From Volutella citrinella (taxonomy: Eukaryota > Ascomycota > Sordariomycetes > Hypocreales > Nectriaceae), in contig JAWZSP010000006.1 of NCBI GenBank assembly GCA_034401135.1, forward strand, positions 4,464,001-4,528,000: a stretch of 64,000 nt of DNA. Reading direction: 5' to 3'. This document shows positions 1 to 64,000 of this stretch, piece by piece. Both the position numbers and the translations under genes were made by a program. Each line of letters begins with the position of its first letter. The first letter of the stretch is position 1. The notes beneath the pieces were generated by a model. The model searched no databases, was not told the DNA's origin, and saw nothing but the letters and a program-made list of their open reading frames with translations.

Positions 1-1
1 T

Positions 2-445
2 GTCTCCAAGCTTGGCGCGTCCCAGCTCATCAACCATGCTCAGAACCCCGAAGATGTGATCAAAGACCTCGTGACAGCAGGCCCCTATCATGTTACCCTC
101 GATACTATCTCATCGGGAGCGACTGTACAGCTGGTAGCAGAGGTTCTTGCAGCCCAGGGTGGGGGTGAAGTTCATGCACTTCAACCTGCGTTTGCCCCTG
201 AAACCTTGCCTACTGGTATCACCCGTGTCTTCCAGGGTTGGTCTCTCCTACTCGGCAAGGAAGAAAATGCCGAGCTTCTGAAATGGATCTTTGATACCTA
301 CTTCCCACTGGCGCTTGCCAACAATAGCTTGATTCCCGTGGCTGCGAGAAGGGTTGCTGGGGGGCTTTCCGGGCTCGACAGTGCATTGGACACCCTGTTC
401 AAGGGCGTCAGTGGCGAAAAGTTGATTGTATATCCTTGGGAGTAG
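2..445 (+). CDS. Enoyl-reductase/zinc-type alcohol dehydrogenase family, 3' end (partial)
   Basis: The open frame enters from the left edge (codons in phase from base 2) and ends at TAG 443-445, so only about 147 C-terminal residues are present. They cover the end of the Rossmann nucleotide-binding half (LGASQLINHAQ, then a VTLDTISSGAT stretch) and the C-terminal GroES-like closing segment ending in VYPWE. This pattern is typical of fungal MDR-superfamily proteins such as ToxD-like oxidoreductases and stand-alone trans-enoyl reductases. No zinc-ligand region is in view. NAD(P)H-dependent reduction is a family inference and the substrate is unknown. A second member of the family lies at 62.1 kb. 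Confidence 0.8.
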   Translation, partial: VSKLGASQLINHAQNPEDVIKDLVTAGPYHVTLDTISSGATVQLVAEVLAAQGGGEVHALQPAFAPETLPTGITRVFQGWSLLLGKEENAELLKWIFDTYFPLALANNSLIPVAARRVAGGLSGLDSALDTLFKGVSGEKLIVYPWE

Positions 446-1841
446 AGAGAAGCAACACAATAGATAGTCTAGAAGCCTCATTGAGTTATCGCGGAATGTC
501 AGCCAGTTTTAACCCAGATGCAATGCTCCTTGCCTAGTGTTTCAGACCTAGAAGAGTAGAACAAGAGCCAATTTGAATTGAGCGAGAACCATATGCAGTT
601 GAGATCATTCATTTATGTCATTTGATCAAGGAGTAGATGCCAGTGAGCTACGACCTAGTGATTAACCCTGTATCGTTGCTGAAACTACCTCAAAGCGACT
701 ATTACCTACGCTCACTGTGAACCTCGGACCTTTCCCATGAGAGAGAAGTTGAAACGGCAAAAAAAAAATTGTCGTTACTAGGAAAACCCCCGATTTAAAC
801 TCTTGACTGAAGTTAGAAGCAATGGTTCTGAAGCCGATGAATGCCTTTGAGACTGTACCCGTAGTATTAAAAGAGCAGTAAAAAGTGAAAGCTGTCCTCC
901 CATTTGCTTGTTAACAACTGTTTCTTTCCATGATTGATACATGTCACGGCCAATCCTGACTCATGTGATTCATGAATATCACACTAGGCTTCACGTGGTT
1001 TCAACAAGCACAGTTCCGCGCCACGCAAGTAATTCCGCTTCTCAAATTTCCCCTGTCATCTCATACGCCTCGAGACAGTGTGAATAGCTCAAAGATCCCC
1101 AGAGTACATGGGATGAACACACAGCTGGTCAGACCACAGGCGCCACGCCGCATCCAGGCCAACGGAGACTCGGCTTCCCCGCTCGTATCTTGGCTGAAAG
1201 AGGGGTTGAGACGAACCTAACCTTTGGAAGCTACTGTTGGACAGCTCTTGCATAAAGTCGTCATCCCGTGGTCAAGTTCCCGAGCATTGGTTGGCCGAGC
1301 CCCGATGTTTTGAGCCACCCTCATGCTGGTTGCATGAGAAACTGAGCAACGAGGGGATGCCACGACTGACAATTATGTACACTGATGACAAGAATACGAG
1401 TAATACACCTGATACTAACGCTTGAACAGTCTTACTGGGCCTTGGCATTGGACCGGTGTAAAGTGGTTGCAGGTTTCTCTCGCCCGTGCCTCACGCCTAC
1501 TTGGCTTCACACAGAGCCGATTGGAGAGAAATGGTATAACCCAGCAAGATAAGAGGTGATAAAAGACTCACAATGCATATGCGTATGCCCGATACCGGTT
1601 TGGAGGGTCGGTTGTAGCTCCCGTCCATTGTTGGGGACCTTTGGCTCCCCTGAGTCCCCAACCGCGTTCACCGCCAGGAAAGTTGACACAGGCGGTCTAC
1701 CTCCCTCTGGAACATGCTTGCTCAAAGGAATTGGCACAATTTGTTTTAATTTGACCTTTGGCACTCCGCCCAGCCAGTCTATTCTACAATCTGTGATCTG
1801 TGACCACCATATCTTGTGCATCTTGCCATTCATATTTCACG
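446..1841. other. Intergenic, no gene seen
   Basis: About 1.4 kb between the ADH-like gene end and the next likely start. Only short, non-overlapping frames without recognisable domains occur. One CCTCGG hexamer lies at 722-727 and a run of A residues near 760. I see no RNA gene or repeat. Confidence 0.5.
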
Positions 1842-2638
1842 ATGGACACAGGCTACTACAGCATCTCAGGCCCCTACCTCGATCAATTAATACCCCGACT
1901 TTGTGGATCCATTCTGGAATTCTGGTCGCTGCTACTGCAACAAGAGTCATGGGCGTTGAAGCAAAGTCCAGGTCCGTTGGGGCCCCGTCGGAGCTCGTGC
2001 AGTGACTGGGAGGACCAAGACATGGACTTTGATGATGACTACCCACAGGCTCAGCTACAAGAGCCTCTGGATAGCGCGGATTTAGTCAGTGGTGATCAAA
2101 GGGCACTCAATAGTTGGAACATGGCGCGCTTTCTATTGAATGCCGAAAGGGATCGTCTCTACCTATGGAAATGCAGCTTTTCAGAAGCTGGTTCGGACCA
2201 ACTCCACGCAAGAAACCCCACAATCTTGGACCTTGCGGTTCTTGAATCGCTGGTCATTATTGGGCAGGCCCTGCTGGGCGAGGCTGGTCAGTTCCCTTCT
2301 CCGGCTCATCAACGAGCGAGCGGCCTCTGTCGTTTGAAGATACTGACCATCAACCAGCACTACCAGCCAGCATCTGGACAGCTGGCCCATGGGAATCAGC
2401 TCACAAGGAACTCGAGAGTCTGCTGATGGAATCGAGGGAGTGGGGCAAAAATGTGTCTTACGATGATGACGCTGCCAGCTCCATACTGAGCAGTAATATT
2501 TCACACGAGGGATCAATAGCGGGCTCTATGAATGGCGCGGAAGATGACGGATACGGGAATTTGTATCAGATACTGAAATCCGGAATCAGCCAACTACAAA
2601 ACCTCAGCTTCTCAATCAAGCTTGCTAGACAGGAGTAG
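1842..2638 (+). CDS. Small helical protein resembling N-terminal regions of fungal incompatibility-type proteins
   Basis: The proposed structure is join(1842..2286,2340..2638), 247 aa. The intron (GTCAGT...AAG, 53 bp) is inferred because the reading frame changes between the GQALLGEA stretch and the SIWTAGPWES stretch, and the splice closes the frame. The start is the ATG giving MDTGYYSISGPYLD. The middle (ERDRLYLWKCSF followed by a leucine-rich helix) and the end (LKSGISQLQNLSFSIKL) recall the N-terminal helical region of large fungal proteins that usually continue much further. This copy stops soon after, so it may be truncated. It converges on the HeLo-like gene downstream. An unspliced reading would instead mean a frameshift. 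Confidence 0.5.
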
Positions 2639-2798
2639 GAGGAGCACAGCAACAGTCGATGGAGGACTGGGCGGTAAAACATCACAAAGAAAATAGCGTT
2701 GGTTCATTAGCTAAAATCAGTAAATGACAGTAAATGTCTCGAAAACCAAAAAAAGCGCAGACAATTGTGAAACAGATGCAATAGTAATTCTTCAGTCC

Positions 2799-3727
2799 TC
2801 ACATGGGGGGCGGGCCACCAGGATTGTTGAGGCTGTGGTGGAGCCTCATAAGCCTGGCTGCGTTGTTGAATGACGTTGGTCCGGCTACGGTAAGGGAATG
2901 GTTGATCGTCTTGTTGCCCCTCACTGTGATGTGGTCAGGGTGAAAGATGGAGTTGTCATCGCCACCATCCTTCCCGATCTCGGAACCAAATAGGGTGGCA
3001 TAATTCTCGGTGTGGTTGTTCTCCACGGTCCTACTGGTCCCCATTGGTCCGTCATACGGCGGAGGGTTCTCTAGTTGCTTGAGATCCTCGTCATCCAGCT
3101 GGTACAAGTCACCATCAATCTTCTTCCCTCGTGCCTGGAGAAGTGCTGCCAGCCGGAGACCCTGTTCCATTCCCGTGCATGCCTTGAGCTGCTCATTAAC
3201 TTGGTGAACCACGTTGACCTGGATGACCACGATCTGCTGCCCACTCTGCCCAGCGTGGCGGCTGGCAACAACCTGCGCCATCTGGAGCGACAGCATCAGT
3301 GAAGCCTTTGCATTGTTGAAACCCTTGGACGCTGCCTCGAACCGGGATCTTTCTTGATCATCGACCAGGGCAGCCATGAACTTGCGAAACCCAGTCCTCT
3401 CGGCCTGGGTCAAGGCAGCAGCCAAGACGTCGTACAAGATCTTGGCCTGGCTCTGCACATTTACGACGCACTTGTGAACGTGTTCTTCGTGCAGCTCCTT
3501 GTATTTTTTGATCAGGTCAATGAGCTGCAGGGTGGCCTCGACATCCTGGGAGGTGCTACGGAGAGGGGACGAGGCATGGTTGGCACCATCCAGGGCGATG
3601 TAACGTTGAATTACCCAGGTAATGCCCTTGAGCACTTCGCCACAGGCAACGATCAGGCCGACAACCTCCTAAGTGTAGGCTGTCAGCATCAAGGTGTTTA
3701 GCGAGGTTGTGCCAATCTACGTACCAT
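2799..3727 (-). CDS. HeLo-like domain protein with start-codon-only first exon
   Basis: Structure complement(join(2799..2799+869,3725..3727)), that is exons 2799-3668 and 3725-3727; 290 aa. The first exon is just the ATG: the next bases are a perfect GTACGT donor, and a TTAG acceptor 56 bp on opens a frame reading EVVGLIVACGEVLKG. Without this exon the nearest in-frame Met cuts off that helix. The first ~150 residues are amphipathic helices like fungal HeLo-like/STAND N-terminal domains. A proline-rich hinge (ENPPPYDG) leads to a polar C-terminus containing ITVRGNKTINHSLTVAGP, a short beta-prone, Asn-rich stretch that could be an amyloid signalling motif. Family assignment is by pattern. A role in allorecognition or regulated cell death is inferred from family and neighbours. 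Confidence 0.65.
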
Positions 3728-3960
3728 GGTGATATATTGGTGTTTTGGATTAGGGTACAACTTTACAAGCAAAGATAGCCGCGACGAGGAAAGCCGGAAG
3801 ACGAGTAGGACTCGGTTTGTGATCGTACTCGAGTGGGGAGAATGAAGATGAAGGTGGATGGGGATGTGTCGTAGGGCTGTAAAGTGCAGAACACCCCCGC
3901 GAACGACAAATAAAGCTGGCCAAGCACATGAGCACCAACAGCTGCCTGTTCGTGCGGGCC

Positions 3961-4560
3961 TCAATTCCCCCGAGTGACCGATGAGGAGATCCGTCGTGAA
4001 TGGACAACTGGGGACGCGACTCTAACCGAATTCGTCTCGTGCATTGCATGCGGCGTCATGCTGCTTAGCAATCTGACGAGATATTGAGCAGTTGGAGCCC
4101 AATCAGCTCCAGGCTCTGCATGCGGCTCGCAGCAATCACGCAGCCCTGTCATCAACTGTGCCCAATCCGAACTGTGATCCACTGCCAATGTGACAGACCA
4201 CTGCAGCCCTTCGGTCGAGCTGAACAGGCCAAGAGCGCAGGTGCTCGCCGTGCGACTGGGAACTGTGTACTTGATCCTGGCCACGATGCCCATCCCATAT
4301 TCGGTATGCTGGGCTATTCGCTGGACATGCAGCCGCGCCAGACCGGGGGACGGGATAAATTCGCGCATAGATTGTTCGCAGTGGTTCGCCAGCAATCTGG
4401 ATGGATTGGAGCAGAGCCTCAATTTGTGCGCTGCTGTGGTGTCCTCGGGGTGCCCCGACTTGAGCAGACATAAGCGCTTGTCACCAGGCGCTGGGACACC
4501 GGCGTTATTTCTATCCCTGAATCTCATCTCGAGCTCTAAGTTATCGACATCCTCCTTCAT
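3961..4560 (-). CDS. Hypothetical protein, 199 aa, unrecognised
   Basis: A single 600-base open frame lies between the HeLo-like gene and the divergent DUF7580-type gene. The product starts MKEDVDNLELEMRF, contains several Cys and Trp residues (QWSVTLAVDH, DWAQLMTGLRDCCE) and ends SSVTRGN. I recognise no domain, signal peptide or membrane helix. Both strands are open over much of this stretch, so it could be a chance frame. The start lies only 21 bp from the first possible ATG of the neighbouring + strand gene, which is tight for two promoters. Low confidence. Confidence 0.3.
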   Translation of the reverse strand: MKEDVDNLELEMRFRDRNNAGVPAPGDKRLCLLKSGHPEDTTAAHKLRLCSNPSRLLANHCEQSMREFIPSPGLARLHVQRIAQHTEYGMGIVARIKYTVPSRTASTCALGLFSSTEGLQWSVTLAVDHSSDWAQLMTGLRDCCEPHAEPGADWAPTAQYLVRLLSSMTPHAMHETNSVRVASPVVHSRRISSSVTRGN

Positions 4561-4581
4561 CTAGCTGTCATCAAGGAAACT

Positions 4582-6917
4582 TTGTGCCCTTCTTGTCCCA
4601 CACAGCGGCAAATGGCGACAACACCATCAGAAGCAGAACGGGCGCTGGGGCTGGTGCATGGCGATCACTGCAACCACTGCAGCAGAGCGGCCAGTCTCAG
4701 TCCCGACCCCAGGTCTCAAGTCCTCACCAAAGACAATTTGACGGCTGGGGACAGTATTCTGAGCGCCGGGGCTTCGTCCGGGTCCATGGTGACTGGCGCG
4801 ACCGGTGCGTCGGTAGGCAGCCAAGGAGAAACCCACCATCAGTACCATATCAGTGCACAACAAGCCACCTTTCTTCTTGCACAGATGAATCACGCCCAAG
4901 TACACAGTCAACACCACGTTGACTCGCATCAACCTCGTACCCTAGTGTCCGGCGGCACATTGGAGGGAACGCCGACCATCAACGTTTCGTCTGAAGCCGG
5001 GACAACTGAGCCTTCATATGAGGTGACGGGCAGCGGAGAGCGCGGAACTTATGGCTTCATGAGCACCCATGTTGCCACTGATTCCAAGACTGTGGAAATT
5101 CCACTTGAGACGGGCTTCCCTAGTCCTGTTTCAACAGACGGGCCAACGCACTCTGTACCACGACAGCTTCCATCATCCAACACAGAAAGCATGATGGTCT
5201 GGAATGATCCCATAAAAAAGGCATACAATGAAGTCATTCACCTTGTCAAAAGATGCCCGCCTGGGCAACGCGACTTGCTCATACCCGGACTCCGTACACA
5301 AAAAGCGCAGTTTATGCATTACGAGAATACTCTGAATCGACGGATAAGGGCAATCAACGATAATGCCATGTACTTGGACTACTCGACATCGCTCGTGACT
5401 CTGTTGAACCACTTGCGAATTCCCGGCAAGAAATTCAGTAAGAAGAACAGCTCGGTAAGCAATTCAACTGACCCGAGTAACTCTAAATGTGTTCTAACAA
5501 GTTGGTATTGTAGGCCAGGATTGATGGCGTCTCTCTCAAAGAATGGATCTGGAACTGGCGCGAACAGCTGGATGAGAAATTCACAGACTATCGCACGCTG
5601 GTGCAAGGGTTAACGGATGACGCGTCGTCACCATCAGTTTCTCGAGACGAAGCCAACGTGATCCCAGCCGGCCTCGAGAAACTCTCTGCGGAGGGAAAGA
5701 TTTCCTTGGGCCTGAGACAATGCCTGTGCAGAGCCTTCTCGGAGCAGTGTCACGACTTTCATACTGCATATCTGAGCCTTGACCCGAATGAACCATGCGA
5801 TGCACTGCCACGTCGCGCCAGTCTCTTGGACATTGGCACAGAGGATGAAGAAGCTGCATGGAAATGCCAAATGGCCTTTGAGTCTTCCATCACCGGCGAG
5901 AACTCGTTGATTTGGTTTAGAGTGGTATCGAGCCTCGAGCTTCACTCTGCTAGCACCGAGAGCCAGCCCACCTCCCAGGACCCAAGCCCGGCCTCGAGTC
6001 CGCAGCCACTGGGAGATTCGTCCCCAGTGCTAGCCGCCCAGCCAATCCTCAGGCCCCTCAAACGGCGGGCATCATCTCCAATCGGTGTCAGAGAGGCCAA
6101 GGTCCAGAAAGTAAGACCCAGTAGCTCAATCCGTCGCACATCAGATCCCGGCCCCGGTGCGGCTTCCAGGGGGCCGAGCGACTTTGAGCTTTGTCCTGAA
6201 TACTTGTCTCGGCACGCCGGGCACCGCAAGACGGAGCATGCCATTATGAGAGTGGTGGACAGCAGTGGCTGCAACCACAGCATCTACTATCTCTCCGAAA
6301 ACAGGACAAAAGCATATGGGGCCCGAGTTGAGTACGACAGTCTCGGCGAGCTTCTCAAGAGCCGCCAACGCACGAAAAGTGATTCTTTATGGACCGTGAA
6401 AATCTCAAGACTGCTTGCCGAGGCAGTTCTCAGGTTCGACCTCCGCGACTCGGATGCCGACCCGCGAGAGAGTGTTGTGTTTTACAAGTCATCGGGTGGG
6501 ATGCAGACTCCGTTCTTGGACGTCAAGTTCCGCAAGCCTGGGCCCTCAATGGGGGGTGCAGAGACATCTGAACACCAGCGTCGGGAAATCTTGATCAATC
6601 TGGGCTTGATACTGCTCGATCTCGGGCGTGACCGGAGCAGGAGGCTGCCGCATCCACCAATGGACAAGGGAAGACATTTGGTAGCCCACATCCAGAGATA
6701 TATGAGGGCCAGCGGAGTCGTTTTGGGTGATAAATATTGGATGGTCATTGACAAGTGTGTCAAATTCTTTCAGGACAAGCGCTGGCATGATGAAAACAAG
6801 GGGATTGATGAGTTTCAAGCGCGATTCTTCAAGGACATTGTCCAACCACTCCGCGACATTGAGAATCAGCTGTTATTAGAAGAAGCTGAAGGGAAACGAT
6901 ATACTCATAACTGGTAA
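4582..6917 (+). CDS. DUF7580-type protein (HeLo/NLR-associated)
   Basis: Structure join(4582..5454,5514..6917), 758 aa. The intron has a GTAAGC donor, a CTAAC branch site and a TTGTAG acceptor. Translation may instead begin at ATG 4612 (MATTPSEAERAL). The N-terminal ~200 residues are low-complexity (Ser, Gly, His, Gln). A helical region follows (PIKKAYNEVIHLVKRC, then SLKEWIWNWREQLDEKFTDY), then a Ser/Pro-rich linker with basic patches such as PLKRRASSP. The C-terminal third (WTVKISRLLAEAVLRFDL; LINLGLILLDLG; FFKDIVQPLRDIEN) matches the kinase-like C-lobe pattern of DUF7580, but I see no HRD/DFG catalytic residues. Such proteins occur with fungal prion-inhibition and NLR-like systems. A function cannot be stated. 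Confidence 0.65.
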
Positions 6918-7856
6918 TATACAGCCAGGGAACACTTGTTGCTGGCGAAGTCTTGCGTTTACCTTACGATGAAGGCCGCCACAAAGGTATCGTCCGGTGC
7001 GCAGAGGGGGATTGCAAACTGCGGTGCTGGTACGACGTGACAGTCAGTACATGATTTAGTTAGATGCCTCTGTAGCTATACTGCTATAATATCTTGACTG
7101 TAGCTATGTGGCACGTTCAACCGCTCATGGTTAGCCACAAGATGGCGTGAGCCACCATGCACAGAGCTGGCTGCCGTCTCAGGTAAACGTGGCGCATGAA
7201 TGCTGCTGGCAAAATCTTTTGAGAGTGGATACCTTTGAGCCTCTTGCTCGAACCCTTGTCAGCCCAGATCCAGTCCAACTCCCGGAGGATAGAGGACCGA
7301 GCTGCCAGGCGAGGCCGGGATGGTTCCCGATGAGGTTAGGTGGTGCGATTATCCCGACCATGATGGAGCCACCACGTAGCAACGCTGTGGACGAGCAAAA
7401 GACCAAGTCGGACTGGGGACTTGGCAAGTCCCAGCATTGTTGCACCGACCATTCCACATGGGGTAACGAATTTAGCCGCTGAAACGAGATTACAAGTCCG
7501 ACCAGTCGGGCCCTGGGATTTAAGAATGCATAAGGGCCAAAGGGTCAACGCTCGGTCCACAGCCGTTTCAGGCTTCGGAACGGTAGCCTCCACATGCTGT
7601 GAGGATGAAACGGGAGCTGTTGTATGAAGAGCCAGCCTTGTCAGACTGAGGGATATGCACCCGCCTTGATAGGTTACCCCCACAAACATGTTTCTAGTAT
7701 ATTTAACTAGTGCTCTGGCCCCGAGTCAATCCATCGCAGGTATTCAAACATTCTCTGGGCGGGTCTGAGATCCCCTATCCTTGTTGCACCTGATTCTTCA
7801 AGCACTGCTTCCTCCAATTCTTGTGGCCAAGTTTTTACAGTTCAACACAAGCCAAA
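6918..7856. other. Intergenic, promoter of chitin deacetylase gene
   Basis: About 0.9 kb with no convincing gene. A TATA-like box lies at 7698-7706, about 150 bp before the deacetylase ATG, followed by a pyrimidine-rich stretch typical of fungal 5' leaders. Confidence 0.5.
7698..7706 (+). promoter_or_regulatory. TATA-like box upstream of chitin deacetylase
   Basis: The sequence TATATTTAA lies about 150 bp before the ATG at 7857. The position suits a core promoter with a leader of roughly 120 nt. This rests on sequence resemblance only. Confidence 0.35.
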
Positions 7857-8690
7857 ATGCAGGCAATTTTGCGCATTCTTCTCGTCGTACCACTGCTGTT
7901 GACCGGTGTCATCGGCGTCCCCGTGGAGGACGTTGCTGAGCTCTTCAACCGTCAAGCCGCGGGTGTCGTCATTCGACAATGCTCCAAGCCGGGAGTGATT
8001 GCTCTCGCGTACGACGATGGCCCCGGACAGTACACCAATGAGCTGGTCAACACACTGAACAAGGCCGGAGCCAAGGCGACCTTCTTCCTCACCGGCACGC
8101 TCTATGGATGCGTCTATAACCAGCGCAGCGCCATCCAGAGTGCCTACAACTCTGGCCACCAGATCGCTAGCCACACTTGGACGCACCCCTCCAATTTTGG
8201 AAGCCTCAGCACCAGCCAGTTGACCCAGGAGATGCAACGCTTCGAGCAGGCCATGGTCAACATCATTGGCAAGAAGCCTGCGTACATGCGACCCCCCTAC
8301 CTCGCAACCGGTGGTAGCGTCCTCTCAACTATGAAATCGCTTGGCTACAAGGTCGTCACCAACGACGTTGACTCGGGCGACTGGAATGGGCAGTCGGCGC
8401 AACAGGCCCAGCAGAAGTTCCAGCAGGCTGGAGCTGGTGGGAATGGACACATTCCCCTTATGCACGAGACCTACGCTGGAACGGTTCGAACTCTGACCCC
8501 CTGGCTGATCAACTGGGCTCGCCAGAACAATCTCCGTCTTGTTACTGTCGGTAAGTAATCATCAGCATGAATCAAACACTCTCTATGTGGACTGTTCTTG
8601 TTGACATTGATAATAGCCGAGTGCCTTGGCAATGCTGGTGGTGCCTACCAGTCTGGAACATTTACTGGTAATGGCCAGTCGTCTTGCTAA
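7857..8690 (+). CDS. Secreted chitin/polysaccharide deacetylase (CE4)
   Basis: Structure join(7857..8550,8617..8690), 255 aa; the 66 bp intron runs from GTAAGT to ATAG. A signal peptide (MQAILRILLVVPLLLTGVIG) precedes a single CE4 NodB domain with all five motifs: AYDDGPG (motif 1, catalytic and metal Asp), HTWTHP (metal His pair), RPPY, DSGDWN and LMHETY (catalytic His). The second exon adds only a short Cys-containing tail ending GQSSC. The family removes N-acetyl groups from chitin or related glycans using a divalent metal, either masking the fungal wall or acting on host chitin. There is no chitin-binding module or GPI signal, so it is probably freely secreted. The Thr/Phe usual before YDDGP is Ala here. 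Confidence 0.9.
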
Positions 8691-8938
8691 GTAACTCTTT
8701 GAGCACTCTCCGACAATGGCAGCTGCCCTCACTGGAGTGAGGTACTGTGCGACGCGGCAGATTATGGTACTTGGTTTATTCGTATATAAGATGTGTACCC
8801 GACTTTATGTTTATACATGTTGGATGGGTTGTTGGAAAAGATCCACCTCGGCTAGTCATACAACCCGATCCATGACTTCATTTGTACCTATATACCTACT
8901 TATATATTCGAAGAGATCCTGAGCTCATTGATAGCATA

Positions 8939-11850
8939 TCAACCCATACCGGGGGATCCCCCAACATAGATGGGGCTGGTGCTGGTAGTCTGACTTGATC
9001 CAGGCGCACCGACGACACATCCCGGGGCACCACCCATTCCCGGAGCTCCACCAATGCATAGAGGTGGGCTACTACTGGCGCCCGGGGCCGCTGTGAGCGT
9101 TTCAGTGGGACTCGGTTTGGTAGTTTGACTGTTGGTCTCAAGAGTCTCTGTGAGAGTCTCGGTCGCGCTATCCTGACTCGAGCTTCCATCCGCTGTAGGA
9201 GCGGATATGGAGCTAGTAGCTTTCGTAGTCTTGGTGACCAAAGTACTCAAGGTACTGGGCCTTGCGCAAGTATAGTTATCTATGAAGTCACTGACGTCGG
9301 ACTCGGGCAGAGCATCCCGGCGTTGACGACCAGACGAGCCGGAGGCCGGAGGTTGAGCCGGCAGGGGACAGTATCCGTCGGGGGGTGTGAAACCGTTCCA
9401 GATCATGTTGATGGATGTTTCCTTGTTTCTCACGTGCGATAGCCGAATGATTTCGTTTTTGAGCGCAATCACATCCGCGAATGGCTTCTTTTCCTTCCGT
9501 CTGACCCTGATAAGATATGCAGCGATTCCAGCTGTGCCAGCGTTTGCTACGACCACATTAGCTATGTCATTCCACGGTTTCAGTGCCGGTAATAAGCGAA
9601 GGGATTCACATACAATGCGAGCTCCCTGAAACGGTAGCCATCTCATCTCCGACGTTTTTGGCGACCCTGACCTGGACGCCTGGGGCAAACACGTGGGGCA
9701 GTGTCGGACTATCATGATTGCCCCATGGGATCACATTACCTTGGTTGTCTGTGACTCCAGTCATGAGTATCCCAGGAACGTGATACTTGTTGTCAGGGTA
9801 TGCCAATTCTTGAGGAAGCTTGTCGCGCACATTGCTCTAATTGAAGGGTCAGTTGATATTCCTTGCCAGACGAATCAGACTCACAAGCTCATCATTTCCT
9901 GCAGCCACGCAAGGAAGAATCTTATTCCTCACCATGGCCTGAATCACGACAGCGTAGATGTACTGTTTCCATACCCAATTATCGTTGCCCTCGACGTCAA
10001 CATCGATCTTTGGGTTTCTGGGCCAGTGCCAAGACATGATAGCAGCCGCCAGGTTTCCGGAGGCCGCATTGACTGTTTGTGCCAAGCCATCCAAGACGTA
10101 GTACCAGTGATAGGAAGCGATCTTGAAAATCCGCGGCAGGCAGAGCTTGGCGGGACCGTAGCGATAGCCGCACGCTCGAGTGAGCATTCCAGTGCCATGT
10201 CCCGATGGGTCTTGAGCATCATCCTCTGTTGTACCAGCAAACCGATAAAACCACTTGGCGTACTTGGCGATGTATTTGAATTCCTAGCAACAGTCAGAAC
10301 GACCTTGTCCATAAAGAGTCTTTGTGTCACACACAGAATTCTTTGTATTGACGCCTTTGTCAATCACTAATACTGAAACACCGTCTGCTGGGCCATCTTC
10401 AGAGTAGAGATTTCCGCCTAGGTCCTCGAGACGCACGCCAGGCGGCTGACTGAGTACTACCAAATCGGGGCTCGACTTTTGAACAAACATCTGGGCTACA
10501 CCGTCTCCAGATCGCGCCTCGACGAAGGCAACCTATACAGTTAGTGACAATGGTCTGTATCAATTGAAGGAGTCTCACATCTGGATCCGCGTTTAGCCGT
10601 TTAGCAATGGTCAACGGCGCTCTGAAAGCCCAAGCAATTACACCCACATCCTTCACAGAAATCCAGTCCATATTTCCATCGCCGACGAGATTTGTCAGTC
10701 GTGTATGTATTTGTTGATAACCTGCTGGATTCTTCGGGACAAGGAAAAACCAGGCTAGTACCTCACACGAGTCGGCTCGCTTGCCCAATGACCCGGCAGT
10801 TGCAGTCGCCTCGCATAAAGAGGTCGTGCTGGTAGCTTGCGCTGAGGTCTTTGTGGAGGCCTCGGGCTTTCCGGTCGATGCGTCGCTGCTGGGTTCGGAA
10901 GGGTCAGTCTCGGGATCCGAGCCACCACCTCCTACCAACGGCGGGGGGATAAAGCCTCCAGGATATGACACGAGTGGGCCACCTCCAACGCCCCCTGGAC
11001 TCGCCGGAGGAGCTCCTCCTGGCATGGGATTTGATGGACTGTACGGCGGTGGTATAACAGGAGGTGGTACACGAGGCGGCACAGCAGGCGGTCCACCGTC
11101 TGTGTGTGTAGGTGAGGCGTCATTTGCTATCGTGGATGGCCCATTGTTGCTGACTGGTAGTGGGACAATTGGTACAATCTGGCCATTGCTTGCCGTGGTC
11201 GTTGTAACAGAAGCACCTGGTTGGCTCTGTACCGTTTGACTGGCGGTCTGCATCTCTGCAGGGACTCCATTTGTGCTATTGTAGGGTTCGGTGGTGGTTT
11301 TGTCGCCCTGGCTTGTAGGGTGCCCCAAAAGATCGCTCTCCGGCTTTGTCGGAACGGGTACATTCGCATTGTCCCCTGGCAAAGTAGTGGTAGTAGACCA
11401 CTGCGTTTCAGTGCTTGCATCGGAAGGTGGGTTGACTGCGTGGGCTTGGGACTGTGTATAACTCGCCCACTCCGCAGTCGTCTTTTCAGAGGACGCAGAG
11501 TTTGCAGTTGCAGTTGGAATGAGAGTCGGTGGTTTTCCATCGGTTTCCCCAGATGCCGGATTCTGGGTAGCAGATGAGACAGCAGTCGATGATCTCACAG
11601 TTGTGTCATCGGACGCCGAATGCGCTGTCGCAGTCAAATGGGTGGTGGACGAGTCGAGCGCATCATCTGAGCGTGGTACAGTAACTTTAACTGTAACCGT
11701 ATCTAACGCAGAACATGGTGCGGTGACTGTAACGGTGACAGTTGTCACCGAAAGCCCTGGCAGCTCTGAGGAATGTGCCTCGGGCAGTGCCTGAGAGCTG
11801 GCCACTGTTAGGGCAAAGATTAAGCCAGACAGGGCCCACTGGGAAAACAT
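8939..11850 (-). CDS. Large secreted subtilisin-like protease (S8) with Ser/Thr/Pro-rich N-terminus
   Basis: Structure complement(join(8939..9546,9614..9836,9885..10283,10335..10532,10579..11850)), 899 aa; the frame closes across four introns of 46-67 bp. The start ATG 11850 gives a signal peptide (MFSQWALSGLIFALTVASS). Then come ~300 Ser/Thr-rich residues, a Pro/Gly-rich hinge, a dibasic KR site before ADSCEVL, and an I9-like region. The S8 domain shows Asp in VLVIDKGVN, His in SGHGTG, oxyanion Asn in AAGN and Ser in VSGSSH followed by AGIAAYL. The Asp motif is D-K-G instead of the usual D-S/T-G, so activity is likely but not certain. The C-terminus is Thr-rich and ends in Gly-Ala-Pro-Gly repeats. 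It probably acts as a wall-associated or secreted endopeptidase. Confidence 0.85.
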
Positions 11851-13683
11851 GGCGCACGATGGATGCAGTGACAGCTGCAACTAAGAACACCACGAACAGT
11901 AAGGTTTGCGTCCGCAGCGTCCCTATTTGACAAAATCCAGTCTCATCACGATGCTTCAAAAGTTCTATAAATATTGCCAACGATCCAAAATAGCAATCTC
12001 CTGCCTTTCTGAGCGTTTCAATTACATCACAGCTGTCTGGCAATGACCTGATATGAGGGTCTGGAGGAAGCGGAGCCTTCCAGCTGCAACTTGGACAAAA
12101 AACGGGAGCATGTCGCACGTCACAGACACAAGGCTGGGATAAGGTGGGTTGCTAGCGGTTCTAGCATGTGTAGGCGGCCGCTTAGACAGGGATGCAGGCG
12201 TGAAGAGCGGAGCCTCGGGACGTGTCAACTATCACTAAGCGCGATCCTTCCGATGTTGGGGGCGGCCGATGACATGTTTCAGTCAATCTACTGCCTTCTC
12301 AAGAGACCTGCTTTAAATAAGTTCTGCCTTAGCGGGGGCCGCCTGTTTTTCGAGTGCTTCAAGCTAATGAGCCTCACTATGCAGCCCCCGACTACTTCTC
12401 CGAATATATCACAGGACCCAGTGGGGGGCGGCCCATTATAAGCGAAGGGAAAATGAGCCCTTATGCCAGGACCCGCCTCGCAAGTAGGATTGCTAAAGAA
12501 TGACTGGATAGCTACGTAAGTGATTGTAGGAAATAAGCAAGCTTGAGATCGGCAGTGGCTTGGCACTGAGGGAAGACTTGGTGGAACACGAATCCGTGCT
12601 ACAAGTGCCAACCTCAGCAAGGCGGCTTAGGAAGTCATTATCTGGATTGTGGGATACGCGACGGCACCAATCTTGGTCGTTTATAAGCTGCCTCATCATT
12701 AAGGGTATACCGTCGGGCTTTGGGGGCTACAGGCGAGAGAAAAGTGACACAGTAATATTGTTCTCCTCACTACAAGATTTTATCACTGCTCAGCCTAACA
12801 TAAACAGATACGCACGCAACGGATGAGTGAGCTTTCCGCAAGTGCTTCACATTAGCCAGAAAACTCGCCTATCATCGGCTTTGTGAGTGCATGGGTTAGA
12901 CGAGCAGGAAATATTGCGTTGGCGACGACACTGGTTAGCAAAGAGGTAATGCGAGGCAGAGTGCCGACGAATTTCGGGCCGCCCACCCCCGAGATGACGC
13001 ATCGCTTGGCGGCGCATGGATTGTGGGCGACTTGGAAGTTTGGTGATGGCTCGCAACTTGCTTAGGTCTCATCTTAGCGCTGTTAGTGCTGCCGACCCCG
13101 CATTCGACCTCTCCAACTTGGAAGGGAGTGGATGATGTCAGGGGCAGGACTAGTAACTCAGCCGCCATTGAAGTCATCACAGGCGATTTGAAGTCTAGAC
13201 ACTGATGCACACTTTGCCCTGGGCGGGCGGGATGGATCTCAAGAGATGGATCGATCAGCCGTGTGATCTACCATCTGCAGGCGTATCTGTCCCCAGACCT
13301 GGAATGGAGGAGCGGCATGTGCCGAGTGGGGGATGAAAGGGACGGGCTTCGCGGACTCGACGCATCATCCCCAGACGCCAGACACTTACTATGTGCCGTG
13401 AGCCGTCAGCCCAAAGTAAACATCCGCGCTACTACTGCCTTCAAGGCAGTGGTGGGAACTAAGCGCAAAGACTTGTGTCATCGTATTTAAGAAAACAGGT
13501 TTTGTTGGTTGGAAGGAAGATCTTAAGAATCACAGGCCTGCTATTTAATGCATGGTGTGGCCGCGGGGGCGTCAGTCGGGAAGTTGGCGAACTGAACAAT
13601 ACCAAGCATCATCTGAAATCAAGTCAATATATCATTCATTCTTCCCACTATATTCTGAACACAGCCTGGCGCAGCAAACTAAG
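11851..13683. other. Long intergenic region, no gene seen
   Basis: About 1.8 kb shared as upstream region of the subtilase (minus) and the LEA-like gene (plus). Frames are short and lack domains. No repeat or RNA gene recognised. Confidence 0.5.
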
Positions 13684-14658
13684 ATGACGAGCCAGGACAC
13701 CAGAAAGGGCGCGGACAATGACCTCCTCTTCCAGCAGTCACGGGGCCCCGCAAGCCAGCAGTTTGGCAAGCCAGCCATTGATCCCACCGAACTTGAGCGA
13801 GCCGAGGGAAAGTCACATGAGAATCCAGGCCAAGGCATGAAGCAGTCGGCCGGACTGGGGAGGGAGGCCGTGCCCTCTGGCTACGAACTCAGAAGTTCTC
13901 ATGACACACGGGCGGGTGGGAAGAGCCAGCACAACAGCAGCCAGGGTGAGAAAGTTCTCTACCAGCAGTCCCGGGGCCCCGAGGGCCAGCAGCTTGGGAA
14001 GTCGGCCATTGACCCAGTCGAACTCGAACGCCAGCAAGTCAACAACCGGGAGGGGCCGGGGAGCTCTGAAGGCGAGTCCGGGAGCATGAAGCAGAAAGAA
14101 CACGGCGGACACAGCAACAAGAACCCGGAATTGAGCCATGGAGCTCCAATAAAGGAGCTTCATACCAGCTCGGGGTCAGGCGAGAGCCATACGCTTCACC
14201 GCCAGGCCCAGGGCGACAACCAGAAGAGCAGTTCCAAGCAGGAGTCATCCGTCAAGCAGCCTCACCGCGACCGCCCTCCCCACGGAAAGCACAACAAGGA
14301 TCATTCTCACGGCCAGGGAAAGACTCCAGAGCTCGGCTCAGCCACAGGGTCGCAGGCAAAGACTACACAGAAGGACCAGGGGAAGAGCACGAAGAAAAAG
14401 GTTGAACCGTCCGCCCGCGAGACGAACAAGTTGGAGGACGAGAGGCATACCAAAAAGGACGCCAAGGATTCCGGCCGCGGCAACAAGGGCATAGATCCCC
14501 TCAAGGTCATCGGTGGCGGACTGGCAGGCGCCGCGGCCGCCGGCGCCGGCGCTGGTGTGATCGGAACTGTTGCTGGCGTAGCTGCCGGTGCGGCTGGTAC
14601 AGCGAAGTTGGAGGAACAGATAGAGAAGCATGAGGCAAAGAAGGCGGGTGCGAAATGA
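13684..14658 (+). CDS. Hydrophilic LEA-like repeat protein with glycine-zipper C-terminus
   Basis: Single exon, 324 aa from ATG 13684 (MTSQDTRKGADN). Most of it is extremely hydrophilic (Gln, Ser, Lys, His, Gly) and probably disordered. Two repeats of about 35 residues share the core QQSRGPxxQQxGKxAIDPxELER, near residues 17-40 and 95-120. The C-terminal ~30 residues before the tail are Gly/Ala-rich (GGGLAGAAAAGAGAGVIG), like a glycine zipper able to insert into or oligomerise at membranes. A short charged tail follows. The composition resembles LEA-like and conidial stress-protection proteins. I know no specific named homologue, and a role in desiccation or stress tolerance is inference. Confidence 0.7.
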   Translation: MTSQDTRKGADNDLLFQQSRGPASQQFGKPAIDPTELERAEGKSHENPGQGMKQSAGLGREAVPSGYELRSSHDTRAGGKSQHNSSQGEKVLYQQSRGPEGQQLGKSAIDPVELERQQVNNREGPGSSEGESGSMKQKEHGGHSNKNPELSHGAPIKELHTSSGSGESHTLHRQAQGDNQKSSSKQESSVKQPHRDRPPHGKHNKDHSHGQGKTPELGSATGSQAKTTQKDQGKSTKKKVEPSARETNKLEDERHTKKDAKDSGRGNKGIDPLKVIGGGLAGAAAAGAGAGVIGTVAGVAAGAAGTAKLEEQIEKHEAKKAGAK

Positions 14659-14810
14659 TTCGTGGGTCGGAGTACTCTCTCACGGTTACCGGCTGATAAT
14701 CACCCTTGCGTGGTCGTCTTTCATTCAAGCCCTGTTCGCATGCGGGCAGGTTGAGTTTGCTACTTTAATAATTGCAAACCTGAGCTGTTGATATCGGCAG
14801 ATATCGCAGT

Positions 14811-16931
14811 CTAGCTTAAATAATTCTCAGTAATCATGGTACCCTCAAAACACCATTCATAAGATCTAAGAAAGTCCCTCGTTGGCGTGCTCAGCACATC
14901 AAGCTGCCGAGGGCTATCCACCTCCATCAGCGGCCCATGACTGGATCCGAGGATGGTGGATGTTAATCCGCTACCATCAGAGGACACTTGCGTAAGTTCC
15001 AGGACTTCCTTCAAGACAACGTCGGCTAGTTCGCCAAAGGCAAGGTGTCGATTCCAAGCAGAGCTCCATCTCTCGCAGACAGCCACCAGCACCGATGAGC
15101 AGGCGCGTGTAGTGGAGACAATGTCCACAATCTCGGGGTCGGAAGCCAGACAGTCTATACTGCCCCTTTGGTGTTGCACCAACAGGGAAGGTCGCCAGCG
15201 CAGGCGGGAATTCAGTCGGACCGCATAGAGATATGATAGCCCGGCGATGTAGATGGCGTTTAGCGAGAGCCAGGAGTAGTTCAGCTTTCGTGTGCGGTGC
15301 AAAGCGCTGTAGTGCTTGATTGACTCGCTGGCCGAATCGTAGAGCCGCTGCAGAGCGTCACCGCTCGGGAGCGAATCTTGCCTGGCATGTACTGGCCGAT
15401 ACAGCATGAGCACGGCAGTATGGTACAGGAGATGATACCAGTCGCGGGACGCCAGCGAGGAGGTTTCGAGCTCGTGGTCGAGGGTCGGAGCGGACGTTCG
15501 AAGTGGTAGCCGCTGGGAGCTCTGATGCCAGTTGTTCAGTTCCTCGTCGAGGTATGCCCGGACAGAGGCCTCGTTGGCCTCCCGTTGATAGCTGTACCTT
15601 GTGGCGGGCTTGTGGAGCATGTTGAAGATCTGGCCACATATGAGACGATAGCGGACAAGGTGCACAAACCACTGAGTGCTGCGCCAGAGCTTCTCGCAGC
15701 ATCTGCTGTCTGCTAGGTCGATGGGCTCGCCACAAAGGGGCATCTCGCCTCCGCTTGCCACGGGCAAATCCGCGCCCAGGTCGTCCTGGTGAATTGCCAT
15801 TGGCTTGCCCAGCATGATGCTAACGACGCGGTCCAGGGTCACAACGGACCAGAAACATCTCCTTTGCGTTTCGTTTTCCAGCTCCGGACCGCCTGCCGGT
15901 TCAGAGTCAGACGACGGGGACGGCTGCGCTTGGGCGTAGTGTGCCTCCTGATGGAGCCCCATTTCCAAGCAGAGCCGTGCAGCAGTCCCCACGAGGTGCC
16001 ATAGGCTGGCTGAAGAGTCCCGGGAGGAGCTGAGCAATCGGTATTGGCACGTCAATATCATAGCCTGCAGTGCAACCGTGCCGCCACCCCGGACAACAAG
16101 GTCCAGGTTTGCGCATGCACGCTCGTGGTGCGTCTCGGCGTCGGGCAGCCCATGCCAGTCAAACTTTGTGATTCGAACCGAGCCGAGTGCAAGAACCATG
16201 TCGAGGATGAAGGCTTCAAGCGGACTCAGTGAGGTTGTCCCCTTTGTGCCGTACACGGCGTCCAGAGACCTCGCCAAGATCTTTGGACAAAGGGCGGGGA
16301 AGATGAGATAGTCATGAGACAGGTACGCTTCTACCAGACACGTGGCCAGGTCCCTTGGAATGAGCGCCTTGAGCTCTTGCGGTCCAGGAATAAAATCACC
16401 GCCGTTTCGACGAAATCGCCTTGTGACAGTGGGTATGAGAGCATCAGCCTCACGGGGGTTGCTGGGGCCCTCGTCGCCTCCTTGGACAAGGGTGAAGAGG
16501 ATCGAAGCGCTCTGGGAACCCCATGACTGGCCTGTATCGCACGAACCGGCTGTTATAGAGGTCAATATGGACCCGTCAGCTCGTCTTGCATCTGCGTCAG
16601 CATTGGGTGAGACGTCTTGCGCCCCCGACCGTGCTTCAGGTGGCGCGACCTGCGAAGCAGCCGGACTGTCGAGCCCGAGAGCGGCCGGAGTCTTGTTTCG
16701 CAGATTCTCCAGCTCGCATGACAAGGTTGCATTCCTGGCCTCGCTCTGCGCGAGGCGGCGGGTGAGTGCGGCGAGACTGCGCCTATTACTGGCCTGATCG
16801 CGCCAGCCGTAGCTGCACGTTATCTTGGCTTTCAAGCAAGAGGAGCAGGCGGGCTTGGACTTGTCGCAGCGCGATTTGCGGCGGTAACAACGCTCACAAG
16901 CTGGGTTCCTGGTCGTCTCGGAGCCATCCAT
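14811..16931 (-). CDS. Zn2Cys6 transcription factor with fungal_trans domain
   Basis: Intronless, 706 aa, starting at ATG 16931 (MDGSETTRNPACERC). The binuclear zinc cluster has the six cysteines CxxCxxxxxxCxxxxxxCxxCxxxxxxC at residues ~12-40, followed by a short coiled coil (LTRRLAQSEARNATLSCELE). The middle (LSHDYLIFPALCPKIL; ARLCLEMGLHQ; RRCFWSVVTLDRVVSIMLG) is the fungal-specific transcription factor domain. It is a nuclear DNA-binding regulator by family. The M20 peptidase and Dal5-like carrier genes follow upstream of its promoter and may be its targets, but only proximity supports that. Confidence 0.9.
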   Translation of the reverse strand: MDGSETTRNPACERCYRRKSRCDKSKPACSSCLKAKITCSYGWRDQASNRRSLAALTRRLAQSEARNATLSCELENLRNKTPAALGLDSPAASQVAPPEARSGAQDVSPNADADARRADGSILTSITAGSCDTGQSWGSQSASILFTLVQGGDEGPSNPREADALIPTVTRRFRRNGGDFIPGPQELKALIPRDLATCLVEAYLSHDYLIFPALCPKILARSLDAVYGTKGTTSLSPLEAFILDMVLALGSVRITKFDWHGLPDAETHHERACANLDLVVRGGGTVALQAMILTCQYRLLSSSRDSSASLWHLVGTAARLCLEMGLHQEAHYAQAQPSPSSDSEPAGGPELENETQRRCFWSVVTLDRVVSIMLGKPMAIHQDDLGADLPVASGGEMPLCGEPIDLADSRCCEKLWRSTQWFVHLVRYRLICGQIFNMLHKPATRYSYQREANEASVRAYLDEELNNWHQSSQRLPLRTSAPTLDHELETSSLASRDWYHLLYHTAVLMLYRPVHARQDSLPSGDALQRLYDSASESIKHYSALHRTRKLNYSWLSLNAIYIAGLSYLYAVRLNSRLRWRPSLLVQHQRGSIDCLASDPEIVDIVSTTRACSSVLVAVCERWSSAWNRHLAFGELADVVLKEVLELTQVSSDGSGLTSTILGSSHGPLMEVDSPRQLDVLSTPTRDFLRSYEWCFEGTMITENYLS

Positions 16932-17923
16932 GACAAGAACCGGCACGGGGTGCGGCGCCGAGTCCGAAGAATACTGGCTGTTTGGTTTTGGTGTTGGTAT
17001 TGCTTGGAGAATTACCCACAACAGCTAAGGTACTGGGGTTGTTGGATACCTTCTGCCAAAACCCGGGGAAGCCCAGGGCTCATGGATTAAACCCCGCAAA
17101 GGTTTTCGGCCCCGAGGCACCGAAGTGCGGGGATGATAGCGGGTTAGTACTTGGTAGTAGGTCCAGAGCTGGACCCCCGGTTCTCAGCGCCCGTTGATTG
17201 CTCCGTCGGCCCGAGGCCGACAGGCGGCCCGACGCCCGATTGTCTGTGGGCGGACCGTCTCGTTCGGCTGCTGAAAGGTCGTTGGGTTCTTCCTGATAGG
17301 GAAAATTGATGCGCAACTCATGAGGCTGTTGATTGGACTGATGCGCAGGTGCACTGACAGAAAATGCCAGCCGCAGTGGGGCGAAACAAGAAAGAGATTG
17401 AAGGATCGGGGGGAGGAAGAAGCCCCCGTCGGATATGTGTGCGAAGGGGGCAAACCCAATCGGTCGAGTTAGTTGTGGATGGAGGTGAAGCCTCTGCTGC
17501 TAGTGCTAAAGGAACGATCTAGCTGCTTGTGGTGGTAGGCCACCCCAGACACGACTCGCCAAGATGGACCTGACTGCTAGGCACAGTGGTTCTCCCCTAT
17601 CAAGTCGGTGTCAACGACGATATCCTCAACCGCACCGGCCAAAAGGCCACGTCACCTCGTCATGCATAGTAAGAAGCCCGCTGGATCACATGCCGGCACC
17701 TTGGTTTATTTAGAAATCTCGTCACAGTCTATGAATGCTATCTAGGCAAGGTATGTAGGAGGAAATATAGCACAGAGACAGAGTGCGACTGGGGGCCAAG
17801 ATCCAACCTTGTAAGTTGTACCCCCCCCCCCCCGGAAATGTACGTGTCACTCTCCATATTCGGAGAGTCGACGTGCGCCAGCTCGCACTTGCTTCCAATC
17901 CCAGCCCAGTTCACATCATCGGG
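16932..17923. other. Intergenic region upstream of the regulator
   Basis: About 1 kb separating the regulator start from the 3' end of the M20 gene. It contains a run of 13 C at 17821-17833 and no convincing gene. Confidence 0.5.
17821..17833. repeat. Poly-C tract (13 bases)
   Basis: Homopolymer of 13 C residues just beyond the 3' end of the M20 gene. It is a likely site of length polymorphism or sequencing error. Confidence 0.9.
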
Positions 17924-19268
17924 TCACGTTTGTGATTCTGCTTCTTCAAGGCCCCGCCGGAAGTCTTCTCTGACTGCATCTAGCATGCCAGGCACGACGA
18001 GTACGTCGAGGGCAACGGAAGCCAGGGTATTGGCGACCATAGTTGCCGTCTCGAATGCCTGTCTAGTCCCGGCAGCCTTTTCGAACTCGGCGGTATGGAC
18101 CGAAGCCTTGGGTATTACGCCTTGGGCATCCTTGATCACGAAGCGGGGATGGATGGCCGGGAACGCGTAGCTGACGTTGCCTTGGTCCGTCGCGCCCATG
18201 GGGCGTTTGGCCTTGTCTGCGATAGGGTTGGGCACATACCCACCAAGCCTAGCGTAGTGACGGCTGTAAGACTGGGCCAGGAGCTCGTTGGTGATGACGT
18301 TCAGGTATCCTTGCGGGCGCTTCGTGAGCTTGAGCTCGGCACCGGTTGCCAAGGCGCCCGCCTCGAAGCATTTCCGAACGCGGCCGGCCCAGACATGCAG
18401 ATCCTTCTTGTTCTTCGATCGTATTCCGTATGTAAAGGTGGCCAAGTTCGGGATGACGTTCATGACTGTGCCCCCGGAGACTACGACGCCGTGGAACTGG
18501 TCCGACGACTGCGCCTGCTGCCGGAGCATGCTGACGGCATTGTACGCGAGGATGAGAGCATCTTGTGCGTTGACGCCGTCAAAGGGTCTTGTAGATGCGT
18601 GGGCCTCAACGCCCTTGTATTCGACGTCGTATCGCTCGACACAGGTGTTGACGATGTATGGCGCGTCGGTCGTCGAGGGATGTGCCATTAGGCTGATATC
18701 GATGTTGTAGTCGTGGAACACGCCAGCTTCCAGCATGAGCACTTTGCCGCCATGGCCTGGGATTCTCGTCAGCGCTTGTAGGAGGCATGGTCGGCCACTT
18801 CGTACTAACTCTCTTCTGCTGGTGTTCCAAACAAAACCACCCTGCCAGGAATGCCTTCGGACTTAATAACATATGCCACGGCCAGAGCCGCACCAAGCGA
18901 AGATGTCGTGATGAGATTGTGGCCACAAGCATGGCCTAGTTTGGGGAGAGCATCTGCATCTGTTAGACCTCGAATCGCCGATAGCCACGGGTTCCAAGGG
19001 ACAGACCATATTCAGCGTTGAACGATACCGTCGGGCCCTTTTCCTTGCCTTCGAACACTGCGGCAAACGCGGTTTCAATACCCTTGACAGATCTCGTGAC
19101 GTGCCACCCTTCCTGGGATTCCAGGAAGGACGTCAACAAGTCGTGTGCTTTGTATTCCTGAAGACCAAGTTCGGGATGGTCGTGGATTTCCTTGTTCACC
19201 TGCCAGAGCTCCGAAGATACCGACTCTAGAAACGTCCCGACCTTCTGGCAGTGGGGATTGTAATGCAT
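17924..19268 (-). CDS. M20-family amidohydrolase/dipeptidase (PM20D2-like)
   Basis: Structure complement(join(17924..18756,18810..18953,19007..19268)), 412 aa; both introns are 53 bp with GT...AG ends. The N-terminus MHYNPHCQ has no signal peptide, so it is probably cytosolic. Metal-site motifs are present: LGHACGHNL, AEESHGG after splicing, and GATDQGNVSYAFPAIHP near the C-terminus. The lid domain carries GVEAHASTRPFDGVNAQDA. The pattern fits the ACY1L2/PM20D2 branch that cleaves amide bonds in dipeptides or N-acyl amino acids. It is divergent from the Dal5-like carrier gene, suggesting uptake and hydrolysis of the same N-containing compound. Confidence 0.87.
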
Positions 19269-19724
19269 AATGGGCTAGGTGATGCCGAGGTGTTTTGTGG
19301 CGGGTAGAGTAGCTACGTGATGGAACGAGCCTACCCTGCGAGTTGGAGATAAGGAGTCTCGACCTTTATTTAATCAAAGACTACCTATCTTTGATGCCTC
19401 GTCGCCTCTTTTCACCAGCGGCTCCGCGTCCGTAGGCGGCCGATGGGCCGACAGGTTCGGCCCCGTGTCCGAAAAGGGGGCTACTACAACTCGGGCTAGT
19501 AGGAAGCTGAAGGGGGTAGCCGATAAGCCAAAGCACCTTTGGGCCACTGGGCTGGCTGACTTGCGGGGTGTGTGGACCAAATGACTTGAGGTTGCTGGAA
19601 CGAAGATTAAAAAAAAAACATAAATTCTGCGTGAGTCCGGCATCTCTCTCTCTAATCCTCAAACCCTCATTTTGAGTAACTTCTAACCTGACCCCAACCG
19701 TCCTTCTGCTACGCGTCCATCACG
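19269..19724. promoter_or_regulatory. Bidirectional promoter between M20 hydrolase and MFS carrier
   Basis: 456 bp separate the two divergent ATGs. An A-run lies near 19611 and a CT-rich leader precedes the carrier ATG. No specific operator recognised. Confidence 0.45.
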
Positions 19725-21502
19725 ATGACCACATCTAAGAAGCCCGACGTGGACCAGTCCGATAAACCAACCGAGGAATGGCATCATGTTCCTGGAGAAG
19801 TGCTGTCGCCAGAAGAGGAGAAGAGGCTTCTCCGGAAGTTAGATATCAGGTATCGTCCGCTTGCCGCTGGAACCCAAAGTATCTACCCAGATACTCAATG
19901 CCCTTGCTGACTCTGACATCTGCCAGTCTGCTGCCTGTCATGGCCATCATCTACCTTTTTCAATTCCTTGATAAGACAGCCATTCAATCAACCGCCATCT
20001 TGGGTCTTCGCGAAGATCTCCACCTCACGGGCGAGGAGTTCTCCTGGGCTGGTGCCATCTATTATTTCGGCTACCTGGTGGCATCTTACCCTGCTGGCTG
20101 GCTGATGGTTCGCTGGAAAGTTGGTAAGATGCTCACAACCGCAATGTAAGTGACGTCTCCCACTGGCTTTCAAGCCGACTATCCGCTCACCATAGCTCAA
20201 GCATTGTATGGGGTGCATCTGTCATGCTGGCTGCCGCGGCTTTCAATGCGGCCGGCCTGCTGACATCGCGCTTCTTCCTTGGAGTCGCCGAGGCACCCAT
20301 CGCGCCCGGTCTGACCATTGTTGTTTCAATGTGGTACAAGCGTTCCGAGCAGCCTCTTCGTCACGCCGCGTGGTTTCTTGGAAATAGTATTGGTGGCATT
20401 TTCGGCGGCATTCTGGCATATGCCATAAGGCTTATCCCATCGGTAGCGCCTTGGAAGGTATACACGGATCCCAAGTTCCTCCCTTTGCGTCAACTAACAA
20501 ATGTGCTTGCAGGCGGTTTTCGCCATATTCGGTGGTGCCACCGTGTTCTGGGGACTCTTGACCTTCTGGCTGCTACCCGACACTCCCATGACTGCCTGGT
20601 TCTTGAGTCCGTCGGATCGCGAAAAGGCCGTGGGTAGGGTCAGTGAAAACCTCACAGGCATCAAAAGCGACGAGTTCAAATGGTCACAATTCTGGGAGGC
20701 CATCACCGACGTCAAGACTTGGCTCCTCTTCTTCATGCAACTGGGCTGCAATATCCCAAACGGCGGTATCTCAACGGTAATTCATTTCAATATGTTCGTC
20801 ATTAGGCACAGTCTGACATTAGAATAGTTTAAATCCATAATCATCAAGGGGTTTGGCTACAGTACATCTCAAACCTTGCTCCTCACGAGCGTAGCCTACG
20901 TCCTGCAGATCTTTCTGGTACTCCTTGCCACTGGCGGCAGCACGCTCTTCCACAACACCCGAACATACTGGATGGTGTGGAACTGCTGCATTGCCATCAC
21001 AGGCACTTCCATCGTCTATTCACTGCCACAGGAATACATGTGGGCTAGGTTTGCAGGAATCACCTTGTCTGGTGCATATGCATCCAACTTTCCCTTGATG
21101 ATGTCGCTCTTATCGGGAAACGTCGGTGGATTTACTAAGAAATCTGTTGTGAGCGCCATTGTGAGTTTCAGACCAGTCCCTCAAAGAGCTTAACGTGTTG
21201 GTGTCTAACTGGCTCTTCAGACCTTTATTGGATTTTGCGCAGGCAACATTATCGGACCGCAACTCTTCTTCGCACGGGAAAGCCCAAGATATCCGTCTGC
21301 CTTCCTGGGTATGATGACTTGTCTTTCAGTCAACGTTGTCTTGTCCTTGGTTATGCGATTGTACCTTATCTGGGAGAACAAACGTCGTGAAGCTTTTACT
21401 GCTAATGGGCCTGTTGACTCTGCTGTGCAGGTGAGCGATGCGGAGTTGAACATGTCGGATCGGACGGATAAGGAGCTTCCCCAGTTCAGCTATGTCTATT
21501 AA
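19725..21502 (+). CDS. MFS transporter, anion:cation symporter (Dal5-like) family
   Basis: Structure join(19725..19849,19927..20145,20196..20457,20513..20776,20828..21160,21221..21502), 494 aa; the frame closes across five introns of 50-77 bp. After a hydrophilic N-terminus (HHVPGEVLSPEEEKRLLRKLD) come about twelve hydrophobic segments. The signature FLDKTAIQSTAILGLREDL in helix 1-2 and GVAEAPIAPG in helix 4 are typical of allantoate permease-type ACS carriers. These import organic anions such as allantoate, ureidosuccinate, vitamins or dipeptides across the plasma membrane. The divergent M20 hydrolase suggests an N-acyl or dipeptide substrate, but that is inference. Confidence 0.88.
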
Positions 21503-22011
21503 TTATTTTTGCAATAAGTCCAGCTCTGGCTGTATTTGGCCCCTCAGGGTGCAATACAGCAAACTTCACCAGGGGGAACCATGCTTGATAATTTGGCATA
21601 AACTTCGTGGGGCCGGACAGGACAAGAGATACAGGCGGCCAACACACCATGTAATACCGCAGCGTCTTCGAGCCACATGACGTTGAGCTAGGCATTTACG
21701 CAATAACGCCGAAATATCCCTTCGGCCTATTAACTGTTGTTAAACACAAGAAAGTTCAACGCCTACCATTAGAAGTGAGACGGTGCGCTCTTGGTTTCAT
21801 ATACCGGCAGCTAGCCCCTTGGTTCAAATAGATATGCCTTGTAGGGAACATGTGAGTAGAAGGGGCGAGGTGATATTGAAGCAGTCTTATTAGTCATATC
21901 AGAAAAATATTATCAGAAAAACATTTTCCTGTTTTGTCTGTTGAGGCCAAAGGCCAAAGTAAGAAGATATCCCTAGACTCAGCTGACCATTGTGACCAAG
22001 TGTTGATATAT
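21503..22011. other. Intergenic, no gene seen
   Basis: About 0.5 kb between the carrier 3' end and the alkylsulfatase remnant. AT-rich toward the right, no feature recognised. Confidence 0.5.
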
Positions 22012-23168
22012 CTATGGTGTTACGATGTTGAAGTTGAAGACAGGCAACCTCATCACCTGCGTGATCCTTTGTAACTTCTCGGTAGGCTCGCTTTCCCGCT
22101 CTTGAATGTCTTCAGGCACCTGCCCGAGCCTGACAAGGCTGAGGAGTTGCGCTTTTGTGAGCGAGCAAGGGTTAGCCGCCGTGCCCGGGGCCAATTTTCT
22201 GTAGATGAGAGCGCCGTTACTGAGAAGAATCTTGTACTGCTCGCCATCCGCATCTGTGAGTGGAGATCCATCTCGAAGGACACGTGCTGAGCTTTACTGC
22301 CATCTACGCGAACGGTGAGAGAAGACAGTATCTGATCGACGGTGGCCGCGAAGAGCACACTATCAGTGGCCGGTGCCGGACCGGGCTTCGGAGCCCCCGT
22401 GCGTAGCTCGAGGGCGGCGACGAGGAAGCTATCTCTCCACGGGGCACAGATCTGCGTCCAGGCCAGCTTCTCGTCTACCTGTGCTAGGCGACCCTTTGCA
22501 TCATCACGAGTTGGATCGGCGAAGATGACGCGGTTGAGCAGAGTGACGGCGAATCGAAGATCTTGTTTCTCCTCAAACTCGGCTGCCTTGCGCACAACCT
22601 CGTCAGCACCGCCCATGCAGGCGACATAACGCTGCGAGCGGATGCTCCCTGCCGGGTTGCCATCATACCAGCCCATGTAACGCTGGTAGACGCTCTTGAC
22701 GTTCTGGCTGAGCGAGCCGTAGAAGCTCTGGGCGTGCCAGGCCTTCTGGAGCCCCACGGGCAGCGTGAGCTCCTCGGCGATCTCGATGCCCGTGAGTCCC
22801 TGGCTCATCAGCATGACGGTTTGATCGTGGAGGAAGGCGTAAAGGTCGCGCTGCTCGGAGAGGAAGCGAGTCGTCTCTTGGACGCCCCAGACGGGCCAGC
22901 TGTGGCCACCGAATCAAACGTCGGCCCTGTCGCCAAAGAGCACGACGGCCTCGTCGAGATACCGCGACCAAGCCTGGGCGTCCCGGACGAGGGAGCCGCG
23001 AAGGGCAGTGATGTTGTGCAGGCTCTGGCTTGCGTTCTCGGAAATGCACAACGCTCGTCGGTCAGGAATTAGTAAGTTCATCTCGGCCGGTGCCTCCGTG
23101 CCGGGTGTCATCTGGAACTCGAACCGCACGCCGTCGATGATCTCGACCTGACCCGTCTCGCCGATGTC
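22012..23168 (-). pseudogene. Alkylsulfatase (metallo-beta-lactamase/SCP2 type) remnant
   Basis: The C-terminal half of an SdsA1/Bds1-like alkylsulfatase can be read: GQVEIIDGVRFEFQMTPGTE, then FGGHSWPVWG, YLHDQT, LMSQGLTG, the dimerisation helices, and the SCP2-like C-terminal domain (DADGEQYKILLSNGAL...SLTKAQLLSLV). Three lesions are visible. The 5' half with the HxHxDH zinc site is missing, homology stopping at about 23168 beside a minisatellite. An in-frame TGA lies at 22914-22916. A one-base frame change lies near 22256-22264 between DLHS and DADGE. The intact family hydrolyses alkyl sulfates such as SDS. This copy cannot be functional. Confidence 0.85.
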
Positions 23169-23410
23169 ACAAGCTGCCTTTCCTAGCTATTACAAGCTGC
23201 TGCAAGCTGCCTTTGCAAGCTGCTGCAAGCTGCCTTTGCAAGCTGCCTAGCCCGGCCGTTGCAAGCTGCCTGCCCGGGCCTGCTATTACAAGCTACCGCA
23301 AGCTGCCTTTGCAAGCTGCCTACCCGGGCCTGCTGTTGCAAGCTGCCTACCCGGGCCTGCTGTTGCAAGCTGCCTGGCCCGGCCGTTACAAGCTGCCTGC
23401 CCGGGCCGCG
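23164..23410. repeat. GC-rich minisatellite (GCAAGCTGCC units)
   Basis: Imperfect tandem units built from TGCAAGCTGCCT and CCCGGGCCTGC blocks, at least ten copies of the GCAAGCTGC core. It abuts the truncated end of the alkylsulfatase remnant. Related units recur at about 50.26-50.38 kb. Confidence 0.85.
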
Positions 23411-24178
23411 CCCGGCCCGACTATAAGCCCGGGCCCCCACATCCAGCTCTCTGATTAGCTGGCCTCTCTACCGACTTGAGGCCACGCTTTTCTACCGACT
23501 TGGCCCCCGGCCGCGCGCGAGGTGGCCCGAGCGCCTCACTAAGTGGCCTACCGACTTGTGTCAAGTCGCTCGCCGCCTAGCGGACAGGGTCAAGGTCGTT
23601 GCGGACTAGCAGGTAGGACAGAACACTAGTGGCTAGTATTAGCTAAAAAGAAAAAGTAAAATAAGAATCAGATTGTGGGTCAATCGGCGCCTTAGTTGCC
23701 GAGGCTATATAGTAGCGCTTTACTATGATGTTTACCGAGCCGAGCTACAGCGACTGCCGCGTGGAACATTAGCAGGCCCCCGCTTACTTCTGTAATAACG
23801 CCTTCCTGTTTCTAGGTATCGCGGCGTGGCCCATGAAGTCATTCAGCCGTTTCGTAGCTCGCCTCGCTCCCAGAAATCCATCTGGTGCCAAAATGCGTTT
23901 CCGAGGGCCCTCCGGCTAGTGTGGGCATCGACCAGGGAGAAGGCAACGCACGCAAGTCTCCTTTACGAGGTGTGAGGAAGCTAGCTACTTTGTTATTGAT
24001 GCTTCGCCGAACTCGCCTTACTCAGCCGATACATGAGATATTAAAATGGGTTGCCTCCTAACCTACAACCCAATGGTATTAACATTCAACTGATCCTCGT
24101 TGTAACTCCCATCTTGACCTCCCTCAGAACTAAGAAGCTAAGCGTTCTGTCCCTCCTTGATAAAGGAAAGTTGCCAAG
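23411..24178. other. Intergenic and promoter region of hydroxyacid dehydrogenase
   Basis: No gene seen. The left part is GC-rich and repeat-derived, the right part resembles ordinary promoter sequence and carries one CCGAGG site (23699-23704). Confidence 0.45.
23699..23704 (-). promoter_or_regulatory. CCGAGG (reverse CCTCGG) site
   Basis: Far-type hexamer about 480 bp before the flavocytochrome-b2-like gene ATG. Part of the recurring motif discussed in the findings. Confidence 0.4.
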
Positions 24179-25902
24179 ATGGCACTTACCGGCCCCGCGG
24201 TCGCAAAACACAACAGCAAGGAAGATTGCTGGGTGATTGTTCATGTGCGTCATGTTTCGTGACGAAGCAGACTCGTCAGGCCTTCTGAAATGTAACTCGC
24301 TAATCCTTACAAGGGCAAAGCTTACGATGTTACGGACTTTCTACCAGGTTGGTCCATCGACACTGATGTTGGTTTGACTTTGCTGACACTTGTGTAGAGC
24401 ACCCTGGTGGAATGGGGATCATACTCAAATATGCTGTGAGAAACCACTCACTATCTATCAAGGTGCATCTCGACGTACTGAAACTGACTTCGTGGCCAGG
24501 GAAAGGACGCAACTGAAGCATATGAGCCAATCCATCCCCCAGATACACTCGACAAATACCTAGACACGCTGAAGCACATGGGCCCTGTCGACATGTCGAC
24601 TGTTTCTCAACAAGGGACTGGGGAGCTATCTCCAGACGAGGTTCAGCGCCAAGAAGCAATAAAGTGTATGCCGTTGTTGGAACAGTGCTACAACCTACTG
24701 GACTTCGAAACTATCGCCAAGAGAACAATGAAAAAATCAGCTTGGGCATACTACTCGAGCGCTGCGGATGACGAAATTGTGAGCTTGAAGTTGCAGGGCC
24801 GTAGGTTCATCACTAACCTGCCGAATAGACTATGCGCGAGAATCACTCCGCCTTCCACAGAATATGGTTTCGGCCCAAAGTTCTTGTCGATGTTGCGAAA
24901 GTCGACCTATCAACCGTCATGCTGGGCAACAAAGTCGACATGCCCTTCTATGTGACTGCAACAGCCCTGGGAAAACTGGGCCACTCGGAAGGAGAGGTCG
25001 TCCTTACTAAGGCTGCAAAGAAACACAACGTCATTCAGATGATCCCTACGCTCGCATCGTGTTCCTTTGACGAGATCTTGGACGCCAGGGAGGGTGATCA
25101 AGTACAATGGCTTCAACTCTACGTCAACAAAGACCGCAACATTACTCGCAGCATTATACAACATGCAGAGGAAAGAGGATGCAAGGGCCTCTTTATCACA
25201 GTAGATGCACCACAGCTGGGCCGTCGGGAAAAGGACATGCGTAGCAAGTTCACAGATCCTGGCTCAAATGTTCAAAGCACTCGACGCATGGACACAGACA
25301 ACACTCAAGGGGCTGCAAGGGCTATATCTACGTTTATTGATCCATCACTGAGCTGGGATGACATTCCCTGGTTTCGGACCGTCACGAAAATGCCTATACT
25401 TCTCAAAGGTATTCAGCGGGTTGAGGATGTTATCAAAGCTGCTGAAGTCGGAGTACAGGGCGTGGTTTTAAGTAATCACGGCGGCCGACAGCTTGAATTC
25501 GCGAGGTCAGCTATTGAAGTTCTCCATGAAACAATGCCTCGGCTCCGAGAACTTGGTATACAAGATAAGCTTGAAATCTATATCGACGGCGGTATCCGTC
25601 GGTCTACGGATATCATCAAGGCATTGTGCCTAGGTGCTAAAGGTGTCGGCATAGGGCGGCCATTCTTGTACGCGATGAGCACCTACGGGGTTGATGGTGT
25701 GGACAAGGCAATGCAGTTGTTAAAGGACGAGATGGAGATGAACATGCGGCTCATCGGATGTGCCAACATTGGAGATTTGAACGAATCATTGGTTGATGTG
25801 AATAGCATCTCGAACCATGGCTCATTCCCAACTGATAATCTCGGAGTAGCTAATTACGATCCGCTCATCTCGCCGCCGCAGCGAGAACTGGCGAAACTCT
25901 AG
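24179..25902 (+). CDS. Flavocytochrome b2-like L-lactate/2-hydroxyacid dehydrogenase
   Basis: Structure join(24179..24244,24314..24347,24398..24435,24500..24778,24829..25902), 496 aa; introns of 50-69 bp, with two small early exons of 34 and 38 nt. An N-terminal cytochrome b5 heme domain (residues ~10-75; HPGG heme ligand, second His in YEPIH) is fused to an FMN-dependent alpha-hydroxyacid dehydrogenase. Catalytic His and Arg lie in LSNHGGRQLEF, the FMN phosphate site is IDGGIRR...GAKGVGIGRPF, and VDAPQLGRRE is conserved. The family oxidises L-lactate or related 2-hydroxyacids and passes electrons to cytochrome c. There is no obvious mitochondrial presequence, so it may not sit in the intermembrane space like yeast Cyb2. 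It opens the catabolic cluster. Confidence 0.9.
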
Positions 25903-26278
25903 CCTGGTATTAGAGAACATAGAGGATTAAATCTAGGGCAAAAGCGGTGGCGAGTCCGAGTATGATTAGGCTATGAGTTGAAATTAAAATATTTATAAAA
26001 CAGTCCATATCTATATTAATTTATTTATTATAGAGGCATATACTCTTTAATCTATATTAGAATTCAATTAAAACAATCTGAGCTATATAGACAAGATTAT
26101 CTAATAGTAAGTTAAGGTTTCCTTTCTTATTATAGATAATCAAGTTCACAGTCAGAAGTTACTTATAAAATTTAATTATAATCAATTTCTTTAATTTTGT
26201 AGCTAGATTAAAAGGAAAAAAAAAGGAAAAGAAAAAAGTCATATGTATGCGTAATCAAATTAACCTTGTTCTAGGCTA
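25903..26278. other. AT-rich intergenic between convergent genes
   Basis: About 376 bp of strongly AT-rich sequence with TATA-like runs and poly-A near 26210-26240. It lies between two convergent 3' ends, so probably terminators or polyadenylation signals and no gene. Confidence 0.5.
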
Positions 26279-28840
26279 TTAAATCTTGCTAGACTTCGAG
26301 TTGCGCTCTTGACCTTGCAAAGGAAGTTCGCAAAACCTTTTATACAGTTCTATAGCTGAGGGGTTTGCCACGCTGCCACTCGATACAACTTCAAAGCCGC
26401 TTACTATTTGCTTTATGTTATTCTCGCATTTCTTCCCGTTCACTGTGTAAGGGATGTCTGCAACCTCGAAGATGAACTTGGGCACGTGCCGCGGAGAGAA
26501 CTTCTCCCTAATAGCGGTTCTCAATCTCTGCTCAAGTTCTGCACCGAAGCTGCCTGGTACTTTCATCTTGATGAAGAGCAAGACCCTCTCCTCAGGGTCC
26601 GCAACTCTCTTCTGTCCCACGCAGATGCTGTCCACAATATCAGAAAACATCTCCGTCACAGAGTATATTTCAGAAGACCCGAAACGAACCCCAGAAGGGT
26701 TGAGGACGCCGTCACTAGAGCTTGTGGTTAATCAAGATTCATCAAGCGCCAAAACCCACTTACGATCTGCCAAGCAATTCAAGTCCACCAGTATCTTGAT
26801 GATGTTGGGCAAAGTCGCCCTGGTGCCAACAACTTGGTCCGAAACGTTCAAAGTATGATGACCTATACCTCTCGAACCCCCGAGGGCCTCTAAATTCAAG
26901 AGGCTGGCTGGGAAATGGTTTCGTGCAGACCAGCTCGCCAGCAGCACCAGAAGACGCCATAGAAACCAGTTCTTCTTTGGCTGCGTCAGCAATGTCCACG
27001 GCCATTCCGAGACATTTGACCTGAATCTCCCCACTGTATACAGGAAGAATTGGCGTCCCTCCCACGACTACATTCAAGGTCAGTGGTTAACACCGGGAGA
27101 AGACTCTAACAAGGCGGTACTCACAACAACCACAAATGTCTGTTCCACCACTCATAGAAATGAGATGCACCTGGGCTGGGAGCGCAGATTTGTAGATCCA
27201 ATCATACATGCCTGCAGATAAAGCGGAGCCGGTCGACGTTACCACTCGCAGCATTTTCAGGTCAAACAAATCTCCTTTATCAATCACATCTCAGTTTCAA
27301 CCTTTCAGGCGATCATGTATACAGAAAGGATACTCACTCGGAATGATTGACCGCTGTTTCAGCTCGGATAGATATCGCGGAGATGTCCCGAAAACAGTCA
27401 CGCTGCATTTTGAAAATGTTAAAAGCCGGACAGGTTGTTTTCGGAAGGCGCCACGACTTACCCGACCTCTTCGGCGAGTTCCCACAGGATAGTAGGCCTG
27501 GGGTGTAGGGGCGAGCCATCATATAATAGCATAGACTTGGCGCATGATAGGTTCAACAAATTCATTACCCACATTACCCAGGAAGTCTTGGCCGAGTTAG
27601 TAACTAGATCCGCCGTGTGATTTGTAGATACTGAAAATACCGTAGTGTACTGAAACACGACGTCCTCATCTTTGCGGACGTCGTTTTGTAGTGCCATGTC
27701 AACTTTGACTTTTAGGGCTACGCCCTAAAACCTCGTCAGTCGATATTCTCAAGAGGCAAAGGTCTGATAGCTCTTACCCCGGTTGAGTGAGTGATACACT
27801 TTGGTTTTCCGGTCTGATTCACTGATCAGCTGGAGGCGATCAATATAGGGCTGGACGCTGGGCAACGTACAGTTCCACCTGAAAAAAGAATAAATGCCGG
27901 ATGGGAGAATGGGAACATTGCGTAGCTGTCGTCTCGGCGGGTTGCGCGGTTGATGAATGATTGCCATGAGCAGCCATGACTAAATTTGGCCAGATCTTGA
28001 GAAATACTGCAGTATGGGATCACTACCACATCTTGCAGGCCTGTATAGCTTTGGTTAAACGCATGTGACCATTGGGCAATACGCTTTTCGAGGTTGATGG
28101 TCTTGGTAGCGTAGATGTAACCGTCATCAGCAAATACCACCTTGGGCATCACTTGGCCGTACCTCTCTAGGATAGCATCTGGTCCTAGATCGGGTGCCGC
28201 TGATGTCCAAATTGCTCCGATAGATAGTGTTGCGAGACAAAACACGACGGCGTATACCGAGTTTGATAGCACACCAGCAACAACATCGCCCCTCGTAATA
28301 TTTGACGCTTCCATGGCGCCCCGACAGATTTTAACTCGTTCATGTAGATCTCCCCATGTGACAATCTCAAGACCTGGAACGCCTTCCCTTGCAAAATAGA
28401 TGGCAATATCGTCAAAGTGGCGGTCCCTGAACATGTGTTCGACTATATTGAGCGATTCGTCGGGGAAAAACTTGGGTGGAGGAAAGAGATGTTGGGTCCT
28501 TTTAACCTAGAAATGAAACACAAAATGTCAACTCTATGGTTCATGGCTGCATTACCGCGTCCATCGAAGACAATTCAGTGCTAGGTTACGGTAGAGCACT
28601 CACCTCTGAACCCAAAGCAGGTCCAACGCTTCGGTTAGTAGGCAGGGGCAGACCCAGCCAGATATACGCATCTCTCCAGAAATCATTCGAAGACGTATCA
28701 TCGATTGACCACTGATGGAGATCCGCGTAGCTGTGCAAGCTCAGACCATGATTGTGATTTACATAGTTCATGAACTTGGCGATGTTTGTTTTGGCTGTGT
28801 TGGATGGTATCCACAGCGGTTGTTTTGATACTGCAGCCAT
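26279..28840 (-). CDS. Acetoacetyl-CoA synthetase
   Basis: Structure complement(join(26279..26714,26764..27067,27125..27274,27338..27402,27462..27586,27641..27724,27778..27813,27871..28506,28604..28840)), 690 aa, the usual length for the family. Eight introns (49-97 bp) and a 36-nt exon encoding TGKPKCITHSTG. ANL-superfamily motifs: ATP-binding P-loop FILFSGGTTGKPK built across three exons, FQYTT followed by WVMWVMN, LHLISMSGGTD-type A5, QGDFA, and LNPSGVRFGSSEIY. The order and the N-terminal KPLW-like start (KQPLWIPS) fit acetoacetyl-CoA synthetase rather than acetyl-CoA synthetase. It makes acetoacetyl-CoA from acetoacetate, ATP and CoA, feeding the thiolase at 43.8 kb. The C-terminus ends SSKI, a weak peroxisomal-type signal. 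Confidence 0.88.
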
Positions 28841-29033
28841 GGGGATTAGAAAATTGAGACGGTTTAGTCCCCGTATAGAAAATTAGGGAGATTTGGTAGA
28901 GCTTCTACACTGGTACGGTGTGGAAAATTTGACTTGATCTGTTTCTCCTGGCTTGGGGTAGTTGAGGTATTTGGTTGGCTGTCAACTGCCTTTACTGTCT
29001 TGCTCCACTGGCGTGTTTGGATTGGTACTAATA

Positions 29034-29039
29034 CCTCGG
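29034..29039 (+). promoter_or_regulatory. CCTCGG site
   Basis: Far-type hexamer about 195 bp upstream of the acetoacetyl-CoA synthetase ATG. Confidence 0.45.
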
Positions 29040-29154
29040 TCTCTTTTAGCGGTTCAGACTATTCTTAGCCACGCTCGGTTACATACTTTCACGGGGTCCG
29101 AAATACCCACCCAGTGGCTTTATTCGCTTCACACAAAACCCCACTCTTTGTTGA

Positions 29155-29160
29155 CCTCGG
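29155..29160 (+). promoter_or_regulatory. CCTCGG site
   Basis: Second Far-type hexamer, about 315 bp upstream of the acetoacetyl-CoA synthetase ATG. Confidence 0.45.
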
Positions 29161-29456
29161 CCGATTCGATTCGGTTCCCGTTCCGGTTTGGTTTCCAGCT
29201 TCGGGGACAAGTTGAGGGATCAAGATCAAAAGGCGCATCGAGGCGAAAATCAGGTTTCAAGGTTATTCAATTGTCAACTGTCAGCATAGAGAGGACTAAG
29301 AGGAGCTGTGTAGCTCCGTTCTCAATATGTGTGAAAGACTTATGTAAAGCTGTTTACTAACCTAGCTCAGTCCTAGACTTTTTATTGTGCTCGCTCTAGA
29401 TGGGTTTGTGAGATTGGCAGCATTCCAAGTCTGACATATCAAAAGAAACATAAGCG

Positions 29457-29468
29457 TTAGGGTTAGGG
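29457..29468. repeat. Interstitial telomere-like TTAGGG dimer
   Basis: Two tandem TTAGGG units in intergenic DNA. Too short to be a real telomere and could be chance. Confidence 0.4.
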
Positions 29469-29862
29469 TCACATCAAAAAGAATCAGGATAGTATGTAGT
29501 CTTACTAGATCACTAAGCATCAACTATCAAGTTCCCCAAGCCACCTTAGCGTAGCTTGCCCACAGGCCTAAGCATTGTTACGCGCCGTCTCGTTGCTGAT
29601 AGTGTAGATGTCTATTAGAGCCTTATCAACACCTGAAAGCAATCGCTTCGTCTGGTCACTTTGCCTCCGTTGGAATTTGACGTTAATTTGGCAACAAATA
29701 TTAGAAAATGAGTGGCTGCTGCATGATGTTGGCTTTTATCTCTAGAGGGAACGAAAGATTTATTGCGTGTCGCACAATACAAGAGGATTCCAAGGCGTAT
29801 GCTGCGTATTTGATTCATACCATCCTAATCATGTACGTATACTATTGTACGTAGAGTTGACA

Positions 29863-30431
29863 CTAATTGTCGACCTGGTAGATTTCATACTCGACCGCTG
29901 ACCCCTTGGAGTCCACGACAAATCTCCCCTCTCCAATCCACATTGCGTCTTCGACCCACTTGAACTTCGGATCGCTCGTCTCGATGATGGGCGATGAAAA
30001 CCACTTGTGGTCACCGTACTCCGTTGTCTTGGCGTCAGAAGACCACTCCAGCACCTTGTTTGCCTTTTCATCAAATGCGAGTCTCCCATGATAATGGATG
30101 TACAAGCCGTGACCATCGGCAGTTCGCGCCTGGGTCCTGACATCGAGATGTGCTATCTTGGAGGTTTGATTGACCTACAGTCCAGCAGAAGGGTCAGCGC
30201 TTAATTCAATTCGATGATTCTGATGGGAGTAGTAGGGGGCCAAGCTCTTACCAAAATCCAATCCCCTCCTCCCAGCAGCAAATCTGCCTTGAGTCCCGAG
30301 CCTTCCAGAGAGCCTGAAGTTATGGGAACGATGACTCTAGAGGAGCCGCCCTGGATAGACTGCAAGTCAAGGCTATTTTCGCGGGACATGTATCCTCTCA
30401 TGGTGAACTTGTGCGTCAATGTGGGAGCCAT
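29863..30431 (-). CDS. DUF3237 family protein
   Basis: Structure complement(join(29863..30174,30252..30431)), 163 aa. The intron is 77 bp (GTAAGA...CTGTAG), and the start at ATG 30431 gives MAPTLTHKFTMRG. The order RVIVPITSGSLEG, then ADLLLGGGDWILV, then AHLDVRTQARTADGHGLYIHYHGR, is the DUF3237 (UPF0311) beta-barrel pattern at full length. No signal peptide. The family's biochemical role is not established. Members often sit beside oxidoreductases in catabolic gene sets, as here. It is divergent from the SDR gene, with 441 bp between ATGs, suggesting co-regulation. Confidence 0.8.
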
Positions 30432-30648
30432 CTTTGAAATGCTCTTGATGTGAATAATACTGTTGAACTGAAATAACGTTGAGGGGTAGAGTTGTTTGGT
30501 GAGCTTGAGGAAGATTGCTGGATGAGCTGCACCCGTTAAATAATGGTCTGAGCACGCAATCCGTACAACTTCAGCCTTCCTTTGACGAGGCCACCACGAA
30601 TTGAACCCCATGGGGTACTTGTGGGGCCGGCCTTGATGCGGGGTACGA

Positions 30649-30654
30649 CCTCGG
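30649..30654 (+). promoter_or_regulatory. CCTCGG site
   Basis: Far-type hexamer in the DUF3237/SDR divergent promoter, followed 12 bp on by the related TCGGACGAGG. Confidence 0.45.
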
Positions 30655-30712
30655 TTTCTCGGACGAGGTCACTATCAATTTGGTCGTGACTTCAATTCAT
30701 GACTCCATAACA

Positions 30713-30718
30713 CCTCGG
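30713..30718 (+). promoter_or_regulatory. CCTCGG site
   Basis: Second Far-type hexamer in the DUF3237/SDR divergent promoter, about 155 bp before the SDR ATG. Confidence 0.45.
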
Positions 30719-30872
30719 CTACTTGGAACCGAGCCGTCTCATTCATCGCCTGAAATGATCCCTAATCCGTAGACATTCATCCATATATATCCTCGAATAA
30801 GCAGTCTTCGAAGAAGCAGTCTTCGCGTGTATCTTTATCTTTCACCCTGACGGTTTTGATTCCATCATCACC

Positions 30873-31715
30873 ATGACGTCGTCCTACCTCATTCAAATGT
30901 TTTCGCTCGAGGGAAAGACCGCAATCGTGACTGGAGGTACCGGAGGCCTCGGGTCTGCTATGACCACAGCTCTTGCCCGAGCAGGTGCATCAATTGTCTC
31001 GATTGAAATGCCCAATGACCCATTGTCGGAACAATTGAACGGCACAATGAAGGAACTTGGGGCAAGCTTGCAATCCTTTAATTGTGATCTTCAAGATAGT
31101 TCAAGCCTGAGAGACTGTTACAAGGCCATTTGGGATACAGGGATAACCCCAGACATTCTACTAAATTGCGCCGGATTAATGCGCCGGAACCTTTGCGAAG
31201 CCGCCACGGACGAGGAAATTGACCTGGTAAGTTTCATGCAAGCGTGAACGCTTTTGAGCTTCTTTTATTGAATATACATGGCATAGCTCGTCAATGTGAA
31301 TTTAAAGGCTGCATACATCTCTGCGCAAGAATTTGGGCGGAAACTTCTAGCCCTTGGGCGCCCTGGGAAAATAATCAACATTGCATCGGTTGCCTCGTTC
31401 CAAGCAGGTCTCAACACAAGCGTTTATTCCGCAACGAAAGGGGCCGTTTTACAAATGACAAAGGCTTTTAGCAATGAATGGGCATCCAAGGGCATACAAG
31501 TCAATGCTATTGCGCCAGGTTTCATGAAAACAACCATGACTACGACCTATCAAGATGATGCAAAGATGACGGAATACCTCATGGCACGAGTTCCTGCGGC
31601 TAGGTGGGGTGAGCCAAACGATTTGGAGGCGGCGGCACTGTTCCTCTCCGCTCCTGGAAATAAGTTCACGACAGGTATTTGCTTAGCGGTTGATGGTGGA
31701 TACTTGGGCAAGTAG
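30873..31715 (+). CDS. Short-chain dehydrogenase/reductase
   Basis: Structure join(30873..31226,31287..31715), 260 aa; one 60 bp intron (GTAAGT...CATAG). Classical SDR signatures: cofactor loop VTGGTGGLGSA, NCAG, catalytic Ser in IASVASF, Tyr/Lys in VYSATKGAV, and AIAPGFMKT. An acidic residue after strand 2 (SIEMPND) suggests NAD(H) preference. It most resembles gluconate 5-dehydrogenase/KduD-type SDRs. The substrate is unknown. In this cluster it could oxidise a secondary alcohol to the ketone used by the neighbouring Baeyer-Villiger monooxygenase. No targeting signal seen. Confidence 0.9.
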
Positions 31716-32137
31716 TTGCAGTTCAAGGTGTCGTGTACATGCTCAAAATGGATGTGTCATGATACTGAAAATCGATATCCTTGTATGTGTGCCGATGACG
31801 CTGCAAGTTCCTGAATCTTTTTATGCAATGCTTGATATAATAAATGATTGTGTTCGGACAGAATAATGAGAGAACATAACATATGTCTGGGAACAAATTG
31901 CCATTGCATCCTCCATTTCAGTAATTGTACAGTCACCATGTACATATAGATTTTAAACTCATCAAGCAAAATTGCAAGCAGATTGTTTATAGCCATGGGT
32001 GTAGCAATGATTTTGCGTAGCTTGGTCAGAGGCATCAAGTTGGTAGAACCGCAGTGAATGTTTGGCGCAATCAGTTAGATAGGAAATTCGAATATAAATG
32101 TCTATATGACAACTGTAGAGCACGCTACTAATCCAAG
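31716..32137. other. Intergenic between convergent genes
   Basis: About 0.4 kb, AT-rich, between the 3' ends of the SDR and the monooxygenase. No gene seen. Confidence 0.5.
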
Positions 32138-34235
32138 TTAATACTTGATGCTCTCAAAACCCTCATCGGGATTATCAAAGTAGTACGTCGAATCGTGTCC
32201 TTCGGCCTCCATTGTCGAGAACCCATTGCCTAGGTAGGCAAAACGGTTCTTTTTCACTGGTGTCCAATCAAAGTCCTCATATCTGGGCTTTGCTAGCATA
32301 TGGAACCAGTGGACCCTACTGCCCGGGTGCAAAGCGACAATCGGTCCGTCAATCTTCCCGTTCTTGAACCATGACCGGCAATGCGAGCTCCACGCGGTGC
32401 GTTTCATGAAGACGTCGATGTGTTCACTGAAGTCATTGACGGCTGATTGCTTGGCAACAACTGATTTGATGCCTTCCGTTTGGCATTTATGAAGTAGCTG
32501 CATGATGTACTTGGCCGAGTGCTCCAAAATTGGAAGAACAGAGCCGTGGCCGATAGGAGCGTTGGGACCAAGAAACACTTCAGGGTATGATTAGCTTGTC
32601 TGGAGGATCGAGGTATGAAGGCGGCTGAAGGTTCTTACTGAAATGGTTGGGGAAGTTGGGAACAGCAAGTGACAGATAAGCCTCTGGCTTGTCTTTCCAT
32701 TGGTCGCCAAGTTGTATGCCCCCCTGGCCCACGACGGGATACCTTGGACAAAAGGAAATGTCGAAGCCAGTGGCACAAATGAACATGTCGATTTTCAAAA
32801 CTTCCCCGGTCACCAGCTTCACGCCGTCGGGCACAATTTCCTTAATTGAGTCTGTTACGACGCGAACATTTTCCTTGATTAGAGCTTCGAGATATCCGTT
32901 ACCAGGCGTCGGCCGGCGGCAGCCAACGGCGAAGGTAGGTAGCATGTGTTTCAATAGCGGCGAGTCGTGGCCCAACTTTCCCTTCATCTCATTGATTGAG
33001 AATCTCACGGCTTCCTCTTGCTCGGGGGAATCTTTCATGATCTGCCCTGGACGTCAGTGTGTAGTCGGTTCACTCGGCACGTTACCCAGAACCCACAAAT
33101 TTGAAACGGGAGTTGAGCTCTGATTCAATGTCTTTGCGATAGCGCATGTATGCTTCCGGATCATTCCTAAATGTTTCCTTTTGTTCTTGGGAAACTTGGT
33201 TTCCTGTCAGTCAGTGGGGCAAGACTCGAGATTACTCTGAGGCTAATTCTTACAGGCAAAGTTGGATCCGCCCGGCCCTGCTTTGCTTTGTGCAAATCCC
33301 GCGGTAATCCATGTCGGGGTACGAATAAAAGTTATGAGCTCCTTGACATCTGCATATTTAATCAGAGACGGCATCAAGGGTTGAGTAGAGGAAGAGATGC
33401 GAAAAACATACCAGGCTGTATCGTCGGCACAATCTGGACCCCGGAAGAGCCGCAGCCAAGGACGGCTACAGTCTTGCCTCTCCAATCGGCTGACATGTCC
33501 CAGGCCGCGCTGTGCAGCAGTGTGCCTTTAAAGGTATGAAGACCAGGAATGTCGGGCCATTTCCAGTTGCTGGGGTGGTGTAAGCCATGGGGGACAGGGG
33601 CACATGAATTATTTGCAGGTGCTTAACAACGTACTTGAGAATTCCCGAACCACTAATCATGAAATCACACCAGTCATCGATGACATTACCGTTGACCAAG
33701 TCCTCGATCTTGAGGTTCCATATCGCTTTTTCTTGGTCCCAAACGGCGCTTTTGACTTGGTGACTGAGCTTGATGAATCGATACAACTCATACTTTTCCG
33801 CGAGGTTCCGGAAGTACTGCAGAATATCGGGAGCAGATGAGTAGCTGAGTGTGAAATTAGTGCACCAAGAACAAGAACAAGCCGCTTGAATATTCTATTT
33901 CGGAAAGCCACTCACAAGTTCTTCCAATCCGGATTCGACTCCCAGGTAAATTGGTAATTATGCGAGGGGATGTCGCAAGCGCAGCCAGGGTATCTGTTCT
34001 CGTACCACGTGCCTCCAACTTCAGGGTTCTTTTCGTAGACGACGTGAGAGACGTTTTGCATATGTCTATTGATTTGATAGGCCAAGTTCAACCCTGCAGC
34101 GCCAGCACCAACGGTAACAACTCGCAGCTTGCGAGCCTCTCCTAGGGGCGTGTCTAGCAACTGGTAGCCGCTGGTAGAACCGTTGGCTTTGGCATCGCCA
34201 TTGGCTGCGTATACGTTGGGGTTAAGCTCAACCAT
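32138..34235 (-). CDS. Type I Baeyer-Villiger monooxygenase (FAD, NADPH)
   Basis: Structure complement(join(32138..32577,32639..33041,33097..33194,33254..33349,33412..33569,33635..33844,33916..34235)), 574 aa; six introns of 55-71 bp and the frame closes. The fifth exon must start after an AACCAAG acceptor, because the nearer GACAG acceptor would create a stop. Motifs: FAD Rossmann VTVGAGAAGLNLAYQ, EVGGTWYENRYPGCACD, the BVMO fingerprint FKGTLLHSAAW (FxGxxxHxxxW), the NADPH Rossmann VAVLGCGSSGVQ, and ICATGFD. The family inserts oxygen next to a ketone carbonyl, giving an ester or lactone. The esterase and lactonase in the same cluster could then hydrolyse the product. It is divergent from the CTF1/Far-like regulator. 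Confidence 0.92.
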
Positions 34236-34956
34236 GATGATGATGACACTTTGAAGTCTGGAAACAGTCTTGATGATGGTTGTTTGTGAGTCTGAGCTGA
34301 AGGCCAGGGAATGACTAGTGGCTAGGCCGACGATTTGTAGGGCCTTTGTCGGTGAAACCGCTCCAGCTCCGCTCCAGCTGACCCTGGCTCGGGATATGGG
34401 CATGGCCAGGGCCAACCCAAACCGGCTGATGCAGTGTGAAGCCCCGGGTAACTGCGACGAGACCCACAGCATATAACCGAACCGAGTGATCGACTTAAGT
34501 TAGCGTCGGCCCATGGCTGGCTGACTAGTTACGCATATCGCCGTGTTCGGTTAGACACTTGGGGTCACGTAACGAGTTGCTTCGTAATTACGATTTTGTA
34601 CTGTAGTAAGCCGAACAAGATCGTCGCCACTCTCCGGCTTGGGCACATGATTGATGAGACTTGGAACTCGAGACTGCTAGCCAACCAACCAGCAACGTCA
34701 AGGTCAAGAGTCCTGATCCCGGCAAACTCTACGCTTTACCCCGCTCCCCATCCCCCGCTCCCCATCCCCCACACCCCATACTTTCTCCCCCGCGACGCCA
34801 CCATGACGACGGCGGCCTTCATCCTAGCTCGGCTTTGGGGATCCGCGTCCATCCCCTGCTGCGACCGAGGGCTATTTGGCACCGACACCTCCTGACCTAC
34901 CCGTCGCATCGCTATCGCCCTCGCCATCAACGTGTCGCGTTTCTGCCCCGTCCAAC
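34236..34956. promoter_or_regulatory. Bidirectional promoter, monooxygenase/regulator
   Basis: 721 bp between divergent ATGs. It contains CCGAGG at 34865-34870, a CT-rich leader with a duplicated CCCGCTCCCCATC block (about 34739-34768), and CCGAACCGAG near 34479. Confidence 0.45.
34865..34870 (-). promoter_or_regulatory. CCGAGG (reverse CCTCGG) site
   Basis: Far-type hexamer about 90 bp before the regulator ATG. It could reflect autoregulation, and is far (630 bp) from the monooxygenase ATG. Confidence 0.4.
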
Positions 34957-37250
34957 ATGACAACCAACGCTGGTGCCAATCCCCAGAGCAACGTCTCGCC
35001 CAGCCGGCCAAAGGGCTTCCGTCGGGCCAAGGCGGCCTGCAAGGCCTGCAACGCCCGCCGTGTGCGATGCGATGTCACCGAGTCTCGGCCGTGTTGGCAT
35101 TGCCGCAACCGCGAGACTCCATGCGAAATTGCAGAGTCGCGCCGGGGCAAGTGCGTCTTCAACTCTTGACTCTTGAGTCGTGCCAGGCCTGGGTTCACCC
35201 GCTGACAAGATGCAGATATGACAGATCTAGGCGACAGAAGGCGGCAGAGGAAGCTGCCATTCAGCCTGGGGTCCTGTCGCCCCCCGCAACAGTCGATAAA
35301 CCTCCCACGGGAAGCGTGTCAGAAGGCAGCCAGCATGGCCTGTCAGGCAATGACCAGAACCGTCGCGTCTCCGTCGACGTCGAGACGCTGGCGCCCCCCA
35401 TGTTGACGCCGGAAAACATGCAGTCGACGCCCGGAGCAAGCAGCGTCGAAGAAGGTCCTGAGATGCTATTTGCGCGGATGACAGATCCTGAGCCGAAGCA
35501 AGCAGAGACTCTGCAATTGAACTCAGAACTCTACGCGACTCCCAAAACACTCTATCTGGGCGAAGCCTTTAGTCTTGCCTATGTGGTCAAGACGGTGTGT
35601 AGCCCATCAGGCGATACCCTAGAGCCCACCAAACTCCACTACGCCGTCCCATCATCCGTTTCGCCTGGCAATGCGCCGTATGAAGCTCGGGCGGCCCCTC
35701 TCGACCAGGATGTGCTCGCCTTTCTCCAGGTCAAGGGCGCCATGAGTGTCCCGTCAAAACATGTCAGCGACGCCATGGTTCTAAGCTTCTTCCGATCAAT
35801 GCACCCTGCGTATCCAGTCTTCGATCGCAATGCGTTCGAAATAAGCTACCAGCAGGGTACCATGTCCCTGCTCGCGCTTCAAACTGTCTATTTTTTAGCC
35901 GCCACTGTTTGTGACGAACATTTACTCACACTCGCTGGCTTCTATAACCGGGACCAAGCCAGGAAGACTCTCTACCTTAGGGCCAAGCTGCTCTACGATG
36001 CAGACTACGAAAAAGACATCACTATTCTCACTGCTTGCCTCTTTCTCCTGGGGTTTTGGTGGCAGCAACCGCAGGATCAAAAGGACAGTTGGCATTGGTT
36101 GGGTTGTGCCATTAGTTTGGCACAGACCTCAGGAATGCACCGGTCCACATCGGCTTCCTGCTTCAATCCGCGCACGCGTTCGCTCTGGAAACGCATTTGG
36201 TGGTCCATTTATGTTCGGGACCGTCATGCTGCTGCCGCTTTGGGACGGCCCTGTCGCATCCGTGACGAAGACTGCGATGTCGAGCCTCTTTCCCCCGTTG
36301 ACTTTGAGTTCGATGGAGAGTCTGGTCCAGACATTGTTGGGAGCCAAGAGCCGTATCACGTCTCATATTGCATCAACATGTCCACGCTTGCAGTCGTGTT
36401 AGGACGTGTACTTACCTGGAGATTTTCTCCTGCGGCCGGTAAGAAGGCAACCGACCTGGAGAATATCACCGCTGATCTGCAAGGCTGGGAAGCGCAGCTA
36501 CCGGCCGAGATGCTACTTCATCCACTGCGGAATGCTCTTGATGCGCCGTTTTGGGCAGCTATGCTGCATGCGAGCTACCACAATTCTCGCATTCTCTTCT
36601 ACAGACCAACTCGGGTCGCCGTCGATGAATCCACCGAGGCCAAATGGAATCAATTCGCAGTCGGAGCTGCCGACTCGATAACGCGTCTCGCCGAAGACCT
36701 CCTTACGGCCGGCGTTTTACGCGAGGGCCAGCTTCATCTAATCCCCTCTCTTTTTGCCGCCCTTTCCATGCACGCCATTGTTATGCGGCGTAAAGACCCC
36801 GTTCGCCGCCTGCTTGCAGAAAACCGTGCGCGACAGTGTATGTTAGCCTTGAGTGAATTGTCCAAATCCTGGCCAGTTGGTGGTTGGATTCTACGTCTCT
36901 TCGTCCGCCTCATGGTCAAGCTCACAGGTCGGGAGTCTGGATTCGAGAGAACCACGGAGGCCACGCACGCGCCGACAAACTGCCACCCCCCGTTGTCTCT
37001 TGGCGGTCCTGATTCCGACATTCACCAGAACATAAACTCCAACGTTTTCTCGCTTGAAACGGAAGCTACCGTCGTAGGACAACCCAATCAAGGTTTTACC
37101 GAAGATGTAGGCGTCTGCTCAGTGGTAGCTTCAGCTATGGATCACAGTATGTTCGACTTTGAGGAGCTATTACAACAATCATTAGAAAGTCTATCACCAC
37201 TTGACTTCTTTTGCGAAATCAATAGCTCTGGAATTTTGGAGAACCAGTAG
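34957..37250 (+). CDS. Zn2Cys6 regulator, CTF1/FarA-like
   Basis: Structure join(34957..35150,35216..37250), 742 aa; the 65 bp intron lies just after the zinc cluster, a position common in fungal Zn2Cys6 genes. The cluster is CKACNARRVRCD...CWHCRNRETPC at residues ~27-55, followed by a basic linker (RRGKYDRSRRQK). The fungal_trans domain contains LSFFRSMHPAYPVFDR, FWWQQPQDQKDSWHWLGCAIS, and WKRIWWSIYVRDRHAAAALGRP followed by RIRDEDCDV. That last pattern is characteristic of the cutinase regulator CTF1 and the FarA/FarB regulators of fatty-acid utilisation. Those bind CCTCGG, present in all promoter regions around here. It sits in the middle of the cluster and is probably its regulator (inference). 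Confidence 0.88.
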
Positions 37251-37583
37251 CCCGCCCAGTTAAAATCAACCATAATTCCTCTACTTGTGTTTCATATACC
37301 GTGTAACAAGATTTGTGATGTTGAGTGTTTTTGAGTGTCTCTTAGTCTATGAAATTGGTACATCACTCCAATGCCACACCTTGATCAGTGCCTTGGTACG
37401 AGTATGCATCTAATTGATTGTCTTATCAAGCGAGGATTGTGTCACTTGCCCGATAATTTATGAATCCTAGGTCATGCCAGCACTGACCTTTTCGTTTTTC
37501 TCAACTTTGTTTATAGACGGGCTACAATGAGCTACAAAGCTATGTGCGGTTCGCTCGTGATTTAAAGCAGGCTGCATGACACC
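37251..37583. other. Intergenic between convergent genes
   Basis: About 330 bp between the 3' ends of the regulator and the esterase. No gene seen. Confidence 0.5.
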
Positions 37584-38765
37584 TTATGAGTCTGTTCTAA
37601 TTCTTGTTGCTACAAACTTGGCAATATCATTCAATGCGCGGTCGGCATTTTCATGAACGTCGGGCGGGAATTGAATATATCCGTGAGGACTGCCAGCGTA
37701 AAGTTTGAGAATGGCCTCTCCGCCAGACAGCATCCACCTGGTTGTCATAAATAGTGAGTCCTCCAGTAAGCAGTCCTCGGTCCCACAGGTGAACAAAGCT
37801 GGTGGGAGTCGTAAGTCGCCCAAGTTGGAGTAGAAAGGAGAAACTTGTGGGGAAATAATGTCATTCGAATCCATGCCGGACAAGTACGCTTCACGGAACC
37901 GAGTGAGCGACTCCTCATCGAGGACGAGGGTTGGAGACCGTCTGAAATTCCTGGTGCCGGGATGCCAGTGCAGCGAGAAAGTGCCGTAATGAAGCAGCAA
38001 ACCCGACAAACCAAAGTTCGCGTATCGCTCCACAGGGGAGCGCAAGAGGGCGAGTGCGCTCAACATTGCCAAGTTTGCGCCCGCGCTCTCACCCCCAATA
38101 AAGGTCAGCCTCGCACCGTAAACATCCAAACCGTTGTCAATGAGCCATTCCGATGCATCTATACAGTCGTCGGGGGCAGCTGGAAAACGGTGCTCCGGCG
38201 CGAGTCGGTATCCCACCGAGATGCAAATCAGGTTGCACCTATCCGCGATTGTTTGAAGATACGTATCCGACGACTCTTCATCGTTTAGAACCCAGCCACC
38301 ACCGTGCATATGTAAAAGAATGCCATTTGCGCTGCTATTGCCGTCGTGTGGCTTCAGAACTCGACAAGGGATGACCCGGCCGCTCTCGCGAGAGGGAATA
38401 TTGATAGATGTTGCCGATGGCAACAACACTGCACCTGGCAAAGGTGTAAGGCCTCGTCTTCTGAGTGATCGATACTCTGCGGCCCCTATCTGATTTCTCC
38501 GGCGATTAATTCCAACGTTGGTGGCTTCGTGCGGATGAGATGGTGGAATACTGACTTCGTACCACTTGTCTGTCTTACTTTCAAGCTTCTGCAGGTTTTG
38601 GTTATGTTCCGCGGTAGCAGGGCTAATCGATGAAGGACAAAGCTTGAGGCTATTGAGTCTGAGGTCGCTCAAAAGCTCAGAGCTTCTGTCATCGTCCCAC
38701 TCTGTCCGATGAGAGGTCTCCAACGCTGCGTTGCCGTTGACGGCATTGCTGTTGACTGAGCCCAT
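37584..38765 (-). CDS. Alpha/beta-hydrolase, hormone-sensitive-lipase type esterase
   Basis: Single exon, 393 aa from the internal ATG 38765 (MGSVNSNAVNG); an upstream in-frame ATG at 38810 would add 15 residues. I prefer the shorter form because MGSV starts are common and the upstream stretch looks like 5' leader. HSL-family motifs: oxyanion HMHGGGWVLN, nucleophile GGESAGAN, acid CGTEDCLLED, and His in GSPHGYIQF. No signal peptide, so cytosolic. The family hydrolyses short acyl esters. Beside a Baeyer-Villiger monooxygenase it is well placed to cleave the ester made from a linear ketone. Confidence 0.88.
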   Translation of the reverse strand: MGSVNSNAVNGNAALETSHRTEWDDDRSSELLSDLRLNSLKLCPSSISPATAEHNQNLQKLESKTDKWYEVSIPPSHPHEATNVGINRRRNQIGAAEYRSLRRRGLTPLPGAVLLPSATSINIPSRESGRVIPCRVLKPHDGNSSANGILLHMHGGGWVLNDEESSDTYLQTIADRCNLICISVGYRLAPEHRFPAAPDDCIDASEWLIDNGLDVYGARLTFIGGESAGANLAMLSALALLRSPVERYANFGLSGLLLHYGTFSLHWHPGTRNFRRSPTLVLDEESLTRFREAYLSGMDSNDIISPQVSPFYSNLGDLRLPPALFTCGTEDCLLEDSLFMTTRWMLSGGEAILKLYAGSPHGYIQFPPDVHENADRALNDIAKFVATRIRTDS

Positions 38766-38980
38766 TCTTCTTTTATACCACTCGCTGAACAAGTATTTAC
38801 ACAGTTTCATTAAAAATGAGAATTAGCCACTCACAATTATATACTGTCTTATCTCTCATCCTTTGTTCGCTCAAAGGGATAGGTTGGTGCTAAGGAGGCT
38901 GCAAATCGGGTTGTGGGCTACCATGCTGACCAAGCCGTCGGCTAGAGACGCGGTCTATATTACCGAATTTAATTCAGCGA

Positions 38981-38986
38981 CCTCGG
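38981..38986 (+). promoter_or_regulatory. CCTCGG site
   Basis: Far-type hexamer about 215 bp upstream of the esterase ATG. Confidence 0.4.
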
Positions 38987-39033
38987 GCTTCAAACCCACG
39001 GCTATATAGGGCTAAATACCTAGGCGTGACAGC

Positions 39034-40166
39034 CTATTTTTCGTATGAGTGGAAACCTGATCCGCTTTTGACACCCAGCTTGTTCTCGGCAATCATTTTC
39101 TTCAATACATCTCTAGGCTCCTGCGGCAACCCTGCTCGAACCGCGGCATAATGTTCTTCAATGTCCAAAACAACATCCAACCCTACCACATCCATCTGCT
39201 CACATGGGCCCTTCGGAGTCTTGAGGACGTCTTTGAAAATGGCATCGATCTCCCCGGGCGTTGCCACGCCCTCGGAAATTGCAAGCAAAGTCTCACGCTT
39301 GATCGCTGCCCAGACCCTACAGCAATATGGTTAAAATGATTCTCTCCAGTGATTCAAGGAACAGAGGGGTAATGCACCTGTTATAAATGTAACCCATGGA
39401 TGATTTTTTGACAACGAAAGGCGAGAACCCGTGGTCACGCGCTGCTTCGGCTACGTTCTGGAGCACTTCTGGGTTCGTAGTTTTGGAAGCCATAATTTCA
39501 AGGGCTATTGTTGATTAGAATCAGTGCATCGAGGTGAATCTACCGGGCCAACATTACCGGACGTCTCAGGCGGCCAATCTGCGAGATGTTAGGAGCTTGA
39601 TCTCAAAAGACATCATCAGTGCCACGCACAGGAATGGAGACTGATAAACTCATTGCCTGCTTTGATGGGTAGATCGTGGATGATCTCATCAATTGTGTAG
39701 CTACTCGAATTTGATGCAATAATCGTTCCGACGGGTGCCAGTTCGTCCAGTTCTCTGACTACGCTTCGTTTTAGAGGGAGGTTTTCGGGCAGGCACTAGA
39801 TTCAGCTGTCAAAACGGGGTTTAGCCTGAAAACGCCCGAGGAAAATTCCCACCTCGATGAGGAGCCATGACTGCCTAATGGCGCTCGATAGCTCCTGAGT
39901 GGTCTTGGTCGAGACTATTCCCCATTTCTCAGTAGAGCCGGACAAGGTTGGCCAGGACACCCGAAGTGCTTGGATCTCCTTGTCTGCCATCCGAAGCTGT
40001 CGCTCATCCTTGTCGATGAGATTGACAGGCCTTCCTCTACGTGTCCACTGCCAAGTATTAACGATACGTCCCTCGGAAACATTGCGTGCCTTCTACCCAT
40101 GAATGCCAGGCGTTTGCCCTGCGTGCCGGCTCCTAAAATGGTGACCGCTTTGAGTGTTTTGTCCAT
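39034..40166 (-). CDS. 3-hydroxyacyl-CoA dehydrogenase family protein (with a splice-donor anomaly)
   Basis: Exons complement(39034..39316, 39378..39504, 39558..39578, 39630..39795, 39853..40047, 40098..40166) give 286 aa in frame, including a 21-nt exon encoding WPPETS. Motifs: Rossmann VTILGAGTQGKRLA, NLIDKD at the end of strand 2 (NAD), TIIASNSSS, EFISLHSYWPPET, and the C-terminal HCDH domain (GYIYNR...GVATPGEIDAIFKD). The family oxidises 3-hydroxyacyl-CoA to 3-ketoacyl-CoA with NAD+, feeding the thiolase. Intron 1 is odd. In-frame joining needs a break between ATG and GGTAGA, so the donor has one extra G. A canonical GT donor shifts the frame, and the alternative acceptor drops four to five Rossmann residues. 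Confidence 0.8.
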
Positions 40167-41258
40167 CTTCGGGAAAGCTGAAAAGGGTTTTTGTCTTCTG
40201 GTTGTGTTGATTGAACTGGCACTTGTTTATCTGCCTACTGTCGGACTCTTCAAACAATTTTATATCCTGTATATTTGTGTTTCTCCCTGAGATCTTGTTC
40301 GATGCCCCAGCTTCGCAAAAAGCATAAACCCGAAAAGTGCGATATCCACTTAGCTCGGCTACTTGCTCATAATCCTAGCTAGCCTTTATCGAGTTAGGAT
40401 ACACCCATTAGTGCCAATCAAATTTGCTGTGTGCATGAGAATCTGACTTTGCTTAGTGTAACTTTTAGAGATGGGTGGAGTCAATCCCTCCCTCGGTCTT
40501 AGGCGGAAGTTATCCCAAACTCCCAAACACCGAGCTCTGTGGCCGGAACAATCCGCCTCCCCTCTGAAGACGGTCCGCACATGCACCTGTAGAATGCGCT
40601 ATCCGACCCACTGACTCTGATTCATCAAAAGTTTGAGGTCGATATGCGATGGATATAGAGCGATGCGGATGGCTACCCTACACTTGACCCAACCATTTCT
40701 TCGTCGAGTTTTAATCACTCAGTCCACTATTACACAATTAGGAGTAGTCATGTCTCTGACTAGGAAAAAGAGTCATATGCTGGGTATTAGTGACTGAGAG
40801 TTTGCTTACATTAATAATAGCGTTGGCACCTGCATAGTCAATGTATACAGGCTTGGAAATAAGCTATATAGAACTTTATAAAGAATGGATATTTGGCAGG
40901 AAAACAAGTTTAATATAATATATTCGCCAACCGATAACTGATTATTTAAGCGACTGTAATATCAAAGTTTATTAATCAGGAGTCGGTTATTGAAACTAGA
41001 TGTGTGTTGCTAAAATAAAACCCGCGACAAGATCGCCGTCGAAGCACCTATTTGTAGACAGAGGGAAAGTATGGCCAACAACATCCCTGCTCTTGATAGT
41101 TGTCTAGATTAGACTGCTAGCTACTCGGAAAGTTGGACACTCCTGTCGATGGTGTTGAAGAACTTAATCTTAATCTATTCGCTTACTATAACAGCTGAGC
41201 GACGGTTCGTCGAGATAGTCAAGTAAATTAGTCAACGATGTTTCCGCTACCCGTTGCT
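40167..41258. other. Intergenic; promoter of 3-hydroxyacyl-CoA dehydrogenase
   Basis: About 1.1 kb. The left part carries CCTCGG (40491-40496) and the near-match GCTCGGCTACTT (40353-40364). The right part is AT-rich (about 40780-41000). No gene seen. Confidence 0.5.
40491..40496 (+). promoter_or_regulatory. CCTCGG site
   Basis: Far-type hexamer about 325 bp upstream of the 3-hydroxyacyl-CoA dehydrogenase ATG. Confidence 0.4.
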
Positions 41259-43140
41259 TCACAGCTTGTTCGCAGGCAACGGTCTTTGCAGCCGAGTGAG
41301 CTCATGATACAGCAAGCTAGGCAAAAACTCTGCGTAGTCTTCGCCGGTGATCTGTGTTGCCAAGTACTGTTCAGCCTGGCGGAATCTACTGCCTTTAGGA
41401 GCTTTGGCTTCTAGTAATTGTGTTTGCTCGCCCAGCAACTTGAGTGCGTACGATTTGTCGATCTTGTTGCCCTCGGAAGTAGTTGCACCATGACGTACCC
41501 AATGCCAGAGTTGGCTGCGCGATACTTCAGCTGTGGCAGCATCTTCCCTAAATCGTTAAGAGGCATGTTAGAGAACGTCATAAATGATCATTTAGAGAAG
41601 AGAACTGACATCAGATAGTTGATTGGCACGCAACCGACCCCTCGAATCCAAGCCTCGATGTAGCCAATTGCAGCGCTCAAATTCAAGCGAACACCACTTT
41701 CAGTGATTTCACCAGGATTGCTCATATTGAGCAGCTCTTTCTGACCAATGTTAATGCCATCAGACTGCACATAGATCTGATTAGGCGTCGGCATATACTC
41801 GTTGAAAACCTCTAAGGCGATTGCAGCAAGAGCAGGGTGAGCAACCCAGGTTCTGAAGATGTTGTTAGTCGCATAGCTATTATTATAGGACTTTCGTATC
41901 CATCACTGACCCATCATGGCCAGCACGGACTTCTCGCAACTTGTCCTGGCGCACACCATCTAATGCTTTTTCATTCGCAACCGGGTCGTCTTTGATGGGA
42001 ATTTGGGCGGCCATGCCGCCCATAGCGTGCACACCTCGCTTGTGACACGTCTGGATCAGAAGTTGGACCTGAATAACTCGTATTAGCCTATCAAACTGAT
42101 CAAAATTGTCTATCTCGGTAGTCGGACTGACATAAGCATCCATAAATGGGACAGACATTGTGACGGAACTCCGATCCGGAAGCACGAAGTGTTTTTGATG
42201 CCGAAACTTCTTGATGAAGCTAAAGATGTAGTCCCAGCGTCCGCAATTAAGACCCGAACTATGCTCTCGAAGTTCGTATACGATCTCATCCATCTCAAAA
42301 ACCGCTAGAATAGTCTCGATCAAGACAGTTCCTCGGATGCTTCCGCGTGGTATACCGATATAGTCTTGGCTGAGATTAAAAACATCGTTCCACAGCCGAG
42401 CTTCAAGGTGTGACTCCAGCTTAGGCAGATAGAAATAAGGCCCGAAGCCTTGACGAATGCTTTCAGCAGCGTTGTGAAAGAAGTATAGGCCAAAGTCAAA
42501 AAGCGAGCCTGAAATTGGTTCGCCATCAATCAAGACGTGCGCTTCTTCGAGATGCCAGCCACGAGGTCGTACGATCAGTGTAGGCAACCTACGGTCCTTG
42601 CGTAGTTTGTACTCTTTAGGGCCCTGGCGAAATTCGATAGTACGACGGACCGCATCATAAAGATTCACTTGGCCCATGATCATGTTCTCCCACGCAGGAG
42701 CGCTGGAGTCTATGTATTGCATTAGTATCTAATAGTCGGCACCGTCACCCGTGTTTGATCAGTCCGAGCGGCAACATACCTTCGAAATCGGCCATGTATG
42801 CCATGACGTCACAGTTCAGGGCATTCACAACCATCTTTCGGTCTGTAGGACCGGTGATCTCCACTCTGCGGTCGACTAACCCAGGGGCAGGAGGAGCACC
42901 TTTCCAGGCCGGATTTTCACGAATGCTGCGGGTCTCGGGCAAGAAGTCTGGCAGATTACCCTGGTCAAACTCGGCTTGACGCTTGGCACGCCTGTCAAGC
43001 AGTGCCTTGCGGGTTCCATTGAATGATCTGTGTAAAACGGCCACGAACGCCAATGCTTCAGGTGTCAGGACTTTCGAATGTTGAGATTCGATGGCACCTG
43101 AGACTATGACGCCTTGCAATATGCTTTCAGTCGATGCCAT
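41259..43140 (-). CDS. Malate synthase
   Basis: Structure complement(join(41259..41547,41610..41852,41911..42068,42132..42709,42780..43140)), 542 aa, the usual length for malate synthase A; introns of 58-70 bp. Diagnostic stretches: GPY(F)[58 protein letters not shown], and the [11 protein letters not shown] motif carrying the catalytic Asp. It condenses acetyl-CoA with glyoxylate to malate. The C-terminus NKL resembles a PTS1, so a peroxisomal site is likely. It is divergent from the acetyl-CoA acetyltransferase gene. Core malate synthase is usually not embedded in a catabolic cluster, so this may be an additional copy. Confidence 0.93.
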
Positions 43141-43419
43141 GATGGAATTGCTATTGACAATGCTCGTAGTCGCACCAAAGAAGTCGTACAGCTCGTGTGG
43201 CAACTGTTGAAAGCAACACGAAAGTGTGGTGGAGTGAACTTGTTGTAGGGATAAGGTGATGCAAATAGATCATGTGTCCATACAAATCGAGACTGGCGAT
43301 AATTTCGAGGTATGAAAATAGATAAAAAAAGATTTGAACTCACAGAGGTATTGGATCATTATCAACATGAAAGGTTTGGTATGGATGAAGTCCTGAAAAC
43401 TGAAGTGACCGAGAGTGTC

Positions 43420-43425
43420 CCTCGG
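43420..43425 (+). promoter_or_regulatory. CCTCGG site with facing CCGAG half
   Basis: Far-type hexamer. The preceding CCGAG starting near 43409 makes an inverted pair, as expected for a dimeric zinc-cluster regulator. Confidence 0.45.
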
Positions 43426-43527
43426 TATGAAGGTTGGCGAGACGGCTATCTAATTGGCAGACATGTTTGCTCGGCTCATACCATACAAGCCAATGAAATG
43501 AAACCTTCAACATTTTCAAGTAAGTTG

Positions 43528-43533
43528 CCGAGG
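43528..43533 (-). promoter_or_regulatory. CCGAGG (reverse CCTCGG) site
   Basis: Second Far-type hexamer between malate synthase and thiolase. Confidence 0.45.
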
Positions 43534-43848
43534 TTATATGACTGTTTTTAGCGTAGCGCTTGTTTTGAACCGGCTTCCTCCCCATCCTTGGTATTGAAGG
43601 CTATTGGATCAATTTAGTGCCCAAGGACGCCCCCGTGAAAATGTCCGGTTGATAGCATTCCATTTGGTAAAAGGGTTAGGAGTGCTCAAGAGCACACACA
43701 CCAACGTGCCCTCAACGCAGAATTGCAAATGTACCTTTCCCACCTATTTTCTCAATCCCCATATGAGATATGGGTCCAGCCAACGAGTTCTAAGTCCGGA
43801 CCTCTATGAGACACTGCTCCCGTGCTTTTGGGAAGATCCTTCACCGAG

Positions 43849-45194
<1,346 letters not shown>

Positions 45195-45833
45195 TCAGTG
45201 CTGTAGTTAGTATATATATAAAAATGCTGCCTGGTAGGGTAGATGACTCATTGTGTTGAGCCTAAGGTTCATTCCTTGCTCCTACTCTGATGGACTTTTC
45301 CTGCGAGGAAAGTAGAAAGCAGGCTTATTGAAATGATGCGTTCTTTTTCTTAGTCTCTATTTGCTACTTTTCGATGTACAAATTACGTGACCTTCCAAAT
45401 TTCTATAAGTCACACGACGATTGCGGGTTAAGATTTCGGTAGCTCGGTAGCCCCCTCGATCTTGAAATGATCACGTAGGTTTGGGGTTAGCATTCATATC
45501 TAAAGAGGTAGTGTTGGGTATGTCAAATAGAGAAGACTACTGATAAAGACAATAACTATAGCGAGCAAAGCTTGTTCTGCATCTAAAAGTAAAAAAAACT
45601 AAATGCTGTGGAGTTTACTACTTACGCTGCGCAGTCTTCAATTTTCAATTAACCCTAAGCTAGCTAACTAAGTCCGGGTATGAATAAGGAGAGCTTATGG
45701 CTACGAGGAGGACGCGCGAGAAGAGCACACTGTACTAAGAATGTCGAGGCGCGACTGGAAACTGCCCTCTATGCACGACGGATCCTATACAGCAGGCCGC
45801 CCACGGCACTCTACATCATACGTAGTAGTTCAA

Positions 45834-45839
45834 CCGAGG
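45834..45839 (-). promoter_or_regulatory. CCGAGG (reverse CCTCGG) site
   Basis: Far-type hexamer about 540 bp before the lactonase ATG. Confidence 0.35.
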
Positions 45840-46079
45840 CGGCTAGGTACACTGCTGGCACATTACCGCCCTCAAAAGAGATCTCTAGGAATGCACTCGC
45901 AGCTGGGCCGAAGTCCATCTCGTGCAGGCTCGCGGTCTACGATCTGCCTAGGGAAAACCTTATGAAACCTTCGGTTTCAGTTGCCCAATTACGAACTAAG
46001 GCTTATTAATCGCGGTTGACTGCTATGCTAGCCGATACAAGGGTTAGACACCGAACCACTAATAAACGCCACTGAATTG

Positions 46080-46085
46080 CCGAGG
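46080..46085 (-). promoter_or_regulatory. CCGAGG (reverse CCTCGG) site
   Basis: Far-type hexamer about 295 bp before the lactonase ATG, with a related TCTCGG 12 bp further on. Confidence 0.4.
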
Positions 46086-46377
46086 CTAGAAAAGTCTCGG
46101 TTTGAATTTCGTCCCCAAGTATGCTAAACACTGTCGGCTACTGTAGTCGGTCACTTGACCAATCAAGATGTGGGCAAATGCAAGCCAATTGGCACAGAAG
46201 TAGGTGGCGCATCAATGATGCAAAAATGATCTCGGCTTCAGATTAAAGTCTCGACGTCCGCCTAACAATTTTCAAACAACCCATATTCTCAAGCTTCTGC
46301 AGTGTAAAGGAATCGTTCTACACGAAGCCATTTTATCACCACTCATACCCATTCATCCCATCTCAACCGTTGACATC

Positions 46378-47368
46378 ATGGCGGCCCAGGCCTCGCAAGC
46401 TCAGCTGCTCGCATCAGCTTCAGTCCCAGCATTGAAATGTCCTCCGGGAACGAAAATGCATATTCTGGACCTGGGAACTCTTCAAGCTGATGAGGGATGG
46501 TGAGAAGTAACGGCCTTCATTTTTTTTTTTATCATGACATTGATTTCTCCAATCATAGGCTTCTTCGCGGGGCAAACGGGTCAAGCGTGGGCAACCCGAA
46601 CCCTGAGCCTAAAAGACGAGATCTTGTTGTCCTGGCGGCCTTGATAGAGCACCCGCAGGCCGGACTTATCCTTTACGAAACTGGATGTGCCGAGGACCTG
46701 GCTGTTGTAAGTCGTGATTTAGTGAAATGACCGTCTTGCCTTGGCTAACTGCGAACAAGAATTGGGGTGCACCCCTCACTGATGTCTTCCCTCGAGTGGA
46801 GTACAGTGATGAGCAGAAGCTGCCCGCGGCAATCAAGGCGACAGGCAATGATATCAAGGACGTCAAGGCCGTCATTATTGGCCACCTGCACCTGGATCAC
46901 GCCGGAGGCCTCGAGCACTTCATTAACACAGACACGCCTATTTATGTGCACGAGGAAGAGTTCAAGCACGCCTGCTGGGCTGTTGGCACGGGCGCCGATC
47001 TGGGCGTGTACGTCGCCCATTACATGAAGCTGGATGCGCTGAAATGGGAGACTTTTAACGATGAGCATTTGGACATTTTCCAGGGTATCACTCTCCACCA
47101 CTCCCCCGGACACACTCCGGGCCTAGTGATTATGCAGGTCAACCTGGAAAATGACGGGACCTTCATTTGGACTACCGACCAATTCCACATTGCAGAAAAT
47201 TACGAACTGAGCCACCCTCACGGATGGCTGGCGAGAGATCATACTGCCTGGATCCGCAGCTTGAACATGATCAAGAGGCTGCACAGAATGTTCAATGCGA
47301 CCATCATATTTGGTCATGACAAAGTGGTTGCGGAAAAGCTTATCAAGGCAAAGAAGTTTTACAACTGA
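46378..47368 (+). CDS. AttM/AHL-lactonase-like metallo-beta-lactamase hydrolase
   Basis: Structure join(46378..46499,46559..46706,46760..47368), 292 aa; introns of 59 and 53 bp. It has the metallo-beta-lactamase fold signature HLHLDHAGG (HxHxDH), an Asp/Glu-rich linker, HHSPGHTPG, TTDQFH and IIFGHD for the two-zinc site. Overall it fits bacterial AttM/AiiB-type N-acyl-homoserine lactonases, which also open gamma-butyrolactones. No signal peptide, so intracellular. In this cluster it could open a lactone formed by the Baeyer-Villiger enzyme from a cyclic ketone. Quorum quenching is an alternative. The substrate is not determined by the sequence. Confidence 0.88.
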
Positions 47369-48177
47369 GAGTAGTCGTATCTGAACGAGTTACCTCGACT
47401 GTTCGTGTATTAAATTAAAATTTTGATTCAATCAACTGAAAGGAAACTTGATGTAATGCTTTTGATACGCTGTAGTCATGTTTTCGAGCTAATACAAGCG
47501 TAATTTTTACAATCATACCTTAGCCTATGTCTCGCACTCATTACATACAATGATTTCCTCAAGAGCAAGATATACTCGCAACAGCCAATCCGTCGAATCT
47601 TTACACTTCCTAGCAAGCTTAGGCTGCTTGAAGCCACACTCGTTAAGACTGGACCTAGGCTCATACAGGGATTTGCTAAGATCCCTCACCCACAGAGGTC
47701 GAGCTATGCGGTCCCTAGTCTTTGTCACCTGTCTTATGATGTCTTAGGGGCTGCCACCATGAACCCGTGCCATAGAGCCGCCCGCATCCTCGGTGTCTTC
47801 CATTAACTCTCGCGCTAGTGACGCCATGGTACAAATGGGGTGCCCGGGTATTGCGGGGTGTGGGACCTGGGGAATATGGGGTCGAATGGGGCCGAGCCTT
47901 CCCCTCATTTTGTTCTTAGTCCATTGCGAAGCAGATAACCATCGGCTGCTTGCTCATAACGCCTGCATTGAAAAATACTTTCCATCACGTGCTGAGACGT
48001 TGCTGCGGCAGTGGGATGGATGGATGCGATTTGCGGAATCACTCACACATACATAAAGGGCTTTCGATAGCGCCTTTGGTTCAGAGAATCTTACAAACCG
48101 ACTCTCGCTGAACTACAACCGCAAGAGCACACCACTCCCTTTTTTCATCAAAAATCTACTGGTCATAATACTTCATC
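47369..48177. other. Intergenic; promoter of MFS carrier
   Basis: About 0.8 kb, no gene seen. CCTCGG at 47788-47793. Confidence 0.5.
47788..47793 (+). promoter_or_regulatory. CCTCGG site
   Basis: Far-type hexamer about 385 bp before the MFS carrier ATG. Confidence 0.4.
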
Positions 48178-50137
48178 ATGACGGCGAAGGCTGGGAGCGG
48201 CATCAGCCCCTTCAATTTGGCGGTGAGACTCTCATGACAGCCACCAACGTATTTCTTCAGACTCTAAACCAAAACTCGCGCAGATCGTCCTCGCACTTTG
48301 CATGGGCAGCTTGACCTATGGCTACACCTTCAGCATCGTTTCGACTACCCTTGGTCAGCCGAGTTGGTTTCTTTACTTTGATTTAACGCAAGATCCAACG
48401 GAAAAGGCCAAATACGACTATACAAACGCAATCATTGGAGCCATGAACGCGTGCTTCTCTGCGGGAGGTTTTATTGGGTCGTTATTCATTGCCTGGTCGT
48501 GTGACTATTATGGCCGCAGGAAATCCTTGCTGATCGCAACCCCGATTGCCATTGTGGGGGGAGCATTCCAGGGTGGCGCGGTGCACATTGCAATGTTCCT
48601 CGTTGGGCGGTTTCTTGGTGGATTTGCCGTCGGCAAGTTGACGTTCCGCCTAGCATATCTGAGTCGAAGCTAACATGAGATATAGGCATGCTTGTTGTCC
48701 TAGTTCCTTTGTTCCAGTCAGAGATTGCTCCGCCAGCAAGCCGTGGATTTCTCGTTTCACAACATGGTAACTGGTCTTGTTTCGGAAATAGAAACTATGA
48801 CAGCCAATGGCTAACCGATGTATAGGCGTTGTTCTCGTTGTGGGTTACTCTTTGGCTGCTTGGGTTGGCGTTGCATGCTACTTCTCCGAAAACCCAGTAT
48901 TCCAATGGCGCTTCCCACTGTGCCTACAGATTGCGTGGCCCCTTATTATGCTTCTTCTCTCACCCTTTTTACCGGAATCTCCTCGTTGGCGTAGGTTATC
49001 TTCATGACGAGAGTGTCATTATTATAATATGCTGATTGATGGCCAGTTCTCCTTCAAGGTCGCCAGGAAGATGCATGGAAAATCGTGCTCCGGCTTCACT
49101 CAGGTGGGCCAGAAGGCGAAACTGACAAGACAAGCTTTGCCAGAGAAGAATTCTACCAAATGGCACAACAAGTTCTGCACGATCAAGCTTGCGCTGCCGA
49201 CGAAACAATCAAGACCCTCTTTACTAAACCATCTTACCGTAAACGAATGCTCTGTGCATTCTTCACAATGTTTGGAGCCGAATCTACTGGAATCCTGGTA
49301 ATCTATAGTACGTAAATTGAGTGAATGGAAAGACTCAATCCGTTTACCAAATTTCCTAACGATTGCGCAGACTACAGTGTCCTTCTATATCAGGGACTCG
49401 GATTCAAAGGCAGCCTTCCCCTAATCCTAGCCGCCACCTATGTTACTGTGGCGTGTTGTGGAAACTATATCAACTCTCTACTAATTGATCGTATTGGCCG
49501 AAGGAGATTATTCCGTAAGTGCTACTCATTGTTATTAACTAAATAGCTTCTCGATTTTGACTTGGAACAGTTATCGGGTTAACTGGCTGCCTGTTGTCAA
49601 CTTGTTTCTTAGCGGCCATTACCGCGGAGTATACTGGCACAACAAATTCCCATGGGCTCCGCGCGGGAGTATTCTTCCTGTTCCTCTATATTACCTTGTA
49701 TGTCATCTCGATTTTATTATCATCCTGGGCGAAAACTAACTGAAGGTGATAGTTATGGATGCTGCATCGATGCGACGAGCTTTGTGTACTGCGCCGAGAT
49801 CTTCCCTAATCATATCCGCGCTAAAGGACTCGGCTTCAGTCTGTCCGTTCTATTCCTGTCGACTATCGCATACTTGGAAGCTGCGCCAACTGCATTTGCA
49901 CAAGTGGGATGGAAGTTTTATCTCCTTTTTATTGTTTTAACGGCTATCAATATTCCTATTATATATGTTCTATTTCCTGAGACAATGGGACTTTCCCTGG
50001 AGGAGATTGGAGCTAAGTTTGGAGATGAGGTTGCAGTATTTCTTACCAGTCTTACTAAGGAACAACGAGCAGAATTAGATAAGAAGATTAGTGAGAAGGA
50101 AGAAGAATCGGCAACGCATGTTGAGGTTAAGGCTTGA
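48178..50137 (+). CDS. MFS transporter, sugar-porter family (contains a GC-AG intron)
   Basis: Structure join(48178..48222,48284..48632,48686..48766,48826..48990,49047..49307,49371..49514,49571..49697,49753..50137), 518 aa; frame closes across seven introns of 53-63 bp. Intron 2 (48633-48685) has a GCAAGT donor instead of GT. Sugar-porter signatures: DYYGRRK in loop 2-3, FLVGRFLGGFAVG, PESPRW, DRIGRRRLF and the late PETMGLSLEEI. About twelve membrane helices. It is a plasma-membrane importer of a sugar or another small hydroxylated compound. As the last gene of the cluster it may bring in the substrate; specificity cannot be read from sequence. Confidence 0.88.
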
Positions 50138-50257
50138 GTTCTACTTAGTTGAGATTTCTCAGGGTTAGGGCAAGCTTTCCGCGCCGCCTGGTCTTATTAT
50201 TAGTGATTATAAATGAATCTTAAGTAGGATAATCAACTATAGTTTGTACTTATAATA

Positions 50258-50380
50258 AGAGGTCCGGCTGTTGCAAGCCGCTTTTATAAGCTGCCCGCCC
50301 GGGCGCTGTAACCTGCTAAGCCGGGCCGGCGCTAACTGCTGTTACAAGCTGCCTAGCCTAGCTGGCGCAACCTGCGTCCC
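50258..50380. repeat. Dispersed minisatellite, second copy
   Basis: Degenerate units such as TTGCAAGCCGC, CCCGCCCGGGCGC and GTTACAAGCTGCCTAGCC match those at 23.16-23.41 kb. The same repeat family therefore occurs about 27 kb apart and brackets the catabolic cluster. Confidence 0.7.
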
Positions 50381-51430
50381 CTTTGTAAATTTTCCCATCA
50401 CACGATGCCTCCAGCTCTGTTACAGACACACCCTCGTTCGAATAGTGTTCCAACGGCCTGGGAGGCCCTGACAGTCCAGTCCAGTGCCCATCAAATCCTT
50501 CGCCGACATGCCCATCCAGCCCATCCAATTTGCAAACCATCACCATCTCGCCGTTCAACTGCGTCAGATACTCCCTCAGCATCCCAACCAAGCGTTCACC
50601 TCGCTCTCGCCGCCGATAATCCTGCCAACGACCCCTTCCCCGCTCTCGACCGAGACCTCTGGCAAGTATGGCCATGGTCATTTCGTACATGGCAAACTCT
50701 ATATTGTCGTTGTTCAAGACCATTATGCAGAAATTATTCTTGGCCAAATCGACGCCTGCCGATATGACGGGAAAAGACTATGGAATAGCATGTACCCTCG
50801 TGGGCAACAACAACAATGTAACTCAGAATTTTTTCAAGCAATATTCTGTGTCGCGAGGGTACGAGAATGTCTCCCAGAGCGAGGACGGGGGAGCGTTTGA
50901 GAGCGACGACAAGCAAATATTCGACGACAGTGGCGCCGATGAAGGCGACGGGGGGATGCAACAAGACGTACCATCCTGCCACGTACATCAACTTGCATCG
51001 GAATTTAATATTGGACGACATGAGCCGACCGAAAAGACACATACACCGGACGCAAGCATACATCAAAATGAACTGGGCCAAAGCCTGCCGCAGTATCTAT
51101 CGGACAACAACATATACCAAGACATACCCCACGAAATTAATCCAAGGGATGAATCGGACGAGAGCATGAGCATAATCCGACATGTACCTGACCACAACGA
51201 CCGACAGGACCTATCGGGCGAAAGCATGAACCAGATCAGTTGGGTGCTTTTGCTAGTGGAGGCGGAGGTGGAGGTAGTGGACCTGGGCCAGGCGTATAAT
51301 GCGTCTCGGCAGGAGAATACTGTTCAGTGGATGGATAGTATAGGCAATCATGGCGAGATATATAGACTTCGAGCCGCAAAGGGCCGTTGTCGCGCATGCA
51401 TTATCTTCTTTTATTACTTCCATTGAAGAC

Positions 51431-51468
51431 TGCAGCAATAGCTGCACATGAACCCTCGGGGTTCATGT
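51431..51468. repeat. Two adjacent perfect inverted repeats (hairpins)
   Basis: TGCAGC-AATA-GCTGCA (51431-51446) is followed directly by ACATGAACCC-TCG-GGGTTCATGT (51446-51468). Both stems are perfect. Function unknown. Confidence 0.8.
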
Positions 51469-52225
51469 AGTTAGACTAAACAACAAAACCTAACCATCAC
51501 GAGTACCTTTCTTACGTGACGTACCCTTCCATACAGTTTCGTAGCCGCCAAACCGGTAGCTGGGTAGGCTAACGACGCTGGTAGCCGTGAGCGGCCCCTG
51601 TAGAAGATGCAGGGTAATGGACTCCAGGGTGCCCAGGCGGGCTGAGTGATTGCCAGGCCTCCCCCTTCAGCGGCATTGACTTAGGCCGTCGGGCAGCTTT
51701 GCCCTAAGCAGCTCGCCGTGCGGCCAGAAGTTGTTCCGGGCCGTCCCGGGCCGTAATGCAGTTTATTGAGGATCCGGCATTCCGGCTTGTCCGACCCGAC
51801 TGAAATACTAGCCGCGGTCAATCGGCACCCGAATGCGTCGGATCCCGAGACACGTCACTCGGGGTCATAATTAAATGAAGACAAAAAGAATTCACTTGAC
51901 AAATGCTCAATAGATTGACTTCGTGATTATTGAATTTCCAAAACGCGCAATATCATAATAACTACTCAAATCCCTGCTGGTTTGCCTAAACCTTTAACCC
52001 ATCCAGCTATCGGGCAGCTCCAGGGTAAGTATTAAAAGGCGTGATCCAGTATTTGGGTATCAAGTACACCTCGTTGGACGATCGGTTTGCCTAACCCCGA
52101 GTAGTAGAATACTCCGGGGATGAGAATTTTGACAGCACAAAACATAGGTAAGAAGCAGGATGCTCTAGGCGCCCTCGCCCTGTGATACATATTGACAGCT
52201 GGCTGCGACTAGACCAACCGTGGTG

Positions 52226-52789
52226 ATGCCAACGGGCTCTGCCGATATGGAAATAAGCTTCATCCAATGCAAAATCCCAGAGTTTGATGATATACCCAGA
52301 ATCTCCGACCTGAACGGCTTGAACCACAATGTCACCGTGCCCATGGGAGGAGGCCAAAGCCTCCCGGTCATTGTCTACGTCCATGGGGTTGGCTTCACGT
52401 TTAGATCTTCGTCCTATCCACACTATGATCAGAGCAAAGTCGTGGAGCTTTCTGATTTTATGAAATAACCCATAATTGTAGCCAACTGCAAGTGAGTAAG
52501 TCGCTGCCCTACGTCGTAGAAGGAAGCTCACAGACTGCAGTTACCGTCTAGGCATTGCGGGATTTCTTACTTCCCAGGAGCTGCATGATGCAAGATACAA
52601 GCCCAACAGAGGACGTCTTGACCAACAGGCAGCACTGCGCTGGATCAAGAAATACATTGCAGGCTTCGGGAGGGGGACCTCAACAGGCTGAGAGTAGCTG
52701 GCCAGAGTGCTGGTCGCAGTATGTCGCGAAAGGGAATAGTCCTTGAACCCTTAAAGAGAGTGGCTAACATTATAGCACAGAGGCTGTAA
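52226..52789 (+). pseudogene. Type-B carboxylesterase remnant
   Basis: A fragment of a carboxylesterase/lipase type B gene can be followed: SLPVIVYVHGVGFTFRSSSY (oxyanion-hole region), then after an in-frame TAA the PIIVANCK strand, a plausible intron (GTGAGT...CTGCAG), YRLGIAGFLTSQELHDA, ALRWIKKYIAGFG and, after a one-base frame change near 52675, RLRVAGQSAG with the nucleophile Ser. The rest of the ~550-residue family is missing. The oxyanion HGGGF has become HGVGF. Non-functional. Confidence 0.75.
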
Positions 52790-52868
52790 ACTTTATCATG
52801 TACTTTAAGAAGAAGGTGTTTAATAATACAGTCTATCTGAATTAAAGTGATATCTATACTCCTTTTTA

Positions 52869-54418
52869 CTAGCCTAATAGACGCTCTGGCTTTTGTGCAA
52901 TCCCGTCTGCCGACCAGTCCCACTGATCATAATAGCTATCCATCCAGATCTGTTAGTAACATGTCGTCTATACCCAGAAAGCACAATTGCAATATTAAGT
53001 TATAGGTAGGTGAGTGTAAAACTTACAGCATCATACCAAGCTTCGTTAAAGATTCAGCACTAGTAAGAGCCTGGTGAGGCCTTGTGTTTTGCTGTGGTGG
53101 ATGACTTCGAGCCAAGTTCCAAACTGGCTCAACGCCATCTACAGGTCGAATCATGTCAGCTAACACACCTTCAATATCGGATAGACCCGCCAGCGACACC
53201 AGGCGAAATAGCAGGCTGTTCGAGAATATCTGACAACACTGTTTATACTCACATGTGAACAATTCCTGGAAACCCATCTGATGTATCTGCTCCTGACTTA
53301 GGACGCTCTTATAGACAACGTAATCTTGGCGAGCTGGGTCCCAATACCTGACATAGCCATAAGCATCGCACATGGGCCAATCAGCAATAACTGTTCAAAA
53401 GAACTGAGGTTAGTAAGGAAAGCGATTTCCAAAGTAGCACTGTAGGCAAGACATTAAGAACGACCTACTATTTGAATCAGAGTCACCCGGGGTAGCCAGG
53501 CCTCCGAACCAATGCGTAAACTCGTGCAACATGGTCTCGTAAAGACCATCGCTGAGCGTACCAAGTAATGCACCCTCCTGAATCGTCGGCTTCCATGCAC
53601 TTGGACTCAAGATCTGCAGTGACTCGGCGTTAAGAACGTCGCACCATGCAACGATGTCGTAGCTGAAAAGGGTGATGGCCGCCAGTCCGCCGTTGCAAAT
53701 GATGGGCGTCTCCTGTACTTCCGTCTTCAGGATCCATCGCGCATCCTTGTACCACCCGCCAGCAGCGCCTGACTCCACGGCGAGCCTAAAGCTGGAGTGT
53801 TGACGCATGGTTTTGTCCGATCCTGGGACCACGTCATCAATGCCAACCCAGACCCATCCCTCTTCGCCACATTCAAATTCGGGCTTTGCGTTGGGGCGGG
53901 ATGCCAGCTTCGAATCGAACCCTTTCTCTGGATTGTTTTTAGGTCCTTTTCGCGCCTTCGCCATTTTCTTGTAGAGGACTAGTGATCAACGTCAGCTTCG
54001 GGGGTTTTCTTGGGGTTCCTGTTCGAAAGGTTATTGTGCCAATAGGTGATGTGATGTCTTACCGTAGACACTTCCCCAAGAAGCCTGATCTTTCCGTAAG
54101 ATGCCGCTCTCCAGGTTTTCGCTCTTTTCTGGATCGGGATAAACGCCCATGGTCGCGCCAACAGCGGCTGCGATGCGCAGCCAACGCAGGCTCTTGATTA
54201 GGGTGCTTTTTGGCCTTCGGCTTTTTGTCCGCAACGAACTTGAGGTCCTGGACCACTTTCTCTGCTATTTCCAGTACTAAATCTTGAGCTTGAGACAGGT
54301 GTGCCTCGTAAGCTCTACAATTTTTGTCGAGTTTCCAAATGTTGATGTCCGCCTTTGCAGCTAAGCTGCTGCTGGGCAGCAGCCCAAATAGCAGCCAGAG
54401 GTAGCAGAATATGAGCAT
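52869..54418 (-). pseudogene. Secreted zincin-type metalloprotease gene with a frameshift
   Basis: Exons complement(52869..52935, 53027..53138, 53253..53390, 53469..53978, 54063..54418) with introns of 78-114 bp. The N-terminus is a signal peptide (MLIFCYLWLLFGLLPSSSLA). A zinc-binding HExxH lies in MLHEFTHWFGG. The C-terminus (AESLTKLGMMLYYDQWDWS) is typical of fungal secreted HEXXH proteins related to lysine-specific or deuterolysin-like zincins. The exon lengths do not close the frame: within exon 1 the frame changes by one base near 54188-54193, between HPNQE and LRWLRIAAAV. Either one base is inserted (pseudogene or assembly error) or a tiny intron is missed. All other exons are intact, so decay would be recent. 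Confidence 0.65.
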
Positions 54419-55080
54419 GCTGCTGAATGGGGATGATTTACTTACGAGTAAAGAAACAAAAAAAAGAGGGACAGCTGCAATAATGCTCACGATAACGGTT
54501 AGATGTATTAATATCTTTCACGGTCATAGACTAGCGAAAGCAGGGACACGAGGGCTTGTTCTAAAATAAGACTGTTGGCTTTTATTTTAACCTCGATATC
54601 CTTTAAGCCTAGGCGCGATGGATCACAGCGTGGATACGGAAGGATGGAGGATTCTGTTCCCGGCCCGGCAACACCGACTAAAAGCAGCCCCACTATTGAA
54701 ACAATCGAATTGCCTCTTTTGTCTCTTCTCAGAAGTAAGCCAATAACCAATTTCAGGCCCTACCCACTTTACCCAACCCTGGCCTCCCTGACTGACTTAG
54801 CTTTATAGAGGATGGAGAGATACAGAAGAGAAGGATGTTTGTGAAAAAGGGCTCGATGTACAATTATACATAATTTATTTTAGAATATTACAAAATGAAT
54901 ACCGGTTTGATTGACAAGTCTTGAATACAGGACAAGACCCTGATATCAAGTCGTCTCTCAACCCACCCTAGGTATAGCTAAGCTCCAGGAAATCACATCT
55001 TACATTCTCCAGACCCAACTTAATAGATCAATCCTCAATGGAGACACCGGACGCATAACAGCAATGTGGCCCCCTTCCGG
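54419..55080. other. Intergenic
   Basis: About 0.66 kb between the zincin start and the 3' end of the broken subtilase. No gene seen. Confidence 0.5.
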
Positions 55081-58000
55081 CTACAGTTTCGTTGTTGTGG
55101 TGTCAACTTGACTACGACCAGTTGGGCGGCAAGCACGTGGCTTGATGGTAGGAACCACAGAGCTCGATGTGACCGGAGCCACAGACGACGACACAGTCCC
55201 GGTGGCACTCGAGGTAGGCGAAGCCTCAGACGACGACTCAGTCCCGGTGGCGCTCGATGTGGCCGGAGCGACAGACGACGACACGGTCTCAGTAGTGCTC
55301 ACCTTATCACCAACCACAAACACGTTAGACAGACGTATCTGCCAGTCCTCGATGTTGTTGTAATCACCGTAGTTGCGCAGAGCGCGAGCAAGGATACGGT
55401 ACTCGCCACGCTCGACCTTTCCACCAGTAGAGTAGGTGTCCTCCAGAGTCATGAAGAAGATCTCCGTCGAGCGAGGCTGAAGGTACGAGGGGAATGGACC
55501 GGCGGTGCCCCTCGAGGGGTTCGTCCACTTGGTGCTGCCGACCCAGTTGTCATTGCCGGGCTTGGGGGGGTATTTCCAGTCGCCACGGGTCCAGTTAGCC
55601 CTGACGACGTCGAAGCTAAGCTCACGAGTCGACCAGAGGACGTTGAAATGGAGCTTGGGCAGGGTAGGGAAGGAAAGACGGTGCCGTTTCTGAAGGTCTT
55701 GTCGTCGGCGGCGTAGAAGGCCGGGACACCGTGCTGGAGCTCCCAGCTCTGGGCATCCTTGAGGGAGCCCCTGATGCCATTATAGGTAGCCTTAAGGGAC
55801 TCGCCGTTATCACCGATAACGTGGATGTAGCCACCGTACTGGGCGAGGTATTTCTCGTTCAGATCAGCGGGCTCGGCGAAGGTGAGCTGGACGGTGGCGG
55901 AGCCCTTGGCGGGGATAGTCACGCTGTTCTGGGAGAGCTTGACAGTGGCGAGCACATTGGGGTCGGTGCGGAGGTCTGGGTTACCGTCGATGTAGGCGTC
56001 GCCCTGACCGCGGCTGAGGACAGTTGGGGCCCCTACATGTGTCAGGTTGTAAGTCACCTCGACGCTGTCGGCGTTTTCGATGGTGATGGTGTGCGAGGCG
56101 ACAAAGTTGGCCGTGTCGTTGAGGTTGATGATGGGCGGTACGATGGAAGTGCGGGCCGAGACAACCTTGAGGGCGTCGACGAGACCGGCGCCCTGCTGGC
56201 CGATGGCGCCGTCGGCGGTGGTCCAGTTGGCATGGCGAACGACGTTGCCACTCTGCACGATGCGGCGGTGGACGACAGCGGCAGGGTTGGAGGCCCCGAG
56301 CTTCTTGCGACCGCCGACAGACTGGAAGAAGAGGGCGGCGACGCCAGCAATGTAGGGGGTGGCCATGCTGGTTCCTTCAAGGGCCACCCAGCCGCCGCCG
56401 TACATGGTGAAGGTGGACATGATGTTCTCGCCGGGGCCGACAATGTCGGGCTTCATGCGACCATCGAGCGTGGTGCCCCAGGAACTGAAGGAGCTGGAGT
56501 AGGCGGCTCCACGGTCGTTTCCAGACGATGTCTTCTTGAAGTTGAAGGTGATGGTGTTGCCAGCCGCCTTTTCGTCCTCGATCCACTGGCCATCGTCATA
56601 GTTGAGCGTGGCCACTAGCCGACATGTCTCGTTAGCTTTTGCTTGCCCCGAAACAGAGTCATCTTGAGTCAATACTCACGGCCCTTGGGCTGGTCATCCC
56701 TGTACTTGACCCTCTGGGGAACCTCGAACTCGCGGCCCTTGTGGTTCCAGTAGAAAGCCCATTTGGCGACACCGATGAGCTCGCCGTCCATCAACTGCCA
56801 GCCGTCTTCGCAGACAAGAGCGCGGCCACGGCTTGTCAATAGTCAGCATTTTCAGCACTTTAGTGAGTACATCTAGGTACTATGGCATCCTCAACTCACG
56901 GAAGAACAATGACCTCGTCGTCAGGAACGGTGATATCCTCTAGGCTGTTGCCGCAGATGTCGAAGTCGCGGGAGACATTTGGCAGGTACGCCTTGATGGT
57001 GCCGCTGAGGTCGAAGGGCTGGTTGTCGCTCGGCACGTATTGCTGTTGACATGATTCATGTCAGCTTTGTACGAAGGCCCAAAGGATAATTACAGAAACA
57101 ACTTACCATGACACGGGTCTTGCCACTGCTGGACGTGGCCATGATCTCGTAGCCGATCTGGTTCCTCACAGCAGCGCTGCCCACAGATAGCACACCGGAG
57201 CCATGTGCTGTGTTGGAGGTGAAGAAGGGACCCTCGCTACCCGAGTTGCCGATAGCAGCGACAACAAGAACGCCGGCATCCGTAATGCGGTTGAGGACCT
57301 TGACGACAGGAGACTCGACAAAGCCCGAATCACTGCCGAGTGAGGCGGAAATGATGTCTGGCTTTCCCTCAAAGGCCATCAGGAAAGCTTGGATGATGAA
57401 GTCGCCCGTAGTACTGGGCTCACAGCCGAAGACTTTGTACGACCTCAGGCGGACATCAGGCGCGACGCCGGGAAGCGCCGGCTATGAGCTGCCGATGATG
57501 CCCGCGACGTGGGTGCCGTGGCCGTTGCAGTCCATGGGGTCTGGGTTGGGCTGGATCTCATCGGGCTTGGAGAGTTTGAAGTTGGGACCAACGAGATCAT
57601 AACCGGCCTCGACTCTGAAGCCAGGCCCGAAACCGCGGCCGAGGGCGGGGTGGTTATAGTCCACACCGCTGTCGACGACGGCAACGACGACGCCGGTGCC
57701 GTTGATACCCTTCTCGTGCACCTTGAGGACGTTGGTCAGAAGATGGGGATGGAACTTGCTGAAGTCGGGCTTGGTCATATCCTCGATGTCGCCGGGGGTA
57801 GGGGGGGTGACGTTGGCGGCAGCAGGCGTGGGCACGGTGTAGATCTCGATGGGCCACACGCGCTCGATCTCGCCCAGGCTCTCAATGGCGGCGACATTGC
57901 CGGCCGTGTCGTTGGCGAGATCGAATGACGCACCGTGGAAGAGCTCCGAGGTGAAATTCAGGGCAGGCTTGACCTCGACGCCGACGTTCTTGACGGCGTC

Positions 58001-58292
58001 GTAGAAGCCTCGCGTATCCTACGAAGTGTTATCTGGCGAAAAGAAAGCAGAAGGCAGCTAGCTGATGAAGGGATGACGGGTAGGAGAGATGGGCTCATGT
58101 AGGGGTAATTACCTGAGAGCCATCACGCTTCCTAAACTTGGAAGAACCAGCCGCAGAGAACTCGACAATGTAACGCGCCGGCGCCACAAGCGACGAAGCC
58201 TTGTGGGAGCTCGACTTGTCAGGCAGAGGCAGGTCTCTGGCGAGAGCCAACCCAGCCACGAAAAGAGAAGCAGCGAGAGCCTTGGGAAGCAT
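55081..58292 (-). pseudogene. Large secreted subtilase (S8, PA-domain/Fn3-like type) with nonsense codon and frameshift
   Basis: Exons complement(55081..56614, 56680..56830, 56900..57042, 57107..58018, 58113..58292). Signal peptide (MLPKALAASLFVAGLALA), I9 propeptide, then S8 motifs: Asp in VVDSGVD, His in NGHGTH, Asn in AAIGNSG, a PA insert (RGRALVCEDGW) and Ser in GTSMATPYIAG, followed by a long beta-rich C-terminal region and a Ser/Thr repeat tail. In-frame TAG at 57482-57484 (SS*PALPG) stops the protein before the oxyanion Asn and catalytic Ser. A one-base loss near 55680 shifts the frame after FRNGTV; the true frame resumes as FPTLPKLHFNVLW. A CAG to TAG change in CpA context would fit RIP or deamination, but assembly error is possible. 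Confidence 0.8.
55160..55290. repeat. Ser/Thr-coding tandem repeat in subtilase tail
   Basis: About three imperfect ~48 bp units (GACGACGACACAGTCCCGGT-type), encoding SSSVAPATSSATGTE-like repeats. Probably an O-glycosylated stalk in the ancestral protein. Confidence 0.7.
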
Positions 58293-60720
58293 CTTGCCAA
58301 GAACCGAAGGAAGAGTCGGTTAGGGGACAACTGACCAGGTGGCGGATGGTTGGTCAGAAGAGGCCAAGCAAAAAGACGCAGGAAAATGCCAATTCTTTAT
58401 GTATCTCCCGATGCAACTCGCCAATGCTTGTCGGCTCGTATCTCCGCGCCGGCCGATGCAAGCTCTTATTGGCATCCACCTGCGGCGTGCATGATCGATC
58501 AGGCCATGTTGCCCACCTTCCTGGACCGTCATCGGAAGCAAGGCCGTGAATGTGATGCTGCAGGAAACCTTGATCAGATTAGATCCATCAGATAAGATCA
58601 GGCCTTAACTAGGGCGGGGCTACGGTACGGTACACTGGGGCTGCAGGGGGTCGATTCGACGGGTAAATCCGAGGAAGGTATGGCGTTCTGCTCGAGCCGT
58701 GACCATCCGGCTTTGACTCAGCGGGTCGTTGACGCACAAGATGCCATATTCAGGAACAGGCCCGGGTACCTGGCTTGGCACTTATGTTATGCACGACTTT
58801 CGCTCGCAATGCTACCTTCCGTACGCTCGTGGCAATTGATCCAGAGTGCGCTGTAAGTCTGTGCCTTTATACCTCAATACGCTTCCGCACGCCTTTGTAT
58901 TCACTATTGCCACCTTTGCGCGAACATCATCTCCTTTCTTGCGCGAAGCGCTGCTATAACAGCTGCCTGCAAGCACTGTAAGTGCCAACCCAACTCCTAG
59001 CGAGCCGATATAGTCTCGCTTTTCAACTGTCAATTAGTTAGTAGGAACGCACTAAGTACAAGGAATGGGCGGCCCAAAAGGCGCATGTGAATGAAAGTGG
59101 TTAACAGAAGCTGGAAAAAGTGGTCAACAGACTTAGTGCTATGCCTTACCGGTATTTCTCCGCTCTCCACTAGGCCGCTCTAAGGTCAAATTACCGCAAT
59201 AATGCCATCGCGTGATGCGAAGTGCCATGTCGCTTAACCGAACCAGCCGGCTGATACGAGCCAGCCTATAGTTATCCCTAGTTTACAGTTACACATAAGT
59301 GGGACCTTTGGGCCACCTTCTTGGAGGTGACGAGGTGCACTGGATTTTACTGCTACCCACACAGTCCAATGTGCAGACCCTCAAGCCTTGCATTGCATTC
59401 CTTCCACTGTCCACCTTTGTCCACTGGATCATCTTGGAAACTTTGCCAGACCTGTCAGTGCGGTATGGATAAACGATTCTGTCCCATCAGACAGCCAGCG
59501 AGATAAATCCAGATGGGCGGTCCTATGCTCTGAAAGCTACGCTCAATTGGAGTGCTTAGGGTACATGTATACAACCGAGGTTGAGCACAATCCTTTCGCG
59601 TCTTCTGCCAACATCACCCCGGCTGTCGAGGTACCAATTGTTACCACTCGGGAGATACACTTCTCGACTGACGAGCTGGTTAGTTTTAAAGCTGCCGCTA
59701 CGCCACCGGATGGAAGCTCCTAGGTGCCTACTTTCTCTGTGCTGTCGGCACAGAGATGGCAGCGCACTCGGATTGCACGATCAAAACATGGCTAATCTAC
59801 TGGGACAATCGCCTCCCAATCATTGAAATCGTCCTCCTACACGACCATCGGCTTTTCTTCACAGCTCGATTACCGCCGCGATATTTCCCGAGCTCTGTTG
59901 TCACACCTTCGGTTCACTGTGCGGTTGATGACCTCTCCAACAAGCCACTATGGCATGTTGCTCAAGCGGTCCATGGCTGCAGACGATGTTCGTAGCTTAG
60001 CCCTTTCTCTCGGCCAGGTATGTTTTTACAGACCGATTTTACAAGGTCGCGGCATTTGCCAGCACGAGCCAAAAACTTGAGGCTCTCCAATTTGTGTGAA
60101 GGCTCAGCCACCTCCGGGCAACTGAAGGGTGCTGCCGGAGCATCGGAGTCCAGACGGAGCCTTGCAGCCCAGCCTCATCTGTTGCACCCCTCAAGAGCAA
60201 ATTTGAAACGCGAAAGCTCCGAAAACTTTGCAGCAATACGTTTGCAAAACGGCCATCTCAACCACGTTGGTCTCCGCGCCCTCCTGTGGGCAAACCCGGA
60301 CCATCTCTCTTGTAACTATTCCCTTCGTGTGAAACTATCCAAGTACATATATAATAAGCTTATGAGTTCGTGGTGAGACAAGCGAGCATGCATAAGTGGT
60401 GCTCAAGTGCACACATGCACTATGGATGCCATAGCCTTAGTGATTGCGCACTGCGGATGTCCGCTCGGAGTAAGCAGCATATACCCAACCTAGCGCTGCT
60501 AATTTTAGTGCTTGGGATAACTTCATGAGGGAATATGCTATTGCACCGATGCAAGTAAAATCGCACATATAAGATGCTCGTCTTTCCGCGGAAAGGACAT
60601 TGGCACTACAGACACCGACCGACAAGACTAACCGACTAGTTATATAACGAACGCGCCTGCTCAACCACAACCCATTCTCATTTCTATTATCACACCTCCA
60701 GCACCTGCCTATCATCAATC
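58293..60720. other. Long intergenic region, no gene recognised
   Basis: About 2.4 kb. The left end is the broken subtilase promoter. Between 59.5 and 60.1 kb there are overlapping + strand frames with frequent stops (for example IHFSTDELVSFKAAATP), possibly a remnant of an unidentified gene. No domain recognised. Confidence 0.4.
60640..60648 (+). promoter_or_regulatory. TATA-like box upstream of small secreted protein
   Basis: TTATATAAC about 75 bp before the ATG at 60721, well placed for a core promoter. Confidence 0.4.
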
Positions 60721-61604
60721 ATGAAGCTTACAACCATTGCCGTTTTCTTCTCCTCCATTCTATCCCTGTCGCCTCTCTGCCTAGGCGCTGCTGTTGTGGA
60801 GCCCCCAGGAGCGAATGCCGAGGAAGCTCACGCAGGCTTCGACAACGTCGCTCTATATAGTCTCGAGAACTTCGAGCATAATAGCAACAGTACCAACATA
60901 GGGAAGCGAACCAATGTCAAGTTACGTAAGCAGGTTAAAGTATAGCAAATGGAGTGCTAACAGTTTTTCTTCTAGGTAAATGCAAAGGCGTTTTGAATAG
61001 AAGCAAGATAGTTTGGAGAAATAGCAAATTGGTCTATAAGAAAGCTAAGCCCACCATTCAGTGTATAGATGATATACAGACAGTGTTTATAGGTTTCAGC
61101 CTAAGATTCATTTTAACTTATACTTAGCAAGCAGTTGATGCTATCAGTAAGCAGGATTTATCAACTGCTACTTATATATGCCCTCAGCACTAACCTTTCT
61201 GCAGCTGGAATAATCAAGAAGAGGTCTAATGAGAACAAATGCGAGATTATTAAGGGAGCATTTGGCCCAGACGGGGAGATTACATATTCATACCATGTTT
61301 GTGGTCACTTCCTCGCCTTCCTATAATACTTATTAACGCCGCTCGAGGCCACTAGAAAAAGCTGCGATACGACCGCACAGATCGCGACCATCTCAGGCGC
61401 GATTATAAAGCAAATCCAGATGACGGTAGCAGGCTAAGTGGACAAACCTGCATGGCCCTTACCCATGGTGGCACATGGACTGGATACCTCAATTTTGGGT
61501 ATACTGGTAGCTTCGACGACCAGAAGTCGTGCAATAAAAGGACAGTTAGCACTTTTGAGAAAGCCCAGTGCTCTAGCGGCGGGGAGGACGACAGGAACGC
61601 CTAG
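60721..61604 (+). pseudogene. Small secreted cysteine-containing protein, decayed
   Basis: A signal peptide (MKLTTIAVFFSSILSLSPLC, residues 1-23) and a propeptide-like segment ending in GKR start the gene. Introns at 60926-60975 and, probably, near 61150-61205 interrupt it. Downstream coding-like segments (SYHVCGHFLAFL; CDTTAQIATISGAI; CMALTHGGTWTGYLNFG) are separated by an in-frame TAA and a one-base frame change near 61412. The layout (signal peptide, dibasic processing, paired Cys) suggests a small secreted effector- or killer-protein-like family, but I cannot name it. As it stands the frame is broken. Confidence 0.5.
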
Positions 61605-62123
61605 TTGTAAGAGCTGAAACAGAGCATGCTCTGCAATTGGTTAATGATGGCCGGTGTGTTGTCTTCTGGAGTTGACACAGGACTGGATACAGTTGGACAT
61701 GGAATGGGGATTGAGGAGTTTATTCAACATATTACCCCTGTCATGGACCCGTAGGGAGGGCACTGAAAATACAGTATTGTAAGATCAAATTTACACTGCG
61801 ACTCTTGCAGCTCTCTTATTTAGGTTAGCGTCTTATTGACTTGGCATGATCCGTCGACACCTGGGAAGTGAGCACTGGACGCCAGATTTACTCGCACCCC
61901 CCACTAAACCATTCGACTTCACCGAATTGTGCGGCGAATGGCGGAGTTTGCGGAGTGAACACAACGCTCGAAGCGCTTTTCCGCAAGGCCCGCACTATTA
62001 CGCTGGATCGTATTTAAGCTGGCAACTCAAGACCCGATTGAATCAAACTGCTATATCGACGATTCCAAGCATTTTCAGTCACCACACCTCCTCGACCGCC
62101 GCCAGCAAACCTCTGAAGCAACC
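61605..62123. other. Intergenic
   Basis: About 0.5 kb; no gene seen. Promoter of the ADH-like gene. Confidence 0.45.
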
Positions 62124-63208
62124 ATGAGCGTCCCAATGGCGAAAAGCGCCGCCCTCATGCCAATGAAGTTGGCAAAGTTGTCTTGCACGACCTTGCAGCC
62201 CCGGAGCCGCAGGAGGGCGAAATTCTTGTCAGGGTCTTATACTCGGGCATCAATCTATCTGATGTACGAAGCCTTGAATTCTTCGGCCTGACACATTATG
62301 TCATTGGCGGGGAATTTTGCGGCCAGGTCCTCGAAACTCCAAATTTGGCCAAGGCCCCTTTCAAGGCTGGCGATATCATTGCCGGCGTTATGCCTGGCGG
62401 TATCCATCGAGCAACACGACACGGTGCACACCAAGAGTACATCGCTATCCCTCCGTCCTGGGCTACCAAGGTGCCCGACAACGTTCCGCTACAGGCGGCT
62501 GCTGGCCTTGGCATCGTTGTGCAAACTGCAGCCGATGCGCTCTTCAACCGACTCCGCATTCCCCTGCCGCCAAGCGTGGCCCTGGCCACCGAGAGCACGC
62601 CTGCCCCGGAGGGGACTCTGGTGGTCTGGGGCGGCGCCACCGGCGTCGGGATGGCTGCTATCCAGCTCGCGCGCGCCAGCCGTGTTCCTACAATTGTAGC
62701 GATAGCATCCGCCAAGCGACACAACTTCCTCAAGTCTCTAGGTGCGACTCAGTGCTTTGACTACCACGACGAGAACGTTGTCAACAAGGTCAGGACAGCA
62801 TTGAAAGAAACCAAGGGCACAATCTGGGCCTTTGACGCCCTTGGGTCTATTGCCGATCCGGTTTCGCAGGATATCCTTGCAAGCGCCATCCCGGCACACG
62901 ACAAGGTCCGCAGGGTGACTGTATTGATAAGCCCGCATGACGGGTTCGAAATCTGTCTGGGCGGTCGCAGTTCTGATACCGCCTTCGATCTGCCAGATGG
63001 CACACAACTGTTTTTCCCCAAGGACATGGAAGCAGCTCATACGTTGCGGCGCGTGTTGGAGTGGGTTCTGGAGCAATACAGTGCAGAGTACGTGCCAACG
63101 CCCACTCGCGTGGTCGAGGGTTCAGCCAAAGACGTCATAGATGAGCTCTACAAGATGTTTGAGATGGCCAACTTCGGCAAGCTCCTGTTGAAGCACCCCC
63201 TGAAATGA
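62124..63208 (+). CDS. Enoyl-reductase/alcohol dehydrogenase family, apparent N-terminal frameshift
   Basis: The main frame runs from about 62160 to TGA 63208 (about 340 residues): NEVGKVVLHDLAAPEP, GEILVRVLYSGINLSDVRS (GroES-like domain), GAHQEYIAIP, the NADPH Rossmann VVWGGATGVGMAAIQLARA, and a FGKLLLKHPLK end. No catalytic zinc cysteine pattern, as in ToxD-like and stand-alone trans-enoyl reductases. All upstream ATGs (62124, 62136, 62157) are one base out of frame. The 62124 frame reads MSVPMAKSAALMP, a sensible family N-terminus, and would join the main frame if one base were present near 62160. So this is either a young pseudogene or a sequence error. Confidence 0.7.
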
Positions 63209-63750
63209 AGCTGCGGCGGCGGATAAATGCGAGAGAGACTACAGTAGAATACTTTGCTGCGTATAGATACGAGTGAATAGATACGAGTGAATAGATACGA
63301 GTGAAGCCCGCGATTCGCGCTGGGTGTAGCATCAGACGGCTTCTAAAAAGTTCAGAGCAGAAAACACTTTCATCACTACTTTGGCCAGCGCCGCTTGAGA
63401 TGTATTGGGCTAAACACGTCCTGAAGTTTCGTGCTTTTGAGACTATACAATATCTCGACGCCTCAGCTTGAGTGCAATTACAGAGCATCGTGGTTTGCAC
63501 ATACCGTAGAATCGACACAAATATTGGCTTGAAATGTTGGGGCAGTCTTGGACATCCCTAAAATTGCCCAGTAGTACCCGCCATGGGGCCAACATATCAC
63601 ATCAACCAACATCTTGTCTCAGGGCCAAAGGCTTGCGGAGATTACTGGTTTCAAAAACGTATGACTTGCATAGAAACTTGTGTTATACCTTTCAGCCTTC
63701 AAATACTGCACGGAATAATTTATCCGATTGCAGCCCGGCCCAAGTACGAA
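63209..63750. other. Intergenic between convergent genes
   Basis: About 0.54 kb with a short tandem repeat at 63263-63304 and no gene. Confidence 0.5.
63263..63304. repeat. Tandem repeat, 14 bp unit x3
   Basis: Three head-to-tail copies of ATAGATACGAGTGA just after the ADH-like stop codon. Confidence 0.9.
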
Positions 63751-64000
63751 CTAAACAAATAGCTTGACTTTAAGCTTGTCCTCAGCTACGATCCAGTCCT
63801 GCTTCCCCATCAGCTCGGGGAGATCCCATGTCACGTTAATGTATCGACCCGCCAACCAATCTCGCTTCTCGGACGTCAAGTAGACGATAGAGTCTCCAGC
63901 CAGTTCAGGTTTGTCAGAAAATACTGGATATGCCGTTAGTACTATGCCGTGCTGCAGATTGGATGATCCAAGGGTCAATTGTTGCTGTGCTTACTTACCT
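63751..64000 (-). CDS. Short-chain dehydrogenase/reductase, 3' end (partial)
   Basis: The last exon 63751-63923 plus two bases of the preceding exon (63999-64000) across a 75 bp intron (GTAAGT...TCCAG). The ~57 residues (FSDKPELAGDSIVYLTSEKR, then WLAGRYINVTWD and KVKLFV) match the C-terminal end of fungal SDRs often seen in secondary-metabolite or detoxification gene sets. The catalytic region lies beyond the window. It converges on the ADH-like gene, which could be a functional partner. Confidence 0.7.

Follow-up and report, generated by a model that had tools for sequence, protein, structure and literature searches.

In Volutella citrinella, 12 neighbouring genes form a 26-kb block (24179 to 50137 of the window, the whole 64,000-nt stretch that was analysed), which may represent a specialised, repeat-bounded catabolic island: its enzymes would take a ketone, ester or lactone as far as acetyl-CoA and malate, with some of the steps in peroxisomes. 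We give this reading a probability close to one half (about 0.48); substrate, co-regulation, order of the steps and location are predicted from sequence. The reading builds on the gene content of the block, the kept enzyme motifs, the extra gene copies, the repeats at both boundaries and the placement of a promoter motif (Table 1). No described cluster with the same gene set was found in the full text of openly licensed papers, in agreement with an earlier note on this DNA.

Table 1. Features of the block and its borders (positions within the window).
Feature	Position	Strand	Support
5'-truncated alkyl-sulfatase relic, outside the block	22015..23164	-	Pfam Alkyl_sulf_dimr 1e-41
Left minisatellite array, unit about TGTTGCAAGCTGCCTGCCCGGGCC	23165..23407	+	tandem repeats, unit scan
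Flavocytochrome-b2-type L-2-hydroxyacid dehydrogenase (cyt b5 + FMN), 496 aa	24179..25902	+	Pfam; PDB flavocytochrome b2 3e-169
Acetoacetyl-CoA synthetase (AACS), 690 aa, nine exons, C-terminus SKI	26279..28840	-	NCBIfam
DUF3237 protein, 163 aa	29863..30431	-	Pfam PF11578 2e-36; PDB UPF0311 proteins
Short-chain dehydrogenase (SDR), 260 aa, KduD/gluconate-dehydrogenase-like	30873..31715	+	Pfam, PDB, NCBIfam
Type I Baeyer-Villiger monooxygenase (BVMO), 574 aa from MVELN	32138..34235	-	motif, PDB, database relatives
Zn2Cys6 transcription factor, 742 aa, candidate pathway-specific Far-like activator	34957..37250	+	Pfam Zn_clus, Fungal_trans; cysteine pattern
HSL-type esterase, 393 aa, single exon	37584..38765	-	Pfam Abhydrolase_3 4e-41; HGGG, GESAG
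3-Hydroxyacyl-CoA dehydrogenase (HACDH), 282 aa as modelled	39034..40166	-	Pfam 3HCDH_N, 3HCDH; PDB
Second malate synthase (type A), 542 aa, C-terminus NKL	41259..43140	-	NCBIfam; paralogue; tree
Acetyl-CoA C-acetyltransferase (thiolase), 412 aa	43849..45194	+	Pfam, TIGR01930, motifs
Metallo-beta-lactamase-fold lactonase-like protein, 266 aa	46456..47368	+	PDB 6cgy, GcL; HLHLDH motif
Sugar-porter-type MFS carrier, 513 aa, eight exons	48178..50137	+	Pfam Sugar_tr 1e-84
Right, degenerate copy of the left-array minisatellite, same orientation	50269..50363	+	unit scan
CCTCGG sites in nine promoter-bearing gaps (n=14)	23699, 23901, 29034, 29155, 30649, 30713, 34865, 38981, 40491, 43420, 43528, 45834, 46080, 47788

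Gene content and predicted pathway

The run of twelve genes described in the earlier note was recovered, with models ending exactly at 24179 and 50137, and a gene-finder pass between these positions yielded no additional gene. Introns in all 12 models are of the GT-AG type with 49-97 bases, internal stops are absent, and 11 of the models are clean; the exception is HACDH, where exons 1 and 2 join in frame only via an unusual downstream acceptor that drops four residues present in the genomic paralogue. Pfam supports 11 of the 12 proteins and NCBIfam six, the families being cytochrome-b5 with FMN_dh, acetoacetate-CoA ligase, DUF3237, SDR, Zn2Cys6 with Fungal_trans, Abhydrolase_3, 3HCDH_N with 3HCDH, malate synthase A, thiolase, the metallo-beta-lactamase fold and Sugar_tr. 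In all nine enzymes checked the motifs are kept. Most family assignments of the earlier note hold: AACS passes both NCBI equivalog cut-offs (TIGR01217, 591.1 bits vs 520.9; NF002937, 649.4 vs 639), as does the malate synthase (TIGR01344, 774.6 vs 594.5), whose 542-aa model has a 63-base in-frame intron taken out. The thiolase passes the subfamily cut-off TIGR01930 (410.5 bits vs 240.55), reaches no equivalog model among the 25 models listed, and keeps the active-site Cys/His/Cys including CNGGG (the pattern allowed A after GH). The assignment that failed is the AttM-type lactonase (NF045700, 77.8 bits vs a cut-off of 390). This protein is nearest to the quorum-quenching lactonases AhlS and GcL and keeps the HxHxDH motif; it scores 126.8 bits against the NCBIfam AhlS model (cut-off 475) and stays below every lactonase cut-off listed. 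The HSL-type esterase matches the PDB esterase MGS-MilE3 (5e-63).

Type I BVMOs carry the signature FxGxxxHxxxW(P/D) between two GxGxxG motifs, and the block protein contains GAGAAG, FKGTLLHSAAWD and GCGSSG in that order. An in-frame ATG upstream at 34403 would give a protein of 630 aa. Its PDB relatives are cyclohexanone (CHMO), steroid (STMO) and phenylacetone (PAMO) monooxygenases; fungal database matches reach 76% identity, and among the named relatives some are labelled stcW, moxY or tazF and others cyclohexanone or steroid monooxygenase. The labels taken from natural-product enzymes, together with the AHL-lactonase-like protein, would suit a cluster for detoxification or for the tailoring of a specialised metabolite. 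A lactone of plant or microbial origin would then be the target of BVMO, hydrolases, SDR and DUF3237 protein, with the CoA enzymes confined to delivering or taking away small acyl groups. We consider this quite improbable, as a malate synthase has no evident use in such a pathway and none of the 12 genes encodes a polyketide synthase, NRPS, terpene synthase or prenyltransferase. For the DUF3237 protein, a scan of genome contigs for bacterial DUF3237 neighbourhoods found no relative.

The 2-hydroxyacid dehydrogenase of the earlier note kept its identity and can be refined to a flavocytochrome-b2-type enzyme ending in AKL, a peroxisomal-signal-like tripeptide (the genomic paralogue ends in SKL); in-frame stops directly 5' of the gene imply that it has no leader unless a further exon exists. 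The protein aligns better with flavocytochrome b2 than with glycolate oxidase, and so does its flavin domain alone (479 bits against 1kbj, 302 against glycolate oxidase), a preference that favours lactate over glycolate as substrate. This comparison speaks against a two-carbon salvage route, in which the action of BVMO and hydrolases yields an acyl part together with glycolate or lactate, the dehydrogenase forms glyoxylate or pyruvate, and a private malate synthase captures the glyoxylate, much as yeast DAL7 malate synthase does in allantoin use. The extra malate synthase does share the block with an L-2-hydroxyacid dehydrogenase, and both end in peroxisomal-signal-like tripeptides, but malate synthase is needed in ordinary acetyl-CoA assimilation too, and we hold this route to be slightly more improbable than tailoring.

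Under the catabolic reading the enzymes chain logically, as the earlier note had proposed, from ketone, ester or lactone via acetoacetyl-CoA and acetyl-CoA to malate. The substrate would be imported by the sugar-porter-type carrier, the SDR may convert a secondary alcohol to the ketone, and the BVMO, going by the chemistry of its family, would insert oxygen into a presumed ketone to give an ester or lactone, which HSL esterase and metallo-lactonase could then open. The resulting fragments would enter as hydroxyacids and acetoacetate: L-2-hydroxyacid would be oxidised by the flavocytochrome-b2-type dehydrogenase, acetoacetate activated by AACS, and 3-hydroxyacyl-CoA oxidised by HACDH before thiolase cleavage to acetyl-CoA. 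The block's own malate synthase would finally join acetyl-CoA and glyoxylate, partly in peroxisomes, as the signal-like ends AKL, NKL and SKI suggest, and the Zn2Cys6 protein would switch the genes on through CCTCGG. Counting against this scheme, SDR and carrier do not point to ketones, the one being KduD-like and the other a sugar porter. For the KduD type proper the SDR scores too low (TIGR01832, 240.8 bits, below the cut-off of 338.85), this still being the best of 232 families and KduD-type enzymes the nearest. That SDR and lactonase both fall short of their family cut-offs, and that the first HACDH splice junction is irregular, also weighs against the scheme.

Bacterial operons for the oxidation of cyclohexanone, methyl ketones or camphor combine BVMO, esterase or lactonase and alcohol dehydrogenase; the block differs in that its genes are eukaryotic and intron-bearing, its regulator is of the zinc-cluster type, and it reaches down to malate synthase. 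The yeast DAL cluster likewise brings its own malate synthase copy (DAL7), but it serves allantoin use and lacks BVMO, AACS and thiolase. The salicylate/3-hydroxyanthranilate cluster of Aspergillus terreus is also a fungal catabolic cluster with BVMO, SDR and transporter, but its pathway is aromatic, and neither 'malate synthase' nor 'acetoacetyl' appears in the main text of its description (PMC7842363).

Extra gene copies and relatives in other genomes

The block copies of malate synthase, AACS, thiolase, HACDH and hydroxyacid dehydrogenase are extra, diverged copies with counterparts away from the locus. Identity to the genomic paralogue is 71% for thiolase, 42-67% by exon for HACDH and 68-74% over residues 47-496 for the hydroxyacid dehydrogenase; for malate synthase (62-78% by exon; the second copy ends in SKL) and AACS (42-63% by exon) the values may lean low, because these comparisons partly used longer models (563 and 695 aa). 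In trees built from 18 malate synthases and 34 AACS matches, out of 120 listed for each, both block proteins form long branches, and the genomic malate synthase paralogue groups with Neonectria and Cylindrodendrum (99/96). All ten gene families searched have relatives elsewhere in the genome (SDR and carrier were outside that search).

Near chromosome ends, duplicated catabolic genes and regulators of the zinc-cluster type accumulate without sharing a pathway, and about 77-103 kb separate the block from the end of its contig. A chance gathering of duplicated metabolic genes, for which the relatives of all ten families and the long branches speak, is in our view unlikely though not negligible. 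Against it stand the motifs kept in the nine enzymes and the fact that AACS, thiolase and malate synthase, which are functionally linked, adjoin enzymes of ketone and ester conversion.

In favour of chance is also the lack of any sign, among the listed database matches, that the gene set occurs together in other species. Close orthologues were absent among the matches listed for malate synthase (best 75%) and AACS (best 61%), where the identities, obtained with the longer models, may again lean low. No conserved clade of cluster-type malate synthases emerged: identities within the best 120 of 8000 matches are 72-75%, and the named ones among them are nearly all labelled ordinary malate synthase or 'hypothetical'. 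The species of the best match differs between BVMO and AACS. Linkage of these two genes in other species finds no support among the listed matches; contig sizes, matched by eye, agree in only two of 21 species (Dactylonectria macrodidyma and Cladophialophora immunda) and differ in the other 19, an agreement that could be due to chance and leaves a conserved cluster unsupported by these matches.

Within the genome, outside the window, BVMO-like and HSL-like loci lie within 10 kb of each other in five further pairs at three places, with 0.6-0.9 pairs expected (all 28 HSL hits were used, and 48 BVMO loci left after thinning and merging of hits). The corresponding count of BVMO-regulator pairs is partial, as the 25 regulator loci used are about half of the 62 hits outside the window. 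A second copy of the block was not recovered: pairs within 15 kb join only BVMO, HSL, regulator and DUF3237 loci, apart from one thiolase-regulator pair.

Repeats at the block edges

Direct copies of one minisatellite flank the block, as would be expected of the terminal repeats of a mobile element or island. Their local alignment score of 60 was equalled by none of 1979 segments of the window and none of 825 genome segments. The minisatellite scored at three other genomic places, two of them near contig ends, which suits a chance gathering near a chromosome end; the flanking position of the repeats argues against it. The left copy cuts into the alkyl-sulfatase relic, whose open frame enters the array: its dimerisation domain is kept, the N-terminal metallo-beta-lactamase part was not found in the reading frames, and the only match in the genome is the relic itself. 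Six of the 12 genes were compared with their paralogues in GC3, and five of them have the lower value; the malate synthase paralogue has a GC3 of 0.795, calculated exon by exon. Flanking repeats, cut alkyl-sulfatase and lower GC3 together point to a discrete island.

A bolder version of the catabolic reading, which we regard as unlikely, would make the block a movable, self-contained, repeat-bounded island inserted into the alkyl-sulfatase gene, controlled through CCTCGG by a Far-type regulator of its own and comprising all steps from import and initial oxidation through central metabolism, including diverged AACS, thiolase and malate synthase. If so, acquiring the block could at once enable a fungus to grow on a ketone, ester or lactone that is new to it. 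Fungal catabolic clusters usually cover the peripheral steps, acetyl-CoA being assimilated through housekeeping genes; a block with its own acetoacetate activation, thiolase, malate synthase, regulator and terminal repeats would be a clean case of fungi gaining whole carbon-use traits, and would tie BVMO chemistry, common in this genome and mostly unassigned, to a physiological role.

Regulator and the CCTCGG motif

The presence of a Zn2Cys6 regulator belonging to the block, suggested in the earlier note, is supported by the Pfam domains and the cysteine pattern. According to two papers, the Far regulons (FarA/FarB; CTF1 alpha/beta) of Ascomycota have in common a regulator with Zn2Cys6 and fungal-specific domains and its binding site CCTCGG upstream of fatty-acid metabolism genes (PMC5068947, PMC10512302). 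The likeness of our candidate to Far comes from domains and motif, and its Zn2Cys6 and Fungal_trans domains, being common to many fungal zinc-cluster regulators, are a weak criterion for FarA/FarB; in contrast to the Far regulons, candidate targets and regulator sit together in the block with BVMO, esterase and lactonase.

CCTCGG, taken from the Far reading as one of ten distinct words counted, occurs in all nine promoter-bearing gaps and in none of the three convergent gaps, and is the sole hexamer common to all nine, which weighs against chance gathering; eleven further sites lie within exons and introns of the block. The 14 gap sites compare with a Markov expectation of 2.85 (0 of 300 resamples as high). 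Against the bulk genome, where the motif is common (40 sites per 50 kb sampled, a point for chance gathering), the excess is modest: 14 vs 6.0, about 2.3-fold (P 0.0035, rank 86 of 1962 hexamers). Promoters drawn from five random pieces of 10 kb, a weak background given that no more than 0-3 genes per piece were called, gave 14 vs 5.5 (conditional P 0.02), with a site in six of ten background gaps. The Far-like regulator put forward in the earlier note is backed by the presence of the site in every promoter-bearing gap, with only a moderate excess over bulk DNA. Of six paralogues at other loci, four also carry the motif upstream; the malate synthase paralogue has none in the 1 kb upstream. Inspection by eye revealed no extended motif with a second half-site. 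The heptamer CCTCGGT has seven sites vs 0.66 expected from 50 kb of genome, and two other words were raised, CCCCGC (10 vs 4.5) and TTATCT (8 vs 2.3).

Gene models, boundaries and composition of the block

The host genome amounts to 45.1 Mb in 26 contigs, and the window occupies positions 4464001 to 4528000 of the 4591365 bases of contig C6. Gene models were obtained with a custom exon-intron gene finder, followed by splice-site enumeration and correction by eye, and were checked at the protein level against Pfam, NCBIfam and PDB sequences. The twelve consecutive genes proposed in the earlier note were borne out, as the corrected models form an uninterrupted series from the first start to the last end of the block. 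All introns are GT-AG with a size of 49 to 97 bases, and the catalytic or family motifs are intact in the nine enzymes and the regulator (34957-37250) that the motif check covered. At the exon 1/2 junction of the 3-hydroxyacyl-CoA dehydrogenase (HACDH) the expected acceptor throws the frame off and leads to a stop; an in-frame reading is obtained only with an unusual acceptor 13 bases further downstream, which drops four residues that the genome's own HACDH paralogue has.

Features of the window (positions in the window)
Feature	Position	Strand	Remark
Zinc-cluster regulator gene	14811-16931	-	assigned by eye
M20-type peptidase gene	17924-19268	-	
MFS carrier pieces	~19692-21499	+	
Alkyl-sulfatase relic	22015-23164	-	open frame abuts left minisatellite
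Left minisatellite	23165-23407		unit ~24 bases
Twelve-gene block	24179-50137		
HACDH exon 1/2 junction	39984-40110	-	
Right minisatellite	50269-50363		degenerate, orientation as in left array
Subtilase-like gene models	55028-58292	-	assigned by eye
Tandem repeat	55173-55288		45-base repeat, within subtilase-like models

Local alignment of the left and right arrays scores 60, compared with 29 for the best random window segment (n=1979), 25 for the best genome segment (n=825) and 40 for the best Markov copy (n=1000). When the genome was searched with the left array, at least three further places scored, two of which lie no more than ~36 kb from contig ends; this search ignores common words and did not recover the right array itself, so that degenerate copies are overlooked and the true count may exceed three. 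The N-terminal (5') part of the alkyl-sulfatase was not found, with the loss located at the minisatellite array, and the sole match of the fragment in the host genome is itself. With a GC content of 0.486, the block lies below its flanks (0.532) and below five random pieces (0.537-0.573). GC3 values of block genes versus their paralogues are 0.53/0.80 for malate synthase, 0.51/0.68 for acetoacetyl-CoA synthetase (AACS), 0.58/0.69 for HACDH, 0.49/0.86 for thiolase, 0.53/0.89 for the hydroxyacid dehydrogenase and 0.63/0.61 for the lactonase. These data fit a block that would have arrived or been assembled separately, with insertion in one event and interspecies transfer as candidate routes. The best explanation, to which we give slightly less than even odds (about 0.48), is a discrete, repeat-bounded catabolic island leading from ketones, esters or lactones to acetyl-CoA and malate. 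That the island is moreover movable and self-contained, inserted into the alkyl-sulfatase gene, under a private Far-type regulator and conferring growth on ketones, esters or lactones, we regard as unlikely.

Enzymes and their paralogues

The Baeyer-Villiger monooxygenase (BVMO) carries the type I motif and has cyclohexanone, steroid and phenylacetone monooxygenases as PDB relatives. HGGG and GESAG are present in the HSL-type esterase (closest PDB chain MGS-MilE3), and an HLHLDH motif in the lactonase-like protein (closest PDB chains 6cgy and AHL lactonases). Together these three proteins would convert ketones to hydrolysed fragments; we infer both the substrate and the sequence of the pathway steps. 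AACS scores above the NCBIfam equivalog cut-off, thiolase above the subfamily cut-off and malate synthase above the TIGR01344 cut-off. By PDB sequence comparison the 2-hydroxyacid dehydrogenase is nearest to flavocytochrome b2 (567 bits over the whole length), with 479 bits against the flavin-domain chain 1kbj and 302 bits against glycolate oxidase.

Beside the island malate synthase at 41259-43140 there is a single other copy, on C6 at 2.87 Mb (62-78% identity by exon). A tree was built from 20 sequences, 18 of them from the best 120 matches listed and two from the host genome. In it this second copy clusters with Neonectria and Cylindrodendrum (support 99/96), which makes the host Nectriaceae-like, and the island sequence stands apart from the remaining 19 on a long branch, under midpoint rooting and with unsure placement of long rows. 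The branch of the island AACS, too, is fairly long in a tree of 36 rows; this gene has a full paralogue on contig C4 (42-63% identity by exon) besides further copies. Identity to the respective paralogue is 71% for thiolase, 42-67% by exon for HACDH, 40-58% for the lactonase and 68-74% across residues 47-496 for the hydroxyacid dehydrogenase. A second copy of the whole block was not seen among the genome matches. The C-termini of island protein and paralogue read AKL and SKL in the hydroxyacid dehydrogenase, NKL and SKL in malate synthase, and SKI and GKL in AACS. We take AKL, NKL, SKI and similar C-termini to be putative peroxisomal signals, with NKL, SKI and GKL being weaker than SKL.

CCTCGG in the promoter-bearing gaps

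CCTCGG is given as the binding site of Far regulators, which control fatty-acid genes, in PMC5068947 and PMC10512302. The nine promoter-bearing gaps of the block (7388 bases) hold 14 occurrences with at least one per gap, and it is the only hexamer present in all nine; the three convergent gaps (1131 bases) hold none. First-order Markov resampling of the gaps gave a mean of 2.85 sites, and 0 of 300 resamplings reached 14 sites or nine gaps. Since CCTCGG was counted 40 times in five random 10-kb pieces, ~6.0 sites would be expected in the gaps from bulk DNA (P 0.0035). Against bulk, CCTCGG ranks 86th among 1962 hexamers and CTCGGT second (16 observed, 3.2 expected). Six of ten promoter-like background gaps contain CCTCGG, and the upstream kilobase of the paralogues, with partly approximate start codons, has three sites for AACS, two each for thiolase and lactonase, one for HACDH and none for hydroxyacid dehydrogenase and malate synthase. 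At the level of sequence, the placement of the motif supports putative Far-type control, yet it does not single out the block, because bulk DNA, background gaps and paralogue upstream regions also carry sites.

Relatives, gene pairs and neighbouring genes

BVMO relatives reach at most 76% identity (best 120 of 2548) and include Metarhizium, Cladophialophora, Fusarium, Clonostachys, Aspergillus, Exophiala and others; top identity is 61% for AACS (best 120 of 6783) and 75% for malate synthase (best 120 of 8000). For species matched by eye, the longest contig was of equal size for the BVMO and AACS matches in 2 of 21, Dactylonectria macrodidyma (2,130,175 bases) and Cladophialophora immunda (6,051,644 bases), and unequal in 19; the two agreements may be chance, as scaffolds are long. 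Longest-contig agreement in these 21 species thus lends no support to a conserved BVMO and AACS cluster. The reading of the block as one pathway stays plausible, strengthened by the boundaries and the CCTCGG motif and weakened in that the matches listed give no hint of the set being conserved. In line with the earlier note, a screen by title and opening of the abstract of openly licensed papers retrieved by full-text search showed no described cluster with this gene set; PMC7842363 describes a salicylate catabolic cluster of A. terreus.

Within the host genome, 3 places hold a total of 5 pairs of a BVMO-like and an HSL-like locus lying ≤10 kb apart (thinned locus lists), with 0.63 expected under uniform placing (0/500 as high) and 0.87 under local shifts (1/500). 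Equally, 5 pairs of BVMO-like and regulator-like loci were counted at ≤10 kb in thinned lists (0/500 uniform, 2/500 shifts). BVMO-like genes recurrently adjoin HSL-type esterase-like genes at C5:778066-807774, C2:5151494-5162324 and C2:5467300-5470795, and C8:3056177-3065339 combines BVMO-like, distant DUF3237-like (25%) and zinc-cluster-regulator-like loci inside ~9 kb.

The subtilase-like models in the window have a high GC3 of 0.76-0.77, in contrast to the block. On the other side, the M20-type peptidase gene lies beside the MFS carrier pieces and near the zinc-cluster regulator gene, and these three together (14811-21499) possibly form a separate small unit.
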